From Bacteroidota bacterium (lineage in GTDB: Bacteria > Bacteroidota > Bacteroidia > Chitinophagales > Saprospiraceae), in the NCBI GenBank assembly GCA_020160935.1, contig JAIUPL010000028.1:1-64000 (forward strand): 64,000 nt of DNA. Direction: 5' to 3'. A model generated the notes under the pieces. The model did no database searches and was not told the DNA's origin. It saw only the letters and a program-made list of their open reading frames with translations. Positions 1 through 64,000 of the stretch are shown one piece after another (position 1 is the first letter of the stretch; each line of letters begins with the position of its first letter). Made by a program: the position numbers and the translations under genes.

Positions 1-61
1 AAAATATCAAACCTTCAAAAACTATCGAAGAGCATCTTGAAATTCCTTAAGTCAACGACAT

Positions 62-75
62 TGGGCTAAAGCCCA
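62..75. repeat. Short REP-like hairpin
   Basis: This is a perfect 6-bp inverted repeat (tgggct / agccca) around two adenines. It lies in the 160-base stretch left of the first gene, where I see no coding region. Motifs of the form GGGCTAAAGCCC are common dispersed hairpins in many genomes. It lies downstream of the minus-strand gene at 161-919, so it could serve as a weak 3' hairpin, but no T-run supports termination. Confidence 0.4.
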
Positions 76-160
76 TACCACCACCCCTTTAACGCTTGGC
101 TACTATTGTATTGGTGCCCAATCCAACAGTGGAGTACAATATGTACAGATAGTTATTTTT

Positions 161-919
161 TTATTTCAAGACCTGTAGCAACGTCAGTGCCAGCAGCGCG
201 GTTTCTTCGTCTCCAGCGACAGGCCGCAGCAAGGTGACCGCGCGCGGATTAGGGCCCAGATCATTACGGGCAGGGTTGTTGATGGCAGCGGCTGTGCTGC
301 TACCCAGCATCACAGGAATTTGATTTTCATTGCGCGGCGCTTCCAGTTGTGCCAGTACGGTATTGTTTTTTCCGGCTGCCAGCAGGGTATTGTCCACGAG
401 TATGGCAAAAGGTTTTCCATCCGCCCAGATTTCCGTTTCTCTGCCTTTCATCCTGAAAATGAATTCCTGCATGGAAGTACGGGCAATCAGCAGCCCCGTT
501 TTACCGGTGACCTGTGATGCATATGCGACTACCGGCTCCTGATAAATAGTTGAAATGACACCCTCGGTGGCCTTGTTGAACCAGCCCGGCTGTTTGGTCA
601 CCGATCGGTTGAGGGAAAGCAAGGAAAACATTTCCGCATCCCAGGGTACCAGCATGCCGGCTGCCTGGCTACGCATGCGCCCGCGCAAACGTTCCAGGGC
701 ATCTTTCCATGCCTTGCTGTCGGGGTTGAAATTGATGCCGCCCAGCATTTTGGCAAATCCATATATGACGCCCACCACGAATATGGCTGGGAAAACAAAC
801 ATCAGCAACAGGAAAAAAAGCAGTTTCATTTTTCTTGTTTTACGTTTTTGATAGCGAGCCTCCGCCCGGGCCCAATATCTGTTTTTCCGGGCATAGGGGC
901 TAAAGAGTTGGTACAACAT
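161..919 (-). CDS. Hypothetical membrane-anchored protein
   Basis: I do not recognise this 252-residue protein. I chose the ATG at 917-919 because the upstream extension in the same frame (to 1021) is low-complexity and reads into the CTCTCAC repeat, whereas this ATG follows an A-rich leader. The N-terminus is strongly basic (residues 10-30, many Arg/Lys) and leads into one hydrophobic helix (roughly residues 31-56, LLFFLLLMFVFPAIFVVG), then a soluble domain of about 190 residues. That topology suggests a single-pass inner-membrane protein with a short cytoplasmic tail. No catalytic motif is evident. It diverges from dnaK, so the two share the 412-base intergenic region. Confidence 0.6.
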   Translation of the reverse strand: MLYQLFSPYARKNRYWARAEARYQKRKTRKMKLLFFLLLMFVFPAIFVVGVIYGFAKMLGGINFNPDSKAWKDALERLRGRMRSQAAGMLVPWDAEMFSLLSLNRSVTKQPGWFNKATEGVISTIYQEPVVAYASQVTGKTGLLIARTSMQEFIFRMKGRETEIWADGKPFAILVDNTLLAAGKNNTVLAQLEAPRNENQIPVMLGSSTAAAINNPARNDLGPNPRAVTLLRPVAGDEETALLALTLLQVLK

Positions 920-1017
920 TTTTTTGTGTGCTTTTTGAAATGCCGTACAAAACAGCGCCCCCACTCCATACCCTGCACTATTTTTTCGATCAACACACCA
1001 TTTTCCCCTCCCTAATC

Positions 1018-1107
1018 TCACCCTCTCACTCTCTCACTCTCTCACCCTCTCACTCTCTCACCCTCTCACCCTCTCACTCTCTCACTCTCTCACCCTCTCA
1101 CTCTCTG
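1018..1107. repeat. CTCTCAC tandem array (divergent intergenic region)
   Basis: About eleven tandem copies of an 8-base unit (tctctcac / cctctcac) lie in the 412-base region between the minus-strand gene ending its 5' side at 919 and dnaK at 1332. On the minus strand the array is purine-rich and carries TGA repeatedly. The rest of the gap (1108-1331) is unique sequence that should hold the dnaK promoter. The only -7-like element I see is CACCTTTG at 1155-1162, and it has no TTG at the right distance. Confidence 0.85.
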
Positions 1108-1331
1108 CTCATGCCACCTTGCCAGCCCCCCCTCCCCTAGCCTGACAAAAAAAACACCTTTGTTATGCTCCAACTGCCATTCCGTCAGTTTTTCCTGCGT
1201 GGCACAACGATTGATCAAGGGGAAACGACAATCGAAAAAAAAGGTATTCACATCTACTTCGAAAAGCCGTTTGAACGATTGCAACACAACTCAATCAAAT
1301 CAACATTCAACGAATCAATAACTCAGAAATA

Positions 1332-3266
1332 ATGGGCAAAATCATCGGTATTGACCTTGGAACAACCAACTCCTGCGTATCGGTCATGGTCGGCAACGAA
1401 CCCATCGTAATCGCCAATGACGAAGGAGCACGCACCACACCCTCTGTAGTCGGTTTTCTCGACAACGGCGAGCGCAAAATCGGTGCGCCTGCCAAACGCC
1501 AGGCTATTACCAATCCCAAACGCACGGTATTCTCCATCAAACGTTTTATGGGTATGCGCTTCAGCGAATCTTCCAGCGAGATTGGCCGCGTACCTTATAA
1601 AGTAGTAAAAGGCGACAACGATACTACCCGTGTAGACATCGACGGCCGCCTTTACACCCCGCAGGAAATCAGCGCAATGGTCCTGCAAAAAATGAAAAAA
1701 ATCGCTGAAGATTACCTCGGCGAAACCGTTACGGAAGCCGTTGTAACCGTTCCGGCTTACTTCAACGACTCGCAACGCCAGGCTACCAAAGAAGCCGGCG
1801 CCATTGCAGGCCTCGATGTAAAACGCATCGTCAACGAGCCGACGGCCGCAGCCCTGGCTTATGGCCTCGACAAGCGCGACAAGGACATGAAAATCGCGGT
1901 GTACGACCTCGGTGGTGGCACCTTCGATATTTCCATCCTCGAACTCGGTGGCGGCGTATTTGAAGTGAAATCCACCAATGGCGACACCCACCTCGGTGGC
2001 GACGACTTCGACCAGGTGATCATCGAATGGCTCGCAGCCGAATTCCAGCGCCAGGAAAACATGGATCTTCGCAAAGACCCCATGGCCCTGCAACGCCTGA
2101 AAGAAGCCGCTGAAAAAGCCAAAATCGAACTGTCGAGCAGCGCCGAAACGGAAATCAACCTGCCGTACATCACTGCAGTCGACGGAGTGCCCAAGCACCT
2201 CGTGATGAAACTCAGCCGCGCCAAATTCGAACAAATGAGCGACAGCCTCGTTCAGCGTACCCTCGAACCTTGCCGCAAAGCACTGCAAGATGCCGGTATG
2301 CGCCCCAACGAAGTCGACGAAGTCATCCTCGTAGGTGGTTCTACCCGTATCCCGCGCATCCAGGAGGAAGTAGAAAAATTCTTTGGTAAAAAACCCAACC
2401 GCAGCGTAAACCCCGACGAAGTGGTAGCCATCGGCGCAGCCGTTCAGGGCGCTATCCTCTCCGGCAACGCAGGCGTGAAAGACATGGTGTTGCTCGACGT
2501 AACACCGCTGTCGCTGGGTATCGAAACCATGGGCGGTATCTACGACGTGGTGATCGAAGCCAACACAACCGTACCGACGAAAAAATCGAAAACCTACTCC
2601 ACGGCCAGCGACAACCAGCCGCAAGTGGAAATCCATATCCTCCAAGGCGAACGCCCGATGGCGCGCGACAACCGCTCCGTAGGCCGCTTCATCCTGGAAG
2701 GTATCATGCCCGCTCCACGTGGTGTGCCGCAAATCGAGGTAACTTTTGACATGGACGCCAACGGTATCCTTTCGGTATCGGCCATGGACAAAGGCACTGG
2801 CAAACAGCAGAATATCCGCATCGAAGCCAGCACAGGCCTTTCCAAAGAGGAAATCGCCCGTATGAAAGCCGAAGCGGAAGCCAATGCCAACTCCGACCGC
2901 GAAGTGCGCGAACGCGCCGAAAAACTGAACACGGCCGACTCGCTCATTTTCCAGACGGAAAAACAACTCCGCGAATACGGCGACAAGGTGCCGGCCAACC
3001 ACAAGGAAAGCATCGAGAAGGCGCTCAACGAACTGCGTGAAGCACACAAATCGCAAGACATCAGCCGAATTGATGCCGCATCGCAGGTGCTCAACGACGC
3101 ATGGAGCGCAGCCAGCCAGGATATTTACGCTGCACAACAAGCCGCTAACGGCGGTGCTGCCGAAAATCCATACGGCAACGCTACCGGCGGCCCAACGGGT
3201 GGAAACCCCGGTGGCAATACCGGCGGCGAAGCGCAGGATGTGGAGTTTGAAGAAGTGAAAAACTAA
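1332..3266 (+). CDS. dnaK: Molecular chaperone DnaK (Hsp70)
   Basis: This 644-residue Hsp70 binds unfolded polypeptides in the cytoplasm in an ATP-driven cycle. The nucleotide-binding domain (about 1-385) opens with [15 protein letters not shown] and contains [20 protein letters not shown] and [14 protein letters not shown]. The linker [14 protein letters not shown] follows near residue 390, then the substrate-binding domain and helical lid. The C-terminus has a Gly/Asn-rich tail ending in the DnaK-type EEVK motif plus one Asn. Length is normal for the family. No dnaJ or grpE lies nearby, so it is a stand-alone unit. A strong hairpin terminator follows at 3318. The start ATG fits the family N-terminus exactly. 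The long opposite-strand open frames across this gene are codon-bias shadows. Confidence 0.99.
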
Positions 3267-3317
3267 GGAGTCGCGGGTCGAACATTCCGCTACTCAAAGA
3301 TTTCAATAAACTATCGA

Positions 3318-3349
3318 GCCGTTCCGTTTTTTTACGGGACGGCTTTTTT
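3318..3349 (+). terminator. Rho-independent terminator of dnaK
   Basis: A 10-bp stem (gccgttccgt / acgggacggc, one G-T wobble pair on RNA) encloses a T-rich loop and is followed directly by a run of six T. It begins 52 bases after the dnaK stop codon. Confidence 0.9.
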
Positions 3350-3435
3350 ATTCCCATATATTTTATTCTTCCCGAATTTTGGTCAAAGCCAGGGCTCGAG
3401 GTCGTGTTTTTGCAGGTTGTTTCTTGTGGATTTTC

Positions 3436-3620
3436 CGTAGAGTATTTCCCACTGATTTTGCAGAACGTAGAGTATTTCCCCGCAGAACTCGCAGATTTAC
3501 CCGCAGAACTCGCAGAACGTAGAGTACACATTATTATCGCTTTGAAGAAATAGGTGTACTCTACGTTCTGCGAGTTCTGCGGGAAAATCTGCGCGATCTG
3601 CGGGAAACTACTCTACGCGA
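3436..3620. repeat. GTAGAG/CTGCGGG palindromic element, copy 1
   Basis: This large inverted repeat lies in the 425-base gap between dnaK and the convergent T9SS gene. The left arm alternates cgtagagta with cgcagaact/cgcagat words, and the right arm is their reverse complement (tactctacg, tctgcgggaa). The loop region (about 3524-3556) contains acacattatta followed by cgctttgaagaaa. A closely similar loop occurs in the second copy at 14270-14690, so this is a dispersed element with a conserved core. I see no gene in the gap. Confidence 0.85.
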
Positions 3621-3691
3621 TCTACAGAAAATTACTAAACCAATCTGTTGGGAGCAGGAAAAATTCGGAATGACTCCATCCCAGCCCGCCC

Positions 3692-5404
3692 TCAATGTTG
3701 CACCAGCAACTTTTCCCGTACCATTTTCCCCTGTTTGTTCAGGAATTCTACCAAATACAAACCGGAAGGCCAGTTCTCCACCTGTACAGAAATACTGGAC
3801 TGCACATCGGCTTCACTCATCAGTTGGCCTGTTGTGGAAAAAATGCGGCATTGCCCGGAAGCATTTTCAGGGAAAGAAATTTGAACCAGCCCGCTGGAAG
3901 GATTGGGCTGAATGGCGATGCCACTGCTTTCACCCGGTTCGGAAGTAGCCACCAGCCCCGTATACATTTTTGCCACCCAAAGTCCGTTTCCGTTAAAGTT
4001 ATCGGTGCCGAAAGACCCTCCATTTTCAAAAACCCCGGCTACCATCAAATTGCCTTCAGCATCGGGCGCCATCATGGAGCCGAAATAAATATTGTCGATG
4101 CGCTCGCAGCCGCTGCCGCCCACATTGCCAAATACTGCAACAGGCAACGAATTGCCATTGCCCTGGATGACAGCATCGAGGCAGCCGCTGTTGCCCAGCG
4201 TGCCAAAACCCGGTACCGTCAGGGGTTCGCCCGACAAGCCTCCCAGAAAAATCGTGGTAGAAGGTGCTATTGCAATGGTATTGGTGGGTAATGCCGACAG
4301 CGTATGCGGGATGATATTGCCGGCTGCGGCTACACCATCCGGAGTCATCAGCAACATAGCGGCGGTGCGTTCGGTGGAAGAGGAATAGAGCGTTGTGCCC
4401 TGCTTGTCTTTCAGGGTTCCTGAAAAATCACAAGTCGCAAAAGCGGTGTAGGAAGAGTCGACTGCAACATCGAATATTTCTACAAATTGGTCTGAATTGA
4501 CAGAGTTTACCCCCATTGGCGCCCCCATGACGCTATACCACAGAACAAACCTGTTTTTAGTGGCAGTGCTATTGACAATAGCGCCATTGCTAAAATTGAG
4601 CGTTCCGGCGCCATGGTTGCCTGCTATCACAATGCGGTTTCCATCGGGCGATACTTTAATGGACTGTGTAGAAGGCACGATGCTTTCGTCGGTAGTAAAA
4701 GCGATCCATTCCGCATTCCCGGACGCATTGTAGGCCGCCAGGAAAAAACCCTGCGTGGTGAGTCCACCGATATTGGCGCCACCCTGTAGCCAAAGTTCAT
4801 TGCCGGTGTAGGAACCTGTCAGGTAATGCCGCCCTTGTGCATCGGCCGCCACGCCTGCCAGGTGCAGTTGTTCGCCGAGTTTGGCACGGATATTTTTCTG
4901 GAAAACAAGGCTGCCTGCGCCGTCGAATTTGAGCAGGAAACCTTCCGAGCAATCATTGGTGCAAGAGCGGGTAACGATCACATTGTTGCCAAAATCGACC
5001 GAATTGGTGATAAAATCGCCGCTCCAGTACACATTCCCGGCAGCATCGGTTGCAATTTTGCAGCTGCGGTTGAATGTGAATGGTGCAGCCGGCGTGGCCG
5101 GGGCTCCTTTTTTTGCCCAAAGTGGCGTTCCATCAGCGCCGTACTTTACCAGAAAAAGGGTTGGGTCGCTTGCATTGCCTGTGAGCGAAACACCCGAGCC
5201 AAAATTCAGTTGTCCGATAAACTCGCCTGTGAGGTAGGTGTTGCCACTTGCGTCGGTTTCAAGGTCGGTAAAAGCGGCTTGCAGCGCCGTTGTTTGTGTA
5301 GCGCCATAAACAGGTTTTACCCAGCCGAAGGAAGGATCCGCCTGTGCAAAAAGCGTGCAAGTGCCGCACAGAAGAAGAGCAGTAAGCAGGTTGGTTTTGT
5401 TCAT
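3692..5404 (-). CDS. Secreted T9SS cargo protein with SBBP-like repeats
   Basis: This 570-residue protein starts with a clear signal peptide (NKTNLLTALLLCGTCTLFAQ). The body contains repeated blades with the pattern GN-x-Y-x-TGEF/SGDF/TGSY...FG (near residues 50-70, 120-140, 190-205 and 445-470). These resemble SBBP/delta-60-type beta-propeller repeats. The last ~75 residues (from IQPNPSSGLVQISFP to the terminal MVREKLLVQH) form a type A T9SS C-terminal sorting domain. That domain directs passage across the outer membrane through PorU-type machinery and attachment to, or release from, the surface. The substrate or binding role is unknown. It is transcribed toward dnaK and has no operon partner. 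The start ATG gives a perfect signal peptide. Confidence 0.88.
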   Translation of the reverse strand: MNKTNLLTALLLCGTCTLFAQADPSFGWVKPVYGATQTTALQAAFTDLETDASGNTYLTGEFIGQLNFGSGVSLTGNASDPTLFLVKYGADGTPLWAKKGAPATPAAPFTFNRSCKIATDAAGNVYWSGDFITNSVDFGNNVIVTRSCTNDCSEGFLLKFDGAGSLVFQKNIRAKLGEQLHLAGVAADAQGRHYLTGSYTGNELWLQGGANIGGLTTQGFFLAAYNASGNAEWIAFTTDESIVPSTQSIKVSPDGNRIVIAGNHGAGTLNFSNGAIVNSTATKNRFVLWYSVMGAPMGVNSVNSDQFVEIFDVAVDSSYTAFATCDFSGTLKDKQGTTLYSSSTERTAAMLLMTPDGVAAAGNIIPHTLSALPTNTIAIAPSTTIFLGGLSGEPLTVPGFGTLGNSGCLDAVIQGNGNSLPVAVFGNVGGSGCERIDNIYFGSMMAPDAEGNLMVAGVFENGGSFGTDNFNGNGLWVAKMYTGLVATSEPGESSGIAIQPNPSSGLVQISFPENASGQCRIFSTTGQLMSEADVQSSISVQVENWPSGLYLVEFLNKQGKMVREKLLVQH

Positions 5405-5480
5405 GTTGTCATTTTGCTCTAAAGGTTAACAATCGATTTTCAGGCTAATATCTACTTTTTGAGTGAATTTATGCGCATGT

Positions 5481-5526
5481 TGAAATAAAAAACCCGAATA
5501 CACTCTTGAGTGAGCATATTCGGGTT
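5481..5526 (-). terminator. Terminator of the pnt operon
   Basis: A perfect 10-bp stem (aacccgaata / tattcgggtt) with a second internal 5-bp stem (cactc / gagtg) lies just beyond the pntB stop. Read on the minus strand, the hairpin is followed by a T-run (tttttta), as expected for a rho-independent terminator of the minus-strand operon. Confidence 0.88.
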
Positions 5527-5550
5527 CTGAGTAAATACAAGCAAATTCTC

Positions 5551-6936
5551 TTACAGGTCTTTTAGTTCGCCGACGAGTTTTTGCAAGGTATCCTTGGCAT
5601 CTCCGAACAACATTTTGGTTTTGGGCAGGAAAAACAGTTCGTTTTCAATACCGGCATAACCGGCGCGCATACTGCGCTTGAGTACGATGGTGTTTTTTGC
5701 ATCCCACACTTTCAGCACCGGCATACCGTAAATCGGGCTGCCGGGGTCGTTTTCTGCAGCAGGGTTCACCACGTCATTGGCGCCTACCACGATTACCACA
5801 TCGGTGTTGGACATGCCCGGATTGGCTTCTTCCATTTCCACCAGTTTCGGGTATGGTACGTCGGCTTCGGCCAACAATACGTTCATGTGCCCCGGCATAC
5901 GGCCTGCTACCGGGTGAATGGCGTAAATGACTTCCACACCTTTATCTTCGAGTTTCTTTTCCAGTTCGTGGCAGATGTGCTGGGCTTGTGCTACGGCCAG
6001 ACCATATCCAGGCACGATACATACTTTACCGGCATAAGCGCAGAGAATGGCTGTATCGGTCAGGGTGATTTCGCGGACGGTTTGGTCGCCCGAGGCAGCC
6101 TTGCCGGAAGCGGAACCGCCAAACGAACCGATGATGACATTCAACAGGGAACGATTCATGGCTTTACACATCAGCACTGTCAGGATGGTACCTGCCGAGC
6201 CAACAAGAATACCGCCGGTGAGCATCACCTGATTGCCGTACAGAAACCCGCCGAATGCAGCCGCCATACCGGTGAAGGAGTTAAGCAGCGAAATCACCAC
6301 CGGCATATCCGCACCTCCAATGGGCATTACAAACAGCACGCCGTAGAGGAACGACAGGCCCAGGAGTATCCAGAGCGAAGAGTGGCCGAAAGTTTCGGGG
6401 CTAACGACGGACAGGGTGGTTACCACAGCAATAAGCGCCAGCAGCGCCAGGTTGAGGTACGTCAGGTAACGTCCGCCCATATCCTTGATTTTTTCGTCCA
6501 GTTTGCCATACGCTACGATACTGCCGCTGAACGACACGGTACCGATGACCAGTCCGAGAAATACGATCAGCAGGTAACCGGCCGAACCTTCGGGGTGGCT
6601 GTGGTACTCCACCAATGATATAATGGCTGCGCAGGCGCCGCCCATACCGTTGAAAAAGGATACCATTTGCGGCATGGCGGTCATTTTCACTTTCATGGCC
6701 ATCAGCCAGCCTACGACCGTGCCGATGCCCATAGCCGCCAGAATCCACGGAATGTTGCCGATGGGCGCGCCTTCTTTTTCATGAAATAAAATGGTGCCTG
6801 CAATAGCAAGGGCCATACCTGCCGCCGCTACCAGATTGCCTTTGCGGGCACGGTCGGGGCTGGCGAGCATTTTGAGGCCCAGAATAAAGGTTATGGAGCC
6901 TATCAGATAAGATAGTTCGAGTAGAAATTTAGACAT
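5551..6936 (-). CDS. pntB: NAD(P)+ transhydrogenase subunit beta
   Basis: This 461-residue beta subunit belongs to the proton-translocating transhydrogenase. The enzyme couples inward proton flow to hydride transfer from NADH to NADP+. Roughly the first 275 residues form a multi-helix membrane domain (about nine helices). The remainder is the NADP(H)-binding domain III, with the fingerprint GYGLAVAQAQ near residue 310 and GANDVVNPAA near 383. The second motif precedes the typical GMPVLKVWDA segment. Length matches the family. It is the last gene of a three-gene minus-strand operon (pntAa, pntAb, pntB), separated from pntAb by an unusual palindromic repeat array rather than the tight spacing typical of pnt operons. 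Confidence 0.97.
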   Translation of the reverse strand: MSKFLLELSYLIGSITFILGLKMLASPDRARKGNLVAAAGMALAIAGTILFHEKEGAPIGNIPWILAAMGIGTVVGWLMAMKVKMTAMPQMVSFFNGMGGACAAIISLVEYHSHPEGSAGYLLIVFLGLVIGTVSFSGSIVAYGKLDEKIKDMGGRYLTYLNLALLALIAVVTTLSVVSPETFGHSSLWILLGLSFLYGVLFVMPIGGADMPVVISLLNSFTGMAAAFGGFLYGNQVMLTGGILVGSAGTILTVLMCKAMNRSLLNVIIGSFGGSASGKAASGDQTVREITLTDTAILCAYAGKVCIVPGYGLAVAQAQHICHELEKKLEDKGVEVIYAIHPVAGRMPGHMNVLLAEADVPYPKLVEMEEANPGMSNTDVVIVVGANDVVNPAAENDPGSPIYGMPVLKVWDAKNTIVLKRSMRAGYAGIENELFFLPKTKMLFGDAKDTLQKLVGELKDL

Positions 6937-6946
6937 TGTTGGATCA

Positions 6947-7105
6947 GGTTGGTAGGGGTTGATGAGGGTTGATGAGGGTTGATGAGGGTTGATAAGTGTT
7001 GATATTCAGCCGCTCGAATAAGGAACGATTTGTCCTTTTCCTGAGTAGTTGAATATCAACACTTATCAACCCTCATCAACCCTCATCAACTCCTTATCAA
7101 CCTCA
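6947..7105. repeat. GTTGATGAGG palindromic array inside the pnt operon
   Basis: About four copies of gttgatgagg (10-base unit) are followed by a unique stem (gttgatattc / gaatatcaac) and then the reverse-complement copies (caaccctcat...). The palindrome occupies the whole gap between pntAb and pntB. Read on the operon strand, it begins directly after the pntAb TGA as tgaggttgataagg and ends just before the pntB start. It should fold into a long hairpin in the intercistronic RNA. Confidence 0.9.
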
Positions 7106-7405
7106 TCATTTCTTTTTCTTAAACATTTCCAGCATACGATTGGTGACGACAAAGCCGCCTACCACATTGAGAGTGCCCAGCAAAACAGCCAGAAAGCCCA
7201 GTATCAATGCCAGGTAATCATCGGAATGCGCATGCCCCATCACAATGATAGCCCCGATAATGACCACCCCGTGGATGGCATTGGCGCCCGACATCAGCGG
7301 CGTATGCAGGATTGCAGGCACATTGGAAATCACTTCGATGCCCAGCAAAATGGACAGTATCACGATGTAAATGATTTCCTGGTGCTGTAGAAAAAAATCT
7401 GCCAT
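7106..7405 (-). CDS. pntAb: NAD(P)+ transhydrogenase subunit alpha 2 (membrane part)
   Basis: This 99-residue protein corresponds to the C-terminal membrane segment of the PntA alpha chain in species where alpha is split in two. It carries three to four hydrophobic helices (IIYIVILSILLGIEVISNVP, VVIIGAIIVMG, YLALILGFLAVLLGTLNVVGGF) and a Lys-rich C-terminus. The motif HTPLMSGANAIHG near residues 34-46 is typical of the proton-channel part. It sits between the soluble alpha 1 gene upstream and pntB downstream on the same strand, completing the three-subunit enzyme. Confidence 0.95.
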   Translation of the reverse strand: MADFFLQHQEIIYIVILSILLGIEVISNVPAILHTPLMSGANAIHGVVIIGAIIVMGHAHSDDYLALILGFLAVLLGTLNVVGGFVVTNRMLEMFKKKK

Positions 7406-7461
7406 GGAAATTATAAAGTTGAATTTGTTCGGTTAAGTCTGTGGCTTATGCAGCCGGCATT

Positions 7462-8592
7462 TCAGGCGGTTTGCATCGCTTGTTTCAGGCGTTCGCTGAC
7501 CACCTCGCCGTTGTGGGCAATACAGGTAGCAGCCACAATATCATCGCTGAAATTGAGATTCAGTTCATTTTTGATGGCGATCAGTTTAATAAAGTTGATG
7601 ACATTTTTACCAAACATCACGCTGGCATCCTTCGGCATGGAAGCGGCCAGGTTGGAATCCCCAACAATGGTAACCTGCTGATAGCGAATGGTTTGTCCAT
7701 TTTCGGTCGCCTCGCAGTTGCCGCCCGTAGAAGCAGCCATATCAACGATTACAGCGCCGGGTTTCATGGCGGCCACTGTTTCCTTGCGGAGCAACACGGG
7801 TGCTTTTCTGCCCGGAATCTGGGCAGTACAAATGATCACATCGGATGCTGCGGCATGGTCGTGGATCAATTGTGCCTGGCGTTGTTTGAATTCCTCTGTT
7901 TGCTCCACGGCGTAACCGCCCGCGGCTTTGTCGTCGCGCGCACCTTCCACTTCCACAAATTTGGCGCCCAGGCTGAGCACCTCTTCTCTGGCGGCAGCCC
8001 GCACGTCGAAGGCTTCTACGACAGCACCCAGGCGGCGCGCCGTAGCAATGGCCTGGAGACCGGCCACACCTGCACCGAGGATAAGCACCTTGGCCGGTTT
8101 GATGGTGCCGGCAGCCGTCATGCTCATCGGGAAAAATGTAGGCAACAGGTTGGCAGCGGTAAGCACCGCCTTGTAACCTGCCACAGTAGCCATCGACGAC
8201 AGCACGTCGAGCGCCTGGGCCCGCGTGGAGCGGGGCGCCAGATCGAGGCTGAAAGCAGATACACCTGCTTTGAGCATATCGTCTACCATGGCGTGTTGAG
8301 AGAGCGGGTTGAATTGTCCGATCAGGATTTGACCGGCTTTCAGTTTGCCCAGTACAGATTTGGCAGGAGCATGAATGGATACGATAACGGAGGCTTGTTT
8401 CAAAACGGCGTCCTGATCTGCCACTTGCGCCCCCTGTTTTTCGAAGGCAGCATCATCAAAAGATGCCTTTTCGCCGGCGCCGCGTTCTACCCATACGTTT
8501 TGAAAACCCAATTTCATCAGACCCGGAATCGCATCGGGTGTGACAGCGACCCGATTCTCGTCGCCACTTTCTTTCAAAATACCAAGCGTCAT
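7462..8592 (-). CDS. pntAa: NAD(P)+ transhydrogenase subunit alpha 1 (NAD-binding part)
   Basis: This 376-residue soluble domain I of the transhydrogenase binds NAD(H). It resembles alanine dehydrogenase. It begins MTLGILKESGDENRVAVTP, the expected N-terminus, and has the Rossmann motif ILGAGVAGLQAIATARRLGA near residues 170-190. It is the first gene of the pnt operon. With PntAb and PntB it would maintain NADPH from the proton-motive force. An alternative identity as alanine dehydrogenase is unlikely given the two partner genes. The promoter should lie in the following 527-base gap. A TACTTTCG-like -7 element on the minus strand (8676-8683) is a weak candidate without a matching -33. Confidence 0.96.
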   Translation of the reverse strand: MTLGILKESGDENRVAVTPDAIPGLMKLGFQNVWVERGAGEKASFDDAAFEKQGAQVADQDAVLKQASVIVSIHAPAKSVLGKLKAGQILIGQFNPLSQHAMVDDMLKAGVSAFSLDLAPRSTRAQALDVLSSMATVAGYKAVLTAANLLPTFFPMSMTAAGTIKPAKVLILGAGVAGLQAIATARRLGAVVEAFDVRAAAREEVLSLGAKFVEVEGARDDKAAGGYAVEQTEEFKQRQAQLIHDHAAASDVIICTAQIPGRKAPVLLRKETVAAMKPGAVIVDMAASTGGNCEATENGQTIRYQQVTIVGDSNLAASMPKDASVMFGKNVINFIKLIAIKNELNLNFSDDIVAATCIAHNGEVVSERLKQAMQTA

Positions 8593-8838
8593 AGTTTGGT
8601 GTTAGTTATTGGTTAGTAGTTTTTGGCGGCACGTGCTCTTTTGCGGCTGCCTTCCAACGCCTCCGATTGGAGCGCCGAAAGTAAGCGTTTTTAAAAATCG
8701 GAAGACTGAAAAAAAAGCATATTTTTTTGAAGTGCTTTTATATAAAATTCTACTAAATAACGGCGGATGTCGGCGCCTGTAAAATATATTTCTGAAAGGC
8801 GAAAGGTCAAAATGCACTGCCACGGGGCGGCATTTTCG

Positions 8839-8871
8839 TCCGAAAGCGAACACGTCCGTTCGACACCGGAC
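8839..8871. promoter_or_regulatory. Candidate operator pair upstream of permease 1
   Basis: Two GTCCG dyads lie in the 527-base gap between pntAa and the first permease (8593-9119), which otherwise shows no gene. One is gtccgaaagcgaac at 8839-8852. The other is gtccgttcgacaccggac at 8854-8871. The first matches the perfect dyad upstream of permease 2 (gtccgaaatcggac at 11628) at 12 of 14 positions. This suggests a common activator or repressor site for the permease set. Confidence 0.5.
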
Positions 8872-8925
8872 ACCCTTGGCGCAAAAACATCTGCCTAATT
8901 CATTGCCAATCAAACAATTACAAAA

Positions 8926-8942
8926 GTGGCGTGTAACTTGAC
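8926..8942 (+). promoter_or_regulatory. Candidate sigma-54-like -24/-12 element, permease 1
   Basis: The sequence gTGGCgtgtaactTGac has TGGC and TTG at the spacing of a -24/-12 element, but the usual GC of the -12 box is GA here. It lies about 60-75 bases downstream of the GTCCG dyads. That geometry fits an enhancer-binding activator, but the match is imperfect. Confidence 0.3.
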
Positions 8943-9027
8943 CTTCCCCAAGGCGGTCGTTGCTTAATATTCCTCACTCTTTGCCATATTACACAGGAAT
9001 GTCAATTGCTTTTTTAACAGTGGGATT

Positions 9028-9059
9028 CCAGAGTGTGAAGGCGGCCTTCCGCACTCTGG
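9028..9059. promoter_or_regulatory. Imperfect hairpin in the permease 1 leader
   Basis: Arms ccagagtg (9028-9035) and cactctgg (9052-9059) pair perfectly, with an inner aaggc/gcctt stem. No T-run follows, so a regulatory or structural leader hairpin is more likely than a terminator. Confidence 0.4.
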
Positions 9060-9119
9060 TTCATTCACTTCGCAACGAGTAAAATAAAATGTTTTTAGGC
9101 AAAAAAATACATTAAAACC

Positions 9120-11576
9120 ATGTTTTCAAACTACCTGAAAATCGCCTTTCGCAACCTTTGGAAAAACAAAGGGCAAACCCTTATTCTCGTTGGCGGACTA
9201 TCGGCAGGTATGGGCGCCTGCATGCTACTGCTGCAATACGTGGGTTATGAGTTGAGTTTCGACCGGTTTCACAGTAAGGCCGACCGGATTTACCGCGTTG
9301 TCAACGAACGTTTACAGGAGGGCAAACGCATCCAGAAAGGTACCATCACGTATCCGACCATCGGCGATGCCTTGGGTCGCGATTTTCCGGAAATTGCCAA
9401 CCACACCCGGCTGATGGCTGGTGGGGATGTTTTTATACGTGTCGGTGAAAAACTGGAAGAACAGGAAGGGTTTCTTTGGGCAGACGAACATTTTCTGGAA
9501 ATGTTCGATTTCCCGGTGCTGGCAAAAAATGGCGCCCAGGTATTGAACCAGCCCGATGAAATGGTGATTACCCGTTCGGTTGCCGACGCCTATTTCCCCT
9601 GGGCCAAAGGCGATTACCAGGCTATTATCGGGAAGGAATTGCTCGTGGGCGCCCGAAGCACGGTGTTCCGGGTGTCGGCAGTACTGGATGATGTACCCGA
9701 CAATTCCTTGTTGCAATTCAGGGTGCTGGGTGCATTTTCCAATCTCGTTCAGGAGCGTGGCAAGGAAGCCTTTGAAAGTTGGAACTGGTCTGATTTCTGG
9801 CATTACATCGAACTGAAACCCGGTGCAGATGTGGCTGCCCTCGAAGCCAAACTGCCTGCTTTTAGTGAACGTTATTTTCAGGGAAGCAAAGTGTCGGGCA
9901 GCGAGGAAATATTCAGTTTGCAAGCCTTGAAAGATGCACATTTGTACTCCCGCGACCTGGAATACGAAATCGGGGAAACCGTTAACGGCAGGGCAGTATG
10001 GTCGCTGCTGATGGTCGCCTTTTTTATTCTCGTGATTGCCTGGATCAACTATATCAATCTTTCTTCCGTGCGGGCCATGGAGCGCGCCCGGGAAGTAGGC
10101 GTACGCAAAGCGATTGGCGCGGGCAGAGGGCAACTGATCGGGCAATTTATGACCGAGGCTTTGCTGGTGAATGTCGCGGCGCTGGCACTGGCGTTTCCGC
10201 TGGTTCAACTCATCAAACCCTGGTTTGCAGGCAATTTTGACCTCGAACCCGACACTATGCGCCTTTTTTCGGATGGCAGCCACATGCTGTTGCCTGCCTT
10301 GGGCGGTTTGCTGGTACTGGGGGTGCTGCTGTCGGGTGCATATCCGGCCTGGCTGCTCTCGGCATCGCCGGTAGCGGGTATCCTGAAAGGCTTCTTTCAG
10401 AAAAAACTCGGCGGAGGCGGTTTGCGCAAAGGCCTGGTAGTGTTCCAGTTTACAGCATCTATTGCCCTGATAACCGCCACCTGGCTGGTTTCGCAACAAA
10501 TCCGGTACATGAATCAGCAAGACCTCGGCGTTCAACTCGACCATGTGGTGACCATCGATCCGCCGCGTATGACGCAGTGGGACAGTACCTATATCGGAAA
10601 AGTCGACGCCCTGAAAACAGCGCTGACCGCTCATGCCGGTATCAAGGCTGCCGCTTCGTCTAACAGGTCGCCCGGCGATCCTTTTCTGGGCCGTGTATTC
10701 CAGATCAATAAAGTGGGCGACGCCGACGCCGCGCAGAATTTTACCTGCGGATTTATCAATGCCGACTACAACTATGCCGAAACGTACGGCCTGAAACCCC
10801 TCGCTGGCAGGTTTTTCCTCCGAACGGACCACAATCCTGAATGGGAAAAACTGGAAAGCGTCGTTCTCACCGAATCGGCCGTCAAAATGTTCGGCTATAC
10901 TTCCAACGACGCGGCGCTGGGTAAAACCCTGCGCTTTTGGGATCACAACTGGCATATTGTGGGGGTGTTGCCCGATTTTCACCAGAAATCATTGCACCAT
11001 GCCATCGAGCCGTTGGTGTTTGTGCCGTCATACAGTCCGTCGAATCAGATTTCACTGCGCATTGCCGGCGACCAGGTGGATCAGACACTGGCACTCATTC
11101 AGAAAACCTACCTCGAGTTTTTTCCCGGCAACGTGTTCAAATACGCCTTCGTGGAGGATAACTTCCAAAAATTGTACCTCGCGGACATGCGTTTTGGCAA
11201 TATCCTGGGCTTTTTCACTTTGCTGACCATCCTGATCGCTTGCCTGGGCCTTTTCGGGCTGGCATCGTACACGACCATGTTGCGGACCAAAGAAATCGGA
11301 ATCCGCAAGGTGCTGGGCGCGTCGGTAGCAGGTATCACCAGCCTGCTGGCGCGCGATTTCCTGAAACTGGTGCTGCTGGCAATTCTGATAGCATCGCCGC
11401 TTGCCTGGTATTGTATGCAAAAATGGCTGACAGATTTTGCCTACCACATTGAAATGAAGTGGTGGATGTTTGTAATGTCAGGTATAGGCGCGCTGGGTAT
11501 CGCGTTTGTCACCGTTGGTTTTCAAAGTATGAAAGCAGCCCTGGCCAACCCCGTGCAGTCTTTAAAAAGCGAGTGA
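9120..11576 (+). CDS. FtsX/MacB-type ABC permease 1
   Basis: This 818-residue inner-membrane protein of the MacB/FtsX permease superfamily acts with a separate ATPase in mechanotransmission-type transporters that move lipoproteins, peptides or drugs. The N-terminus (KIAFRNLWKNKGQ then a first hydrophobic helix) precedes a [11 protein letters not shown] MacB_PCD-like domain. The first FtsX core carries REVGVRKAIGAGRGQLIGQF near residue 323. A second [11 protein letters not shown] domain and a second FtsX core (KEIGIRKVLGASVAGITSLL near 724) follow, giving about eight helices in total. It ends NPVQSLKSE, the typical family tail. It is the first of five paralogues and has its own upstream control region with GTCCG dyads. 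No ATPase is adjacent. Confidence 0.93.
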   Translation: MFSNYLKIAFRNLWKNKGQTLILVGGLSAGMGACMLLLQYVGYELSFDRFHSKADRIYRVVNERLQEGKRIQKGTITYPTIGDALGRDFPEIANHTRLMAGGDVFIRVGEKLEEQEGFLWADEHFLEMFDFPVLAKNGAQVLNQPDEMVITRSVADAYFPWAKGDYQAIIGKELLVGARSTVFRVSAVLDDVPDNSLLQFRVLGAFSNLVQERGKEAFESWNWSDFWHYIELKPGADVAALEAKLPAFSERYFQGSKVSGSEEIFSLQALKDAHLYSRDLEYEIGETVNGRAVWSLLMVAFFILVIAWINYINLSSVRAMERAREVGVRKAIGAGRGQLIGQFMTEALLVNVAALALAFPLVQLIKPWFAGNFDLEPDTMRLFSDGSHMLLPALGGLLVLGVLLSGAYPAWLLSASPVAGILKGFFQKKLGGGGLRKGLVVFQFTASIALITATWLVSQQIRYMNQQDLGVQLDHVVTIDPPRMTQWDSTYIGKVDALKTALTAHAGIKAAASSNRSPGDPFLGRVFQINKVGDADAAQNFTCGFINADYNYAETYGLKPLAGRFFLRTDHNPEWEKLESVVLTESAVKMFGYTSNDAALGKTLRFWDHNWHIVGVLPDFHQKSLHHAIEPLVFVPSYSPSNQISLRIAGDQVDQTLALIQKTYLEFFPGNVFKYAFVEDNFQKLYLADMRFGNILGFFTLLTILIACLGLFGLASYTTMLRTKEIGIRKVLGASVAGITSLLARDFLKLVLLAILIASPLAWYCMQKWLTDFAYHIEMKWWMFVMSGIGALGIAFVTVGFQSMKAALANPVQSLKSE

Positions 11577-11622
11577 CATTTTTAGAGGCCTGACGGATGC
11601 CCCAGCGTTCGATCTTGCGCAT

Positions 11623-11646
11623 GGCCTGTCCGAAATCGGACAGGCC
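11623..11646. promoter_or_regulatory. Perfect GTCCG dyad upstream of permease 2
   Basis: Two perfect 11-base arms (ggcctgtccga / tcggacaggcc) are separated by only two bases. This is better explained as a dimeric protein-binding site than as a hairpin. The core gtccgaaatcggac is nearly identical to the site upstream of permease 1. It lies about 100 bases before the start codon of permease 2. Confidence 0.6.
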
Positions 11647-11695
11647 AAACGCAGGCGTTGTTTTATAAGTCATTGATTATCAAACATAAATCAAT

Positions 11696-11712
11696 CCGGC
11701 ATGAACTCTGAT
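11696..11712 (+). promoter_or_regulatory. Candidate sigma-54-like element, permease 2
   Basis: The sequence ccGGCatgaactcTGat aligns with the permease 1 candidate at GGC-TG-A---TGA and has the spacing of a -24/-12 box. It is about 50 bases downstream of the GTCCG dyad. The match to the general sigma-54 consensus is weak. It is listed because both permease leaders show the same arrangement. Confidence 0.25.
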
Positions 11713-11747
11713 ACCCTGTAAGGTATCTTGTCTGCAATTATACCGAT

Positions 11748-14222
11748 ATGTTTAGAAACTACCTTTTGCTGGCCATTCGTAACCTGCGAAAAAACAAATT
11801 TTTCTCTGCGGTCAACATTTTCGGCCTGTCGGTCGGCCTGACCTGTTGCATGTTGATTGCGCTGTTCATTTATGAGCAAACGCACTACGACCTGCACCAC
11901 GACCACGCCTATGATTTGTATAAAGTAGGCACCACTTTTATCAAACCCGGCGAACCGAATAGCGAAGACCACGTCACCTACAATACGCCTTCGCCACTGG
12001 CAGCGGCTTTACAAAACGAGTTTCCGGAAATCGTGCAAACTGCTCGTATCCAAAATGTATTCGAACACGATAAAACCCTGATTCAGTCGGTTGAAAACGG
12101 TTCGATACTAAAGGCAATCAGCGAGCCTAAGGGGTATTTTGCCGATTCCACCTACTTCGATTTGTTCACGTATGAATTTTTGGAAGGCAATCCGAGCAAA
12201 GCCCTGAGCGAACCGGCAACGGTGGTTATTTCTGACGAACTGGCAACCAAACTCTTCGGTCGCGAACCCGCTTCCGGCCACATTCTGCGCATCAGCAACG
12301 GCTGGTTTGAAGGAGGCGACTTGGATTTTCGCATTACCGGCGTATTCAAGCAACCCAAAGTGCCCACCGAAATGGACGGCCATTTCTTTATGTCGCTGTA
12401 CTCGGGCGGGCTGGGTGAGTTTGTAAAAACCACCAGCAACCTGGCTACCAACAATATGTTTTCCACTTTCCTGCGCCTGCGCCCGGGCGCCGACGGAAAA
12501 GCGCTGGAAGCCAAATTGCCCGCTTTTGTGGAAACGCACATGGCAAAAGACCTGGCGGAGCGCGGTTTTCGTAAAAAACAATTTCTGACTGCCGTACCCG
12601 ATGTTCACCTGTCGAATGTGGGCAAAACGGGAACCGGCGTTATTTCAGGCAGCAAAATCTACCTGTATCTGCTGGGCTCCATTGCACTGTTTACTTTGCT
12701 CATTGCCTGCGTCAATTTTATGAACCTGAGCACCGCCCGCTCTGCACGGCGTGCAAGCGAGGTGGGTGTGCGCAAGTCGCTGGGTGCGGGCAAAAGCAGC
12801 CTGGTGCGGCAGTTTCTGGGCGAATCGATGCTGATTTCCATGATCGCTTTTGTGCTGGCCCTCGGCCTGGCCTGGCTTGCATTGCCGTTTTTCAACAAAC
12901 TGGCAGATCAGGAACTCCGACTTTCCCTCAGCAGCCACCCGGCTCTGTTCGGTGCATTTTTCCTGCTGGCCCTGCTCACTGGACTGGCTGCGGGTACGTA
13001 TCCGGCGTTTTACCTGTCGTCGTTTCGGCCGGTAGAAGTGTTGAAAGGCCGTTTTGCCAACAGCCTGTCGGCAGCATTTTTGCGCAAGGGGCTGGTTGTT
13101 TTTCAATTTGTCATTTCGGCAGGCCTCATCCTCGCTTCGCTGGTGATCAGCGAGCAAATGAAGTTCCTGCAATCCACCAACCTCGGGTTTCAAAAAGACC
13201 AGCAGATCGTACTGCCCTTGTCGAGCAAGGCGGCGGTGAGCGCCTACCCTGCCCTGAAAGCCGAACTGGCAGCCGACAGCCGTGTGATGCGCGCGGGTGC
13301 TTCGTGGTTCTATCCGGGCATCATGAACGCTTCCGATTCCGGATTCCGCAGGGAAGGACAAAGCGTGGAGGAATCTGTCACTACCCGTCGCAACCGCATA
13401 GACGCGGACTTTCTGCAAACACTTGACTTTCAGCCGGTTGCAGGGCGCATGTTCTCAGCGGAATTTCCTTCGGATACGTCCCTGAAACTGGTCGTCAACG
13501 AAACGGCCGTCAAAAAATACGGCTTCAGTTCTCCGCAGGAAGCCATCGGTGAAACGGTGTTGTTTGATTGGCGCGGACAGCAATACCGCTATGAAATTAT
13601 CGGAGTGCTGCGCGATTTCCACTTTGAAAATCTGCACGAAGCCATTCAGCCTTTTTCTTTCGAACTCAGTACAAGCCCGCAATACAACTACCTGATTGCC
13701 CGCGCGCGCAGTAGCAGCGATCTGCCTGGTTTGCTGGCCGACATTGAAAAAATGTGGAAACGACTGGTGCCTGGAGAGCCGCTGGAATACACTTTTCTGG
13801 ATGATGATTTTCAGAAAAACTACAAGATCGACCGACAGATGGCCGGGTTAGTGGGCAGTTTTACGGGTATTGCCATTCTGATTTCCTGCCTGGGCCTGTT
13901 CGGATTGGCTGCCTTTGCCGCCGAACGCCGCACCAAGGAAATCGGTATTCGCAAGGTGTTGGGCGCCAGCGTGGCAGGTATTACCGGTTTGTTGGCCAAA
14001 GATTTTATCAAACTGGTTCTGATCGCTATTGTCATCGCATCGCCGCTGGCCTGGTGGGGTCTGCAAAAGTGGTTGCAGGATTTTGCCTACCAGATCAAAA
14101 TACAATGGTGGATGTTTGCCATCGCTGGCCTGATTGCGGTTGTCATCGCATTTTTGACGGTGGCCGGGCAGGCGGTGAAGGCGGCGCTGACGAATCCGGT
14201 GAAGTCGTTGCGGAGTGAGTGA
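11748..14222 (+). CDS. FtsX/MacB-type ABC permease 2
   Basis: This 824-residue paralogue of the preceding gene begins MFRNYLLLAIRNLRKNKF with the first membrane helix at about residues 20-45. The first FtsX core motif (SEVGVRKSLGAGKSSLVRQF) lies near residue 337. The second (KEIGIRKVLGASVAGITGLL) lies near 730 and is nearly identical to that of permease 1, which indicates duplication. The two [11 protein letters not shown] domains between them are more divergent, so the paralogues may recognise different partners. It ends NPVKSLRSE. The 171-base gap to permease 1 holds the GTCCG dyad, so it probably has its own promoter. No ATP-binding motif is present. Confidence 0.93.
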   Translation: MFRNYLLLAIRNLRKNKFFSAVNIFGLSVGLTCCMLIALFIYEQTHYDLHHDHAYDLYKVGTTFIKPGEPNSEDHVTYNTPSPLAAALQNEFPEIVQTARIQNVFEHDKTLIQSVENGSILKAISEPKGYFADSTYFDLFTYEFLEGNPSKALSEPATVVISDELATKLFGREPASGHILRISNGWFEGGDLDFRITGVFKQPKVPTEMDGHFFMSLYSGGLGEFVKTTSNLATNNMFSTFLRLRPGADGKALEAKLPAFVETHMAKDLAERGFRKKQFLTAVPDVHLSNVGKTGTGVISGSKIYLYLLGSIALFTLLIACVNFMNLSTARSARRASEVGVRKSLGAGKSSLVRQFLGESMLISMIAFVLALGLAWLALPFFNKLADQELRLSLSSHPALFGAFFLLALLTGLAAGTYPAFYLSSFRPVEVLKGRFANSLSAAFLRKGLVVFQFVISAGLILASLVISEQMKFLQSTNLGFQKDQQIVLPLSSKAAVSAYPALKAELAADSRVMRAGASWFYPGIMNASDSGFRREGQSVEESVTTRRNRIDADFLQTLDFQPVAGRMFSAEFPSDTSLKLVVNETAVKKYGFSSPQEAIGETVLFDWRGQQYRYEIIGVLRDFHFENLHEAIQPFSFELSTSPQYNYLIARARSSSDLPGLLADIEKMWKRLVPGEPLEYTFLDDDFQKNYKIDRQMAGLVGSFTGIAILISCLGLFGLAAFAAERRTKEIGIRKVLGASVAGITGLLAKDFIKLVLIAIVIASPLAWWGLQKWLQDFAYQIKIQWWMFAIAGLIAVVIAFLTVAGQAVKAALTNPVKSLRSE

Positions 14223-14269
14223 AGATAGAGGTGAGAGGTGAGAAGAATTCTTGGGCAGATCATCCAGAG

Positions 14270-14690
14270 CGTAGAGTAATTTCCCGCAGATTGCGCAGAT
14301 TTACCCGCAGATCTCCGCAGATTGTAGAGTGTACAACGTAGAGTAGTTCCCCGCAGATTGCGCAGATTTACCCGCAGATTTCCGCAGAACGTAGAGTGTA
14401 CATCGTAGAGTACGTTGAGTACACATTATTAATGCTTTAAAGAAATTGGAATACTCTACGATCTGCGGAAATCTGCGGGTAAATCTGCGCAATCTGCGGG
14501 GAACTACTCTACGTTGTACACTCTACGTTCTGCGGAAATCTGCGGGTAAATCTGCGCAATCTGCGGGAAACTACTCTACGTTGTACAGTCTACGATCTAC
14601 GGAAATCTGCGGGTAAATCTGCGCAATCTGCGAGAAACTACTCTACGTTGTACACTCTACGATCTAAGGAAATCCGCGGGAAACCACACT
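14270..14690. repeat. GTAGAG/CTGCGG palindromic element, copy 2
   Basis: This large compound inverted repeat fills most of the 497-base gap between permeases 2 and 3. The left part reads gtagagta and cgcagattgcgcagattt words. The right part contains three to four tandem blocks (tctgcgggtaaatctgcgca ... actactctacgttgtaca) that are its reverse complement. The loop near 14418-14452 has acacattatta then atgctttaaagaaat, closely matching the loop of copy 1 at 3524-3556. I see no gene inside. Confidence 0.88.
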
Positions 14691-14719
14691 ACAAGAAATG
14701 CCATAAAAACGGAAAAAAC

Positions 14720-17095
14720 ATGTTCAGAAATTACATCAAAATCGCCTTTCGCAACCTGCGGAAGAACAAACTGTACACGATCCTGAACATTGCCGGACTG
14801 GGCACAGGCATGGCCGTAGCCTTGTTGATTGGACTTTGGGTGTATGATGAAATTTCCTTCAACGGCTATCACCACAGCCTCGACCGGATCGCGATGATCC
14901 AGAAAAACAGGTATTACAACGGCGCTATCAACACCGAGGAATCCAACTGCATTCCGCTGGCCGCAAAACTCCGGGAAAACTACAGCGCTTACTTCGATCA
15001 GGTGGTCACCTCATCTTACGGCGGCGAACGGGTGCTGCAGCATGGCGAAAAAAGTATCATCAAACGCGGCTTGTTCATGGAGCCCGGCGGACAGGAAATT
15101 CTGGATTTGCAGATCGTGAAAGGTTCGGTGCAGTTTCCGCTCGATCCTTCCTCCCTGTTGCTCAGCGAAAACGTCAGCAGAAGCCTGTTCGGACAGGAAG
15201 ATCCCATCGACAAAATCATTCGGCTCGACAACCGCATCAACCTGAAAGTGGCGGGTGTGTACAAAAACATTCCGCGCAACTCCAATTTCCGCAGCGTGGC
15301 GTTTTACGGCTCTTTTGAAACCTTCTCGCAAATGGAAGAATGGGTGCGCGAATCGCGTACCAGTTGGGGCGAAAACTCATTTCCAATTTATGTAAAAATG
15401 GCCCCGCAAGCAGATATGGCAGAGGTGTCAGCGCGTATTAAAAATGCTGTTTTTGAAGAAACAAAAGACGAATCCAGGCCCGAAATATTCCTCCATCCAT
15501 TGTCCAAATGGCATTTTTACCCGGAATTTAAAAATGGTGTGGCCATCGGCGTCGGCATTCAGACGCTCTGGATTTTTGGCCTGACGGGCATTTTTGTACT
15601 GTTGTTGGCAGCCATCAATTTCATGAACCTGAGCACTGCCCGCTCGGAAAGCCGGGCCCGGGAAATCGGCGTGCGCAAATCCATCGGTTCCCTGCGCAGC
15701 CAACTGATCGGGCAGTTTTACACCGAGACTTTTGTAATCGTGCTGTTCGCAGCAGTGCTCGCCGCTTTGCTGGCCGAACTGGTTCTGCCAGTCTTCAATA
15801 AAATTGCCGAAAAAGACCTTGCTTTTCAATGGAGCAACCCCGTTTTCTGGATTCCCATGCTGGCTTTTTTGCTGATTACGGGACTGCTGGCAGGCAGTTA
15901 TCCGGCTTTTTACCTGTCGTCGTTTCGGCCGGTGCACATCCTGAAAGGGAAATTCCGTTCGGGCCGCCGCGAAGTGTTTTCGCGCAAGGCGCTGGTTGTT
16001 TTTCAGTTTAGCATTTCTGTAGCGCTGATTATTTCCACGGTTGTTATTGCCCGGCAGGTGCAATTTGCCAAAGAACGCCCCATTGGTTACGACACGTCGG
16101 GCCTGATACAAATTCAGAAACGTTCGCCGGCGTTGAGGGGCCATTTTCACGCCATGAGGCAGGATTTGCACGACTCTGGCGCCGTGGTTGACATGGCTGA
16201 GTCGACCGGGCCGGTAACGGAGTTCTGGCTCAACTCTTCGGGTTTTCAATGGAAAGGCAAACCGGCCGATTTGAAAGAGGATTTCATCACCCTGCGCGTT
16301 ACGCCGGAATTTGGTAGCACCATCGGTTGGAAAATGCTGGAAGGCCGCGATTTTTCCCGCGCATTTCCGGCAGATACTTCCAATATGATCCTCAACGAAG
16401 CGGCTGTGAAACTGATGGGCCTGCAACACCCGATCAATGAAATGATTCGCTTTGAGGATAAAAACTACCTCGTCGTAGGTGTAGCCAAAAACTTCATCAT
16501 GGATTCCCCATATGAGCCTGTGAAACCCACTGTTTTTATGATGAGGCCTGCCAATATGACGTTCATGAATATCCGGCTGAATCCCGAGATGAGCGCTGCG
16601 CAGTCGATCGCCAAAGTGGAAGATGTGCTGAAACGCTACGATCCTTCGGGCAATTTCAATATCAAATTCGTAGACCATGAATTCGGGCAGAAATTCTGGC
16701 GGGAAGATCGCATTGCGCGGCTCACCACGGTTTTTTCCCTCATGGCGGTGCTTATCAGCCTGCTCGGTATTTTCGGGCTGGCGGCTTTCATGGCCGAACA
16801 ACGCACCAAAGAAATCGGGGTGCGAAAGGTGCTGGGCGCAGGCATTTCGAGCATATGGGGGCTCATTTCCTCCGATTTTGTCCTGCTGATCGTCATTGCT
16901 TTTGCAATAGGTGCTCCGGTGGCTTATGTATTCATGCAGGAATGGCTGCTCAACTACGAATACAGAACCGAACTGTCGTGGCAAATTTTTGCCGGAGCCG
17001 GCCTGGGCGCCTTGCTCGTCACGCTGCTGACAGTGAGTTTCCAGGCGGTACGCGCCGCCGCTGTTAATCCTGTGAAGTCTTTAAAAACGGAATAA
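14720..17095 (+). CDS. FtsX/MacB-type ABC permease 3
   Basis: The protein has 791 residues from the ATG at 14720. I prefer this start because it restores the family N-terminus MFRNYIKIAFRNLRKNKL. The upstream in-frame extension to 14648 lies in repeat sequence. The first FtsX core (REIGVRKSIGSLRSQLIGQF) is near residue 313 and the second (KEIGVRKVLGAGISSIWGLI) near 697. It ends NPVKSLKTE. It is the most divergent member in the second core. Only two bases separate its stop from permease 4, so the two are co-transcribed. Upstream lies the palindromic element rather than a recognisable promoter. Confidence 0.92.
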   Translation: MFRNYIKIAFRNLRKNKLYTILNIAGLGTGMAVALLIGLWVYDEISFNGYHHSLDRIAMIQKNRYYNGAINTEESNCIPLAAKLRENYSAYFDQVVTSSYGGERVLQHGEKSIIKRGLFMEPGGQEILDLQIVKGSVQFPLDPSSLLLSENVSRSLFGQEDPIDKIIRLDNRINLKVAGVYKNIPRNSNFRSVAFYGSFETFSQMEEWVRESRTSWGENSFPIYVKMAPQADMAEVSARIKNAVFEETKDESRPEIFLHPLSKWHFYPEFKNGVAIGVGIQTLWIFGLTGIFVLLLAAINFMNLSTARSESRAREIGVRKSIGSLRSQLIGQFYTETFVIVLFAAVLAALLAELVLPVFNKIAEKDLAFQWSNPVFWIPMLAFLLITGLLAGSYPAFYLSSFRPVHILKGKFRSGRREVFSRKALVVFQFSISVALIISTVVIARQVQFAKERPIGYDTSGLIQIQKRSPALRGHFHAMRQDLHDSGAVVDMAESTGPVTEFWLNSSGFQWKGKPADLKEDFITLRVTPEFGSTIGWKMLEGRDFSRAFPADTSNMILNEAAVKLMGLQHPINEMIRFEDKNYLVVGVAKNFIMDSPYEPVKPTVFMMRPANMTFMNIRLNPEMSAAQSIAKVEDVLKRYDPSGNFNIKFVDHEFGQKFWREDRIARLTTVFSLMAVLISLLGIFGLAAFMAEQRTKEIGVRKVLGAGISSIWGLISSDFVLLIVIAFAIGAPVAYVFMQEWLLNYEYRTELSWQIFAGAGLGALLVTLLTVSFQAVRAAAVNPVKSLKTE

Positions 17096-17097
17096 TC

Positions 17098-19527
17098 ATG
17101 TTGAAAAATCACCTTGTCATTGCTTTCCGAAACCTGCTCAAAAACCGCACATTTTCATTGCTCAACATCGGCGGACTCAGTGCCGGGCTGGCGGTGACCA
17201 TGCTCATTGGCCTATACATCCGCGATGAGTGGTCGTTTGATCGTTTTCATGAAAAAGCCGACCGCATTTACCGCATTAATCTTGATGCACGCGTAGGTGG
17301 AGAGGAGCAGTTAATGGCCGTCACCCCCGCCCCCATGGGCCCTGCTTTTGTGCGCGATTACCCGGCCGTGGAAGACTTCTGTCGTTTCCGGCAATGGGGC
17401 TTTATCAGTGTGAGAAAAGGAACTGAAGCCATCGAGGAAGGCAACAATACGTATGTAGACAGCAGTTTTTTCCGGGTATTTTCTTTTCCGCTGCTGGAAG
17501 GCGATCCCAAAACGGCACTGGTAGAGCCCAACACCATGGTGATTTCCGAAAAAATGGCGCAAAAATACTTCGGCGCCACCACAGGAATCGTAGGGCGCAC
17601 GCTGCGCATCAACGAGTACATCGACCGGCGCGTCACAGGCGTCATGAAAGACATGCCTGCACAGTCGCACATGCACTACGATTTCTTGTTCTCGATGTCG
17701 ACCATTGAAGAAGGAAGTCAGGACGTATGGTTGTCAAATAATTTTCAGACCTACCTCCTGCTTCGGCCGGGTGTTTCTGCCACTCAATTTCCGGCATATT
17801 TTGCCGAAATGAAGGAAAAATACCTGCGCCCGCAGTTCGATCGCGTTACCGGCAGCACCCTTTCTGCGTTTGAAGGTTCGGGCGATTTTATGCGGTACAG
17901 CCTGCAAAATATGCGCGACATTCACTTATTCAGCGACCGAAACGGCGAGCACGAAGCCAATTCCGATGTCAAATACATGTGGATTTTCGGCATTGTCGCC
18001 CTGATGGTTTTGCTGCTGGCTTGTGTCAATTTTATGAACCTGAGCACCGCTCGTTCGGCAGGCCGTGCGCGCGAGGTGGGTGTGCGCAAAGCGCTCGGAT
18101 CAAATCGCAGCCTGCTGGTGCGGCAGTTTTTGACAGAGAGTATGCTGCTCACGCTGGTGTCGTTCGCACTGGGCATCGGCGCCGTATATGCTGCGTTGCC
18201 GGCTTTTAATACATTCGCCGACAAAGACATTGCATTTTCTGTAGCCGACATGCCCATGATGTCTGCGCTGGCAGGGCTGGCATTCGTGACGGCACTGGTG
18301 GCGGGTAGTTACCCTGCATTTTTCCTGTCAGCGTTCCGGCCGCTGGATACCCTGAAAGGTACTTTGTCGAACAGTGGAAAAGGGTCGGCGCGCCTGCGTA
18401 GCAGCCTGGTAGTGTTCCAGTTTTTCACATCCATTGCGCTGATTATTTCAGTATTGGTGGTGCAACAGCAATTGTCATTTATCCAAAACAAAAAACTCGG
18501 CTGGGAAAAAGAGCAAATCGTGATGCTACGCAACACCTGGTGGCTGCAAGGCAAAACACTCGATTTCAAACAACAACTTCTGCAAATTCCGGGTATCGAG
18601 GAGGTGTCGTGTGTCGACTACTTCCCTACCCCATCCAGCCGCAACAACACGCCCTTTACGCCCGCTGGCGCCGATGCTGCCACACAATCGGTGGCCAGCC
18701 AGTGGTGGGAAGTAGATTTCGATTACCTGCCGACGCTGGGCCTTCAGATGCACAGCGGACGCTGGTTCGATGCTGCGCTAAAAACCGATTCGGCCGTGTG
18801 TGTCATCAATGAGGCTGCCATGAAAGCATTCGGTTGGACAGATATTCAAGAGCATCGAATTACCACAATCGTCGGCGATCAGCCCACCCAGCCCCTTAGC
18901 ATGGAAGTGGTGGGTGTAGTGGAAAATTTCCACTACGAAAGCCTGCGTGAAAATATCGGCCCCCTGGTGATGACCATTGGGAAAGGAAGCGGCACCATGG
19001 CGCTGCGCCTGTCGAAACAGGCAGATGTGGAAAAAACGTTGTCGGCCGTAAATACCCTGTTCAAGGGTTATTTGCCTTCACAGCCCTTCAACTACCGCTT
19101 CCTCGATGATGAATTTAACCTGCAATACGCATCGGAGCGGCGTATCGGTGGCATCCTGGGCGCGTTTGCCGGGTTTGCAATATTCATCGCCTGCCTCGGA
19201 CTGTTCGGGCTGGCAGCCTTCATGGCCGAACAACGCACCCGGGAAATCGGAATCCGCAAAGTGCTGGGTGCTTCCGTCAGTTCACTGGTACGCCTGCTGT
19301 CGAGCGATTTTCTGCGCCTGGTAGCCATTGCAGTGGTGCTGGCTGTACCACTGGCCTGGTATTTCATGCACAACTGGCTGCAGGATTTTGCTTACCATAT
19401 CAACCTGAAATGGTGGATGTTTGCGCTGGCAGGACTGATTGCGGCAGGTATTGCATTCCTGACCGTGGCAGGGCAGGCCATGCGGGCTGCGCTGGCGAAT
19501 CCGGTGCGAGCGCTTAAAAGAGAGTGA
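17098..19527 (+). CDS. FtsX/MacB-type ABC permease 4
   Basis: This 809-residue permease starts MLKNHLVIAFRNLLKNRTF. The first FtsX core (REVGVRKALGSNRSLLVRQF) is near residue 324 and the second (REIGIRKVLGASVSSLVRLL) near 714. It ends NPVRALKRE. It is translationally adjacent to permease 3, two bases downstream, so the pair may form a heterodimer (inference). The ATPase that powers such permeases is not encoded beside any of the five. Its stop codon (gagTGA) merges into a GAGGTGAGA-type repeat array. Confidence 0.93.
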   Translation: MLKNHLVIAFRNLLKNRTFSLLNIGGLSAGLAVTMLIGLYIRDEWSFDRFHEKADRIYRINLDARVGGEEQLMAVTPAPMGPAFVRDYPAVEDFCRFRQWGFISVRKGTEAIEEGNNTYVDSSFFRVFSFPLLEGDPKTALVEPNTMVISEKMAQKYFGATTGIVGRTLRINEYIDRRVTGVMKDMPAQSHMHYDFLFSMSTIEEGSQDVWLSNNFQTYLLLRPGVSATQFPAYFAEMKEKYLRPQFDRVTGSTLSAFEGSGDFMRYSLQNMRDIHLFSDRNGEHEANSDVKYMWIFGIVALMVLLLACVNFMNLSTARSAGRAREVGVRKALGSNRSLLVRQFLTESMLLTLVSFALGIGAVYAALPAFNTFADKDIAFSVADMPMMSALAGLAFVTALVAGSYPAFFLSAFRPLDTLKGTLSNSGKGSARLRSSLVVFQFFTSIALIISVLVVQQQLSFIQNKKLGWEKEQIVMLRNTWWLQGKTLDFKQQLLQIPGIEEVSCVDYFPTPSSRNNTPFTPAGADAATQSVASQWWEVDFDYLPTLGLQMHSGRWFDAALKTDSAVCVINEAAMKAFGWTDIQEHRITTIVGDQPTQPLSMEVVGVVENFHYESLRENIGPLVMTIGKGSGTMALRLSKQADVEKTLSAVNTLFKGYLPSQPFNYRFLDDEFNLQYASERRIGGILGAFAGFAIFIACLGLFGLAAFMAEQRTREIGIRKVLGASVSSLVRLLSSDFLRLVAIAVVLAVPLAWYFMHNWLQDFAYHINLKWWMFALAGLIAAGIAFLTVAGQAMRAALANPVRALKRE

Positions 19528-19606
19528 GAAAGGTGAGAGGGTGAGAGGTGAGAGAGTGAGAGGTGAGAGAGTGAGAGAGTGAGAGGTGAGAGGTGAGAGG
19601 TGAGAG
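19524..19606. repeat. GAGAGTGA / GAGGTGA array after permease 4
   Basis: A purine-rich tandem array starts at the stop codon of permease 4 (gagTGA) and continues as gagaggtgag and gagagtgag units for about 80 bases. It carries TGA in shifting frames. No mirrored arm follows here. The rest of the 212-base gap to the next gene holds nothing else recognisable except CGCCTTTG at 19637-19644, a poor -7 match. Confidence 0.85.
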
Positions 19607-19739
19607 GCACTGGAGGTAAAAGATCGGTGGAATGCGCCTTTGCAGGTACGATTGGTCAAAAAAAGCATGGGGAAGAGGCTTCAACATGTACCTTGTTTTC
19701 GACAAAAACATCCATGTAACACTCCATTCTTTAGGTGCT

Positions 19740-20381
19740 ATGAAGTACATTGCTATCCTCTTTTTGTTGCTGTGCCAGCAGGCGCAGGCGCAAACATTTG
19801 TTCCCGATATGAGGAATCGAAATCTGTGGGAACTACACGGCCGGGACGCCAAAAACCTGACCGACAACTCAAAAAACGGCGTATCATTCTGGTTTGACGA
19901 GCCGGTCGCCTTACTTCGTTTGAAAGACTACGACTTTTCCGAAGGAACCATCGAATTTGATGTGCGCGGGCGCGACGAGTTGCAACGCTGTTTTGTCGGC
20001 ATTGCCTTTCACATCCAGAACGACAGCACTTATGATGCTATTTATTTCCGGCCATTTAATTTCAAAAATGCTGAAATATACCGCCGAATGCGCGCTGTAC
20101 AGTACATTTCATGGCCCAAATACACCTGGCAAAAACTGCGCGCCGAGCATCCTAACCAGTACGAACACCCGGTCGTACCTGTGCCGGAGCCGGAAGAATG
20201 GTTTCATGCCAAAATCGTGATACAGGGCAAAACCATCAGTGTGTATGTAAACGACTCCGCTGAGCCCAGCCTGGTGGTAGATAAACTGACCGACACCACC
20301 CACGGCGGACTGGGCTTGTGGGTGGGCGACCCAACAGAAGGTGATTTTGCCAACCTGAAAATTACGCCAGCCAAAAAATGA
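19740..20381 (+). CDS. Secreted LamG/ConA-like protein
   Basis: The ATG at 19740 gives 213 residues with a clean signal peptide (MKYIAILFLLLCQQAQAQ). The longer in-frame extension from 19632 would hide that signal. The mature part is a predicted beta-sandwich of the concanavalin A/LamG or 3-keto-disaccharide hydrolase type. It contains FSEGTIEFDVRGRDELQRCF, then FVGIAFHIQND and YDAIYFRPFNF, a central EWFHAKIVIQGKTISVYVND, and the closing GGLGLWVGDPTEGDFANLKI. Such domains bind or cleave glycans. No catalytic residues can be assigned by eye. It sits between permeases 4 and 5 and could be an exported partner or an unrelated insertion. Confidence 0.75.
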   Translation: MKYIAILFLLLCQQAQAQTFVPDMRNRNLWELHGRDAKNLTDNSKNGVSFWFDEPVALLRLKDYDFSEGTIEFDVRGRDELQRCFVGIAFHIQNDSTYDAIYFRPFNFKNAEIYRRMRAVQYISWPKYTWQKLRAEHPNQYEHPVVPVPEPEEWFHAKIVIQGKTISVYVNDSAEPSLVVDKLTDTTHGGLGLWVGDPTEGDFANLKITPAKK

Positions 20382-20427
20382 GGTATTTTCGCCTACAAAA
20401 CGCCCTGTCAACGAACAAAACCACTCC

Positions 20428-22878
20428 ATGCAGCAGAATTATCTTTCCCTCGCTTTCAGAAACCTTCGGAAAAACAGAAAATACACGCTGATCAACCTGA
20501 TCGGGATGGCTGTGGGCATGGCCTGCTGTTTTCTGATTATTGCCTATCTGCGTTACGAGCGCAATTTCGATACGTTTTTTCCAAAAGGCGAGCGCCTTTA
20601 TCGTGTTAATTACCACATAGATTTTGCGGGCGAACCACTCGACATCAACCGTGTGCCTGCGCCACTTGGCCCGGCCTTGCCTGATTATTTCCCGCAGGTA
20701 GAATCCGTCGCGCGGCTGTACGGGCGGAGCATCAGTGTGCGCGAACCACAGGGCGACCGGCAGTTTGAAGTGACGGAAACGTATTTTGCCGACAGCACCG
20801 TGCAGGACGTGCTGTGGCTCGATTTTATGCATGGCGACCCGCAAACAGCCCTCGATGCGCCATTTTCAATGGTTTTGTCCGACGAAACAGCGCTGCGCCT
20901 GTTCGGCACCGCCGAGGCGATGGGCCGCCAATTGCGCGTGGCCAACGAAGCCATTTTCACCGTTACCGGTGTGGTGCGCCGTATGCCGCGGCAGTCGCAC
21001 CTGCGCATCGACATGCTGATGCCTTTCCGCAATATTCCCGATGTGGAGCCTGCTTCGGCGCGACCCAGCGTGCGGAATGCCATGACCAACAACTGGCTGG
21101 CTTCGTACAATTTCACTTACGTGACCCTCAAACCCGGTATGTCGCCCGCACCGGTGAACGCCGCATTTCCTGCGTTTATCAAAAAATTCGGCATACCCGA
21201 ATACTCGGAAAAGCAGGTGTTTAGCCTGTTTCCGGTGCGCGATATTCACCTGTACAGCGCCATTGCCGACGAGGTATCGGCCACTTCCAACCCGCAATAC
21301 CTGCGCGTGTTCGGCATCGTCGGTTTTCTGATTTTGCTGATTGCTGCGATCAATTTCATCAACCTGTCGACGGCCGTGTACCTCGACCGCACGAAAGAGG
21401 TGGCCGTGCGCAAGGCCCTGGGCGCGCGCCGCCCGGCGCTGGTGGGGCAGTTTCTTACTGAAACGATGCTGCTGAGTTTTATGGCTTTTGTGCCAGCCAT
21501 GGGGATTTTGTTTGCGCTTATTCCAATGTTCAATGCGCAAAACGACAAGTTTATCACCTATCACCTGCTGCAAGATTGGCCGCAAACGCTGCTGTACCTG
21601 GGCATTTTTGTACTGACAGGCCTGCTGGCTGGCATTTATCCGGCCGCATTTGCCAGTCGCTTCAAACCTGTGGAGGTATTTCAGAAAAACAGCCCCGTGG
21701 GCGCCGGTCGTTCTGGTCAATTACTCCGCAAATCGCTGATTACCATACAATTTGCAGTCAGTATTGCACTGCTATGCGGTACGCTCATCATGCTTGCGCA
21801 AATGCGATACTGGCAAAATTTGCCGAAAGGTTTCGATGCGGAACAGATCATTACCGTACCGCTGTCGAGTGCCAATATGAACACCGTGTTCTCTCCGGGC
21901 GACTCCACTTTGCGCCGCCGCATGAATGCTTTTGACGACCTTTTGATGCAAAATTCCGGCATCGGAGAGGTGACGATCGCTTCGTCAATGCCTGGTTTTT
22001 CGGCGCCGTTTTTTCCGGTCACGACGAACAAAATCAGAACGGAAGACAACGTGTTTTTAGCCAGTATGTCTGTCGACTACGACTTTGCCGAAACATTTCG
22101 GCTGAAAATGCTGGCCGGCCGCGATTTCGATAAATCTTTTGGTTCGGATCATCTCAACAGTTTCATTATCAATGAAATGGCCGTGAAAACGCTCGGCTGG
22201 ACATCTCCCGATGAAGCCATCGGGCAGGAGATAAAAAGCGGCGGCAAACAAGGCAAGGTGATCGGTGTGGTGAACAATTTCAACACTTCGGGGCTTCAGT
22301 CGGCACTCAATCCGGTGATCCTGGATGTGTCGCCCGGCTCCTTTACTGCTTTCGCCATTCGCCTGAAAACACGGCAAACACAGGCAGTTATTGCCGACAT
22401 AGAGCGTGCGTGGCGGCAGTTTTTTCCGGAAAAAGCCTTCGACTATTCCTTCCTGAACGAAGACTTGCGCGATTTCTACGAACAAGAGGGCCGCATGATG
22501 CAACTCTGCGCCGACTTTGCGGGCATTACGATTGTGCTGGCTTGTTTCGGACTTTTCGGACTGGTGGATTTTACAGTACGCCAGCGCCGCAAGGAAATCG
22601 GTGTGCGCAAAGTGCTGGGCGCTTCGGTGCCATCCGTGGTGCGGCTGCTCAGCAAGGAGTTTTTGCAATTAGTGCTTATTGCCCTGCTTATTGCTTCGCC
22701 CATCGCCTGGTGGGCCATGGAAAAATGGCTGACCGATTTTGCGTATCGCATTTCCATTCCCTGGTATTTGTTTGTGGTAGCGGGCGCGCTGGCTGCAGTG
22801 GTGGCGTTTCTGACCGTGGCCGGTCAAACGCTGCGGGCAGCAGTGGCGAATCCGGTGCAGACGCTGCGGAGTGAGTAG
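20428..22878 (+). CDS. FtsX/MacB-type ABC permease 5
   Basis: This 816-residue permease starts MQQNYLSLAFRNLRKNRKYT. The first FtsX core (KEVAVRKALGARRPALVGQF) is near residue 323 and the second (KEIGVRKVLGASVPSVVRLL) near 720. It ends NPVQTLRSE. It differs from the others at INLSTAVYLDRTKEVAV, where the paralogues have NLSTARSxxRAREVGV, so it is an older branch. TATTTTCG at 20384-20391 is a possible -7 element without a clear -33. The stop codon gagTAG precedes a long palindrome. Confidence 0.92.
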   Translation: MQQNYLSLAFRNLRKNRKYTLINLIGMAVGMACCFLIIAYLRYERNFDTFFPKGERLYRVNYHIDFAGEPLDINRVPAPLGPALPDYFPQVESVARLYGRSISVREPQGDRQFEVTETYFADSTVQDVLWLDFMHGDPQTALDAPFSMVLSDETALRLFGTAEAMGRQLRVANEAIFTVTGVVRRMPRQSHLRIDMLMPFRNIPDVEPASARPSVRNAMTNNWLASYNFTYVTLKPGMSPAPVNAAFPAFIKKFGIPEYSEKQVFSLFPVRDIHLYSAIADEVSATSNPQYLRVFGIVGFLILLIAAINFINLSTAVYLDRTKEVAVRKALGARRPALVGQFLTETMLLSFMAFVPAMGILFALIPMFNAQNDKFITYHLLQDWPQTLLYLGIFVLTGLLAGIYPAAFASRFKPVEVFQKNSPVGAGRSGQLLRKSLITIQFAVSIALLCGTLIMLAQMRYWQNLPKGFDAEQIITVPLSSANMNTVFSPGDSTLRRRMNAFDDLLMQNSGIGEVTIASSMPGFSAPFFPVTTNKIRTEDNVFLASMSVDYDFAETFRLKMLAGRDFDKSFGSDHLNSFIINEMAVKTLGWTSPDEAIGQEIKSGGKQGKVIGVVNNFNTSGLQSALNPVILDVSPGSFTAFAIRLKTRQTQAVIADIERAWRQFFPEKAFDYSFLNEDLRDFYEQEGRMMQLCADFAGITIVLACFGLFGLVDFTVRQRRKEIGVRKVLGASVPSVVRLLSKEFLQLVLIALLIASPIAWWAMEKWLTDFAYRISIPWYLFVVAGALAAVVAFLTVAGQTLRAAVANPVQTLRSE

Positions 22879-22883
22879 TTAAT

Positions 22884-23039
22884 AGATTTACGATACACGA
22901 TTACATGATTTAAGATTTAAGATTGGATTGGAGATGGAAGATTTTTGATTAAGCGCATTGTAGTCAATCAAAAATCTTCCATCTCCAATCCAATCTTAAA
23001 CCTTAAATCTTAAATCATGTAATCGTACATCGTAAATCT
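22884..23039. repeat. 156-base perfect-armed palindrome
   Basis: The arms run from gatttacgata to aatcttcca and back. About 60 bases on each side pair almost perfectly (aagatttaagattggattgg / ccaatccaatcttaaacctt). The inner stem is gaagatttttgatt / aatcaaaaatcttc and the loop about 15 bases. It occupies nearly the whole gap between permease 5 and the YdeI-like gene. The unit is not short-period here. It resembles a folded copy of one sequence. Confidence 0.92.
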
Positions 23040-23083
23040 CACCCCATCTTTGCCCTCTCACTTCTCACCTCTCACCTCTATTC

Positions 23084-23533
23084 ATGCTTCTCCAATTCGA
23101 CGCCACGCTCCTCGCCCACGAAGGCACCGAAGCCTTGATGATCGATTTTCCCTTCGATGTACAGGAACTGTACGGCACGCGAGGACAGGTAAAGGTAAAA
23201 GTTACCTACGACGGTGTCCCCTACAGAGGCAGCCTGGCCAAAATGGGTCGTCATTGCCACTTTTTACTGGTTCGGAAAGACATACGCAAACTAATCGGCA
23301 AAAATGCCGGCGATATCGTGCATGTCACGGTCGAACGCGATACTGAAGAGCGAACTGTAGAAGTTCCTGCCGATCTGGCAGCCTTGTTCGAAACCAACCC
23401 CGATGCGCAACAGCGCTTTGAAAAACTCTCCTACACCCACCGAAAAGAATATGTCCAGTGGATCAATGAGGCCAAAAAGCCTGAAACCCGCGAGCGACGT
23501 TTGGTAAAGACGATGGAGATGTTGATGAAGTAG
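23084..23533 (+). CDS. DUF1905 / YdeI-OmdA family protein
   Basis: This 149-residue cytoplasmic protein has two recognisable parts. An N-terminal DUF1905-like barrel (about 1-85) has GTRGQVKVKVTYDGVPYRGS and HCHFLLVRKDIRKLIGKNAG followed by VHVTVERDTEERTVEVP. A C-terminal YdeI/OmdA-associated helical segment (about 88-149) has FEKLSYTHRKEYVQWINEAK, then KPETRERRLVKTMEML. The biochemical role of the family is poorly defined; some members affect sensitivity to peptides. It stands alone between two palindromes. A CATCTTTG -7-like element lies at 23044-23051. Confidence 0.85.
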   Translation: MLLQFDATLLAHEGTEALMIDFPFDVQELYGTRGQVKVKVTYDGVPYRGSLAKMGRHCHFLLVRKDIRKLIGKNAGDIVHVTVERDTEERTVEVPADLAALFETNPDAQQRFEKLSYTHRKEYVQWINEAKKPETRERRLVKTMEMLMK

Positions 23534-23538
23534 CGAGC

Positions 23539-23971
23539 GGCAAGGGGCAAAGGGCAAGGGGCAAGAGGCAAAGGGCAAGGGGCAAGAGGCAAAGGGCAAG
23601 GGGCAAGAGGCAAAGGGCAAGGGGCAAGAGGCAAAGGGCAAGAGGCAAAGGGCAAGGGGCAAGAGGCAAAGGGCAAGGGGCAAGGGGCAAGGGGCAAAGC
23701 GCAAGAGGCAAAGGGCAAAGGGCAAGGGGCAAGGGGCAAGAGGCAAGAGGAGCAATTTTTCCCTCTTACACCTTTTTTGTCTTTTGCCTTTTGCGCTTTG
23801 CCTTTTGCCTCTTGGCATTTGCCTTTTGCCCCTTGCCTCTTGTCCTTTGCCTCTTGCCCTTTGCCTCTTGCCCCTTGCCTCTTGCCCTTTGCCTTTTGCC
23901 CTTTGCCCCTTGCCCTTTGCCTCTTGCCTCTTGGCATTTGCCTTTTGCCCCTTGCCCCTTGCCTTTTGCCC
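23539..23971. repeat. GGCAARR mega-palindrome (433 bases)
   Basis: This array holds roughly 28 copies of a 7-base unit (ggcaagg, ggcaaga, ggcaaag) directly after the YdeI-like stop. A roughly 35-base loop (about 23750-23785) follows, then an equally long run of the reverse complement (ccttgcc, tcttgcc, ctttgcc). It fills most of the 607-base gap before tetR. It is strand-asymmetric in purines and contains no stop codons in either direction, so long spurious open frames cross it. Confidence 0.95.
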
Positions 23972-23991
23972 AATTATTTTCCCCTTTCCTC

Positions 23992-24022
23992 TTGCATAAA
24001 ATTCAAAAACAATTCACCTTTG
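23992..24022 (+). promoter_or_regulatory. Bacteroidota-type promoter of the tetR efflux operon
   Basis: TTG at 23992-23994 and CACCTTTG at 24015-24022 are separated by 20 bases, matching the TTG-N19/20-TAnnTTTG promoter form except for the first base of the -7 box. The start of transcription would fall close to the operator at 24030. Confidence 0.65.
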
Positions 24023-24029
24023 CCCAAAA

Positions 24030-24045
24030 TTAACCAAACGGTTAA
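24030..24045. promoter_or_regulatory. Likely TetR operator
   Basis: A perfect dyad, ttaacc-aaac-ggttaa, lies 8 bases after the -7 box and about 95 bases before the tetR start codon. The following bases (aaaccttttgacc) give a partial overlapping second site. Position and symmetry fit autorepression by the TetR-family protein encoded directly downstream. Confidence 0.65.
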
Positions 24046-24066
24046 ACCTTTTGACCAATCCCCTTT

Positions 24067-24136
24067 CACTACTGACTACTCACTACTGACTACTCACTAC
24101 TGACCACTCACTACTGACTACTCACCACTCACTACC
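24067..24136. repeat. ACTACTC array in the tetR 5' leader
   Basis: About ten 7-base units (cactact, gactact, caccact) lie between the operator and the tetR ATG, so they would form the 5' untranslated leader. This is the pyrimidine-rich orientation seen before start codons throughout the window. No purine-rich mirror partner is adjacent. Confidence 0.85.
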
Positions 24137-24140
24137 CACC

Positions 24141-24764
24141 ATGGCAAAAAAGGACACGCCTTCCACACCTGATTCTACGGAGCAGAAGATTTTTGATGCT
24201 GCGCACGAAGTATTCGTGCAAAAAGGGATGGATGGAGCCAAAATGCAGGAGATCGCCGACAAGGCGGGCATCAACAAGGCGTTGTTGCATTATTACTACC
24301 GGTCCAAGGAAAAACTGTACGAAGCGGTGGCCAAAGCCGTACTCAGTCGCGCAGCGCCTTTGGTGGGCAACCTGATTGAAAGCGATCGGCCGCTGGAAGA
24401 AAAAATCAGGCACTTCATTGAATTTTACATCACCACTATTTCCAAAAATCCCTTCATTCCGCTGTTCATTCTTTCTGAAATCAACAAACACCCGGATCAT
24501 TTTTTCGAGCAAATTCTTCCCAAGGACTTGCCCAAACCACAGGTGTTTATCCGTCAGGTTGAAGAAGAAATTGCCGCCGGGCGCATCCGGGCCGTCAATC
24601 CGTATCATTTGGCCGTGAATGTCATCGCTATGTGCGTTTTCCCGTTCATCGCCCGGCCGATGATCCGGTTTGCCATGGGCTTAAACAGCGCAGAACTCAA
24701 ATCTTTTCTGGAAGAACGCAAAACGCAGGTCACCGAATTTGTGCTGGCCTCGCTTCGCCCCTGA
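24141..24764 (+). CDS. TetR/AcrR family repressor
   Basis: This 207-residue regulator has an N-terminal helix-turn-helix at about residues 15-60 (IFDAAHEVFVQKGMDGAKMQ, then EIADKAGINKALLHYYYRSK). A helical ligand-binding and dimerisation domain follows. It leads a set encoding TolC, HlyD and two ABC ATPases, with 33 bases to the TolC gene. The palindrome ttaaccaaacggttaa upstream is the obvious operator. It is therefore likely an autoregulated, ligand-released repressor of the efflux system. The inducer cannot be inferred. Confidence 0.92.
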   Translation: MAKKDTPSTPDSTEQKIFDAAHEVFVQKGMDGAKMQEIADKAGINKALLHYYYRSKEKLYEAVAKAVLSRAAPLVGNLIESDRPLEEKIRHFIEFYITTISKNPFIPLFILSEINKHPDHFFEQILPKDLPKPQVFIRQVEEEIAAGRIRAVNPYHLAVNVIAMCVFPFIARPMIRFAMGLNSAELKSFLEERKTQVTEFVLASLRP

Positions 24765-24797
24765 TTCCTTTTTCGAAACCCAGCCAAGTTCACGAAT

Positions 24798-26057
24798 ATG
24801 CGATTACCTTATTTCCTATTGATCCCCCTTCTGTCTGTCGCCCTGCAGGCGCATGCCACCGACACCCTTACCGTAGAGCAATGCCAGGCGCTGGCTATCC
24901 AGAACAGCCCTTTGCAACAGAAAAAATTGTACGCGGAAAGCATCGCAGCCCTGCAAACCCTGAATATTCGCAGCAACAACCTGCCGCGCATTCAGGTAGG
25001 TGCACAGGCCACCTGGCAAAGCGATGTGTTTGGTTTGCCTATCAATTCGCCACTCTTTGAAGTCCCACAAGTGCCCAAAGACCAGTACAAACTCTCGGTC
25101 GACGTGGCCGAACGCATCTGGGACGGCGGTTCCGATCGCTACCTGCGTCGCCAACGCAGTCTGGAAAATGAACTCGCCGCTGCTCAGGTCGACGTCGATG
25201 TGTACCAACTTCGTGAAGTCGTCACCGACCTGTATTTCAAATCGCTGCTGCTCCAGGAAAGCAATGCCGTGCTTCAAACCAGCAAGGAAGACCTCGGCCG
25301 CAAACTAAAACAGGCAGAGGCCGCCATCGCTGAAGGTGCGGCATTGCGCACCAGTGCCGACCAGATCAGGCTTCAAATTCTGAAAACGGAACAGCAAGTT
25401 GTTGGTATTCAAACAGATATATACGCGCTCAGGCAAATCCTGGCGCGTTGGATCGGCCGCGAAAACGGCGATTTCGCCCTCGTGCTGCCGCCTCTTTCCG
25501 GTGTATCCACAGCATTCGATCAACGCCCGGAATTCAAGTTGCTCGACCTGCAACAACGCAGTTTTCAATTGCAAAAAGACCGCCTGCACCTCCTCCACCA
25601 GCCTCGTGTAGAAGCCTTCGCACAGGGTGGACTGGGACGCCCCAATCCGTTCAACTTTTTTGAAACGGATTTCCAGCCCTTTCTCCTCATTGGTCTTCGG
25701 GCATCCTGGACGCCTTTCGACTGGGGCAACCGTAGCCGCGATGCGCAAGTGCTCGATTTGCAGGTAAAAACCGTGGATACCCAACGCGCCGCCCTGCTCC
25801 AACGCCTGGAAATCGGCTCGCTCAAGGACAAATGGGACACAGATGTAAAATACCGCCAGCAACTCGCTCAGGACGACGAGATCATCCGCCTCCAGGAAGA
25901 CATCATTCGCCGCTCGGATGCGCAGGTGCAAAACGGCGTGATGACCATGACCGACTACCTGAGCCAGATCGACCTGCTCACCCAGGCCCGATTAAACCGT
26001 AAAACACATTTGATTCAGGCTGTACAGGTGCAGGAAATGAGTAAAGTCAGGAAATAA
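24798..26057 (+). CDS. TolC family outer-membrane efflux protein
   Basis: The protein has 419 residues with a signal peptide (MRLPYFLLIPLLSVALQAHA). The mature protein opens with DTLTVEQCQALAIQNSPLQQ, the typical start of the first TolC (OEP) repeat. It has the long alpha-helical hairpins expected of the [11 protein letters not shown] tunnel (about 60-200 and 250-410). It would form the outer-membrane channel for the HlyD/ABC system downstream. It is slightly shorter than proteobacterial TolC but normal for Bacteroidota. It lies 33 bases after tetR and is probably co-transcribed with it. Confidence 0.92.
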   Translation: MRLPYFLLIPLLSVALQAHATDTLTVEQCQALAIQNSPLQQKKLYAESIAALQTLNIRSNNLPRIQVGAQATWQSDVFGLPINSPLFEVPQVPKDQYKLSVDVAERIWDGGSDRYLRRQRSLENELAAAQVDVDVYQLREVVTDLYFKSLLLQESNAVLQTSKEDLGRKLKQAEAAIAEGAALRTSADQIRLQILKTEQQVVGIQTDIYALRQILARWIGRENGDFALVLPPLSGVSTAFDQRPEFKLLDLQQRSFQLQKDRLHLLHQPRVEAFAQGGLGRPNPFNFFETDFQPFLLIGLRASWTPFDWGNRSRDAQVLDLQVKTVDTQRAALLQRLEIGSLKDKWDTDVKYRQQLAQDDEIIRLQEDIIRRSDAQVQNGVMTMTDYLSQIDLLTQARLNRKTHLIQAVQVQEMSKVRK

Positions 26058-26113
26058 AGTCAACAGTCGGCAGTCAACAGCCTGAACGCAATTAATCATT
26101 ACCTCCACTTACA

Positions 26114-26157
26114 AGCCCTGAAAGGGCGTATTCAATAGCCCAGGGCAACGCCCTGGG
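26114..26157. repeat. CCCTGAAAGGGC/CCCAGGGC double-hairpin element, copy 1
   Basis: Two adjacent hairpins, gccctgaaagggc and gcccagggc-aac-gccctggg, are joined by gtattcaata. The same element recurs at 30877 and, in tandem, at 62160. It lies in the 177-base TolC-HlyD gap, which also holds a small cagtc-rich repeat at 26060-26082. Related sequences are dispersed in many genomes as REP-like repeats. Confidence 0.88.
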
Positions 26158-26234
26158 AAACTGGAAACCAATCAAAAAAATAACCAACGCCCCGACCACA
26201 CATAAAAAAATACCAACATTTCAATTTCCAGCAT

Positions 26235-27179
26235 ATGAAATACCCGGTTTATTTCCTCTCCTTCGCCTTGCTGCTCGCCGGCCTCTCCGCCTGCCAGAAA
26301 AATGCCCCCAAAGCCGACGCCTATGGCAATTTTGAAGCCGAAGAACGCATCATCAGCGCAGAAGCCTCCGGAAAAATCATGTCTCTGCACATCGAAGAAG
26401 GCCAGGTGCTGAAAGCCGGAGAAGAAGCCGGCCGCATCGACTCGGTACAACTCGCCTTGAAACGCGAACAATTGCAGGCCTCCATCAAAGCCATTGCAGC
26501 CAAAAGCCCGGCTATCGAGGCACAACTTGCCGTGTATGAACGCCAGACAGCCTCCGTCAAACAGCAATTATCGACCCTCGACCGGGAAAAACGGCGCATC
26601 GAAAACCTGCTGAAAAGCGATGCTGCTACGCCCAAACAACTCGACGACCTGAATGCACAGATCGAAGCAGCACAACGGCAAATGGATGTCATTGCACAGC
26701 AGCGCAATGCCTCTGATGCCAACCTGTCCATTCAGAAAAACGGATTGCTGGCCGAAATTCTTCCCTTGCGCAAACAAATGGAGCAATTGGACGATCAAAT
26801 TGCCAAATGCCACATTATCAATCCTTTACAGGGCACAGTGCTGGCTAAATATGTGGAGCCGGGAGAAATAACCGCTTTTGGCAAACCCTTGTACAAAGTA
26901 GCCAGCCTCGACACACTCACCCTGCGCGCCTACGTGGCGGGCAATCAACTGGGCGCCATTAAAATCGGCCAGCAGGTGAAAATATTCACCGATGCCGCCG
27001 ACGGGCAACAACGCGAAACCACCGGTACCATCCGCTGGATCTCCGCACAGTCGGAATTTACCCCAAAAATTATCCAGACCAAAGAAGAACGTGTCAACCT
27101 TGTGTATGCAGTAAAAATCAGTGTACCCAACCCGGATGGGGTGTTGAAAATTGGCATGCCGGCAGAGGTGAGGAGGTGA
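26235..27179 (+). CDS. HlyD/RND-type [11 protein letters not shown] adaptor lipoprotein
   Basis: This 314-residue membrane-fusion protein has a lipoprotein signal peptide with the lipobox LSAC near residue 20, so it is probably anchored by acylated Cys. The barrel-sandwich half-motifs are at about 45-75 (ISAEASGKIMSLHIEEGQVL) and 190-220 (INPLQGTVLAKYVEPGEITA). Between them lies a long coiled-coil hairpin (about 75-190). The C-terminal beta-barrel follows (LTLRAYVAGNQLGAIKIGQQ). It bridges the TolC channel and the ABC pump. Its last codons (gaggtgaggaggTGA) are already part of the repeat array that follows. Confidence 0.92.
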   Translation: MKYPVYFLSFALLLAGLSACQKNAPKADAYGNFEAEERIISAEASGKIMSLHIEEGQVLKAGEEAGRIDSVQLALKREQLQASIKAIAAKSPAIEAQLAVYERQTASVKQQLSTLDREKRRIENLLKSDAATPKQLDDLNAQIEAAQRQMDVIAQQRNASDANLSIQKNGLLAEILPLRKQMEQLDDQIAKCHIINPLQGTVLAKYVEPGEITAFGKPLYKVASLDTLTLRAYVAGNQLGAIKIGQQVKIFTDAADGQQRETTGTIRWISAQSEFTPKIIQTKEERVNLVYAVKISVPNPDGVLKIGMPAEVRR

Positions 27180-27402
27180 GTGGGTTGAGGAGTTGAGTGG
27201 GTTGAGGAGTTGAGAGGGTTGAGAAGTTGAGATTCAACCCTTGGCACGAACAGGTAAGGGTTAGATAAGTCTCAACCCCCTCAACTCCTCAACCCTCCCA
27301 ACTCCTCAACCCCCTCAACTCCTCAACCCTCTCAACTCCTCAACCCCCTCAACTCCTCAACCCCCTCAACTCCTCAACCCTCTCAACTTCTCAACCCTCC
27401 CA
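27166..27402. repeat. TTGAGGAG palindromic array
   Basis: The array starts inside the last HlyD codons as gaggtgaggaggtgag and continues as ttgaggag / ttgagtggg units (8-9 bases). A short unique centre follows (about 27230-27275), then about fifteen reverse-complement units (ctcaactc, ctcaaccc) run up to the start codon of the first ATPase. The mirrored arm is longer than the first arm. Confidence 0.92.
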
Positions 27403-27403
27403 C

Positions 27404-28318
27404 ATGATTTCCGTCAACAACATATCCAAAGCATACGGCGCCGTCCAGGCCATTCAGGATATCTCCTTTGAGGTGTCGAAAGGGGAGATTTTCGGCCTGA
27501 TTGGGCCGGATGGGGCCGGAAAAACGACGCTTTTTCGCATCCTCACCACCCTGATCCTGGCCGACAAAGGGCAGGCCAGCGTGGCAGGGATGGATGTAGT
27601 GAAAAACTACAAGGACCTGCGTCAGATCATCGGCTACATGCCAGGTCGTTTTTCGCTGTATCAAGACCTGACCGTGAAAGAAAACCTGGAGTTTTTCGCT
27701 TCTGTGTTCGGCACCAGCATTCGCGAGCACTACGACCTGATCGCGCCGATTTACAGCCAGATCGAACCTTTCAACCATCGGAGGGCGGGGGCCTTGTCGG
27801 GCGGTATGAAACAAAAACTCGCGCTGTGCTGTGCACTGATTCACAAACCCGAAGTATTGTTTCTCGACGAGCCCGGAACAGGCGTAGACCCCGTTTCCAG
27901 AAAGGAATTCTGGGAAATGCTCGGCAGCCTCAAACGCCAGGGACTAACCATGCTCGTAAGCACGCCCTACATGGACGAGGCCGAATTGTGCGATCGGGTG
28001 GCGCTGATTCAAAAAGGAAAGATCATGAGTATCGACACGCCACAAGGTATCATTGATGCCTTTACCAGTCCTTTGTTTGCAGCCCGCTCGGACAATATGT
28101 ATCAGTTAATCAACGACTTGCGCAGCATGGAAGGCGTGGCTGACTGCTATGCATTCGGGGAATATGCGCATGTAAAGATGGCTGCTTCAGCAGCCGGTTC
28201 AATCGGATACATAGACGCGTTGCACACCTATTTACAGGGGAAAAAACACCAACAGATTGAAATCAAACCCGCTGTTGCCACGGTGGAAGATTGTTTCATT
28301 GAACTGATGAAAAACTGA
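27404..28318 (+). CDS. ABC transporter ATP-binding protein (YbhF N-half type)
   Basis: This 304-residue ATPase is of the ABC-2 efflux type. Walker A is GPDGAGKTT near residue 36, the signature is LSGGMKQKLALCCAL near 130, and Walker B is VLFLDEPGTGVDPVSR near 152. The H-loop position reads STPYMDEAE, with Pro in place of the usual His. The C-terminal ~80 residues are an extra domain seen in this subfamily. It overlaps the next ATPase by one base (TGATG). Together they correspond to the two halves of YbhF, split into two genes. Their membrane partners are not in this cluster. Confidence 0.92.
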   Translation: MISVNNISKAYGAVQAIQDISFEVSKGEIFGLIGPDGAGKTTLFRILTTLILADKGQASVAGMDVVKNYKDLRQIIGYMPGRFSLYQDLTVKENLEFFASVFGTSIREHYDLIAPIYSQIEPFNHRRAGALSGGMKQKLALCCALIHKPEVLFLDEPGTGVDPVSRKEFWEMLGSLKRQGLTMLVSTPYMDEAELCDRVALIQKGKIMSIDTPQGIIDAFTSPLFAARSDNMYQLINDLRSMEGVADCYAFGEYAHVKMAASAAGSIGYIDALHTYLQGKKHQQIEIKPAVATVEDCFIELMKN

Positions 28319-29040
28319 TGGCTATTGTAATTCAAACCGATCGACTCACCCGCACTTTCGGCGCCTTCACGGCCGTAGACGCCATTACATTCGAAGTGCA
28401 TACTGGCGAAATCTTCGGATTCCTCGGCGCCAATGGAGCCGGAAAAACCACGGCCCTGAAAATGCTCACCGGGCTGCTCACGCCGAGCGGCGGCTCAGCC
28501 ACTGTAGCCGGTTTTGATGTGTGGAAATATCCCGATCAGGTGAAACGCCACATCGGTTATATGAGCCAGAAATTCAGCCTGTACGAGGACCTGACCGTGC
28601 GCGAAAACATACGGCTGTACGGCGGCATTTATGGACTAAAACTACACGCCATCAAGGAAAAAACGAGTGTTTTGTTGCAAAAACTCGACCTGGAAGCAGA
28701 GGCAGACAAACTTGTGGGCTCTTTACCGCTGGGCTGGAAACAAAAACTTGCCTTTTCCGTAGCCTTGCTGCACGAGCCCCGAATTGTGTTTCTCGACGAG
28801 CCCACCAGTGGCGTCGATCCACTTACGCGCCGGCAATTTTGGGAACTTATTTACGAGGCTGCTCAGCAAGGCGTAACCGTTATGATCACCACCCACTACA
28901 TGGACGAAGCCGAATACTGCGACCGCGTGAGCATCATGGTCGACGGGCGCATTCAGGCGCTCGATACGCCGCGTATGCTGAAACAACAGTTTGAAACGGA
29001 TAATATGGATGAGGTGTTCAGGAGGCTGGCGCGGGGCTGA
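28318..29040 (+). CDS. ABC transporter ATP-binding protein (YbhF C-half type)
   Basis: This 240-residue ATPase has Walker A GANGAGKTT near residue 38, Walker B IVFLDEPTSGVDPLTR near 155 and a normal H-loop (ITTHYMDEAEYC). Its signature motif is degenerate, LPLGWKQKLAF instead of LSGGQ. Paired with the preceding ATPase this would give one canonical and one degenerate nucleotide site. It is translationally coupled to its partner. ABC-2 permease genes that normally follow are absent; a long palindrome and lpdA come next. Confidence 0.92.
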   Translation: MAIVIQTDRLTRTFGAFTAVDAITFEVHTGEIFGFLGANGAGKTTALKMLTGLLTPSGGSATVAGFDVWKYPDQVKRHIGYMSQKFSLYEDLTVRENIRLYGGIYGLKLHAIKEKTSVLLQKLDLEAEADKLVGSLPLGWKQKLAFSVALLHEPRIVFLDEPTSGVDPLTRRQFWELIYEAAQQGVTVMITTHYMDEAEYCDRVSIMVDGRIQALDTPRMLKQQFETDNMDEVFRRLARG

Positions 29041-29055
29041 GCAAGATTAGCCATT

Positions 29056-29248
29056 GATATTCTGTTCGGCTTCGCCTCACGAATAATGGGAACCTGGATT
29101 ATGCGGATGGTGCGGATCAGGCGGATTTTTTGAGCCTACATCAAAAAATTAAAGAATGTGGCCGACAGGCCACACATATCCGCCTGATCCGCGTAATCCG
29201 CATTATCCAGGTTCTCATTATTCGTGAGGCGAAGCCGAACAGAATATC
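29056..29248. repeat. 193-base palindrome between ABC ATPase and lpdA
   Basis: The arms of about 70 bases pair almost throughout (gatattctgttcggcttcgc / gcgaagccgaacagaatatc, and gcggatcaggcgga / tccgcctgatccgc). The inner part has tgtggcc-gaca-ggccaca. The outer arms are not short-period repeats, whereas the middle has gcggat words. The rest of the 291-base gap (29249-29331) carries TATCTTCG at 29275-29282, a possible lpdA -7 element without a good -33. Confidence 0.92.
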
Positions 29249-29331
29249 AGTATTTAATTTACATCCACACGCCGTATCTTCGCGCCGCTCTCAACCAATT
29301 TCAGCAAACGACTCAACTTCCAAGCAGAGAA

Positions 29332-30729
29332 ATGAATTTCGATTTGATTGTTATAGGCAGCGGTCCCGGCGGATATGTGGCTGCCATCCGTGCCGCCCAA
29401 CTGGGTATGAATGTAGCCGTTATCGAACGCGAAAGCCTCGGCGGCATTTGCCTCAACTGGGGCTGTATCCCCACAAAAGCCCTGCTCAAAAGCGCACAAG
29501 TATTTGATTATCTGAACCATGCAGAAGACTTCGGTATCAAGGTAGGTAAAGCCTCCGCCGATTTCGACGCCGTCATCAAACGCAGCCGCGGCGTGGCCGA
29601 TGGTATGAGCAAGGGCGTGCAGTTTCTGATGAAAAAGAACAAGATCACGGTCATCATGGGCACTGGCAAACTCGTAGCCGGTCCGAAAGTAGCCGTAACC
29701 GATGCCGCAGGCGCTATAACCGAATACGCTGCCAAACACATCATCGTGGCCACCGGCGGCAGGGCCAAACAACTGCCTAACCTGCCCATCGACGGCAAAA
29801 AAATCATCGAATACCGCAAGGCCATGAGCCTGGAAAGCATGCCCAAACGCATGGTAGTGGTGGGCGCCGGCGCTATCGGCGTCGAATTCGGCTATTTCTA
29901 CCACACCATGGGCTCGGAAGTGAGCATCGTGGAATTCATGGAACAAGGCCTCGTGCCGCGCGAAGACGCCGATATTTCCAAGGAACTCGGCAAAATTTTC
30001 AACAAAAAAGGTATCAAGGTGTACGGCAACTGGGCCGTTGAAAACGTCGACACCAGCGGCAAGGAAATCAAGGTGAACATGAAAAATCGCAAGGATGGCG
30101 CTACCGAAACCATCTTGTGCGACGTAGTGCTCAGCGCTGCCGGCGTAACGCCCAATACCGAAAACATCGGCCTTGAAGACCTCGGCATTACCACAGACCG
30201 CGGCTACATCAAAGTGGATGAATACTACCGCACCAATGTGCCTGGCGTGTACGCCATCGGCGACGTGCTGGCCACCCAGGCCCTGGCACACGTGGCCAGC
30301 GCCGAAGGCATCACCTGCGTGGAAGCCATTGCCGGCCATCACCCCGAAACCATCGACTACAATAATATCCCCGGCTGCACCTACTGCGTGCCCGAAATCG
30401 CTTCGGTTGGCTACACCGAACAAGCCGCCAAAGAGGCCGGCTATGAGGTTTTGATCGGCAAATTCCCGTTCACCGCCTCCGGCAAAGCAAAAGCCGCCGG
30501 ACACCCGGAAGGTTTCGTCAAAGTCATTTTTGACAAAAAATACGGCGAATGGCTCGGCGCCCATTTCATCGGATACAACGTGACGGAAATGATCGCCGAA
30601 GTGGTCGTAGCCCGAAAACTCGAAACGACCGGCCATGAAATCATCAAATCCATCCACCCCCACCCTACCATGAGCGAAGCGATTATGGAAGCGGCGGCCG
30701 CGGCGTATGGGGAGGTGATACACCTCTAG
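29332..30729 (+). CDS. lpdA: Dihydrolipoyl dehydrogenase
   Basis: The ATG at 29332 gives 465 residues, the normal family length. The longer in-frame start at 29224 would lie in the palindrome. This flavoprotein reoxidises dihydrolipoamide in 2-oxoacid dehydrogenase and glycine cleavage complexes. The FAD motif is GSGPGGYVAAIRAAQLG near residue 9, the redox-active disulfide is in GGICLNWGCIPTKAL near 38-52, the NAD-binding motif is VVGAGAIGVEFGYF near 178, and the second FAD motif is VYAIGDVL near 306. The active-site base is in HPHPTMSEA near 442. No E1/E2 genes are adjacent. The stop leads straight into a GAGAGTGA array. Confidence 0.97.
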   Translation: MNFDLIVIGSGPGGYVAAIRAAQLGMNVAVIERESLGGICLNWGCIPTKALLKSAQVFDYLNHAEDFGIKVGKASADFDAVIKRSRGVADGMSKGVQFLMKKNKITVIMGTGKLVAGPKVAVTDAAGAITEYAAKHIIVATGGRAKQLPNLPIDGKKIIEYRKAMSLESMPKRMVVVGAGAIGVEFGYFYHTMGSEVSIVEFMEQGLVPREDADISKELGKIFNKKGIKVYGNWAVENVDTSGKEIKVNMKNRKDGATETILCDVVLSAAGVTPNTENIGLEDLGITTDRGYIKVDEYYRTNVPGVYAIGDVLATQALAHVASAEGITCVEAIAGHHPETIDYNNIPGCTYCVPEIASVGYTEQAAKEAGYEVLIGKFPFTASGKAKAAGHPEGFVKVIFDKKYGEWLGAHFIGYNVTEMIAEVVVARKLETTGHEIIKSIHPHPTMSEAIMEAAAAAYGEVIHL

Positions 30730-30816
30730 AGAGAGTGAGAGAGTGAGAGAGTGAGAGAGTGAGAGAGTGAGAGAGTGAGAGAGTGAGAGAGTGAGAGAGT
30801 GAGAGAGTGAGAGACA
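30727..30816. repeat. GAGAGTGA tandem array after lpdA
   Basis: About eleven perfect copies of an 8-base unit (gagagtga) begin at the lpdA stop codon (ctcTAGagagagtga). TGA recurs every 8 bases and so falls in all three frames. It is part of the 543-base gap 30730-31272. A short ggcaaggggcaaaa run follows at 30828-30860. Confidence 0.92.
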
Positions 30817-30876
30817 AAATTTAAAAGGCAAGGGGCAAAAAGCAAGGGGCAAAAGGCAAGTTTTTGGGTACAAACT

Positions 30877-30920
30877 AGCCCTGAAAGGGCGTATTCAATA
30901 GCACAGGGCAACGCCCTGTG
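30877..30920. repeat. CCCTGAAAGGGC double-hairpin element, copy 2
   Basis: This element is the same as at 26114, with gccctgaaagggc then gcacagggc-aac-gccctgtg. Compared with copy 1, C to A in the left arm is matched by G to T in the right arm, which keeps the stem paired. That compensatory change supports selection on the folded form. Confidence 0.88.
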
Positions 30921-31080
30921 TATTCGTGGTGTATTCGTGGTGTATTCGTGGCGCATTCGTGGTGCATTGGTGGCGCATTCGTGGCGTATTCATGGCGCAT
31001 TCATGGTGTATTCGTGGCGTATTCGTGGCGCATTCGTGGTGTATTCGTGGCGCATTCATGGCGCATTCGTTGAATATTCA
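30920..31080. repeat. 12-base direct repeat (GYATTCGTGGYG)
   Basis: About thirteen direct copies of gtattcgtggcg / gcattcgtggtg lie here without spacers, decaying at the right end (gaatattcatcgtatattcat). Because 12 is a multiple of three, one frame reads an open repeating peptide, but no start signal supports translation. It is not a CRISPR array because there are no unique spacers. Confidence 0.85.
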
Positions 31081-31225
31081 TCGTATATTCATTCCCGCCC
31101 CCCAAAAACGCATCAACGCCCTGCGTATTCGTTCGACAATCAAAAGCAGTCATATTACCGGGAGTTGGCATCCGTACCAAATGCCGGCTCCCGGTCAAAT
31201 TAACATAAAAGTATTCCCTCCGCAC

Positions 31226-31255
31226 TTGCCCGCTTGCAAACATTGAGTAGTTTTG
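31226..31255 (+). promoter_or_regulatory. Consensus promoter of the regulator / EPS locus
   Basis: TTG at 31226-31228 and TAGTTTTG at 31248-31255 are separated by 19 bases, a full match to the Bacteroidota TTG-N19-TAnnTTTG form. The start codon of the regulator follows 17 bases after the -7 box. This is one of the two best promoter matches found in the window. Confidence 0.75.
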
Positions 31256-31272
31256 CTGCTCAATTTTTTTGC

Positions 31273-31806
31273 ATGATCGATGCACTTATTTCTTCCAAAA
31301 CGCGGATCAAACTCCTGTTGAAGTTCTTCCTGAACAGCAACGCCCGAGCCTATCTGCGCAGCCTGGAAAGCGAATTCGGTGAATCGACCAATGCCATCCG
31401 CCTGGAACTCAACCGACTGGAAAATGCCGGTTTGCTTACCTCCAGTAGCGAGGGCAATAAAAAAATCTTCCAGGCAAACACTGACCACCCTCTGTTCGCG
31501 GAGATTCACAGTATCATTCGCAAACACATCGGCCTCGATCAAATCGTTGAAAACATCGTGCATCGCCTCGGCGAATTACAGTGCGTTTACCTGGTAGGCG
31601 ATTTCTCCAAAGGAATCAACAGCCAGGTGATCGACCTCATTTTCGTCGGGAATGTCGACAAGTTGTACCTGCTCGAACTCAGCGCCAAAGTGGAGAAAAT
31701 CATTCATCGCAAAATCCGATACCTCGTATACGACCACCAGGAAGCCGAAGGAATAGACTGGACAGCCCACCAGCCGGAACCGCTGATTTTGTGGAAAAGT
31801 GAGTAG
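31273..31806 (+). CDS. Winged-helix regulator with nucleotidyltransferase-like domain
   Basis: The ATG at 31273 gives 177 residues. It lies right behind a consensus promoter, whereas the upstream extension to 31234 would overlap that promoter. Residues 1-75 form a winged helix (ALISSKTRIKLLLKFFLNSN, AIRLELNRLENAGLLTSSSE). Residues about 100-165 resemble a minimal nucleotidyltransferase fold (LVGDFSKGINSQVIDLIFVG), but the usual GSxxxG-SDIDL catalytic pattern is degraded. Such proteins often head polysaccharide loci in Bacteroidota (recalled knowledge). The likely role is transcriptional control of the EPS genes. It ends SE* with gagTAG, the seed of the following array. Confidence 0.82.
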   Translation: MIDALISSKTRIKLLLKFFLNSNARAYLRSLESEFGESTNAIRLELNRLENAGLLTSSSEGNKKIFQANTDHPLFAEIHSIIRKHIGLDQIVENIVHRLGELQCVYLVGDFSKGINSQVIDLIFVGNVDKLYLLELSAKVEKIIHRKIRYLVYDHQEAEGIDWTAHQPEPLILWKSE

Positions 31807-31850
31807 TGAGTAGTGAGTAGTGAGTAGTGAGTAGTGAGTAGTGAATAGTG
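31799..31850. repeat. GAGTAGT array after the regulator
   Basis: Seven 7-base units (gtgagta) start at the stop codon of the regulator (agtgagTAGtgag). TAG and TGA alternate and, with period 7, fall in all frames. Confidence 0.88.
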
Positions 31851-31889
31851 AGAGGCGATTGTATAAGGCAAATGGAAAACCCCGCCTCA

Positions 31890-31996
31890 CCTCAACCCCT
31901 CAACTATCAACCCTCATCAACATTTATCAACCTCATCAACCCTATCAACCCTCATCAACCCTATCAACCTAATCAACCATTATCAACCACCCAACC
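31890..31996. repeat. CAACCCTCAT array before the nucleotide-sugar dehydrogenase
   Basis: Pyrimidine-rich units (ctcaacccct, caaccctcat, catttatcaa, cctatcaacc) run up to the start codon at 31997. The unit is the reverse complement of the GTTGATGAGG type used at the pnt operon. No purine-rich partner is present at this locus. Confidence 0.8.
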
Positions 31997-33286
31997 ATGT
32001 ACCCATCGCTTACCCGCAAAGAAAAAACCCTCGCAGTCGTCGGACTCGGATACGTAGGGTTGCCCATTGCGCTCGAATTCGCGCGACACTTTCGGGTGAT
32101 TGGCTTTGATATCAATACGGAAAGAGTGGAACAGATGCGCCGGGGCGAAGACCCCAGCCGGGAACTGGCGCCGGAAGCCTTTCACAACGTCGACATCCAT
32201 TTCACCACCAACCCGGATGACCTTCGACAGGCCCATTTTTTTGTAGTGGCCGTACCAACCGATATCGACGAACACAAGGTGCCCAACCTCACACCACTCC
32301 AAAAAGCCTCTGCCAGCGTTGGGAAAGCCCTCAAACCCGGCGATTATGTGGTGTATGAATCCACCGTGTACCCAGGCTGCACAGAAGAAGACTGCCTCCC
32401 TATCCTCGAAGCACAATCCGGACTCCAGGCAGGCGCCGATTTCAAACTCGGGTATTCCCCGGAGCGTATCGTGCCGGGTGATAAAACCCGGCCCCTTACT
32501 CAAATCCTGAAAATCGTATCCGGCTCCGACGCCGAAGCGCTCGACACCATCGCCGCCGTGTACGGACATATCATACAGGCCGGCGTGTACAAGGCCGATA
32601 GTATCAAAGTAGCCGAAGCCGCCAAAGTGATCGAAAACACGCAGCGCGACCTCAATATCTCGCTGATGAACGAACTGGCGATCATTTTCGACCGAATGGG
32701 CATCGACACCCAATCGGTGATTCGCGCAGCGGGCACCAAATGGAATTTCCTGAAATTTTACCCCGGACTCGTCGGCGGCCACTGCATCGGCGTCGACCCG
32801 TATTACCTGCTCCATAAATCCGTCGAACTGGGCTACGAACCACAGGTCATCCTCAGCGGCCGCCGCATCAACGACGGCATGCCCGCCTGGATCGCAAAAA
32901 AACTGATTCAGTTGCTCATCCAAAAGAATAAAAACCCCGGCCAGGCCAAAGTGCTCGTGCTGGGCATCACTTTTAAGGAAGATGTGTCGGATATCCGGAA
33001 TTCCAAAGTAGCCGCTCTCGTACATGAGTTGCAGGATTATTCGGTTAACGTACATTTGGCCGATCCGCACGCTTCTCCCAATGAGGTGGCGCATGAATAC
33101 AAATTGACCCTGGCCGACAAAATATCCGACGACTACGACGCGGTCGTGGTTGCCGTGGCCCACAAAGAATACCGGGCATACGACCTGGCCTATTTCAAAT
33201 CCATTATGAAGGAAAATCCGATTCTGATGGATTTGAAAGGGCTGTACGAGATGAAAGAGGACGAGGTGGAATATTGGAGATTGTGA
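31997..33286 (+). CDS. UDP-HexNAc 6-dehydrogenase (TviB/WbpO type)
   Basis: This 429-residue nucleotide-sugar dehydrogenase oxidises the C6 hydroxyl of a UDP-N-acetylhexosamine to a uronic acid in two NAD-dependent steps. The Rossmann motif is VVGLGYVGLPIALEFA near residue 14. The catalytic Cys lies in GGHCIGVDPYYL near residue 262, and the C-terminal UDP-binding domain has GITFKEDVSDIRNSK near 325. Sequence style (PTDIDEHKVPNLTPL, STVYPGCTEEDCLPILE) fits the TviB/WbpO branch rather than UDP-glucose dehydrogenase. With the following aminotransferase and oxidoreductase it suggests a Wbp-like route to a 2,3-diacetamido-uronic acid. Substrate choice (GlcNAc or GalNAc) is not decided by sequence alone. 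Confidence 0.93.
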   Translation: MYPSLTRKEKTLAVVGLGYVGLPIALEFARHFRVIGFDINTERVEQMRRGEDPSRELAPEAFHNVDIHFTTNPDDLRQAHFFVVAVPTDIDEHKVPNLTPLQKASASVGKALKPGDYVVYESTVYPGCTEEDCLPILEAQSGLQAGADFKLGYSPERIVPGDKTRPLTQILKIVSGSDAEALDTIAAVYGHIIQAGVYKADSIKVAEAAKVIENTQRDLNISLMNELAIIFDRMGIDTQSVIRAAGTKWNFLKFYPGLVGGHCIGVDPYYLLHKSVELGYEPQVILSGRRINDGMPAWIAKKLIQLLIQKNKNPGQAKVLVLGITFKEDVSDIRNSKVAALVHELQDYSVNVHLADPHASPNEVAHEYKLTLADKISDDYDAVVVAVAHKEYRAYDLAYFKSIMKENPILMDLKGLYEMKEDEVEYWRL

Positions 33287-33410
33287 GACCTCACCCCCCG
33301 GCCCCCTCTCCGGGGGAGAGGGGGTGACTTCCCGCTCGGCATCCTTTATTCAGAATGCCAAGGGTACTCGCTCCCCCTCTCCCTCGGAGAGGGGGCCGGG
33401 GGGTGAGGTC
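33287..33410. repeat. GACCTCACCCCCCGG palindromic element H1
   Basis: This inverted repeat begins directly after the dehydrogenase stop. Its outer arms are gacctcaccccccggccccc / gggggccggggggtgaggtc. The loop (about 33326-33373) reads tgacttcccg...ggcatcctttattcagaatgcc...gtactcgc. The same element, with its loop in the opposite orientation, follows the next gene (34714-34855). The remaining part of the 296-base gap to 33582 holds an ACTCACT array. Confidence 0.92.
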
Positions 33411-33524
33411 TCCTACCACACAGTAGCCAACTAACCTTGACTACAACAAATACAAAAAATCTATCCCTTCCACATAAGTTGCCGCAACTTATGAACGGCG
33501 AAGCCATCCCGCTCCCCTCCCTAC

Positions 33525-33580
33525 CCACTGACCACTCACTACTCACCACTGACTACTCACCACTCACCACTGACTACTCA
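33525..33580. repeat. ACTCACT array before the aminotransferase
   Basis: Eight 7-base pyrimidine-rich units (actcact, caccact, gactact) end two bases before the start codon at 33583. It is the same unit as upstream of tetR and fcl. Confidence 0.85.
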
Positions 33581-33582
33581 CT

Positions 33583-34713
33583 ATGAGCCTTCAAATGGTT
33601 GACCTCAAAACCCAGTACCAACGCATTCAATCCGACATACAGCGGGAGATGCAGGAGGTACTGGAAACCAGCATGTTCATCGGCGGGCCCAAAGTGAATG
33701 CCTTCCGCGAAAACCTGGAAGCCTACCTTGGCGTTCGGCACGTGATCCCCTGCGCCAATGGCACCGACGCCCTGCAAATCGCTATGATGGCGCTCGGATT
33801 GCAACCCGGCGACGAGGTCATTGTTCCGGCATTTACGTATGTCGCCACGGCTGAAGTGATCGGGCTGCTGGGCCTGAAACCCGTTATGACGGATGTCGAC
33901 CCGGAGACGTTCAATATCACTGCTGCGCACATCGAGGCGGCTATTACGCCGCGTACCAAAGCCATCGTGCCCGTACACCTGTTCGGACAAAGTGCTGATA
34001 TGGAAGCCATTATGCAGGTAGCCGAGCGACACAACTTGTACGTCATCGAAGACAACGCCCAGGCCATCGGCGCCGACTACACCTTTGCCGACGGCGCTGT
34101 ACGCAAAACAGGAGCCATCGGACATTTCGGCTGCACCTCGTTTTTCCCTTCCAAAAACCTGGGCTGCTACGGCGACGGCGGCGCCCTCATGACCAACGAC
34201 GACGATTTGGCCGCCAAAGCGCGCATGATCGCCAACCACGGCCAATCGCGACAATATTACCACGACAAAATCGGCGTTAATTCGCGCCTCGACGCCCTCC
34301 AGGCCGTGGTGCTCAATGTGAAACTGCCACACCTCGACACCTACAACAACAGCCGCCGTGGCGCCGCGCTCTACTACGACAGCGTATTTTCCAATATCGC
34401 CGACCTCAAAATTCCCGGCCGACAGCACAATTCCACCCACGTGTTCCACCAGTACACCCTGCGTTTGGAAGGTGGCCCAGCCCGCCGCGATGCCCTCAAA
34501 GCATTCCTGCAAGAACAAGGTATCCCGGCCATGATCTACTACCCCGTTCCGCTGTACAAACAACTGGCGTTCGAGCACTGGTGGCCAGGTGGCACACTGC
34601 CCGTAACCGAACAATTGTGCGATTCGGTGTTTTCCTTGCCTATGCACTCCGAACTGAACGAGGCAGTGCTGGAGCGGATAACGAAAGCGGTTAAAGCGTT
34701 TTTTGAAAAGTAA
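33583..34713 (+). CDS. DegT/DnrJ/EryC1/StrS sugar aminotransferase (WbpE-like)
   Basis: This 376-residue PLP-dependent sugar aminotransferase converts a 3-keto (or 4-keto) nucleotide sugar to the amino sugar with glutamate as donor. The PLP lysine is K191 in FFPSKNLGCYGDGGA. Other family marks are CANGTDALQIAMMALG near 58, GDEVIVPAFTYVATAEV near 76, VEDNAQ-type acidic motif (YVIEDNAQAIGADY) near 155, and GVNSRLDALQAVVLNVKL near 233. Position between a UDP-sugar 6-dehydrogenase and a WbpB-type oxidoreductase favours the 3-amino-uronic acid route. It is flanked by the two H palindromes. Confidence 0.93.
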   Translation: MSLQMVDLKTQYQRIQSDIQREMQEVLETSMFIGGPKVNAFRENLEAYLGVRHVIPCANGTDALQIAMMALGLQPGDEVIVPAFTYVATAEVIGLLGLKPVMTDVDPETFNITAAHIEAAITPRTKAIVPVHLFGQSADMEAIMQVAERHNLYVIEDNAQAIGADYTFADGAVRKTGAIGHFGCTSFFPSKNLGCYGDGGALMTNDDDLAAKARMIANHGQSRQYYHDKIGVNSRLDALQAVVLNVKLPHLDTYNNSRRGAALYYDSVFSNIADLKIPGRQHNSTHVFHQYTLRLEGGPARRDALKAFLQEQGIPAMIYYPVPLYKQLAFEHWWPGGTLPVTEQLCDSVFSLPMHSELNEAVLERITKAVKAFFEK

Positions 34714-34855
34714 GACCTCACCCCCGGCCCAGACCTCACCCCCCGACCCCCTCTCCGAGGGAGAGGGGGAGCGAGTACCCTCGGCATTCTGTATAAAGGA
34801 TGCCAAGCGGGAAGTCACCCCCTCTCCCTCGGAGAGGGGGCCGGGGGGTGAGGTC
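34714..34855. repeat. GACCTCACCCCCCGG palindromic element H2 (loop inverted)
   Basis: This is a second copy of the H element, starting directly after the aminotransferase TAA, with gacctcaccccc partly duplicated on the left. Its loop (about 34770-34818) is the reverse complement of the H1 loop with only a few differences. That pattern fits inversion by pairing or recombination between the arms. Confidence 0.92.
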
Positions 34856-34863
34856 CCCACACC

Positions 34864-35801
34864 ATGCCCACTTTCGCCCTCATCGGAGCAGCCGGTTACG
34901 TAGCCACCCGGCATTTGCAAGCCATCCAGGCCACAGGAAACACCCTGGTGGCAGCGCTCGATCCGAATGATTCGGTAGGCATTCTGGACAGTTATTTCCC
35001 GGAAGCCGCCTTTTTTACCGAGTTCGAACGATTCGACCGGCACCTGGAAAAACTGCGCCGCAACGGCCAGGCAGTTGATTACATCACCATTTGCTCCCCC
35101 AATTACCTGCACGACGCACATATTCGTTATGCCTTGCGCTATGGTGCACGTGTTATTTACTCAATCCCTGGAACCTCGATGCCCTGCGGGAAATGGAAGC
35201 GGAAACGGGCCGCTCGGTTTCAACCATTCTACAACTCCGACACCACCCGGAAGTCATCGCACTGCGGGAAAAAATAGCAGGCCAGCACTCCAACCACGTG
35301 TACGACGCCGAACTGACCTATATCACCCCGCGCGGCAAATGGTACCACGCCTCCTGGAAAGGCGATGAAAGCAAATCGGGCGGCATTATCACCAATATCG
35401 GTATCCACCTGTTCGATATGCTCGCCTGGGTGTTCGGCCCTGTGCAACACGCGGAAGTACACCTGCGCACCCACAGCCGCGCTTCCGGAGTGCTGCAATT
35501 TGCCCATGCGCAGGTACGCTGGTTCCTCAGCGTGGATGCCGACACCCTGCCGCCTGAGGCGGGAAAAGGCCCCCTGCGTACGCTCACGCTCGACGGACAG
35601 GCCTGGAATTTTTCGGAAGGTTTTACCGATTTGCACCGCGAAAGTTATCGCCACATTTTAGATGGAAAGGGCTGGACCATCGCAGACGCCGCGCCTTCAG
35701 TAGCCCTCACCAGCGCCCTGCGGCAGATGGAAGTGACTGTGCCGGGAGACAATGCGCATGCTTTGGTATATTTGCCGGGAAAGGGGCATCCTTTTGAATG
35801 A
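34864..35801 (+). pseudogene. Gfo/Idh/MocA oxidoreductase, WbpB/WlbA-like, frameshifted
   Basis: The first frame (from the ATG at 34864) encodes the Rossmann part (FALIGAAGYVATRHLQAIQA) up to CSPNYLHDAHIRYALRYGARVI, then breaks. The second frame resumes near 35158 with LNPWNLDALREMEAETGRS and continues through GGIITNIGIHLFDMLAWVFG to the stop at 35801. In this family the junction normally reads VICEKPLVLNPWN, with the EKP lysine at the active site. The sequence is consistent with loss of about 16 bases encoding CEKPL. The enzyme oxidises C3 of a UDP-acetamido-uronic acid before transamination. It is either a genuine recent pseudogene or an assembly error. The rest of both frames looks intact. 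Confidence 0.85.
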
Positions 35802-35852
35802 TGAATGATGAATTTTATGGAAAAAAGCCTAATTTTGTATAAAAAGTAAGCA

Positions 35853-36428
35853 ATGACGAGTGTCATAAAATATCCGTTGCGCAATCTGAATAGTGCTGTC
35901 CTGAATGATTTGCAGGAAAAATACCCGGAAGCGGAAGTACATATCGAGATTGACAGCAACCGTCACCATGAGGGCCTGACAGAACAGGGTTTCTGGGAAC
36001 TCATTGCTTTGTTGGACTGGCAAAAAACAGGGGATAATGATGCCGTCATGGAACCCTTGATTGCTGCTTTGGCAGCATCCCCTGTGCGACATATTTACGA
36101 GTTTGACGATATTTTGTCGCAAAAACTCTATAAATTAGATGCGTTGCGCTTTGCGACACAAATCGGTGAAAGTGCCTGGAAGCCAGGTCAATATTTTTCC
36201 CCGGATATATTTCTATATGCGCGCTGTTGCGCGGTGGCCAACGGACAAGATTACTATCAAAAATTGCTCACTGATCCGGCATTGATGCCCAAAGACATGG
36301 ATTTTGGCGCCTTGTTACGTGTCACGGAAGAGGCTTATACGCGAAAATCTGGTAGCGCATACACTTATGTGCCTGCTTATCCAATAGAAACGTATTCTAA
36401 TAAAGAGGGTTGGGCTGAAGTGATTTAG
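35853..36428 (+). CDS. DUF4240 domain protein
   Basis: This 191-residue cytoplasmic protein matches the DUF4240 pattern by eye: GFWELIALLDWQKTGDNDAV near 45-65, VRHIYEFDDILSQKLYKLDA near 78-97, FLYARCCAVANGQDYYQKLL near 118-138, and ALLRVTEEAYTRKSG near 150-165. The molecular function of the family is unknown. It lies 12 bases upstream of a small URI/GIY-YIG-like nuclease gene. A TAATTTTG -7-like box lies 15 bases before the start (35830-35837) but without a TTG at the proper distance. I infer that the two genes form a unit, possibly a nuclease with its neutralising partner. Confidence 0.78.
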   Translation: MTSVIKYPLRNLNSAVLNDLQEKYPEAEVHIEIDSNRHHEGLTEQGFWELIALLDWQKTGDNDAVMEPLIAALAASPVRHIYEFDDILSQKLYKLDALRFATQIGESAWKPGQYFSPDIFLYARCCAVANGQDYYQKLLTDPALMPKDMDFGALLRVTEEAYTRKSGSAYTYVPAYPIETYSNKEGWAEVI

Positions 36429-36440
36429 TCTTGTTTATTT

Positions 36441-36740
36441 ATGCACGGTAATTCAAAAAAAAATCCCAACCCGCATCATTTGTATGGAATTTTCGAAGAG
36501 AAAACGAATGATGTATTTAAATATGGTATTACCGATGACCCTATTGGGAAAGATGGCTTGCCTGCTCGTACAAGAAAACAGATAACAATCTTAAACCTCG
36601 CTGCCGGATTCCTGAAATTTATAGGAAAAGTTTTAATAAGCGGTATTCCTGGCAGGGCAGAAGCGGAAAAGATAGAGCGTGAACATATCCAGGAACATGT
36701 AGACAAATTCGGGAGCATGCCACCTGGCAATTTAAAATAG
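36441..36740 (+). CDS. Small URI/GIY-YIG-like nuclease domain protein
   Basis: This 99-residue protein is made of a single domain. HHLYGIFEEKTNDVFKYGIT (residues 12-31) shows the two-strand LYGI-x(n)-KYGI pattern of the GIY-YIG/URI fold. A conserved-looking Arg follows (LPARTRKQI, near 40-47) and a C-terminal Glu region (REHIQEHVDKFG, near 80-92). It resembles the Tox-URI2-type toxin domains found at the C-termini of polymorphic toxins, with no N-terminal delivery domain here. It is free-standing behind a DUF4240 gene inside the EPS locus. It could be a toxin fragment left from a larger protein or an intact small nuclease. Assignment is by motif recollection only. Confidence 0.6.
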   Translation: MHGNSKKNPNPHHLYGIFEEKTNDVFKYGITDDPIGKDGLPARTRKQITILNLAAGFLKFIGKVLISGIPGRAEAEKIEREHIQEHVDKFGSMPPGNLK

Positions 36741-36812
36741 ACCTCTTGTAATTCTTTTTCAAACAGCGGTTTGCTTCCCCCAACTTCTCAACCGCTCAAC
36801 AAGCATAACACA

Positions 36813-39515
36813 TTGAAACTCCACCACATTTTTTTAGTTCTCCTCCTCTTTGCATGCAGGGACATCAGCGCCCAGAATCAGCAGATCATTGAACAGCAGG
36901 CCCGTTCTATCATCCAGTCGAAAGGACTGGACGAGAATGAAGTAAAAGCGCGCCTCAAACAGCAGGGCATCGATATTGAAAATATGACGCCCGAGGAACT
37001 TGCGCAGTCCCAGTCGCGCATCGAGGCTGTCGTAAACGACATGGAGGCCGAAAAAAAGGCCGCCATGGAAATCAATACCCCCGTGGCTGAGCCTGCTGCA
37101 ACGACCACTGTAGATACAGTGGCTCCGAAGTCGGAAACCCCTCCTGCACCTGTAGAAACGGCCAAAAAGAATACCCTCGAACTACCTCCTACCGAAATAT
37201 TCGGGCACCATTTGTTTCGCGCCAAAGACCTGAGTGTGTACAGCACCACCAGCGAAGTCAAGCCACCCGATTCCTATGTGCTTGGCCCGGGCGACGAACT
37301 GACGATCAGTATTTTCGGCCCTTCCCAGTTTGATAACAAGTTCATTATCAACAAGGAAGGCTATATCGCGCCGCTGAATATGCCCAAAATCTTCCTGAAA
37401 GGCATCTCTTTCGGACAGGCACGCGAATTGCTTCGCAGCCGTTTCGGAGGGTTTTACCGTTTTGCACCCGAGCAGTTTGCTGTCAGCCTCAGCACCGCGC
37501 GCACCATTAGCGTCAATATTTTTGGAGAAGCCGTCAACATTGGTTCTTTTACCATGTCTGCCGTCAATACGGCTTTCAATGCCCTGGTAGCAGCAGGAGG
37601 GCCAACCGAACTCGGTACCGTGCGCAACATCAAACTCATTCGTGGCAGAACCAGCAAACAAATTGACCTGTACCAATTTATCAACAACCCCTCTGCGCAG
37701 TTCGAATTTAGCCTAGAAAACAACGACATCATCCACATACCTGTCGCAGAACGCATCATTTCCATACAGGGCGCTATCCGCAGGCCATTCAAATACGAAC
37801 TCATTCAGGGTGAAAACCTGGTGCAATTAATAGCATATGCAGGCGGGCTCAATCCCAATGCATATCGGGAGATTATACAGGTGAACCGTTTTGAAAACGA
37901 CAAAAGAATCCTCATCGATGTCAACCTGAAAACCCTGCTCAACAACAAACAGGATTTTGTGCTGCTGAATGGCGACGCGGTCATCGTGCGCACTATTCCC
38001 ACGCCGATTGAGAACACGGCCGGTATTGAAGGCGCTGTCAATTTGCCGGGCAAATATTCCATTTCGGAAACGCCACGCATCAGCGACCTGCTGAAAAAAG
38101 GTGAGTTGCGCCCACAGTCGCGCACCGACATCGCGTTCCTCTTGCGGGAAAATACCGACGGCACCAAACGCCTGATCCAGATCTCGCCTGCCGAACTGCT
38201 TGCTGCACCCGGATCAGCCAATGACCTGACGCTCAACCCCAAAGACGTACTGACCGTTTATACACAGGCCAGATACACCGATAAAAGCACCATCAGCGTG
38301 CGCGGTGCCGTACGGGAAGAAGTGAAAAATTACCCTTTTGCGGCCGATTCCTCAATTACACTGGAAAGAGCCATCCTCCTCGCTGGCGGATTGAGCGCAG
38401 AGGCCACCGGCCTGGGCTACATCATGCGTACCAACCCCAACAATACCAAGGAAAAAAGTTACTTACCCATCAATATCACTGCCGCCCTGCAAGACCCAGC
38501 CGGTCCGGCCAACGTTCGCTTGCAGCCCTTCGACGAGGTGGTTACCCTCCTGGCGCCTGTTTACACAGACGTAGCAGATGTAAAAATTGTAGGCGCCGTA
38601 CGCACACCCGGCAAGTTCCAGTACAGCCCTACCTTGACGCTCAAAGACGCCCTGATTCTGGCCGGCGGCATGAAAATGGAGGCTGCCCGCAACCGTATCG
38701 ACATATACCGTGTCGATATTACGGCCAACCAGCCCACCCATACACTGGCCATCTCACTGGAGGTTGATAACGATTACAACATTACCAATGGAGGCAGCAA
38801 TTTCAGCCTGCAACCTTTTGATGAAGTGGTGGTTCGCACCGCTCCGCAATTCCAATACCAGGAGTTTGTCGAACTCAACGGGGACGTAAAATATCCCGGC
38901 CGATACGCCCTGATTGATGAAAATGAACGGCTCACTGATCTTATTAAACGCGCTGGAGGCCTGACAACCGAAGCAGATGCACGTGCTGTGACCTTGTTCC
39001 GCACTGAAAACGACAAGGGTTTTGTAGTCACCCGGCTCGAAGCGGCCATGCGCGCACCCAACTCTTCGGAAAACCATATCCTGAAAAATGGCGACGTAAT
39101 CAATGTGCCCAAATTGCAGGATCTGGTCACCATCCGGGCTGTCAACACCGACCTGTCGCAGATACTGAATACACAGGCAGGCAAGACCGGACAAATCAGC
39201 GTGGCATGGCATAGCAGCAGACGCGCAGGTTGGTACGTACGCGAATATGCAGGCGGTTTTGCAAAAAACGCCAACAAGAAAAAGGTAAAGGTAGAGCAAC
39301 CCAATGGTAAGGTCAATCGTACCAAAAGTTTCTGGTTTTTCCGTATTTATCCAAAAGTAGTAAAAGGATCTGTCGTATTTGTGCCTGCCGAGCCACCCAA
39401 AGAAAGCAAACCCAAAGAAAAGAAGAACATCGACTGGGATAAAAAACTGACACAAATTCTGGCAGTAACGGGCGTCATTACCAGCGCCGCTATTGCTATC
39501 GCAGCATTTAAATAA
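36813..39515 (+). CDS. SLBB-domain polysaccharide export protein (Wza-like)
   Basis: I prefer the TTG at 36813 (900 residues), which begins a clean signal peptide (KLHHIFLVLLLFACRDISAQ). The ATG at 36771 would add 14 residues read from a CAACTTCTC leader repeat. A Gln/Glu-rich helical region (about 20-130) precedes the polysaccharide export domain (YVLGPGDELTISIFGPSQFD near 155). Four to six SLBB beta-grasp repeats follow (VNIFGEAVNIGSFTMSAV, ISIQGAIRRPFKYELIQGEN, VRGAVREEVKNYPF, IVGAVRTPGKFQYSPTLTLK, ELNGDVKYPGRYALIDENER). A C-terminal hydrophobic helix ends the protein (ILAVTGVITSAAIAIAAF). It would form the outer-membrane exit pore for the EPS. It is followed 20 bases later by a Wzz-type gene. 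Confidence 0.93.
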   Translation: MKLHHIFLVLLLFACRDISAQNQQIIEQQARSIIQSKGLDENEVKARLKQQGIDIENMTPEELAQSQSRIEAVVNDMEAEKKAAMEINTPVAEPAATTTVDTVAPKSETPPAPVETAKKNTLELPPTEIFGHHLFRAKDLSVYSTTSEVKPPDSYVLGPGDELTISIFGPSQFDNKFIINKEGYIAPLNMPKIFLKGISFGQARELLRSRFGGFYRFAPEQFAVSLSTARTISVNIFGEAVNIGSFTMSAVNTAFNALVAAGGPTELGTVRNIKLIRGRTSKQIDLYQFINNPSAQFEFSLENNDIIHIPVAERIISIQGAIRRPFKYELIQGENLVQLIAYAGGLNPNAYREIIQVNRFENDKRILIDVNLKTLLNNKQDFVLLNGDAVIVRTIPTPIENTAGIEGAVNLPGKYSISETPRISDLLKKGELRPQSRTDIAFLLRENTDGTKRLIQISPAELLAAPGSANDLTLNPKDVLTVYTQARYTDKSTISVRGAVREEVKNYPFAADSSITLERAILLAGGLSAEATGLGYIMRTNPNNTKEKSYLPINITAALQDPAGPANVRLQPFDEVVTLLAPVYTDVADVKIVGAVRTPGKFQYSPTLTLKDALILAGGMKMEAARNRIDIYRVDITANQPTHTLAISLEVDNDYNITNGGSNFSLQPFDEVVVRTAPQFQYQEFVELNGDVKYPGRYALIDENERLTDLIKRAGGLTTEADARAVTLFRTENDKGFVVTRLEAAMRAPNSSENHILKNGDVINVPKLQDLVTIRAVNTDLSQILNTQAGKTGQISVAWHSSRRAGWYVREYAGGFAKNANKKKVKVEQPNGKVNRTKSFWFFRIYPKVVKGSVVFVPAEPPKESKPKEKKNIDWDKKLTQILAVTGVITSAAIAIAAFK

Positions 39516-39535
39516 ATCACTCCAACCGCTCCTAC

Positions 39536-40636
39536 GTGGAAAACATACAACCCGCGCCTTTCCAGCAGCCCGATGAGGAAATGAACCTCGGCGATTTGCT
39601 CCGCCGACTCAAGGAATACTGGGTGGAAATCAAACGCAACTGGCTGACCATCGGGCTGATCTGCATTCCATTCCTCGTCTGGCAGGGGTACATGGCCCTC
39701 ACCACACCAGTTACCTACTCCAGCAGCCTAACATTCATGGTAAACGAGGACACCAGCGGCGGCGCCAGTATCCTCAATAGCCTGTTGGGCGACTTCGGCA
39801 TCGGGCAAAACCAGAACAACTACGACAAGATTCTGGAACTGGGCAAGTCCATGCGCATCATCCGCTACGCCCTGTTCAGCAAAGCGGACATCGACGGAAA
39901 AACGGACTACCTCGCCAACCACTTTATCCGCATCCAACACCTGCACGAAAAAGAATGGAGCAAAAAACCGAAAGATCCCAACCAGCCCAGCCTGAATGGT
40001 TTTTTGTTCACCCGGGATAGTTTCGAGCAGTTCAGCAGGATCGAATACGCAGCGTTCAAGTCGATTTATAGCATGCTGATCGGTGGCGAGAGCACCACGC
40101 CATTGTTCAGCACACGTTACAACCAGGACTCAGGCATTATGTCGCTCTCGGTCAAAACGCGCTCCGAGACACTGACGATCCTGCTTTTACGCGCCATTTT
40201 CGATCAATTGAGTGCCTTTTATATCCTTTCCGCTACCGAAAAACAAAAGGAAACCTACGACATCATCAAGGAAAAAACCGACTCGCTCCTGCGCCAACTC
40301 TCTGGCGCAGAATATAGCGCTGCACGATTCAGTGAGCAAAGTTATGGCCTGATGCGCCCCACCGATCAATTGCCCGGCGAGCGCTTCAGCCGCAACAAAA
40401 ACATCTATACGCTGATTTATGGCGAATCCCTGAAGAACCTCGAACTGGCAGACTTTGCTTTGAAAAACAGGATTCCATATGTCCAGCCGATCGATTTTCC
40501 GATTCCGCCGATTACCGGGGCGGGATATGGAAAGAAAAAGGCTTTGGGGCTGGGATTGGGGCTGGGGCTGGTATTGGGGTTAGCGTTTGTCATGTGGAAA
40601 ATGAATTCTCGTCAACTAAAATCTGATAAAAAATAA
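39536..40636 (+). CDS. Wzz/chain-length determinant protein
   Basis: The protein has 366 residues from a GTG start, which lies 20 bases after the exporter gene. It has the two-helix topology of polysaccharide co-polymerases. An N-terminal cytoplasmic segment holds MNLGDLLRRLKEYWVEIKRN, the first helix is at about 38-60, the long [11 protein letters not shown] helical domain is at about 65-330, and the C-terminal helix is Gly-rich (KKALGLGLGLGLVLGLAFVM). No fused tyrosine kinase domain is present, so it is a Wzz-type rather than a Wzc-type protein. It controls polymer length with the Wzy-like protein. It is the last gene of host composition before the AT-rich block. Confidence 0.9.
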   Translation: MENIQPAPFQQPDEEMNLGDLLRRLKEYWVEIKRNWLTIGLICIPFLVWQGYMALTTPVTYSSSLTFMVNEDTSGGASILNSLLGDFGIGQNQNNYDKILELGKSMRIIRYALFSKADIDGKTDYLANHFIRIQHLHEKEWSKKPKDPNQPSLNGFLFTRDSFEQFSRIEYAAFKSIYSMLIGGESTTPLFSTRYNQDSGIMSLSVKTRSETLTILLLRAIFDQLSAFYILSATEKQKETYDIIKEKTDSLLRQLSGAEYSAARFSEQSYGLMRPTDQLPGERFSRNKNIYTLIYGESLKNLELADFALKNRIPYVQPIDFPIPPITGAGYGKKKALGLGLGLGLVLGLAFVMWKMNSRQLKSDKK

Positions 40637-40637
40637 T

Positions 40638-41831
40638 ATGATGAGCAATATAGTGCGAATAGCAGTAATTGTTTCACATCCTATTCAGCACTTTTGTCCA
40701 ATGTATGCGAGTTGGGCACAACACAATGACTTTCAACTTAAAGTTTTTTTTGCATCTAGTATAGGTGTCCAACCCTATCATGACCCAGGTTTTGGTACAC
40801 TTGTCAATTGGAATAACCTATATTTAGACTCTTTTGATCATGTTTTTTTAAATGAAGGAAAAAGTCTATCTGTAAATAGCAGTCTTGATGCGCCAGATTT
40901 GACAAATGAATTAAGCACATACAATCCGGCTGTGATAATCATTTATGGATATAATCAAATTATTCAGAAAAAAGCAATGGTGTGGGGAAAGAGAAATAAT
41001 AAAAAAGTGTTCTACATATCAGATTCTGAAAGAGCACATGATGAATCTTCCTTTAGGTGGTTCATAAAGAAGCAACTTCGAAAATCATTTTTTAAAAAAG
41101 TAGACTGCTGCTTGACTGTTGGGAACTTTAATGAACATTACTATCATTGGATGGGTGTGTCAATGGACCGAATGATTAGGCTAGGTTTTTCTATAGATTT
41201 ACCTATTTACCAAAAAGCATATGAAAAAAGAGCACTTTTTAGAAAGGAAATTCGAGAAAAGTATAATGTTCCAGAATCAAGTATACTTATTTCAATGGTT
41301 GGCAAACTGATTAAAAGGAAACGTCAAATTGATATTGTTCGATCACTAAAAATATTAGAAGATTCCAGTTTAAAACATTTCACACTTTTAGTAGTAGGAA
41401 TGGGAGAAGATGAACAAAAAATTATTAATGAAGCATCTACTTTATCTAGAAATTTGGTAATAATTACTGGATTTATTCCTGCGGAAAAATTAGTAGCCTA
41501 CTATGCTGCAACAGATATTTATGTACACGCATCAGAATATGATCCACATACACTCGCTGTAAGTGAAGCAATTTACATGGGTTGCCCTGTTATTGTATCA
41601 AATAAATGCGGAGTTTTCGGCCCTAACGATGATGTTCAAGTCGGCAAGAATGGCTACACATATGAATGTGGTAATGTAACAATGTTATCACGCCTACTAA
41701 ATCACCTTGGAAAAAGCACCTCACTGTTAAATGAGTTCTCTGCAAACTCTCACATCATTGGCCAGGAAAATCAAATACGTGCACATAGCACTGGATTAAG
41801 AACAGCATTAATGAAAGAAGAGTTATTATGA
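40638..41831 (+). CDS. Glycosyltransferase family 4 (AT-rich block, gene 1)
   Basis: This 397-residue GT-B fold transferase starts one base after the Wzz stop, and a second Met at 40641 is equally possible. The C-terminal GT4 half contains VPESSILISMVGKLIKRKRQ near 220-240, then LLVVGMGEDEQKI. It also carries the family EX7E-like stretch in ASEYDPHTLAVSEAIYMGCP near 300-318. It adds one sugar to the lipid-linked repeat unit on the cytoplasmic face; donor and acceptor are unknown. Base composition drops abruptly at this gene (many AAA/TTA/ATA codons), marking the left edge of the imported block. Confidence 0.88.
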   Translation: MMSNIVRIAVIVSHPIQHFCPMYASWAQHNDFQLKVFFASSIGVQPYHDPGFGTLVNWNNLYLDSFDHVFLNEGKSLSVNSSLDAPDLTNELSTYNPAVIIIYGYNQIIQKKAMVWGKRNNKKVFYISDSERAHDESSFRWFIKKQLRKSFFKKVDCCLTVGNFNEHYYHWMGVSMDRMIRLGFSIDLPIYQKAYEKRALFRKEIREKYNVPESSILISMVGKLIKRKRQIDIVRSLKILEDSSLKHFTLLVVGMGEDEQKIINEASTLSRNLVIITGFIPAEKLVAYYAATDIYVHASEYDPHTLAVSEAIYMGCPVIVSNKCGVFGPNDDVQVGKNGYTYECGNVTMLSRLLNHLGKSTSLLNEFSANSHIIGQENQIRAHSTGLRTALMKEELL

Positions 41832-41922
41832 AATTTTTGACAATAATGTTTATGCTTAATATCAAGGTTAGAAAACCATGTGAAAGCATCAAAAGTAACA
41901 ACTCATATTCTTCTATAACATC

Positions 41923-42669
41923 ATGAATTGGAAAAACAAACTATATGAAGCCTATGTATCAACAGGCATGAGTAAAAAAAATGAAAATAATACAATAGAT
42001 ATTTTCGACCAGTATAGGTTCACAGCCAAGAGAATAAAAAAATATTTAGGAGATGATAAGACAATAAAAATAATAGACTTGGGCTGTGGTTCAGGAGGTT
42101 TGTTATATCAAATAAAGCAGTTTGGTTATGAAAACCTTACAGGTATTGATTACTCCTCAGAGCAGGTAGAACTTGCTAACATGATGGGCCTAACTTTCAT
42201 ATATCAGGGTGATATTATTGATTATTTAGCAAAAAGTAAGGACAGTTGCATCGATGTAATAATTCTAATGGATGTGATTGAGCATTTTACTAGAGAAGAA
42301 TTGATAAATTTACTTTCTCTGTTAAGGATGAAAATACGGCCCACTGGTAGAATAATAATCCATGTACCTAATGCTGAAGGTATTTTTGGTAGTAGAATCA
42401 GGTTTGGTGATATTACACATGAGATTGCCTTTACAAGACAATCTCTAGCACAGATTTTTAAATCTACAGGGTTTAGTAGTATCTACTGTTTCGAAGACAA
42501 ACCCACAATACATAGTATTGCTAGTTTTTTTCGTAGAATTGTATGGGATACTTTTACAGTCTTTTTTCGGATACTATTCGCAGCCGAGACTGGCAGTTTT
42601 TCCGCAATCTTATCACAGAATATGCTTGCTGTAATAAGTGTTTCACCTGCTATTGAAAAAAGAGGGTAA
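41923..42669 (+). CDS. Class I SAM-dependent methyltransferase
   Basis: This 248-residue methyltransferase has motif I IIDLGCGSGGLLYQIK near residue 49, the acidic residue of motif II in LTGIDYSSEQVELAN near 70, and motif IV VIILMDVIEHFTREEL near 110. The C-terminus has two hydrophobic stretches (FFRRIVWDTFTVFFRILFAA), perhaps a membrane-associating helix. In this setting it probably methylates a sugar hydroxyl or carboxyl of the repeat unit. It overlaps the flippase gene by about 30 bases if the GTG start of that gene is used. Composition is AT-rich like its neighbours. Confidence 0.9.
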   Translation: MNWKNKLYEAYVSTGMSKKNENNTIDIFDQYRFTAKRIKKYLGDDKTIKIIDLGCGSGGLLYQIKQFGYENLTGIDYSSEQVELANMMGLTFIYQGDIIDYLAKSKDSCIDVIILMDVIEHFTREELINLLSLLRMKIRPTGRIIIHVPNAEGIFGSRIRFGDITHEIAFTRQSLAQIFKSTGFSSIYCFEDKPTIHSIASFFRRIVWDTFTVFFRILFAAETGSFSAILSQNMLAVISVSPAIEKRG

Positions 42670-43903
42670 AAAGGATATAATTATCTGGTCAACCCAAGCG
42701 GTAAGTATATTAATTTCCATTAGTACAGGAAAGGTTATTGCTACAAATTTTAAATCGAGCGATTTTGGGCAATACTCATTGATTCTATCTTTTTACTTCT
42801 TAATAACAGGTCTTTTTTTTAACCCAATCCAACAATTTTTCTCAACAGAAGTCAACAAAAACAATCACAATGATTTTCTAATTACTTATTGCATTATTTT
42901 ATCTTTTTTAAACTCATTCTTTTTTTTATTTGCAAGTGCTTTTTGCATTTTATTTAGATATAATTATTATTTAGACATTTTCCTGTTACTTATTTCATCA
43001 TTAGGCCAATCAGCAATGTCTCTAATGGTAAACTTGAGTAATATCCAAAGAAGGTATCTATTAAATTCTATTGCGTTAACAGTACCTCTAGTACTAAATT
43101 TGGCAATTATTTTATTTCAAAATACGGCAACAAGTAATACATATATAGCCTTGCTGATTGCAATGTCTCTATCAAACTTATTTAGTTCAATTATATTATA
43201 CTACTTATATTTCTCAAAAACAGAAAAAAATATCAATCTTCTTAACTACAAAAAAAATATAATTCTTTTTTTTAAACACGTAAGAAAATTATTAAACTTT
43301 GCCATACCCTTGGCATTATTATCTATATCAAATTGGTTTTCCAGTTACTTTGACAGGTTTATTATCTACAAATACATGGCAAGGTCTGATGTTGGAATTT
43401 ATGCTGCAAATTATGGCCTAGCATCAAAAGTAATTGTGCTATCTACCCCCATAATGATTCTTCTAAGAGCAGACATCTACGATCCAAATATTTCAATTCA
43501 AATCAAAAAGAAAATAATATGGAAAAAAATTATAACTTTTGCCCTTATCGGTTTAGTGGCTTCTATTATATTATTACTTTTTAAGAATCAAATAGGAAAC
43601 CTCTTCCTATCTCAAAATTATACTGATGGTTTTTTCATCCTTGCACCAATCTCAATTGCATATGTTCTATTAGGGTGTATTCAATTCTTTGACTTATTTT
43701 TCTATTATACTTCAAAAACCACTAATATTTTTTATGTTTACACATTCGGAATGCTTCTCAATGTGATACTAAGTATGAGTCTAATACCAAGTTTTGGGCT
43801 ATGGGGTGCCTGTGAAGCAAATATTTTAAGTTATCTTTTTCAATTTATTCTTGCTTCTTACCTTTTTTCAAATACAATAATAGAGGAATCATGTATTCAA
43901 TAA
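42638..43903 (+). CDS. Wzx-type polysaccharide flippase
   Basis: This 421-residue integral membrane protein has about 12 predicted helices, typical of the MOP/PST flippases that move undecaprenyl-linked repeat units across the inner membrane. The N-terminus has VSILISISTGKVIATNFKSS and FGQYSLILSFYFL, the usual Wzx beginning. A mid-protein segment (NWFSSYFDRFIIYKYMARSD, VGIYAANYGLASKVI) also matches the family pattern. The start is uncertain: GTG at 42638 overlaps the methyltransferase, while TTG at 42653 shortens the overlap. It lies in the AT-rich block with the polymerase next. Confidence 0.9.
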   Translation: MFHLLLKKEGKKDIIIWSTQAVSILISISTGKVIATNFKSSDFGQYSLILSFYFLITGLFFNPIQQFFSTEVNKNNHNDFLITYCIILSFLNSFFFLFASAFCILFRYNYYLDIFLLLISSLGQSAMSLMVNLSNIQRRYLLNSIALTVPLVLNLAIILFQNTATSNTYIALLIAMSLSNLFSSIILYYLYFSKTEKNINLLNYKKNIILFFKHVRKLLNFAIPLALLSISNWFSSYFDRFIIYKYMARSDVGIYAANYGLASKVIVLSTPIMILLRADIYDPNISIQIKKKIIWKKIITFALIGLVASIILLLFKNQIGNLFLSQNYTDGFFILAPISIAYVLLGCIQFFDLFFYYTSKTTNIFYVYTFGMLLNVILSMSLIPSFGLWGACEANILSYLFQFILASYLFSNTIIEESCIQ

Positions 43904-45219
43904 ATACATTTTTCGAGTCAAATGCAACTATGATAACATACCTGTTATTATTAATTGTTTTGTTTTATTTTTTTATTGGAATAGGAAAAAAATTTTTATT
44001 TATCGAGTTCCTCTGTATTATACCTGTTTTACAATGGCTTTGGGGGTTTACTATTGCGATACAAACTGGCTTCTTGACAGAATCTACTGTTTCCATGGCA
44101 TATTTTTACTTGTTAAGTGGTACATTGTTTTATATTATTGGGCTTTGCTTCCCCTACGGTTTTGGTAAAATTAATACACGATTTAGTGACTCTCAGATAC
44201 TAAATTTCGTTTCTTTAAAACTTAAAGGAGATTATAAAAAAACACAAACACAATTTTTAATTGGTATAACTTCCTTAATTCTAACAGACTTCGCACCAAT
44301 TTCTCTAAAGTTTATTTTTCAATTGTTAGGTAGTTATTTTTTTATTGCTACAATTAAATTTATTATATCAGACTACAAAGGAAAATGGGTATTTATAAGT
44401 ATGTCTCTTCTTTTTATTATTGAGATGACACTATTACAAGGTATGCTCGGTACTATTGTGTTTTGGGCAGCCTCCTCTTTTTTACTATTAAATATAAGGG
44501 TGAAAATAAATGCATTGAAAATAATACCAATTTTATCGCTTTGTTTTTACCTTATGTTGATTTTATATTCTGCAAAAACTGAATACAGAGCCGAAACATG
44601 GCATATTAGGACTAATGCTATGGGAAGAGAGGGCAAACGAGAGATAAGATCATCACCTGAAAGATTAGGTCAACTGATTATTGAACGAATAAACAACCCA
44701 TCTCTTATTTTCAAACAATCTTCATTAGTTAACATGGTTCAAAGAGTAAATCAGGCTTTTCAGGTTATCCTAGTCATGAAAAGAGTTCCTGATACTGAGC
44801 CATTTGCAGATGGTGAAATGACAATATATAGACCTTTTATCTCTCTCGTTCCCCGAATAATTTGGCCTGATAAGCCGTTGATTCCTGATCCTGCAGACTA
44901 TAAACGATTTACAGGAATAGGTCTCACAAAATACAACTCCGTCACAATAGGGCCAATAGGTGAAGCATATGCAGATTTTGGAAAATTGGGCGTAATATAT
45001 CTATTTTTCTATGGTTTACTAATAAGAATATTTTACAAATATTTTAGATTACAATCTGAACAAAATCCCTACATGATTATTTGGTTTTTAATTATTATGT
45101 CAGGAGCAATTAGCCATACTGAGACAACTATCTCTGGTGCGATTAACGGGTATTTAAAATTTTTCGGATTTGCATTAATTTTTACTAAAGTTGACTTCTA
45201 CAGACACACTACCAAATAA
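43891..45219 (+). CDS. Wzy-type polysaccharide polymerase
   Basis: This 442-residue membrane protein has about 11-12 helices. A large loop near residues 225-330 contains EYRAETWHIRTNAMGREGKR and SLVPRIIWPDKPLIPDPADY, typical of O-antigen/EPS polymerases in position and character. It joins repeat units in the periplasm, with chain length set by the Wzz-type protein upstream. It overlaps the flippase gene by 13 bases. Wzy proteins are poorly conserved, so the call rests on topology, loop position and locus. Confidence 0.85.
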   Translation: MYSINTFFESNATMITYLLLLIVLFYFFIGIGKKFLFIEFLCIIPVLQWLWGFTIAIQTGFLTESTVSMAYFYLLSGTLFYIIGLCFPYGFGKINTRFSDSQILNFVSLKLKGDYKKTQTQFLIGITSLILTDFAPISLKFIFQLLGSYFFIATIKFIISDYKGKWVFISMSLLFIIEMTLLQGMLGTIVFWAASSFLLLNIRVKINALKIIPILSLCFYLMLILYSAKTEYRAETWHIRTNAMGREGKREIRSSPERLGQLIIERINNPSLIFKQSSLVNMVQRVNQAFQVILVMKRVPDTEPFADGEMTIYRPFISLVPRIIWPDKPLIPDPADYKRFTGIGLTKYNSVTIGPIGEAYADFGKLGVIYLFFYGLLIRIFYKYFRLQSEQNPYMIIWFLIIMSGAISHTETTISGAINGYLKFFGFALIFTKVDFYRHTTK

Positions 45220-45226
45220 CAAACTT

Positions 45227-46258
45227 ATGCGTATACTTTTTATAGGAAACACCTGGAGAGGAGCAAATGACGGAAGCCTATTCAGGTCATTATCTAAATC
45301 TGGGTATATTATTGAACTGATTGAAACCAATCGTTTTTTCCCATTAAATTACTCATTTTTCTTAAAAGTAGTAGAAAGGTTAATATATCAAATAAGGCTA
45401 AATGAGTTTAACTCGTATATTATAAAAACTGCGATAAAAAGTAAATCAGAAGTTGCTATTATTTACAAGGGCGCAGAAATTTTTCCCGAGACTATATCTA
45501 AACTAAAAAAAATGGGTATTTATACAGTTAATTTTTACCCAGATGTTAGTTTTTTTACACATGGTGCTCTCCTTGCCAAATCAATATGCCTATATGACCT
45601 AATAGTCTCAACTAAGTCTTTTGCAAAAAAAGATTTGTTGACAAATGATATAAAATCCATTGTAGAGTTTATTCCTCATGGATTTGATACAGAGATTCAT
45701 AAACCAATAAAATTCGAAAAATCAAAAATCCCTAATATCTATATCTCAGATTGTGTCTTTATTGGGCAACAATCTACATCTAAGGCTAACTACATAATGA
45801 ATATCTTAACAACAATCCCTACAATCGATTTTAAGGTATGGGGAAATGGGTGGGATAATAGTATTATCAATAAAAATTATATTGTTGGGAATGCAGTTTT
45901 TGGAGATTATTATGCACTTGCGCTTCAATGTTCAAAAATTTCTCTAGGACTGCTAAGTGAAAAAGTTCCTGGAGCATCAAGTGGAGACTTAATCACAGCC
46001 CGAACGTTTGAAATTCCAGGCACTGGGGCATTTATGATACATGAAAGAACAGATGAAATTCATAATTATTTTGAAGAAGATAAAGAAATAGTATGTTTTG
46101 AAACGAATGAAGAGTTAACAGATAAAGTTAAATATTATCTTAACCATGATAGTGAAAGGGATCAAATTGCTAAAAAAGGGAAATTTAGAGCATGGAAAGA
46201 TCATACCTATGAGAAGAGGGCCGAACAATTGATTAAAATCATTAGCAATTATATCTAG
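45227..46258 (+). CDS. CgeB-like glycosyltransferase
   Basis: The ATG at 45227 gives 343 residues and sits 8 bases after the polymerase stop. A TTG start at 45191 would overlap it by 29 bases. The C-terminal half matches the CgeB/DUF3880-associated transferase pattern: DCVFIGQQSTSKANYIMNIL near 180, KISLGLLSEKVPGASSGDL near 240, RTFEIPGTGAFMIHERTDEI near 261-280, and YYLNHDSERDQIAKKGKFRA near 305-325. It is a predicted GT-B enzyme of unknown donor. AT-rich composition matches the block. Confidence 0.85.
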   Translation: MRILFIGNTWRGANDGSLFRSLSKSGYIIELIETNRFFPLNYSFFLKVVERLIYQIRLNEFNSYIIKTAIKSKSEVAIIYKGAEIFPETISKLKKMGIYTVNFYPDVSFFTHGALLAKSICLYDLIVSTKSFAKKDLLTNDIKSIVEFIPHGFDTEIHKPIKFEKSKIPNIYISDCVFIGQQSTSKANYIMNILTTIPTIDFKVWGNGWDNSIINKNYIVGNAVFGDYYALALQCSKISLGLLSEKVPGASSGDLITARTFEIPGTGAFMIHERTDEIHNYFEEDKEIVCFETNEELTDKVKYYLNHDSERDQIAKKGKFRAWKDHTYEKRAEQLIKIISNYI

Positions 46259-46279
46259 TTTTTTTATCTAAATTGATAA

Positions 46280-47290
46280 ATGAAAGTAACTAAAAAAGTA
46301 ATATTCTTTTTTAGAAAAAAAGATCCAGATGCACATAGTATTGAAGAGGTTTTCAATACAGTATCAAATATATTCACTCAAAAAAAAACTCTGAGAGTCG
46401 AACACTTGTATGCCCCTGAGCATAGTAAATCCATCATTAATATTATCCAAAACATTATATTTGCCTATAATAACCAAGGAGAAGTCAATCATGTTACCGG
46501 AGACATACATTATATTTTATTAGGTTTAAGAAAAAAAAATATAAACATTCTCACAATTCACGACTGTCGATTATTAAACATTTTTCCTAGGACATCAATA
46601 AAGTTTTGGATATATAAATGGTTTTGGTTAGACATTCCTCTGAAAAGAGCAACAAAAGTTACAACGGTTTCTCAAAAGACTAAACTGGAGATTATTAAAT
46701 TCACAAATTGCCCTCCAGAAAAAATAGTAGTTATACCTAACCCTGCGAACCCAATATTCAAAAATGAGCCACGTGAATTCAATTCAGACAACCCTAAAAT
46801 TTTGCAAGTAGGAACAGGATCAAATAAAAACTTAGAACGTGTAATTCAGTCATTAATTGGAATTCCTTGTAAACTAGTTATTATAGGCCAACTTTTCCAA
46901 AATCAATTATTCTTACTAGAAAAAAACAAAATCAACTATGAAAATTACTTTAATATCAGTATCGAAGAAGTTTCCAGGTTTTATCATGAGTGCGATTTTG
47001 TAGTATTTGCTTCAACATTCGAAGGGTTTGGAATGCCTATAATTGAAGCCAATCTTTCTGGTACGCCAATAATAACCAGTGATATTTCGCCTATCAATGA
47101 GATTGCCGGTAAGGCTGCTTTGTTCGTAGACCCATATAGTATTACCGACATACGCAGTAAAATTTTAACTATGATTTACGACAAAGGGTTGCGTGAAAGA
47201 TTGATTTATTATGGTTTCCAAAACGCATCAAAATTTAGTCCATCTGAAATCTCAGAAAAGTATTTTAATTTATATACTCATGAAAAGTAA
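46280..47290 (+). CDS. Glycosyltransferase family 4
   Basis: This 336-residue GT-B transferase has a GT4 C-terminal half containing PKILQVGTGSNKNLERVIQS near 173, then ECDFVVFASTFEGFGMPIIE near 235, with the EX7E motif in FEGFGMPIIEA, and DISPINEIAGKAALFVDPYS near 268. The pattern resembles mannosyl/rhamnosyl-type transferases, but the donor cannot be assigned. The start ATG lies 21 bases after the preceding stop. The 3' end overlaps the next gene by 11 bases. Confidence 0.9.
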   Translation: MKVTKKVIFFFRKKDPDAHSIEEVFNTVSNIFTQKKTLRVEHLYAPEHSKSIINIIQNIIFAYNNQGEVNHVTGDIHYILLGLRKKNINILTIHDCRLLNIFPRTSIKFWIYKWFWLDIPLKRATKVTTVSQKTKLEIIKFTNCPPEKIVVIPNPANPIFKNEPREFNSDNPKILQVGTGSNKNLERVIQSLIGIPCKLVIIGQLFQNQLFLLEKNKINYENYFNISIEEVSRFYHECDFVVFASTFEGFGMPIIEANLSGTPIITSDISPINEIAGKAALFVDPYSITDIRSKILTMIYDKGLRERLIYYGFQNASKFSPSEISEKYFNLYTHEK

Positions 47291-48398
47291 AAAAAAATCA
47301 ATCTTATTTGCCACAGGGTCTTTCTTTCCAGACCCTTCCGGTGGTCCCAATATCACGATGTACTGGCTGTCTAAAGCATTCGTTAAAAATGGCCTAGCCG
47401 TTCATGTTCTAACTACAGATCGCGGTGTCAGTGATAATATGCCCAAAAATACTTGGCTAAACTTAGAATATGGTTATTGTCAATATGTGAGAACAAATTA
47501 CAATAACCTACCTTTCCTTTTGATAATGAAAAGTATTAAGTCGCTTTTTGGAAAAAACACTTTATACCTATCCTCATTTTTTTATCCACTATCATTTATA
47601 CTCGCTCCAATTGCGCTACTACTTGGCATAAAAGTTATCTGGGCGCCACGGGGAGAGACATCGCCAGATGCATTAAAATTCAGTTCACATCGTAAAAAAA
47701 TTGTATTGCAACTTATTCGAACAATAAGAAAATATATCATATTTCATGCTACATCTACTGCAGAGGTTAAAAATATTAGAGATATACTAGGTCCTTGCCG
47801 TATTGAATATATCCCCGTTGGTATGGAAATTCCGAACCAAATCGAATCTTCTAAACCTAATAAAGATTTGCTCTTCTTAGGCCGTATCCACCCGATAAAA
47901 GGATTGGAGAACTTAATAAATGCCCTGAATTTAAGCACTAAATTCAGGTCTTCTCCTCATCGTATGCTGATAGCAGGATATGCACAACAAAACCACGACG
48001 AGATATTAAAAAAACTAATTCATTCTTTGGAATTAAACGAAAAAGTCGTTTTTCTGGGCAAGGTGGAAGGGGCAGAAAAAAATCGCACACTCGCTTGTTC
48101 TTATGCACTTGTTCTTCCTTCTTTTTCAGAAAACTTCGGAGCAGTAGTTGCAGAAGCACTAGCACAGGGCACGCCGGTCATTGCTTCATTAGGTACGCCA
48201 TGGTCTATTCTTGAAGAAGAAAAGGCTGGTTACCATATTGCCAACGATCCTGAATCGCTTGCATCTGCTATAGATACTATTTTATCTCTTTCCGAAGAGC
48301 AATATCAGGTTATGCGAAAAAATGCAAGAAAATTGGCTGTGGAGCACCTTTCTGTTGATCATCAGGTGCCGATCTGGCAAGCATTAATTTCCCAATGA
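47280..48398 (+). CDS. Glycosyltransferase family 4
   Basis: The ATG at 47280 gives 372 residues. An upstream in-frame ATG at 47211 would overlap the previous gene by 80 bases and is unlikely. The N-terminus has SILFATGSFFPDPSGGPNIT, a GT4 donor-side loop. The C-terminal half has KDLLFLGRIHPIKGLENLIN near 200 and SYALVLPSFSENFGAVVAEA near 278, with the EX7E motif in SENFGAVVAEAL. The gene ends with an ATGA overlap with the following gene. Composition is AT-rich, slightly less so toward the 3' end. Confidence 0.9.
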   Translation: MKSKKKSILFATGSFFPDPSGGPNITMYWLSKAFVKNGLAVHVLTTDRGVSDNMPKNTWLNLEYGYCQYVRTNYNNLPFLLIMKSIKSLFGKNTLYLSSFFYPLSFILAPIALLLGIKVIWAPRGETSPDALKFSSHRKKIVLQLIRTIRKYIIFHATSTAEVKNIRDILGPCRIEYIPVGMEIPNQIESSKPNKDLLFLGRIHPIKGLENLINALNLSTKFRSSPHRMLIAGYAQQNHDEILKKLIHSLELNEKVVFLGKVEGAEKNRTLACSYALVLPSFSENFGAVVAEALAQGTPVIASLGTPWSILEEEKAGYHIANDPESLASAIDTILSLSEEQYQVMRKNARKLAVEHLSVDHQVPIWQALISQ

Positions 48399-49144
48399 AA
48401 TTTTATATCCTCTGCAAAAACGAATCTGCCAATATCAGAAAATGTATTGAGTCGCTTCTCCAATGCAAAATGGATGTTTATGTATATGATTCAGGTTCCA
48501 GTGATGATACCCTTAATATCATTCAGCAATACCCAGTTACATTAGTGAGTTACAATTATACCAACCATTGCAATGCTTATAACGACATAACTTTAAATGA
48601 TTCAGAGGGCTTCTGTGGAATAATCGATGCAGATATGGAACTAACCCTTCCCTTGTCTGAAGAAATTTACAGATTAAGGGAACACTCTGAAGTTCTAATT
48701 AGCCCTATAAAAATGTATGTTGATGGATTTCCACTCGATTATGGTAGTTTGTGCCCTCCCAAACCAATAATTTTTAGGAATGGAAAAACCTATTTTGAAT
48801 CAGTTGGGCATGGTGAACGCTTAATTTCAGGCGTAACTGTCGCATATACTCAGTCCGAATTAATACATAACGACTTAAAGCCATATTTATCCTACCTTGA
48901 TACCCAAATTAGGTATGCTGATAATTTAATGAAACGAGCAACACAAGGGCAATTAACATGGAGAGACCGAGTTCGACTCACAACTCCATTACTGATATTG
49001 GTTACGCCTCTTTATAGTTTACTAATTAGAGGGGGAATATTTTCAAAGAAAGGATGGATTTATGCTATTGACAGGCTTATTGCAGAGGCAATTATGTATC
49101 GTAGAAATATTGTTGAGACAATAAAAAAGCATACGAGTGAATAA
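48395..49144 (+). CDS. Glycosyltransferase family 2
   Basis: This 249-residue GT-A fold transferase opens with KFYILCKNESANIRKCIESL, then VYVYDSGSSDDTLNIIQQY, where the first acidic nucleotide-binding residues occur (near 30-37). GIIDADMEL near 74-82 supplies the metal-binding DxD-type motif. It has a hydrophobic C-terminal helix (TTPLLILVTPLYSLLIRGGI), so it is probably membrane-attached. The start codon overlaps the preceding stop (ATGA), indicating translational coupling. Confidence 0.88.
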   Translation: MKFYILCKNESANIRKCIESLLQCKMDVYVYDSGSSDDTLNIIQQYPVTLVSYNYTNHCNAYNDITLNDSEGFCGIIDADMELTLPLSEEIYRLREHSEVLISPIKMYVDGFPLDYGSLCPPKPIIFRNGKTYFESVGHGERLISGVTVAYTQSELIHNDLKPYLSYLDTQIRYADNLMKRATQGQLTWRDRVRLTTPLLILVTPLYSLLIRGGIFSKKGWIYAIDRLIAEAIMYRRNIVETIKKHTSE

Positions 49145-50231
49145 CCCAAGTCGAATTCAAATAGTTGATATTCTTAGAGGAATAGCGGCAATATTTGTTT
49201 TCATTTTTCACGCATCTGCGCTTGCCGGATTTGATAAACGGCATCTACCGCCAATAGATATTTTTTCAATAAAGGAGGTTTCTATTCCTAATTTTTTCTC
49301 TTTAGGGGCATCAGGAGTATCATTGTTTTTTGTCATTAGTGGTTTAGTCTTGATGTATGCGAACATAGAAAAGGAACCTTTAGGTATAAAAAAATATTAT
49401 CAAAATCGTTTTTTTAGAATTGTACCAGCCTATTGGGTATCAATTATTTTTAGTTGCTTTATTTATTTCATTATCCCAAAAAAATATCCTCCAGCCACAG
49501 ATGTATTATCTCATGTATTTTTTCTTCATGGCCTAAGTGTTCATTATTTTTTATCAATAAATGGTGCATTATGGTCCATGGTTACCGAAGTTCAATTTTA
49601 TATAATTTTTCCATTAATGCTATATTTATATAGAAAAAATTCTAAGATCATCATTTTAATTGCAAGCATTTTAGTCACCCTGGCGGTTAGGTATTTTGTG
49701 AGTACTTGGGGACAGGACTTACAATCAACTGGCTCAATTTCATATACTGCACTAATTAACTATCAGATTCCGGGGAGGCTCTCAGAATTTTCAATGGGTA
49801 TGTTTATTGCCATATTACTAAAGAAAAACATAGCATTTAGTAGGATAATTTATCTTTTGACATTTCCTGTTTTTGCAATTACAATGTTTGTTCGGATGTA
49901 TGGGCCAGATTTTTTAAGTGATGTATTATTTGGAATCACCTACAGTCTAATCACTTTATTTTTGATCAATTACTACAATCATCATGCATTAATGATTACT
50001 AATTGGCAAAAAAAATTATTAAACTTTGGTAAAATCTCATATAGTTTCTTTTTAATACATTTGCCCATATTAACTTTTTTCTCATTTATTATTTCAAAAT
50101 TACAAATACAAAATTTATGGTTGAATTTTTTTACTATTATTATTATCTCTTTTCCAATTTGTTTTATGCTGAGTGGCCTTTTATACAAGTATATTGAAAC
50201 ATTTATTTATAACAAATACAGAATATCTTAA
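49137..50231 (+). CDS. Acyltransferase 3 family (OafA/YrhL-like)
   Basis: The protein has 364 residues from a GTG start overlapping the previous gene by 8 bases. The first segment, RIQIVDILRGIAAIFVFIFH, carries the family R/D and His residues. FFSLGASGVSLFFVISGLVL and NRFFRIVPAYWVSIIFSCF follow, and about ten hydrophobic helices run to the C-terminus. It would O-acetylate (or otherwise acylate) the EPS repeat unit from the membrane. This is the last gene of the AT-rich block. Composition switches back to host type within a few bases of its stop codon. Confidence 0.92.
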   Translation: MNNPSRIQIVDILRGIAAIFVFIFHASALAGFDKRHLPPIDIFSIKEVSIPNFFSLGASGVSLFFVISGLVLMYANIEKEPLGIKKYYQNRFFRIVPAYWVSIIFSCFIYFIIPKKYPPATDVLSHVFFLHGLSVHYFLSINGALWSMVTEVQFYIIFPLMLYLYRKNSKIIILIASILVTLAVRYFVSTWGQDLQSTGSISYTALINYQIPGRLSEFSMGMFIAILLKKNIAFSRIIYLLTFPVFAITMFVRMYGPDFLSDVLFGITYSLITLFLINYYNHHALMITNWQKKLLNFGKISYSFFLIHLPILTFFSFIISKLQIQNLWLNFFTIIIISFPICFMLSGLLYKYIETFIYNKYRIS

Positions 50232-50232
50232 T

Positions 50233-50922
50233 TTGAAATCCGCCTCCCAATTCCACTCCAAAATCGCCTCGAACTTCGACGCCCTTTACACCAGTTCTCC
50301 TGCGTTTCAGGAGCGTTTTCAGGTATGGAGCGAAGTGCTGAATCAATATATCCCCAAAAATAGCCGGGTACTCGATCTGGGCTGCGGCTCAGGGGTATTC
50401 AGTTTTTACCTGGCGCAGGAAAAAAACTGCGAAGTAATAGGTATTGACGGCGCCGAAAATATGATTCGGCTGTGTGAAGAACGGCGGGAACACCTGGGGT
50501 TGGAGCAAGTACGATTTTTGCAGGCCGAATTGCCATTGTCTGCCAATACTTTGATTGAGCCGTTCGATGCCATCATTTCCTCCAGTGTATTGGAGTACAT
50601 CGATGATTTGCCTGCTGTATTCCACAATATCGATGTTCGCCTAAGGAAAGGTGGCATTCTGGTGGTGTCATTTCCCAACCGTCACAGCATGTACAGGAGG
50701 ATGGAAAAATGGGCATACCGGCTGCTAGGCAAACCAGCCTACTACCAATACGTCCGGCACGTCATCACGCCCCAACAACTCGATGAAATGCTGGAGAAGT
50801 ATGATTTCAGGCTGAAACATGTTCAGTATTATGCTTCCTCGGGCAAATTTATGCGCATGCTGCGCGCACTGCTGCCCGAGAAGTTTGCTACCAACCTTTT
50901 TGTAAGCGTTTACGAAAAATAA
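50233..50922 (+). CDS. Class I SAM-dependent methyltransferase
   Basis: I take the TTG at 50233, right after the previous stop, giving 229 residues; an upstream ATG at 50173 would overlap the acyltransferase by 59 bases. Motif I is VLDLGCGSGVFSFYLA near residue 44, motif II VIGIDGAENMIRLCEE near 66 and motif IV DAIISSSVLEYIDDLP near 110. A late basic region (MYRRMEKWAYRLLGKPAYYQ) is typical of EPS-associated methyltransferases. Composition and codon use are those of the host genome, unlike the AT-rich genes directly upstream. Confidence 0.88.
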   Translation: MKSASQFHSKIASNFDALYTSSPAFQERFQVWSEVLNQYIPKNSRVLDLGCGSGVFSFYLAQEKNCEVIGIDGAENMIRLCEERREHLGLEQVRFLQAELPLSANTLIEPFDAIISSSVLEYIDDLPAVFHNIDVRLRKGGILVVSFPNRHSMYRRMEKWAYRLLGKPAYYQYVRHVITPQQLDEMLEKYDFRLKHVQYYASSGKFMRMLRALLPEKFATNLFVSVYEK

Positions 50923-50936
50923 CAAGGCACTCCCGC

Positions 50937-53066
50937 ATGCTCCAAATCATCCAGGACCTCCAGTCCGGCGACACCATCCTCGCAGAAGTCCCCGCCCCTG
51001 CCCTGCACCCGGGGCAGGTACTGATCAGGACACACAGAAGCCTGGTATCGCTGGGTACCGAGCGCATGCTGGTAGAATTTGGCAAAGCCAACTGGATTGA
51101 AAAAGCGCGGCAACAGCCCGAAAAGGTGCGGCAGGTGCTCGACAAAGTAAAAACGGACGGTTTAAAGCCCACGATGGACGCTGTTTTTCGAAAACTGGGT
51201 GAGCCACTGCCTTTGGGGTATTGCAATGCCGGGGAAGTGATCGGTGTGGGCGTCGGTGTTACTGAATTCAAGGTAGGCGACCGGGTGGTCAGCAACGGCC
51301 ACCATGCCGAAATTGTAAGTGTTCCCAAAAACCTGGTGGCACGAATACCGGACGGTGTCAGTTACGAACAAGCGGCCTTTACGGTGATCGGAGCCATTGC
51401 TTTGCAGGGAATTCGGCTTATACAGCCCTCTTTTGGCGAAACGGTGGTGGTCACCGGGCTCGGATTGATCGGTTTGATGGCCGCACAACTCCTGCATGCC
51501 AATGGTTGTCAGGTCATCGGGCTGGATTTCGATGAAAGCAAGGTAAATCTGGCGCGCTCCTGGGGTATTCATGCCTTCAACGTATCGGAAGGCAACGACC
51601 CCGTAGCATTGGTCATGCAACAAACAGGCGGCATAGGCGCCGATGCGGTACTCATCACGGCTTCGGCCAAAACAAACGACATCATTTCTCAGGCAGCCCG
51701 AATGTCGCGCAAACGCGGGCGCATCGTGCTGGTCGGCGTGATCGGACTGGATATACAACGCTCCGATTTTTTCGAAAAAGAACTGACCTTTCAGGTGTCC
51801 TGCTCCTATGGCCCCGGGCGTTACGACGAATACTACGAACAAAAGGGCCACGACTACCCGATCGGGTATGTGCGATGGACTGAAAAACGCAATTTTGAAG
51901 CCATCCTGCAAGCCCTGGCGACCAACAGGTTACAAGTGGAATCGCTCATCACGGAAATCGTGGAACTGGCTGATTATCAGTCCATTTATGGAAACATGTC
52001 GGGGCGAGGCGCCATTGCTTCCATCCTGAAATACGATGGCAAGGTATCCACGGATCAAACCACCGTGCGGCTGCTGGATCAAGGTTTTGCCGGACAGAAA
52101 GGTGTAATTGGAATCATTGGAGCCGGTAACTTTACCGGAGCGATAATTCTCCCCATGCTCGGCGCCCTGGGCGCAAAAATGAAATACATCGCTTCCGCAA
52201 AAGGCCTCTCCGGCACCACCCTGGCCAAAAAATACAAAGTGGCTTGTTCTACTACACGTTACCAGGATATGTTGGAAGATCCGGAAGTCGACGCAGTCAT
52301 GATCACCACCCGCCACCACGCGCATGCTGCCCAGGTCATGGAAGCCTTAAAGGCTGGCAAACACGTTTTTGTGGAAAAACCGCTGGCCATTACGCAGGAA
52401 GACATCAACTCGATTGCAGAAGCATATCGGCAATCGGGTAAAACGCTTACGGTGGGTTTCAATCGCCGGTTTTCACCATTTATCGTCGATGCTAAAAAGC
52501 ACCTCGGGCAAGCCGGTCCGATCAACATCATTGCCACGATGAACGCTGGCGCCATTCCCGCCCAGCACTGGACGCAGGATATGCATACCGGCGGCGGCAG
52601 AATTATTGGAGAGGCCTGCCATTATATCGACCTGATGATTGCCCTTACAGGCAGTCTGGTAGAAAGTGTAGTGATGAATGCGCTCGGCCCTCATGCACAG
52701 GAAAACACCGATAATGCTAGCATTTTACTGCGTTTTCAAAACGGATCACAAGGCGTGATCAACTATTTTTCCAACGGAGCCAGGTCGTATTCCAAGGAAC
52801 GAATAGAAATTTTCAGCCAGAACAGGACGATGATCATCGACAATTTCCGCAAGTCGGAGTATTTCGGTTTCAGGTCTTCGGGAATGAAAAAAACGCAGGA
52901 CAAGGGGCACCGGGAACAATTTCGGCTCTTTCTGCAACGGCTACAGGAAGGAGGAGAGGCCATTATTCCATTTGCAGAAATTATCAATACATCGAGGGCT
53001 GCCATAGCGGCTGTCGAGTCGCTCAAAACCGGCGCCTGGGTAAACGTTGATCCTTACCCGGGATAA
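50937..53066 (+). CDS. Bi-domain oxidoreductase (MDR + Gfo/Idh/MocA fusion)
   Basis: This 709-residue fusion has two parts. Residues 1-370 are a zinc-type medium-chain dehydrogenase (HPGQVLIRTHRSLVSLGTER, GYCNAGEVIGVGVGVTEFKV, VVVTGLGLIGLMAAQLLHAN near 178). Residues about 388-709 are a Gfo/Idh/MocA enzyme with IGIIGAGNFTGAIILPMLGA near 390 and the EKP motif in GKHVFVEKPLAITQEDI near 480. This architecture recurs next to heparinase-like genes in polysaccharide clusters (family knowledge). The substrate is probably a nucleotide sugar or a sugar on the repeat unit. It is tightly followed by the heparinase-like gene. Confidence 0.92.
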   Translation: MLQIIQDLQSGDTILAEVPAPALHPGQVLIRTHRSLVSLGTERMLVEFGKANWIEKARQQPEKVRQVLDKVKTDGLKPTMDAVFRKLGEPLPLGYCNAGEVIGVGVGVTEFKVGDRVVSNGHHAEIVSVPKNLVARIPDGVSYEQAAFTVIGAIALQGIRLIQPSFGETVVVTGLGLIGLMAAQLLHANGCQVIGLDFDESKVNLARSWGIHAFNVSEGNDPVALVMQQTGGIGADAVLITASAKTNDIISQAARMSRKRGRIVLVGVIGLDIQRSDFFEKELTFQVSCSYGPGRYDEYYEQKGHDYPIGYVRWTEKRNFEAILQALATNRLQVESLITEIVELADYQSIYGNMSGRGAIASILKYDGKVSTDQTTVRLLDQGFAGQKGVIGIIGAGNFTGAIILPMLGALGAKMKYIASAKGLSGTTLAKKYKVACSTTRYQDMLEDPEVDAVMITTRHHAHAAQVMEALKAGKHVFVEKPLAITQEDINSIAEAYRQSGKTLTVGFNRRFSPFIVDAKKHLGQAGPINIIATMNAGAIPAQHWTQDMHTGGGRIIGEACHYIDLMIALTGSLVESVVMNALGPHAQENTDNASILLRFQNGSQGVINYFSNGARSYSKERIEIFSQNRTMIIDNFRKSEYFGFRSSGMKKTQDKGHREQFRLFLQRLQEGGEAIIPFAEIINTSRAAIAAVESLKTGAWVNVDPYPG

Positions 53067-53078
53067 GTACTCCATGCC

Positions 53079-54680
53079 GTGAATCTGTCCCAATATTACC
53101 ATACCCTCCAATACCTGAAACCTCGCCAGATTGTATTCAGGGTATACTATTCCCTGCGTCGATCTTTCAGAAAAGCAATCGGATTTCGCTACAGGCTGCA
53201 AAAAACGCCTAAATCCGTGCGTTTTTTGGATTTTCTTCCTTCTCTTCCGGCCCAGGTGACCTGGGTTCCCGCCTCCCACACTTTTTCCTTTTTACATGTA
53301 TCGCACACCTTTGGCGACCGGTTCGATTGGTCTGAAAAGCGTTTTGGAAAACTGTGGACGTACAACCTCCATTACTTCGAGTATTTAGGCACGCCGGGCC
53401 TGTCAGCAGCAGCGGGTACTGTGCTCATTGAGGATTTTATTCGGCATCTGCCAGCGGTTCCGGAGGCGCTGGAGCCCTACCCTACTGCCTTGCGCATCCT
53501 TTTCTGGTCGAGGTTTCTCGCAGCACACCGGATTGAATCAGCGGAAATAGAGGCATCCCTGTATGCGCAGGCTTACATTCTGGCCGATCAAATAGAGTAT
53601 CATCTGCTGGGCAATCACTATCTGGAAAATGGGTTCGGGTTGCTGTTTGCTGCTTACCGTTACGAGGATCAATACCTGTACCGAAAAGCGTATGACATCA
53701 TTTACGAGGAATTACAGGAGCAAATATTGCCGGATGGCGGGCATTTTGAGCGCTCGCCCATGTACCACCAGATTATTTTATACCGCGTGCTGGATTGTTT
53801 GAATCTGGTGAGCAACAATCCGGATTTCGGTAAGCCCGATTTCAAGCCATTTTTAGAAAAAAAAGCAGCCGTTATGATGGGCTGGTTGCAGGAAATTACA
53901 TTTTCCAACGGCGATATTCCTTTACTGAACGATTCTGCAAGAGGTATTGCCCCGGATACACTTGCTTTACAGGATTATGCCAAAAGATTAGGCGTGGCGA
54001 TCCACCACACACCCTTACAGGAAAGTGGATACCGGAAATTTACAATTCCACCTTTCGAACTGGTGGCAGACGCTGGGGAAATCGGCCCCGACTATATACC
54101 CGGTCATGCGCACAGTGATACACTGTCTTTTGAATTGTGTGTCGGTGGCTTCCCTTTTATCGTAGATAGCGGTATTTCTACTTATGAAAAAAACAGTCGC
54201 CGCCAATACGAACGTTCCACGGCTGCGCACAACACTGTTCAGGTGGATCAATTTGAACAGACGGAAGCGTGGGGCGGATTCAGGGTGGCTCGCCGGGCGC
54301 GCCCGCTGATCCTGGAAGAAAAACCAAATCTGCTTGCTGCTACACATACCGGCTACGACCATCTGGGTATTCGACATCTGCGTACATTTACAGTCGATAG
54401 CAAGGCTGTTTCCATCAATGACAAGGTTGTTCCTGTGGATGACAAGCCCATAGAATCATTTGTATATCAGGCATATATACATTTTATGGAAGGTGTTCAG
54501 GTGACGCTGAAAGAGGACAACACATTGGAAACGACGTTGGCATCCGTCTGTTTTGAAGGAGCAACAAAAGTGGAAATACAATCGTACGAGTACGCTCCTG
54601 CTTTTAACACCCTGAAACCGGCCCAAAAAGCGGTCATTCAATTCAAGGACTCTTTACACACAACGATCAGGGCGCTTTGA
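53079..54680 (+). CDS. Heparinase II/III family protein
   Basis: The protein has 533 residues from a GTG start, 12 bases after the preceding stop. An N-terminal alpha/alpha toroid (about 60-330) contains GNHYLENGFGLLFAAYRYED near 180 and FERSPMYHQIILYRVLDCLN near 226. The C-terminal beta-sandwich contains IPGHAHSDTLSFELCVGGFP near 345 and SRRQYERSTAAHNTVQVDQF near 375, with His and Tyr residues typical of uronic-acid lyases. No signal peptide is visible, unlike secreted lyases, so it may act on lipid-linked intermediates or be exported another way. In EPS loci this family is usually paired with the bi-domain oxidoreductase, as here. Confidence 0.9.
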   Translation: MNLSQYYHTLQYLKPRQIVFRVYYSLRRSFRKAIGFRYRLQKTPKSVRFLDFLPSLPAQVTWVPASHTFSFLHVSHTFGDRFDWSEKRFGKLWTYNLHYFEYLGTPGLSAAAGTVLIEDFIRHLPAVPEALEPYPTALRILFWSRFLAAHRIESAEIEASLYAQAYILADQIEYHLLGNHYLENGFGLLFAAYRYEDQYLYRKAYDIIYEELQEQILPDGGHFERSPMYHQIILYRVLDCLNLVSNNPDFGKPDFKPFLEKKAAVMMGWLQEITFSNGDIPLLNDSARGIAPDTLALQDYAKRLGVAIHHTPLQESGYRKFTIPPFELVADAGEIGPDYIPGHAHSDTLSFELCVGGFPFIVDSGISTYEKNSRRQYERSTAAHNTVQVDQFEQTEAWGGFRVARRARPLILEEKPNLLAATHTGYDHLGIRHLRTFTVDSKAVSINDKVVPVDDKPIESFVYQAYIHFMEGVQVTLKEDNTLETTLASVCFEGATKVEIQSYEYAPAFNTLKPAQKAVIQFKDSLHTTIRAL

Positions 54681-54684
54681 TCAC

Positions 54685-55884
54685 ATGCATATTTTATTTT
54701 TAACCGACAATTTTCCGCCTGAAGTGAATGCGCCCGCCAGCAGAACATTTGAACATTGCAGGGAATGGGTACAGCAAGGCGTTCAGGTGACCGTCATAAC
54801 ATGTGCTCCCAATTTCCCACAAGGGAAAGTATATGAAGGTTATAAAAACAAACTGTACCAGAAAGAAGTGATAGAAGGCATTACAGTCATCCGGGTCTGG
54901 AGTTACATCACTGCCAATGAAGGTTTTATCAAACGAATTCTGGATTATATCAGTTTTGCAATAATGGCTACGCTGGCATCCTTATTCCGGAAATTTGACC
55001 TGGTCATTGCTACTTCGCCGCAATTTTTTACAGCCGTGGCCGGGTATGCCGTATCCGTTTTGAAAAGAAAACCCTGGGTGATGGAAGTACGGGATTTGTG
55101 GCCGGAATCCATACGCGCCGTTGGAGCAATGAGCAATGATCGATTGTATCGACTTTTGGAAAGACTTGAATTATTCTTGTATAAAAAGGCTCGAAAAGTA
55201 GTAGTTGTGACCGACTCTTTTAAAGAAAACCTGATAGCCAGAGGCATTTCTTCCGACAAGATTAGTGTCATAAAAAATGGTGTATTGCTGGATCAATTCA
55301 AGCCTGTGGAAAAAGACAGGGCCCTGATTCAATCATTGAGCCTGGAAGGGAAATTTGTGGTTGCTTACCTGGGCACCCATGGCATGGCGCATGCACTGGA
55401 TTTCGTAATCAGTTCGTCCGGGAAATTGCCTGAAAATGTATGTGTGCTTTTGATCGGAGATGGTGCTGAAAAAAGCAAACTCCTCGCGCTCAAACATACC
55501 TTAAAGGCAGACAAAGTACATATGCTGCCACCCGTTCCAAAATCATCCATTGCACAATACATCTCCATAAGCGATGTAGCATTGGTAAATCTCCGTAAAT
55601 CGGACACCTTCAAAAGTGTCATTCCTTCCAAAATATTTGAGAATGCGGCTATGCTGAAACCGGTTTTACTGGGTGTGGAAGGAGAATCTCAGGCTATTAT
55701 TGAAAAGTATTGTGCGGGCGTATGTTTTGAACCTGAAAATGAAGAAGCCTTCCAGGAAGCCTTGCAAAAAATTATGCACCCGGATAATTATCTGAAATAC
55801 CAACAGGGCTGCATTCCTTTGGCGCACGATTTTGATCGCAAAGCCTTGGCAATGAAGATGTTGGAAAGTATAAACGCCTTGTAA
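54685..55884 (+). CDS. WbuB-like glycosyltransferase family 4
   Basis: This 399-residue GT4 enzyme begins MHILFLTDNFPPEVNAPASR, the hallmark N-terminus of WbuB-like transferases. PWVMEVRDLWPESIRAVGAM lies near 130-150, GKFVVAYLGTHGMAHALDFV near 228, and SDVALVNLRKSDTFKSVIPS near 300. Some WbuB proteins transfer N-acetyl-L-fucosamine, but the donor here is not proven. It starts 4 bases after the heparinase stop and precedes the DUF433 gene by 4 bases. It is host-like in base composition. Confidence 0.9.
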   Translation: MHILFLTDNFPPEVNAPASRTFEHCREWVQQGVQVTVITCAPNFPQGKVYEGYKNKLYQKEVIEGITVIRVWSYITANEGFIKRILDYISFAIMATLASLFRKFDLVIATSPQFFTAVAGYAVSVLKRKPWVMEVRDLWPESIRAVGAMSNDRLYRLLERLELFLYKKARKVVVVTDSFKENLIARGISSDKISVIKNGVLLDQFKPVEKDRALIQSLSLEGKFVVAYLGTHGMAHALDFVISSSGKLPENVCVLLIGDGAEKSKLLALKHTLKADKVHMLPPVPKSSIAQYISISDVALVNLRKSDTFKSVIPSKIFENAAMLKPVLLGVEGESQAIIEKYCAGVCFEPENEEAFQEALQKIMHPDNYLKYQQGCIPLAHDFDRKALAMKMLESINAL

Positions 55885-55888
55885 ACCA

Positions 55889-56128
55889 ATGGCTGATTAT
55901 CTGCAATATATTTCAATTGACTCTCAAATTCGATTCGGTAAACCTTGTATAAAAGGCACCCGAATTGCTGTGACCGATATTCTGGGATGGATGGCCTCCG
56001 ACATGTCTTTTGACGACATCCTTTACCAGCATCCATCTTTATCTAAAACCCATATTTTGGCAGCGCTTGCTTTTTCAGCCGAAAAAGGGAATGTTGTCAA
56101 ATTTCTAAATCATCCTCCCGCAAAGTGA
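55889..56128 (+). CDS. DUF433 antitoxin-like protein
   Basis: This 79-residue DUF433 protein (winged-helix-like) carries IRFGKPCIKGTRIAVTDILG near residue 14 and MSFDDILYQHPSLSKTHILA near 38. Such proteins usually act as antitoxin or DNA-binding partners of DUF5615 PIN-like toxins. Here no toxin gene follows: the stop codon overlaps the GTG start of wecB by 4 bases. It may be an orphan antitoxin captured in the operon or have a local regulatory role. It is translationally coupled on both sides. Confidence 0.88.
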   Translation: MADYLQYISIDSQIRFGKPCIKGTRIAVTDILGWMASDMSFDDILYQHPSLSKTHILAALAFSAEKGNVVKFLNHPPAK

Positions 56129-57222
56129 CCATCCTCTCCGTCGTCGGTGCGCGCCCCAATTTCATGAAAGTTGCCCCTTTGCACCGTGCTTTTCTTGCCT
56201 CCGGGCGCGTCCATTCCAAAATTGTTCATACCGGACAGCATTACGACGCCCGGATGAGCGACGTGTTTTTCCGTCAACTCGAACTGCCGCAGCCCGATTA
56301 CTACCTCGGCGTAGGCGGCGGGTCGCATACCGTACAAACGGCGGGTATCATGCTGGCCTTTGAAAAAGTGCTGGAGCAGGAGCGGCCCGACTGGGTGCTG
56401 GTGGTCGGCGACGTCAATTCCACAGTAGCCGCCACGATGGTGGCCAAAAAGATGGATATTCCGGTCGCGCATGTGGAGGCGGGACTGCGCAGCGGCGACC
56501 GGCGCATGCCCGAAGAGATCAACCGGCTGATGACCGATGCGGTGTCTGATTTGTTGTTCGTCACCGAACCAAGCGGCATGGAGCACCTCGCGCGCGAGGG
56601 CGTGCCAGCGCACAAGGTGCATTTTACGGGCAATTGTATGATCGATTCGCTGGTGCATTATCGCCCCAAGGCCGCCGAAACGCGTACGGTGGAACAACTT
56701 GGTTTGTTACCCCAACAGTATTTACTCGTCACTATGCACCGGCCGTCCAATGTGGATACCGCGGAAGGACTAACCGCCATTACAGAGATGCTGGAAGGCG
56801 CGGCGCAACGCACGACCGTGGTGTTTCCGATGCACCCGCGCACCCGGCAAAACCTGGAAAAATTTGGTCTGGCAAAACGTTTGTCGGCACATGCTCGTAT
56901 ATTGTTACTCGAACCGCAAGGTTATCTTGAATTTTTGCATTTGATGGAACACGCAGCCCTGGTACTGACAGATTCCGGTGGAATACAGGAAGAAACCACC
57001 TATTTACAAGTGCCCTGTTTAACATTTCGCGACAGCACGGAGCGCCCGGTGACAGTCGAACTCGGCACCAATGTCCTGCTCGCCGACCTCGATCCGAAAA
57101 AAGCCCTGGCGCTGCTGGACGAAGCCCTGGCCGGCCACTGGAAAAAAGGAGAAATACCGCCGATGTGGGACGGGAGAGCGGCGGAAAGAATACTACATGT
57201 AGTTATGAGTTATGAGTTATGA
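56125..57222 (+). CDS. wecB: Non-hydrolysing UDP-GlcNAc 2-epimerase (WecB/WbpI type)
   Basis: The protein has 365 residues from a GTG start overlapping the DUF433 stop. The enzyme interconverts UDP-GlcNAc and UDP-ManNAc, and WbpI relatives epimerise UDP-2,3-diacetamido-uronic acids. Family marks are VVGARPNFMKVAPLHRAF near residue 6, VVHTGQHYD-type IVHTGQHYDARMSDVFF near 35, HVEAGLRSGDRRMPEEINR near 116-134, TMHRPSNVD near 208, and LTDSGGIQEETTYLQVPCLT near 286. With the Wbp-type genes upstream a WbpI-like role is conceivable. The last residues (MSYEL) are encoded by the repeat unit that continues past the stop codon. Confidence 0.92.
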   Translation: MTILSVVGARPNFMKVAPLHRAFLASGRVHSKIVHTGQHYDARMSDVFFRQLELPQPDYYLGVGGGSHTVQTAGIMLAFEKVLEQERPDWVLVVGDVNSTVAATMVAKKMDIPVAHVEAGLRSGDRRMPEEINRLMTDAVSDLLFVTEPSGMEHLAREGVPAHKVHFTGNCMIDSLVHYRPKAAETRTVEQLGLLPQQYLLVTMHRPSNVDTAEGLTAITEMLEGAAQRTTVVFPMHPRTRQNLEKFGLAKRLSAHARILLLEPQGYLEFLHLMEHAALVLTDSGGIQEETTYLQVPCLTFRDSTERPVTVELGTNVLLADLDPKKALALLDEALAGHWKKGEIPPMWDGRAAERILHVVMSYEL

Positions 57223-57407
57223 AAGGGGAGTTATGAGTTATGAAAGGGAAGTTATGAGTTATGGAGTTATGAGTTATGAGTTGTACTCACTTCACTTTCG
57301 GTTACTCTTATGAAGGAGCCAATAGCGAAGTGAGTACAACTCATAACTCATAACTCCATAACTCATAACTCCCTTTTCATAACTCCCCTTTCATAACTTA
57401 TAACTTT
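57202..57407. repeat. GAGTTAT palindromic array between wecB and asnB
   Basis: 7-base units (gagttat) begin inside the last wecB codons, pass through its TGA and continue. They lead into a unique inner stem (ttgtactcacttc / gaagtgagtacaa) around a roughly 30-base loop. The reverse-complement units (ataactc) follow up to 15 bases before asnB. TGA recurs in changing frames on the coding strand. Confidence 0.93.
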
Positions 57408-57421
57408 AAAAAAACAGCCCC

Positions 57422-59290
57422 ATGTGCGGTTTAGCAGCCATCTTCCAACACCAGCCTTTACCCGAGGCGGATGCCCTGATCCGGGCAATAACAAACGGAT
57501 TGCAGCACCGTGGCCCCGATGCCGACGGCCATTACGTCGATGATCGGGTAGCGCTGGGGCATCGGCGTCTGGCCATTATCGACCTGTCGGAACTCGGGCG
57601 CCAGCCTATGTGGGATGTGACAGGCCGCTACGCAGTGGTGTACAATGGCGAGATTTACAATTACAAGGAACTGAAGCAGGAACTGGCCAACTACCCGTTT
57701 CGCTCGGGCAGCGATACGGAAGTGCTGCTGGCCGGTTTTGCGGCCTGGGGTGTCGATTTGTTTGCCAAATTGAACGGCATTTTTGCTTTTGCCCTGTACG
57801 ACAAACAGGAGGAGCGCATGTGGGTGGTACGCGACCGATTTGGCATCAAACCCATGTACTACACCTCCGACGAGCGGTTTTGCATCGTGTCGTCTGAGCA
57901 ACGCCCCATTTTGGCGTCGGGGCTGGTTGAAATGAACATCTCCAGAGATGCTATCGCCGATTTTCTGTACGATGGCGCCGTATGTGGCGTGCAGCGTTGT
58001 TGTGATGACATGCGCCAACTCCCTGCGGGCCACTACATGATGCTGGAAAAAGGGCGTCTGCCGGTAGTAAAACCGTATTACCTGTTTTTTGAACATATCC
58101 GCCCGCTGCAGTCTGTTAGTCTCGATACAGCGCAGCGGGAACTGCGCCGGCTGCTGCGCCAGGCTGTGGAGCGGCAATTGATCAGTGATGTGCCGCTGGG
58201 CGCATTTCTGTCGGGTGGCATCGATTCGAGTGCAGTGGTGGCTATGATGTCGGAAGTGAGCCCTGAACGACCGCTTACGTTTACGGTGGGTTTCAAGGAA
58301 AAACAATTTGACGAGAGTCCATATGCTGCGCTAATTGCTAAAAAATTCAATACGCGGCACACGGTACTGACGCTCGAGGCCGATGACTTCCTGCACGAAC
58401 TACCCAATATGGTCGATGCGCTGGACACGCCTACCCTCGACGGCATCAATACCTATGTCGTGTCGAAAATGACGCGAAAAGCGGGGGTTACAGTGGCGCT
58501 GTCGGGGCTGGGTGGCGACGAGTTGTTTGCCGGGTACGCCACATTCAAGCGGTACTATGAGTGGAAACAGCATATTTTCTGGAAATTACCGGGCTTTTTA
58601 CGGCGATCGGCAGGTTTTGCCTTGCAGCAACTGGGCCAATCGACCCGTATGCGGCGTCTGGGTGAAATCCTGAGCGTTCCTGCTTTCGATATAGACTGGG
58701 TATATCCGCAGTTTCGTGGCATTTACGACAAACGGACGGTAGCCGACATGCTGGGCCACGCACCGGCGCCCAATCCGATCTTTACGTTCCTGCATCAGCA
58801 CCGTGCTGCCATCCAGCGCCTGCCCTTGTTGTCGCAGTATTCTGTCGCGGAAATGACGGGGTATACCAACCATATGCTGCTCAAGGATACCGACCAGATG
58901 AGTATGGCGTCGGCGCTGGAGGTCCGGGTGCCATTTTTCGATAATGATCTGGTGGATTACGTACTTTCGCTGCCCGATTCCATCAAATTTCCCCATACCC
59001 CCAAATCACTGCTGGTAGGCGCCCTGGGCGATTTGCTGCCTTCCGAGATTGTTCATCGCCCGAAAATGGGTTTTACCTTGCCCTGGGAACAGTGGCTGCG
59101 TGGCGAATTGCACACATTTTGTCAGCAACGCCTCGACGCACTCTGCGACCGCGGCTTGCTCGACCCGACCCGCATCCGCCAAATGTGGGATCAGTTTAAC
59201 CGCCAAAGCCATCAGGTACTGGCATCGCATATCTGGATGCTGGTGGTGTTGGAACATTGGCTACAAAAAAATATGGATAAGGAGTTATGA
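57422..59290 (+). CDS. asnB: Asparagine synthetase (glutamine-hydrolysing)
   Basis: This 622-residue two-domain amidotransferase has an N-terminal Ntn glutaminase with catalytic Cys2 (MCGLAAIFQ), GLQHRGPDADG near 27 and YNGEIYNYKELK near 75. The C-terminal ATP-pyrophosphatase domain carries the SGGIDSSAVVAMM P-loop near residue 265 and LSGLGGDELFAGY near 360. It amidates carboxyl groups. In EPS and O-antigen clusters such enzymes are thought to amidate sugar uronic acids (WbpS-like), which would fit the uronic-acid genes upstream. The protein ends KEL*, where GAG TTA TGA is the first unit of the following repeat. Confidence 0.95.
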   Translation: MCGLAAIFQHQPLPEADALIRAITNGLQHRGPDADGHYVDDRVALGHRRLAIIDLSELGRQPMWDVTGRYAVVYNGEIYNYKELKQELANYPFRSGSDTEVLLAGFAAWGVDLFAKLNGIFAFALYDKQEERMWVVRDRFGIKPMYYTSDERFCIVSSEQRPILASGLVEMNISRDAIADFLYDGAVCGVQRCCDDMRQLPAGHYMMLEKGRLPVVKPYYLFFEHIRPLQSVSLDTAQRELRRLLRQAVERQLISDVPLGAFLSGGIDSSAVVAMMSEVSPERPLTFTVGFKEKQFDESPYAALIAKKFNTRHTVLTLEADDFLHELPNMVDALDTPTLDGINTYVVSKMTRKAGVTVALSGLGGDELFAGYATFKRYYEWKQHIFWKLPGFLRRSAGFALQQLGQSTRMRRLGEILSVPAFDIDWVYPQFRGIYDKRTVADMLGHAPAPNPIFTFLHQHRAAIQRLPLLSQYSVAEMTGYTNHMLLKDTDQMSMASALEVRVPFFDNDLVDYVLSLPDSIKFPHTPKSLLVGALGDLLPSEIVHRPKMGFTLPWEQWLRGELHTFCQQRLDALCDRGLLDPTRIRQMWDQFNRQSHQVLASHIWMLVVLEHWLQKNMDKEL

Positions 59291-59402
59291 GTTATGAGTT
59301 ATGAGTTATGAGTTATATGCACGTTGCTTTTGGCTGCACAATTGAAGAAACCGAAAGCAACGTGTGTATAACTCATAACTCATAACTTATAACTCATAAC
59401 TC
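59282..59402. repeat. GAGTTAT palindromic array between asnB and gmd
   Basis: Five gagttat units start with the last two codons and stop of asnB. An inner unique stem follows (atgcacgttgcttt / aaagcaacgtgtgt), then the mirrored ataactc units. The array has the same unit as the wecB-asnB palindrome but a different inner stem. Confidence 0.93.
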
Positions 59403-59416
59403 TGTCGTTGTTTGCT

Positions 59417-60523
59417 ATGAAAAAAGCACTCATCACCGGTATTACCGGGCAAGACGGGGCCTACCTCGCTGAATTGTTGTTGAAAAAAGGGTATGAGGTG
59501 CACGGCATCAAACGCCGGAGTTCGTTGTTCAATACCGACCGCATCGACCATTTATATGAAGACCCGCACGTCAACAACCGCCATTTTATCCTGCATTATG
59601 GCGACCTGACCGATTCCACGAATTTGATCCGCATCATTCAGCAGGTGCAGCCCGACGAAATTTACAACCTGGGCGCACAAAGCCATGTGCAGGTGAGTTT
59701 TGAAACGCCGGAATACACCGCCAATGCCGATGCGGTAGGCGCCCTGCGCATCCTGGAAGCGATTCGGCTGCTGGGACTCACGGAAAAGACAAGGTTTTAC
59801 CAGGCTTCCACGTCGGAGTTGTACGGACTGGTGCAGGAGGTGCCGCAATCGGAAAAAACGCCGTTTTACCCGCGTTCTCCGTACGGCGTTGCCAAATTGT
59901 ACGGCTACTGGATCACGGTCAACTACCGCGAATCGTACGGCATTTTTGCCAGCAATGGTATTCTGTTCAACCACGAATCGCCGCTGCGGGGCGAAACGTT
60001 CGTGACGCGCAAAATCACGCGCGCCGCGGCCAAAATCGCTCTCGGCCTGCAAGACAAACTTTTCCTCGGCAACCTAGATGCCCAACGCGACTGGGGCCAT
60101 GCCAAAGACTACGTGGAAGGTATGTGGCGCATCCTGCAGCACAGCCAGCCCGACGATTTTGTGCTGGCTACGGGCCAAACCACGGCCGTTCGCGAGTTCT
60201 GCCGCATGGCTTTCCGTGAGGTGGGCGCCGAACTGGAATTTCAGGGCGAAGGTGTTGCTGAAAAAGGCATCATCGCTACGTCCAGCAACGACCTGCTCCG
60301 GCCAGGCCAGGAAGTCATTGCCATCGACCCGCGTTATTTCCGCCCCGCTGAGGTCGATCTGCTCGTCGGCGATGCCTCCAAAGCGAAAAACCTGCTGGGC
60401 TGGGAGCCGACGCATACGCTGACCGAATTGGTACACGATATGGTGCAGTCGGATGTGCAGTTGTTTAAACGCGAAGAGTATTTGAAGCAGGGAGGGTTTG
60501 TGATAAAGAACCAATTTGAGTAG
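59417..60523 (+). CDS. gmd: GDP-mannose 4,6-dehydratase
   Basis: The ATG at 59417 gives 368 residues; a TTG three codons upstream is less likely. This extended SDR enzyme converts GDP-D-mannose to GDP-4-keto-6-deoxy-mannose, the first step to GDP-L-fucose. It shows [20 protein letters not shown] at the N-terminus, the [14 protein letters not shown] region near 37-50, a catalytic Ser/Thr-rich stretch ([20 protein letters not shown] near 128-147), the YxxxK pair in [12 protein letters not shown] near 155, and [20 protein letters not shown] near 183. It lies upstream of fcl, separated by a four-helix bundle gene. The stop gagTAG starts a repeat array. Confidence 0.97.
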
Positions 60524-60697
60524 TGAGTAGTGAGTGGTGAGTGGTGAGTGATGAGTAGTGAGTGGTGAGTGGTGAGTGGTGAGTGGTGAGTGGTGAGTTA
60601 AGTATAACTTTTGTTAATATTGCAGATATTTACTACTCACCACTCACTACTCACCACTCACTACTCACCACTCACTACTCACCACTCACCACTCACT
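60518..60697. repeat. GAGTAGT/GAGTGGT palindromic array between gmd and the 23S-IVP-like gene
   Basis: About eleven 7-base units (gtgagta, gtgagtg) begin in the last gmd codon and stop. An AT-rich centre follows (about 60601-60633, ttaagtataacttttgttaa...), then about ten reverse-complement units (ctactca, ccactca). Together they occupy almost the entire 187-base gap. Confidence 0.93.
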
Positions 60698-60710
60698 AAT
60701 CCGCTTCATT

Positions 60711-61073
60711 ATGTTCCTCCAACTCAAACACACTCAACTTGAAATTTACAAAGCATCTGAAAAATTTGTAGGAAATTGTTATCAATTGACCCAACATCTA
60801 CCTACAGAAGAAAGATTTGGGATGATCTCCCAAATTAGGCGGGCTGCCTTATCAGTACATCTAAATATTGCTGAGGGTGCCTCCCGAAAGTCTACATTGG
60901 AACGAAAACGTTTTTTTGAAATAGCACGTGGTTCTTGTGTTGAGGTGGATGCTGCACTTGATATTGCATCTAGTCTAGGCTATTTACAAAAATTTGATAC
61001 AACACCACTTGGCATTTCATTGGTAACGTGCTATAAAATTATCTCCGGCCTCATCCACGCCCTAGAAAAATGA
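60711..61073 (+). CDS. Four-helix bundle protein (23S rRNA intervening-sequence type)
   Basis: This 120-residue all-helical protein of the S23/IVP family carries LEIYKASEKFVGNCYQLTQH near 11-30, RFGMISQIRRAALSVHLNIA near 36-55, and RFFEIARGSCVEVDAALDIA near 67-86. Relatives are found in 23S rRNA intervening sequences and as scattered single genes. Their function is unknown, possibly protein or RNA binding. It splits the gmd-fcl pair and is bracketed by ACTCACT-type arrays on both sides. Its base composition is more AT-rich than gmd and fcl, suggesting insertion. Confidence 0.9.
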   Translation: MFLQLKHTQLEIYKASEKFVGNCYQLTQHLPTEERFGMISQIRRAALSVHLNIAEGASRKSTLERKRFFEIARGSCVEVDAALDIASSLGYLQKFDTTPLGISLVTCYKIISGLIHALEK

Positions 61074-61128
61074 GGTTAACCTCACTACTCACTACTCACT
61101 ACTGACTACTGACTACTCACTACTCACC
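61072..61128. repeat. ACTACTC array before fcl
   Basis: A short palindrome (gaggttaacctc) at the preceding stop codon is followed by seven pyrimidine-rich 7-base units (actactc, gactact) ending one base before the TTG start of fcl. Confidence 0.88.
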
Positions 61129-61129
61129 T

Positions 61130-62059
61130 TTGAATCTACAAGACAAAATCTACATCGCCGGCCACAACGGTATGGTTGGTTCGGCCATTCTGCGCAAACT
61201 CCGGGCGGAGGGTTACAGCAATTTTGTGCTCGCCAACTCCCGGGAAGTCGACCTGCGCAATCAACTGGAAGTGCAGGAGTTTTTCCGAAAAGAAAAACCT
61301 GACTATGTGTTTCTGGCGGCTGCCAAGGTGGGCGGTATTGTGGCCAATGACACGTACCGGGCAGAGTTTTTGTATGACAACCTGATGATCGAGGCCAATG
61401 TGATCGACGCGGCCTGGCGCAACGGCGTACAAAAACTGATGTTCCTGGGGTCTTCCTGTATTTACCCGAAAATGGCGCCTCAGCCCCTGAATGAGGACGC
61501 CCTGCTGACGGGCTTGCTCGAACCTACCAACGAACCATATGCAATTGCCAAAATAGCGGGCATCAAACTCTGCGACGCCTATCGCGCGCAGTACGGCTGT
61601 AATTTCGTGTCGGTCATGCCCACCAATCTTTACGGCCCCAACGACAACTACCACCCGCAAAACAGCCACGTGCTGCCGGCCATGATTCGCCGCTTCCACG
61701 AAGCCAAACGCGACGGTATTCCTTCGGTCACAATCTGGGGTACAGGCACGCCACGCCGCGAATTCCTGCACGCCGACGACCTGGCTGATGCGTGTTACTA
61801 CCTCATGCAGCATTACAATGAACCAGGTTTGGTGAACATCGGCGTGGGCGAAGACATTTCTATCCTCGAACTCGCACAAATGGTGCAACGCATCGTGGGC
61901 TACACCGGCGCCATCGAACACGACCTGAGCAAACCCGACGGCACCCCGCGCAAATTGATGGATGTCAGCAAATTGCACGGGTTCGGCTGGAAAGCGAAAA
62001 TCGGACTGGAAGAAGGAATCAAGGGGGTGTATGAGGCGGTGAAGGGGAAGTTGGGTTGA
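61130..62059 (+). CDS. fcl: GDP-L-fucose synthase
   Basis: The protein has 309 residues from a TTG start, the normal family length; no ATG fits. This epimerase/reductase converts GDP-4-keto-6-deoxy-mannose to GDP-L-fucose with NADPH. It has [20 protein letters not shown] near residue 7, [20 protein letters not shown] near 63-82, and the catalytic SSC motif in [20 protein letters not shown] near 102. The YxxxK pair is in [20 protein letters not shown] near 135. It completes the fucose route with Gmd and the ManC-type enzyme at the window end. The stop (gggtTGAgaagttgagg) seeds a TTGAGG array. Confidence 0.97.
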
Positions 62060-62118
62060 GAAGTTGAGGGGTTAAGGGGTTGAGGGGTTGAGAAGTTGAG
62101 GGGTTGAGGGGTTGAGGG
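62056..62118. repeat. TTGAGGGG array after fcl
   Basis: Seven purine-rich units (ttgagaag, ttgagggg) start with the TGA of fcl. No mirrored arm follows; the CCCTGAAAGGGC tandem element comes next. Confidence 0.88.
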
Positions 62119-62159
62119 AAAATAAAAAATGAAAAATCTACACATTACCACGCAAAAAA

Positions 62160-62370
62160 GCCCTGAAAGGGCGTATCCAATAGCCCAGGGCAACGCCCTG
62201 GGAAATGAAAGGGCGTATCCAATAGCCCAGGGCAACGCCCTGGGAAATGAAAGGGCATATACAATAGCCCAGGGCAACGCCCTGGGAAATGAAAGGGCGT
62301 ATTCAATTTCCCAACGCAACGCCCTGGGGAATCCCCAAAACCCGACGCAACGCCCTGCGGGGTGAACGGA
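62160..62370. repeat. Tandem 42-base CCCTGAAAGGGC/CCCAGGGC element
   Basis: Three near-perfect 42-base units (gaaagggcgtat...gccctgggaaat) start at 62165, 62207 and 62249. A degenerate fourth starts at 62291 and a fifth partial unit follows (gacgcaacgccctgcggggt). It is the same element as the single copies at 26114 and 30877. Each unit can form gcccagggc-aac-gccctggg. The period is divisible by three, which produces spurious repetitive open frames. It fills most of the fcl-62393 gap. Confidence 0.93.
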
Positions 62371-62392
62371 CGCATCCAAAAACAATTGAAAC

Positions 62393-62992
62393 ATGTATAA
62401 ATTGTTGTTTTTGTTGTTATTTCTGGCAAGCCAGGCCGTGGCCCAAACAGGCCAAATAGAAATCGGCCGGCGGACATACCGCAGTCAAATCATAGCGGGT
62501 ACACCTGGCACCTATGAATTTGCAGGCGCCTGGCGCTTTTTCCGCACAACACCCGAAGAAAAATGGCAGCGTATCGGCCTGTCGGGCAAACGGTTGAGAA
62601 CCATTTTTTCCACAAACGCCCATGCCATGGAAGATTTTCAACAGTACCGCTGGTACAAAGTATCGAGCGACTGGTGTACGGCTGGAAGTTCTGTGTGTTT
62701 GTATGGCGCTATGATGTCGGGTCTGGGCTGGCTGATGTCGGGGGTACTTTCCGACCCGAGTACTGGAAGAGATCATCGGCTCGGCCAATTGGCTCTTGCA
62801 GGGCTTGTAGGCGGGATAGGTATTGGAATCACCGGCAGGTTTATTCGCAGAAAATCAGACCGTTATTTGCAACGCGCTGTCGAACATTACAATAGCCAAC
62901 AGACCTCCGCAGCCCCTGTACCACAAGAGTCGTTCCGGTTGAGCATCCGCCCAAGCGGGAATTATGGAATTGGTATCGCAATGGGTTTTTGA
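62393..62992 (+). CDS. Hypothetical exported/membrane protein
   Basis: This 199-residue protein has a signal peptide (YKLLFLLLFLASQAVAQ). A small soluble segment follows (GQIEIGRRTYRSQIIAGTPG, YEFAGAWRFF), then two hydrophobic segments in the second half (CTAGSSVCLYGAMMSGLGWL near 99-118, LGQLALAGLVGGIGIGITGR near 133-152) linked by a Gly-rich turn. A polar C-terminal tail ends RLSIRPSGNYGIGIAMGF. I do not recognise a family. Its C-terminal beta-like tail and signal suggest an envelope location. It stands between fcl and the manC-type gene, whose promoter overlaps its 3' end. Confidence 0.65.
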   Translation: MYKLLFLLLFLASQAVAQTGQIEIGRRTYRSQIIAGTPGTYEFAGAWRFFRTTPEEKWQRIGLSGKRLRTIFSTNAHAMEDFQQYRWYKVSSDWCTAGSSVCLYGAMMSGLGWLMSGVLSDPSTGRDHRLGQLALAGLVGGIGIGITGRFIRRKSDRYLQRAVEHYNSQQTSAAPVPQESFRLSIRPSGNYGIGIAMGF

Positions 62993-62994
62993 TT

Positions 62995-63025
62995 TTGATC
63001 CTTCCCTCTCCCCTCTTTACCTTTG
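62995..63025 (+). promoter_or_regulatory. Consensus promoter of the manC-type gene
   Basis: TTG at 62995-62997 and TACCTTTG at 63018-63025 are separated by 20 bases, matching TTG-N20-TAnnTTTG exactly. It begins three bases after the preceding stop codon. A CTCTCACT repeat (63026-63063) would form the 5' leader. Confidence 0.75.
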
Positions 63026-63063
63026 CCTCTCACTTTCTCACGCTCTCACTCTCTCACTCTCTA
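63026..63063. repeat. CTCTCACT array in the manC leader
   Basis: Four to five 8-base pyrimidine-rich units (ctctcact) lie between the promoter -7 box and the start codon at 63067. The unit is the reverse complement of the GAGAGTGA arrays found after lpdA and permease 4. Confidence 0.85.
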
Positions 63064-63066
63064 ATC

Positions 63067-64000
63067 ATGTCCACCCACACCTACGTCGCCATCATGGCCG
63101 GGGGAGTCGGCAGCCGGTTCTGGCCGGGAAGCCGGGAAGCGCGCCCCAAACAATTTCTCGATATGCTGGGCACTGGCAAAAGCCTGTTGCGCCTGACATT
63201 TGAACGTTTTTTACCGATTTGCCCGGCAGAAAACATCTTTGTAGTGACCAATGCCGCATACAAGGATTTGGTCAAACAACAAATTCCCGAACTGACCGAC
63301 AACCAGATCGTCTGCGAACCCAGCCGCAACAATACCGCCCCTTGTGTGGCATATACCGCCTTTAAACTGGCGGCGCTCAATGCGGATGCATGCCTCGTGA
63401 TCACGCCGGCCGACCATATCGTATTGAAAGAGCAGGTATTCCTGGAAAAAATTGGCCATGCCATCGACTTTGCCCGCGAGCAGGACGCACTGGTTACGCT
63501 GGGCGTGCAGCCGTCGCGCCCCGATACGGGCTATGGCTACATCCAGTTTGGCGAAGCCGCCGATGATGCCGTGCGCAAAGTGGTGCGTTTCACCGAAAAA
63601 CCCAGCCTGGAAATTGCCCAGCAATTTGTCGACTCGGGCGAATACCTCTGGAATGCCGGTATTTTTGTTTGGCGCCTGCATACCGTTCTGTCGGCTTACC
63701 AAACCCACTCACCTGACATTTACGACATTTTCCACAAGGGCCTGAACATGTACAACACGGAAGAAGAGCAGGCTTTTATCGACGAATTTTATCCGACGAC
63801 GCCCAATATTTCCGTCGACTTCGCCATCATGGAAAAGGCCACCAATGTATTTACGGTGCCGGCAGAATTTGGCTGGTCGGACCTGGGCACCTGGGCAAGC
63901 CTGTATGCGGAATGTCCAAAAGACGAGCACGACAATGTCTTGCAGGGAAATATCATAGCCCTGGACACCCACAAAAGCCTGATTCGTGCGCCACAAGGCA
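63067..64000 (+). CDS. manC: Mannose-1-phosphate guanylyltransferase (3' end beyond window)
   Basis: The first 311 residues are present and the gene continues past the right edge. The enzyme makes GDP-D-mannose from mannose-1-phosphate and GTP, supplying Gmd and any mannosyltransferase. The N-terminus has the nucleotidyltransferase signature IMAGGVGSRFWPGSREARPK, then QFLDMLG. ACLVITPADHIVLKEQVFLE lies near 104, GYGYIQFG near 156, VVRFTEKPSLEIAQQFVDSG near 170, and EFGWSDLGTWASLYAECPKD near 278. Whether a C-terminal phosphomannose isomerase domain is fused cannot be seen. It has its own consensus promoter. Confidence 0.95.
   Translation, partial: MSTHTYVAIMAGGVGSRFWPGSREARPKQFLDMLGTGKSLLRLTFERFLPICPAENIFVVTNAAYKDLVKQQIPELTDNQIVCEPSRNNTAPCVAYTAFKLAALNADACLVITPADHIVLKEQVFLEKIGHAIDFAREQDALVTLGVQPSRPDTGYGYIQFGEAADDAVRKVVRFTEKPSLEIAQQFVDSGEYLWNAGIFVWRLHTVLSAYQTHSPDIYDIFHKGLNMYNTEEEQAFIDEFYPTTPNISVDFAIMEKATNVFTVPAEFGWSDLGTWASLYAECPKDEHDNVLQGNIIALDTHKSLIRAPQG

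Follow-up and report, generated by a model that had tools for sequence, protein, structure and literature searches.

Palindromes of tandem arrays near stop codons are associated with S23 four-helix-bundle genes in a Bacteroidota genome and in other bacteria

Introduction

Heptamer repeats between genes have been reported on several occasions, and their origin and function are unsettled. The initial annotation of the DNA studied here considered its stop- and start-codon layout of repeats to be undescribed; the same strand layout had already been published for GGGAATC/GGGGAYT heptamers of Xanthomonas and Nostoc, which were interpreted as G-quadruplexes (PMC4692102). TAACTGA heptamers of Beggiatoaceae, Cyanobacteria and Bacteroidetes end open reading frames because they contain stops in all frames (PMC4679880). 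In the REPIN/RAYT system, the partner of the dispersed repeats is a Y1 transposase (PMC3116915). The intervening sequences (IVS) of 23S rRNA genes are patchy in occurrence and have been called selfish; the S23/IVP proteins that they encode have no known function, and it was suggested that S23 is not made in vivo in the species of that study (PMC4990558).

Results

Arrays and palindromes

The features of the window (the whole analysed stretch of 64,000 nt) are collected in Table 1. The paired arrays named in the initial annotation were found again at 6947/7054, 23539/23776, 27165/27271, 57201/57338, 59282/59368 and 60517/60632, as were its single arms after stops (19519, 30729, 31798 and 62053) and before starts (24066, 31892, 33525, 61081 and 63027) and its exception in a divergent gap (1016-1106). 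The two arms of the palindrome at 57201..57398 agree even in variant units. The initial annotation had overlooked the S23 gene within the GAGTAGT array structure. This gene is enclosed by inverted arrays, and we propose it as the cognate partner of the GAGTAGT arrays. The element is absent from two sister genomes (G005 and G023), in which gmd abuts or overlaps fcl. It lies between gmd and fcl, not in a 23S rRNA helix, and the window gave no Rfam matches.

Table 1. Arrays, palindromes and the S23 element in the 64,000-nt window.
Position	Strand	Feature	Remarks
1016..1106	-	TCTCACTC array	divergent gap, abuts neither gene
3466..3636	.	TCTGCGAG palindrome, family I	GTAGAGTACAC core; convergent gap after dnaK
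6947..7108	.	GTTGATGAGG palindrome, family C	minus-strand pnt operon; core ATTCAGCCGCTCGA..TGAAT
14270..14680	.	TCTGCG palindrome, family I	
19519..19607	+	single 5'-type arm AGGTGAG	at stop codon
23539..23971	.	GGCAARR palindrome, family L	
24066..24139	-	single 3'-type arm, TCACTAC/TGACTAC unit	before start codon
27165..27397	.	TTGAGGAG palindrome, family N	
30729..30814	+	single 5'-type arm GAGAGAGT	at stop codon
31798..31852	+	single 5'-type arm AGTGAGT	over stop codon
31892..31998	-	single 3'-type arm TATCAACCT	before start codon; family differs from 31798 arm
33525..33583	-	single 3'-type arm ACTCACT	
57201..57398	.	GAGTTAT palindrome, family A	core ACTCACTTC..GAAGTGAGT
59272..59402	.	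GAGTTAT palindrome, family A	51 nt separating arms
60517..60598	+	5' arm GAGTGGT/GAGTAGT	from last codons and stop of gmd (stop 60523)
60524..61129	.	complete S23 element	gmd-fcl gap
60632..60696	-	3' arm of GAGTGGT/GAGTAGT palindrome	upstream of S23 gene
60711..61073	+	S23 / 23S_rRNA_IVP four-helix-bundle protein gene, 120 aa	PF05635 E=1.3e-29, TIGR02436 E=4.2e-28
61081..61127	-	inverted GAGTAGT array	downstream of S23 gene, before fcl
62053..62118	+	single 5'-type arm GGGTTGAG	over fcl stop
63027..63062	-	single 3'-type arm CTCTCACT	

After merging, a 464-kb sample of this one genome (the window plus C25:1-220000 and C24:1-180000) contained 149 arrays; the period was 7 in 65 and 8 in 28, and 140 of the 149 lie mainly outside predicted genes. 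Five of the nine within predicted genes have a period divisible by three. There were 74 inverted repeats of 30 or more paired bases, against none in one order-2 Markov control, which bears out the hairpins suggested by the initial annotation; 73 of the 74 are centred in gaps, i.e., they are extragenic and dispersed, with predicted hairpins. Across the 5.84-Mb genome, three tandem GAGTTAT units (one mismatch) matched 206 times forward and 170 times reverse, and the reversed control gave 0. The arrays are real and far above chance, and those that occur in pairs mostly form the outer arms of long DNA palindromes that are almost perfect. Many of these palindromes have a common hairpin core between the arms, not a random loop, and cores are common to distant loci even across different units. 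Units differ among loci, as originally described, yet they group into families, most of which have several loci; we distinguished 15 palindrome families, and 11 further palindromes were placed in none. The units GAGTTAT, GAGTAGT and AGTCCTG are without quadruplex-capable runs of at least three G.

Position and strand

The anchor of the palindromes is the stop codon, not the start. A palindrome edge lay within 16 nt of a stop codon (overlaps counted) in 59 of 90 cases and of a start in 12 of 56, where starts, taken from our own gene caller, are less certain than stops; five sister genomes gave 56/77 and 8/51. Palindromes occupied 22 of 40 convergent and 6 of 43 divergent gaps in this genome, and 18/33 and 4/41, respectively, in the sister genomes. 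From the stop-seeded, start-mirrored arrangement of the initial annotation the stop side thus stands, and its proposed scan for stop and strand preference, run on the 464-kb sample, returned the stop-codon preference; the start side is much weaker. Its rule of purine-rich arrays after stops and pyrimidine-rich arrays before starts applied to 64 of 94 arrays (those of the 149 with a period up to 12 and in gaps of at least 30 nt), but purines exceeded 50% in only 39 of 73 5' arms. These arms are instead G-rich and C-poor (G > C in 58/70, 3 ties; p=2e-8), and their G/T bias is independent of gene direction. Strand consistency in the minus-strand pnt operon, noted in the initial annotation, is automatic, because an array pair that forms a palindrome obeys the same strand rule for both gene directions.

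S23 genes enclosed by inverted arrays

PF05635 is the S23 family, the "23S rRNA intervening sequence protein", which has no known function; family structures have been solved (2gsc, 2rld). Paired inverted arrays surround 7 of the 10 S23-like genes in the 5.84-Mb genome versus 5 of 298 other genes (p=1.9e-9). They surround 12 of 13 S23 genes in congeners, where p-values are overstated because congeners are not independent, and 20 further S23 loci had two-sided arrays in 15 cases. Y1 transposase genes, the type to which RAYT belongs, had two-sided arrays at 0/17. An enclosing inverted repeat was seen at 7 of these 17, and both Y1 genes of G000 had neither two-sided arrays nor an enclosing repeat. 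Reverse transcriptase genes had two-sided arrays at 0/3; RVT_1 occurs at four places in G000, one of which (C29:123656) adjoins an S23-like gene that is arrayless, and the Avd-like gene beside a reverse transcriptase (L048) has no arrays. A mobilising enzyme was searched for and not found: Y1 copies do not track palindromes, and RVT_1 is absent from the two most palindrome-rich genomes.

Among 99 S23 loci from wider bacteria, arrays were present on the left of 72, on the right of 78 and on both sides of 62, compared with 23 of 364 single control windows. The 65 distant loci (L076-L140) gave 43, 48 and 35, with 16/246 control windows; the array-flanked ones are spread over many phyla, and 30 of the 65 are without two-sided arrays. 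Loci L044 and L046 have one-sided arrays only. Enclosing inverted similarity was detected at 37/74 S23 loci versus 5/432 shifted and 4/74 direct comparisons. All 21 aligned S23 proteins match PF05635 and four match bAvd too; no catalytic domain was found in them besides these. Loci L042/L049/L060 are syntenic across species, as are L041/L051, and most S23 loci open to cross-species comparison have been inherited at the same position. Among five pairs, dS was computable for two, with dN/dS values of 0.094 and 0.105. The pairing of S23 genes with arrays is a new finding of this analysis.

The array unit goes with the S23 lineage, in that similarity between units correlates with identity between S23 proteins (Mantel r=0.44; 0.48 for L076-L140 alone). 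S23 count and palindrome density are correlated over 21 genomes (Spearman 0.76); in four checks of counts and sampling the coefficient lay between 0.63 and 0.75. Three genomes were preselected for GAGTTAT abundance. Two have an S23 flanked by GAGTTAT, which falls in the same group as its counterpart in this genome; the one predicted in G015 was not found. In G016, none of five loci examined was a GAGTTAT-flanked S23 despite 30 GAGTTAT matches. In this genome, nine S23 genes carry units matched by eye to 9 of the 15 families, and families E, F, G, H, I and K (26/73 palindromes) have no unit-matching S23 among its S23 loci. The S23 unit shows little dispersal in several genomes of Planctomycetes.

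Turnover and arm identity

The initial annotation had proposed comparing orthologous gaps in sister genomes, and these gave different families or nothing. One such gap differs among sister species, which have different palindrome families there or none at all, and some gaps in close relatives measure 0-35 nt, with no hairpin. Set against what a MITE or transposon would leave, orthologous gaps hold a different or no element; neither an exact insertion boundary nor a target duplication was seen among relatives too distant to show boundaries. One palindrome matches non-orthologous sites in two sister species at 88-89%, whereas gene matches there are 66-83%. Arms are 93-95% identical to their own partner versus 60-83% to other copies in families A, B and D (87% versus 79% in family K).

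Discussion

The palindromes are probably REPIN-like dispersed DNA-hairpin elements whose partner is S23, not a RAYT transposase. Such an element consists of an array, a family core hairpin and the inverted array, ∼100-250 bp in all and mostly directly after a stop codon, and many families have as proposed partner an S23 four-helix-bundle gene of the same genome, lying between inverted arrays of the family's unit. We infer that S23 binds or spreads hairpins: it would recognise its own unit in hairpin DNA (single-stranded or cruciform) and may help hairpin copies to spread or persist via a host nuclease, polymerase or recombinase. DNA-level correction would then keep the arms alike, and the position at gene ends would be what remains after insertion and selection.

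It is unlikely that the palindromes are instead functional RNA hairpins (terminators, RNase III sites or 3'-end protectors) with S23 as an RNA-hairpin-binding regulator. Stop anchoring and the excess of convergent over divergent gaps, also in sister genomes, would suit such a role, which resembles the cistron insulation and 3'-end protection suggested in the initial annotation. However, stem mismatches in gene sense amount to 97 G-U versus 102 A-C, and with no G-U excess the pairing looks kept at the DNA level; this weakens the RNA reading, and very long stems might tolerate any mismatch. TTTT follows within 10 nt at only 6 of 83 tandem-gap stems, unlike intrinsic terminators, and the hairpin-less orthologous gaps also argue against an RNA role, even though predicted RNA folds range from -11 to -111 kcal/mol (most below -40) and in the 23S rRNA IVS the S23 ORF sits in an RNA stem that RNase III cleaves (PMC4990558).

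We consider it improbable that the palindromes are a neutral by-product, in which heptamer arrays arise by polymerase slippage, are mirrored by template switching and are removed from genes and promoters by selection, while S23 genes simply tolerate such sites. Common cores at distant loci and across units, the high match at non-orthologous sister sites, the specificity for S23 against Y1, reverse transcriptase and other genes, and the tie between unit and S23 lineage all speak against it; the within-gene periods divisible by three (5/9), the direction-independent G/T bias and the higher arm identity within than between copies are in its favour. Template switching, raised in the initial annotation, may indeed keep arms alike, but it does not explain cores and units at distant loci or differing families at one orthologous gap. 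Least plausible, and in our view very improbable, is S23 as a selfish gene with array-hairpin ends, like the 23S rRNA IVS, with gene-less palindromes as its dead remnants. The S23 gene at L041 does lie between full or half palindromes, and the gmd-fcl element is missing in G005 and G023, but the synteny of S23 loci across species, dN/dS values near 0.1, the turnover of palindromes at orthologous gaps, and the excess of palindromes (74 in 464 kb) over S23 genes (10 in 5.84 Mb) are against it.

The S23-repeat pairing in many other bacteria hints at the job of both S23 and the repeats. More tentatively, S23 proteins could be sequence-specific hairpin-DNA partners of tandem-array palindromes bacteria-wide, perhaps also in archaea, with a 7-10-nt unit per lineage. 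If so, the DNA-hairpin partnership would stand beside REPIN/RAYT as a second such system, one that needs no transposase, would show repeat dispersal without a recognisable transposase, and would account for a large part of the intergenic heptamer repeats long known from Cyanobacteria, Bacteroidota and others, helping to explain their position at gene ends. The proteins of the 23S rRNA IVS and the Avd proteins of diversity-generating retroelements (DGR) would then share an ancestral job, DNA-hairpin handling at gene ends. The tie between unit and S23 lineage joins two puzzles, the repeats and the S23 family, and makes both testable, with one protein and one hairpin target predicted per S23.

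Among known systems, GGGAATC arrays also have the G strand on the coding side after stops and on the non-coding side before starts, and inverted pairs on opposite strands, more in convergent than in divergent gaps (PMC4692102). The present arrays share this layout, with a much weaker start side, and comprise many units, some without G-runs. S23, intervening and four helix are unmentioned in the main text of PMC4692102; in the Nostoc genome of L082, GGGGAAT lies on one side of S23 and the variant GGGGGAA on the other. TAACTGA heptamers are likewise intergenic and at gene edges, in phyla that are partly shared, but the published account presents them as direct repeats (169 sets, one inverted), discusses a role in regulating translation and does not mention S23 (PMC4679880). 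The Avd protein of DGRs is S23-like (4/21 S23 match bAvd). In DGRs the variable repeat is followed closely downstream by a DNA hairpin/cruciform in which the structure of the stem matters but its sequence does not; they require a reverse transcriptase (PMC3240598), whereas here the S23 locus beside one is arrayless and two array-rich genomes are without RVT_1. The 23S rRNA IVS shares an S23 ORF bordered by complementary stem-loop-forming sequences but lies inside rRNA genes (PMC4990558); here the elements are intergenic, with tandem-array stems and many gene-less copies. REPIN/RAYT has in common with the present palindromes inverted doublets that form hairpins, dispersal in extragenic space, and more than one family in a genome. 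Each REPIN family is near its own partner gene (PMC3116915), and here 9 of the 15 families have a candidate partner matched by unit; that partner is S23 instead of a Y1 transposase, and the arms are tandem arrays.

Palindromes at Gene Ends

The source genome (G000) amounts to 5.84 Mb in 51 contigs; the window covers the opening 64 kb of one of them, C1. The statistics were drawn from the window, 220 kb of contig C25 and 180 kb of contig C24 (464 kb), and genes were predicted with a purpose-made caller, whose stops are surer than its starts. Tandem Repeats Finder gave 149 merged arrays in this sample, 93 of them with a period of 7 or 8, and 140 of the 149 lay mainly outside predicted genes. The position of 94 arrays (period at most 12, gap at least 30 nt) was analyzed. 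A stop codon was nearest in 55, and 46 of these begin between -28 and +15 nt of the stop; a start codon was nearest in the other 39, at a distance of at most 15 nt in 18. Long inverted repeats account for most paired arrays, which form their outer arms; 74 of these repeats have at least 30 paired bases and 63 at least 40. One order-2 Markov control contained no inverted repeat with at least 30 paired bases.

Palindromes were found in 22 of 40 convergent, 44 of 191 tandem and 6 of 43 divergent gaps of G000 (convergent vs. divergent, p = 1.5e-4), and in 18/33, 38/124 and 4/41 gaps, respectively, of five sister genomes (p = 3e-5). A palindrome edge lay within 16 nt of the stop in 59 of 90 cases and of the start in 12 of 56; the corresponding figures in the sister genomes were 56/77 and 8/51. 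Because edges are near stops far more often than near starts, the element is anchored to gene ends. Mirroring at the start codon, described in the initial annotation, appears where a palindrome fills a short gap. That the arrays are assembly artefacts is not supported, since the same structures recur in many independent assemblies, isolates included. A low-GC stretch of the window, with genes resembling those for surface polysaccharides (GC is close to 52% over much of the remaining sequence), holds no arrays of the stop/start kind.

Simple insertion into otherwise unchanged gaps is disfavored by the convergent gaps, where the sequence left outside the palindrome has a median of 12 nt vs. 87.5 nt in palindrome-free gaps (p = 0.035). 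No such shortening was seen in tandem (77.5 vs. 104 nt, p = 0.39) or divergent gaps (358.5 vs. 289 nt, p = 0.88). Outward growth of the palindrome into the gap is possible.

Families, Polarity and Pairing of the Arms

Many arms enclose a family-specific hairpin core. The core of the GAGTTAT family (family A) is about ACTCAC.TTGCT.TTGGC...GCCAA.AGCAA.GTGAGT, and perfect GAGTTAT arms lie exactly 51 nt apart in nine of the listed pairs, counted by hand. Grouping of 73 sampled palindromes by words chosen by eye gave 15 families; 11 palindromes remained unassigned. The 7-mer GTAGAGT or its complement is present in 20 of the 73, under the units AGTCCTG, TCTGCGAG, GTGAGAGG and GTGTCCTTTGTG; core and unit are therefore partly modular. 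In the 5' arm G exceeds C in 58/70 and T exceeds A in 52/68 palindromes. This excess of G over C takes the place of the purine-rich rule proposed initially, as purines make up more than half of the 5' arm in just 39 of 73. Since the two strands of a palindrome have the same sequence, the polarity is independent of gene direction.

Three repeat groups are set apart in the table. Family K accounts for 7 of the 73 palindromes, carries GTAGAGT in five and has no S23 partner in G000; similar words are present in many unrelated bacteria. Two near-alike palindromes of family F bracket one gene, which might be another cargo or partner gene. The AGGGCAACGCCCTGGG tandem repeat, which follows arrays at several places, represents yet another dispersed family, different in kind from the arrays.

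If selection acted on RNA stems, more G-U than A-C mismatches would be expected on the coding strand of tandem genes. No G-U excess was observed in G000 (60 vs. 64) or in G000 plus sisters (97 vs. 102 in 83 palindromes, 343 mismatches and 4,719 columns, p = 0.78), and TTTT follows just 6 of 83 stems. The suggestion that the palindromes act as RNA hairpins is weakened by these counts, and only weakened, because a stem of great length might accommodate mismatches of any type. Within one copy, the identity of the inner arms was 95% in family A, 95% in B, 93% in D and 87% in K; between copies it was 83, 67, 60 and 79%, respectively, so the arms change together. Correction of one arm by the other would explain this most simply, as would template switching (PMC8794818), the second reading of the initial annotation.

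Coordinates of features in the window and other contigs of G000
Feature	Location	Observation
S23 gene	window 60711-61073 (+)	PF05635/TIGR02436 (23S rRNA intervening-sequence protein family)
Family F palindromes, unit GGCCCCCTCTCC	window 33290-33407; 34735-34852	
Gene between the family F palindromes	window 33595-34713	No S23 between the two palindromes (33290-34852)
Low-GC stretch	window about 40000-48000	GC 32-34%
Tandem repeat around AGGGCAACGCCCTGGG	window 62164-62332; C24:109128-109178; C24:164319-164451	26-44 bp
Family K palindrome, unit GTGTCCTTTGTGAAACC	C25:50733-50849	Six similar sites in the 464-kb sample
Clearest orthologous gap	C24:127456-127612	Flank proteins 91-95% identical to G016 and G006
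Palindrome	C24:127475-127597	Three matches on other contigs of G006 and G016, 88-89% identity
Second orthologous gap	C24:131957-132104	
Intergenic sequence, not called palindrome	C24:120291-120461	Two G006 matches, 91-93% identity
S23-like locus L048	C29:122600-127000	No arrays
Reverse transcriptase at L048	C29:123656-124294	350 nt from the S23-like gene

Turnover and Dispersal

Forty-five orthologous-gap comparisons were made, with weak flanking identity in several. The clearest gap holds a GTTGATGAGG palindrome in G000, GTTATTGG in the compared genome G016, GTGTTTGG in G006 and a perfect palindrome without arrays in G023; it measures 19 nt in G007 and G009 and 1 nt in G014, and the genes overlap in G021. 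The second gap is occupied by GAGTTAT in G000 and GTGTTTGG in G016, and is 34 nt in G022 and 20 nt in G014. Listed gene matches of G000 to G006 and G016 are 66-83% identical. The differing occupants at orthologous gaps, together with matches elsewhere in the genomes (see the table), indicate that the palindromes are dispersed and replaceable.

The unit GGGGAAT, which lies next to S23 at the Nostoc locus L082, was dispersed in each of the two Nostoc genomes tested, with 61 and 192 matches against 13 and 1 for the reversed control, and in 0 of 13 other genomes tested. AGTTGAG is hardly dispersed in Planctomycetes, its reversed control being uninformative because the unit reads the same backwards. 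It is found near S23 all the same, so arrays beside S23 need not mean spread.

S23 Genes Are Often Flanked by Arrays

The window S23 gene, whose relatives include the solved structures 2gsc and 2rld, is set between GAGTAGT arrays within the 606 nt separating gmd and fcl. In G005 the stop codon of gmd and the start codon of fcl overlap, and in G023 the two genes touch; the gmd-fcl gaps of G007 (790 nt) and G022 (930 nt) gave no S23 match. We compared the flanks of this gene, nine other S23-like genes of G000 and 13 from congeners. Seven of the 10 S23-like genes of G000 stand between inverted arrays of a single unit, vs. 5 of 298 other genes (p = 1.9e-9); one of the seven, L041, sits between two complete AGTCCTG palindromes. 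The exceptions are L044 and L046, with arrays on one side only, and L048, with none; L048 is probably a diversity-generating retroelement (DGR) Avd, an internal contrast to the array-flanked genes. Both sides carried inverted arrays at 12 of 13 congener genes. Of 20 further S23 loci, 15 had arrays on both sides, compared with 0/17 Y1 transposase and 0/3 reverse transcriptase genes.

Loci L042, L049 and L060 are syntenic, as are L041 and L051, but the neighbours of the window gene differ from those of L052, its closest relative. S23 dN/dS was 0.094 and 0.105 in the two of five pairs with computable dS. Among comparable loci S23 mostly stays in place, under strong purifying selection where this could be computed.

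Beyond the genus, we scanned 84,980 species genomes and kept the best 80 of 247 loci, picked by protein similarity and not by repeats. Of 99 S23 loci (22 order-level and 77 from the scan), 72 had arrays on the left, 78 on the right and 62 on both sides; single distant control windows of the same loci had them in 23/364. For the 65 loci L076-L140 (L098 from Saprospiraceae, L134 from Aureispira, the rest from other groups by title) the counts were 43, 48 and 35, with 16/246 in the control. Clear enclosing repeats occur in Nostoc, Planctomycetota, Verrucomicrobia, Nitrospirae, Omnitrophica and Pyrinomonadaceae, among others. The archaeal case is a single locus, L076 from an ANME MAG, which has arrays on both sides with an enclosing score below 20; L077 has none near. 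Left flanks of S23 are richer in G than C in 62/65 and right flanks richer in C than G in 51/63. Arrays on both sides are missing at almost half of the distant loci, so the S23-array link is common, not universal. A first flank test against mismatched loci put 8/80 above the 99% null, a low figure because that null included loci with the same unit.

Unit similarity followed S23 identity: the Mantel r was 0.44, and 0.48 within L076-L140, with p at the permutation floor (0.0005), and it was 0.20 for pairs below 60% identity. Among order-level genes, with unit labels partly entered by hand, units are mostly related between the closest S23 relatives: GTTGATGAGG (L042, L049, L060, L203), GAGAGG (L047, L204), AGT(C/G)C.. 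(L041, L051, L202) and GA.T.AT (L042, L049, L193, L196, L197, L205, L206). Among three genomes preselected for GAGTTAT abundance, GAGTTAT-flanked S23 was found in G035 and G023 and not in G015 (77% complete); G016, with 30 GAGTTAT matches, had it at none of five loci fetched. In 21 genomes, several represented by small samples and with shared ancestry uncorrected, S23 count correlated with the density of palindromes (Spearman 0.76) and with that of arrays (0.73; the G000 value from 125 arrays). The palindrome coefficient was 0.63 without the synteny-chosen stretches, 0.73 without S23-bearing contigs and 0.68 without the array-rich G000, G006 and G016.

Candidate Mobilisers

A reverse transcriptase is an unsuitable mobiliser, since the two genomes richest in palindromes, G006 and G016, lack RVT_1. 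Y1 transposases number 0-9 per genome, unrelated to palindromes, and lack arrays on both sides. Loss of SbcCD as a permissive cause showed no clean relation: SbcD was found in 19 of 21 genomes searched, array-rich ones included, mostly below the curated cut-off, and was undetected in G024 and in G000 (no match at E ≤ 0.001). Its absence may let G000 tolerate long palindromes, yet other palindrome-rich congeners have a weak match. S23 itself matched no catalytic family. With Y1 and reverse transcriptase unfit as helpers, we propose that S23 would bind its own unit in hairpin DNA and would work with a host enzyme.

Comparison With Known Systems

Older literature on cyanobacterial STRR and dispersed repeats exists. 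The strand-and-stop layout has already been described for GGGAATC/GGGGAYT arrays (PMC4692102), and TAACTGA is an earlier example of heptamers at gene edges (PMC4679880); the main text of neither paper mentions S23. No S23-array connection was found in the open-licence literature searched.

Two relatives point toward a hairpin-DNA role of S23. In the 23S rRNA intervening sequence, the S23 ORF is described as lying within a stem (PMC4990558). The Avd protein of DGRs is S23-like, and DGRs are reported to need a DNA hairpin just downstream of the target (PMC3240598).

Seven of the 17 Y1 genes (L220, L221, L222, L224, L225, L230 and L231, from G023, G022, G014, G007 and G009) are enclosed by inverted repeats but do not have tandem arrays on both sides. 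RAYTs would be expected to show this pattern, and the seven genes probably represent a separate system in the same genus.

REPINs are described as dispersed hairpin doublets; a genome has several families of them, and every family is linked to a partner gene, the RAYT (PMC3116915). The palindromes resemble them in the dispersed hairpin doublets and the several families per genome; the proposed partner here is S23, which mostly stays in place where loci are comparable. They are not members of the REPIN/RAYT class, because the test for a Y1 partner failed here; REPIN/RAYT is the kind of system that the proposed S23 system would work like.
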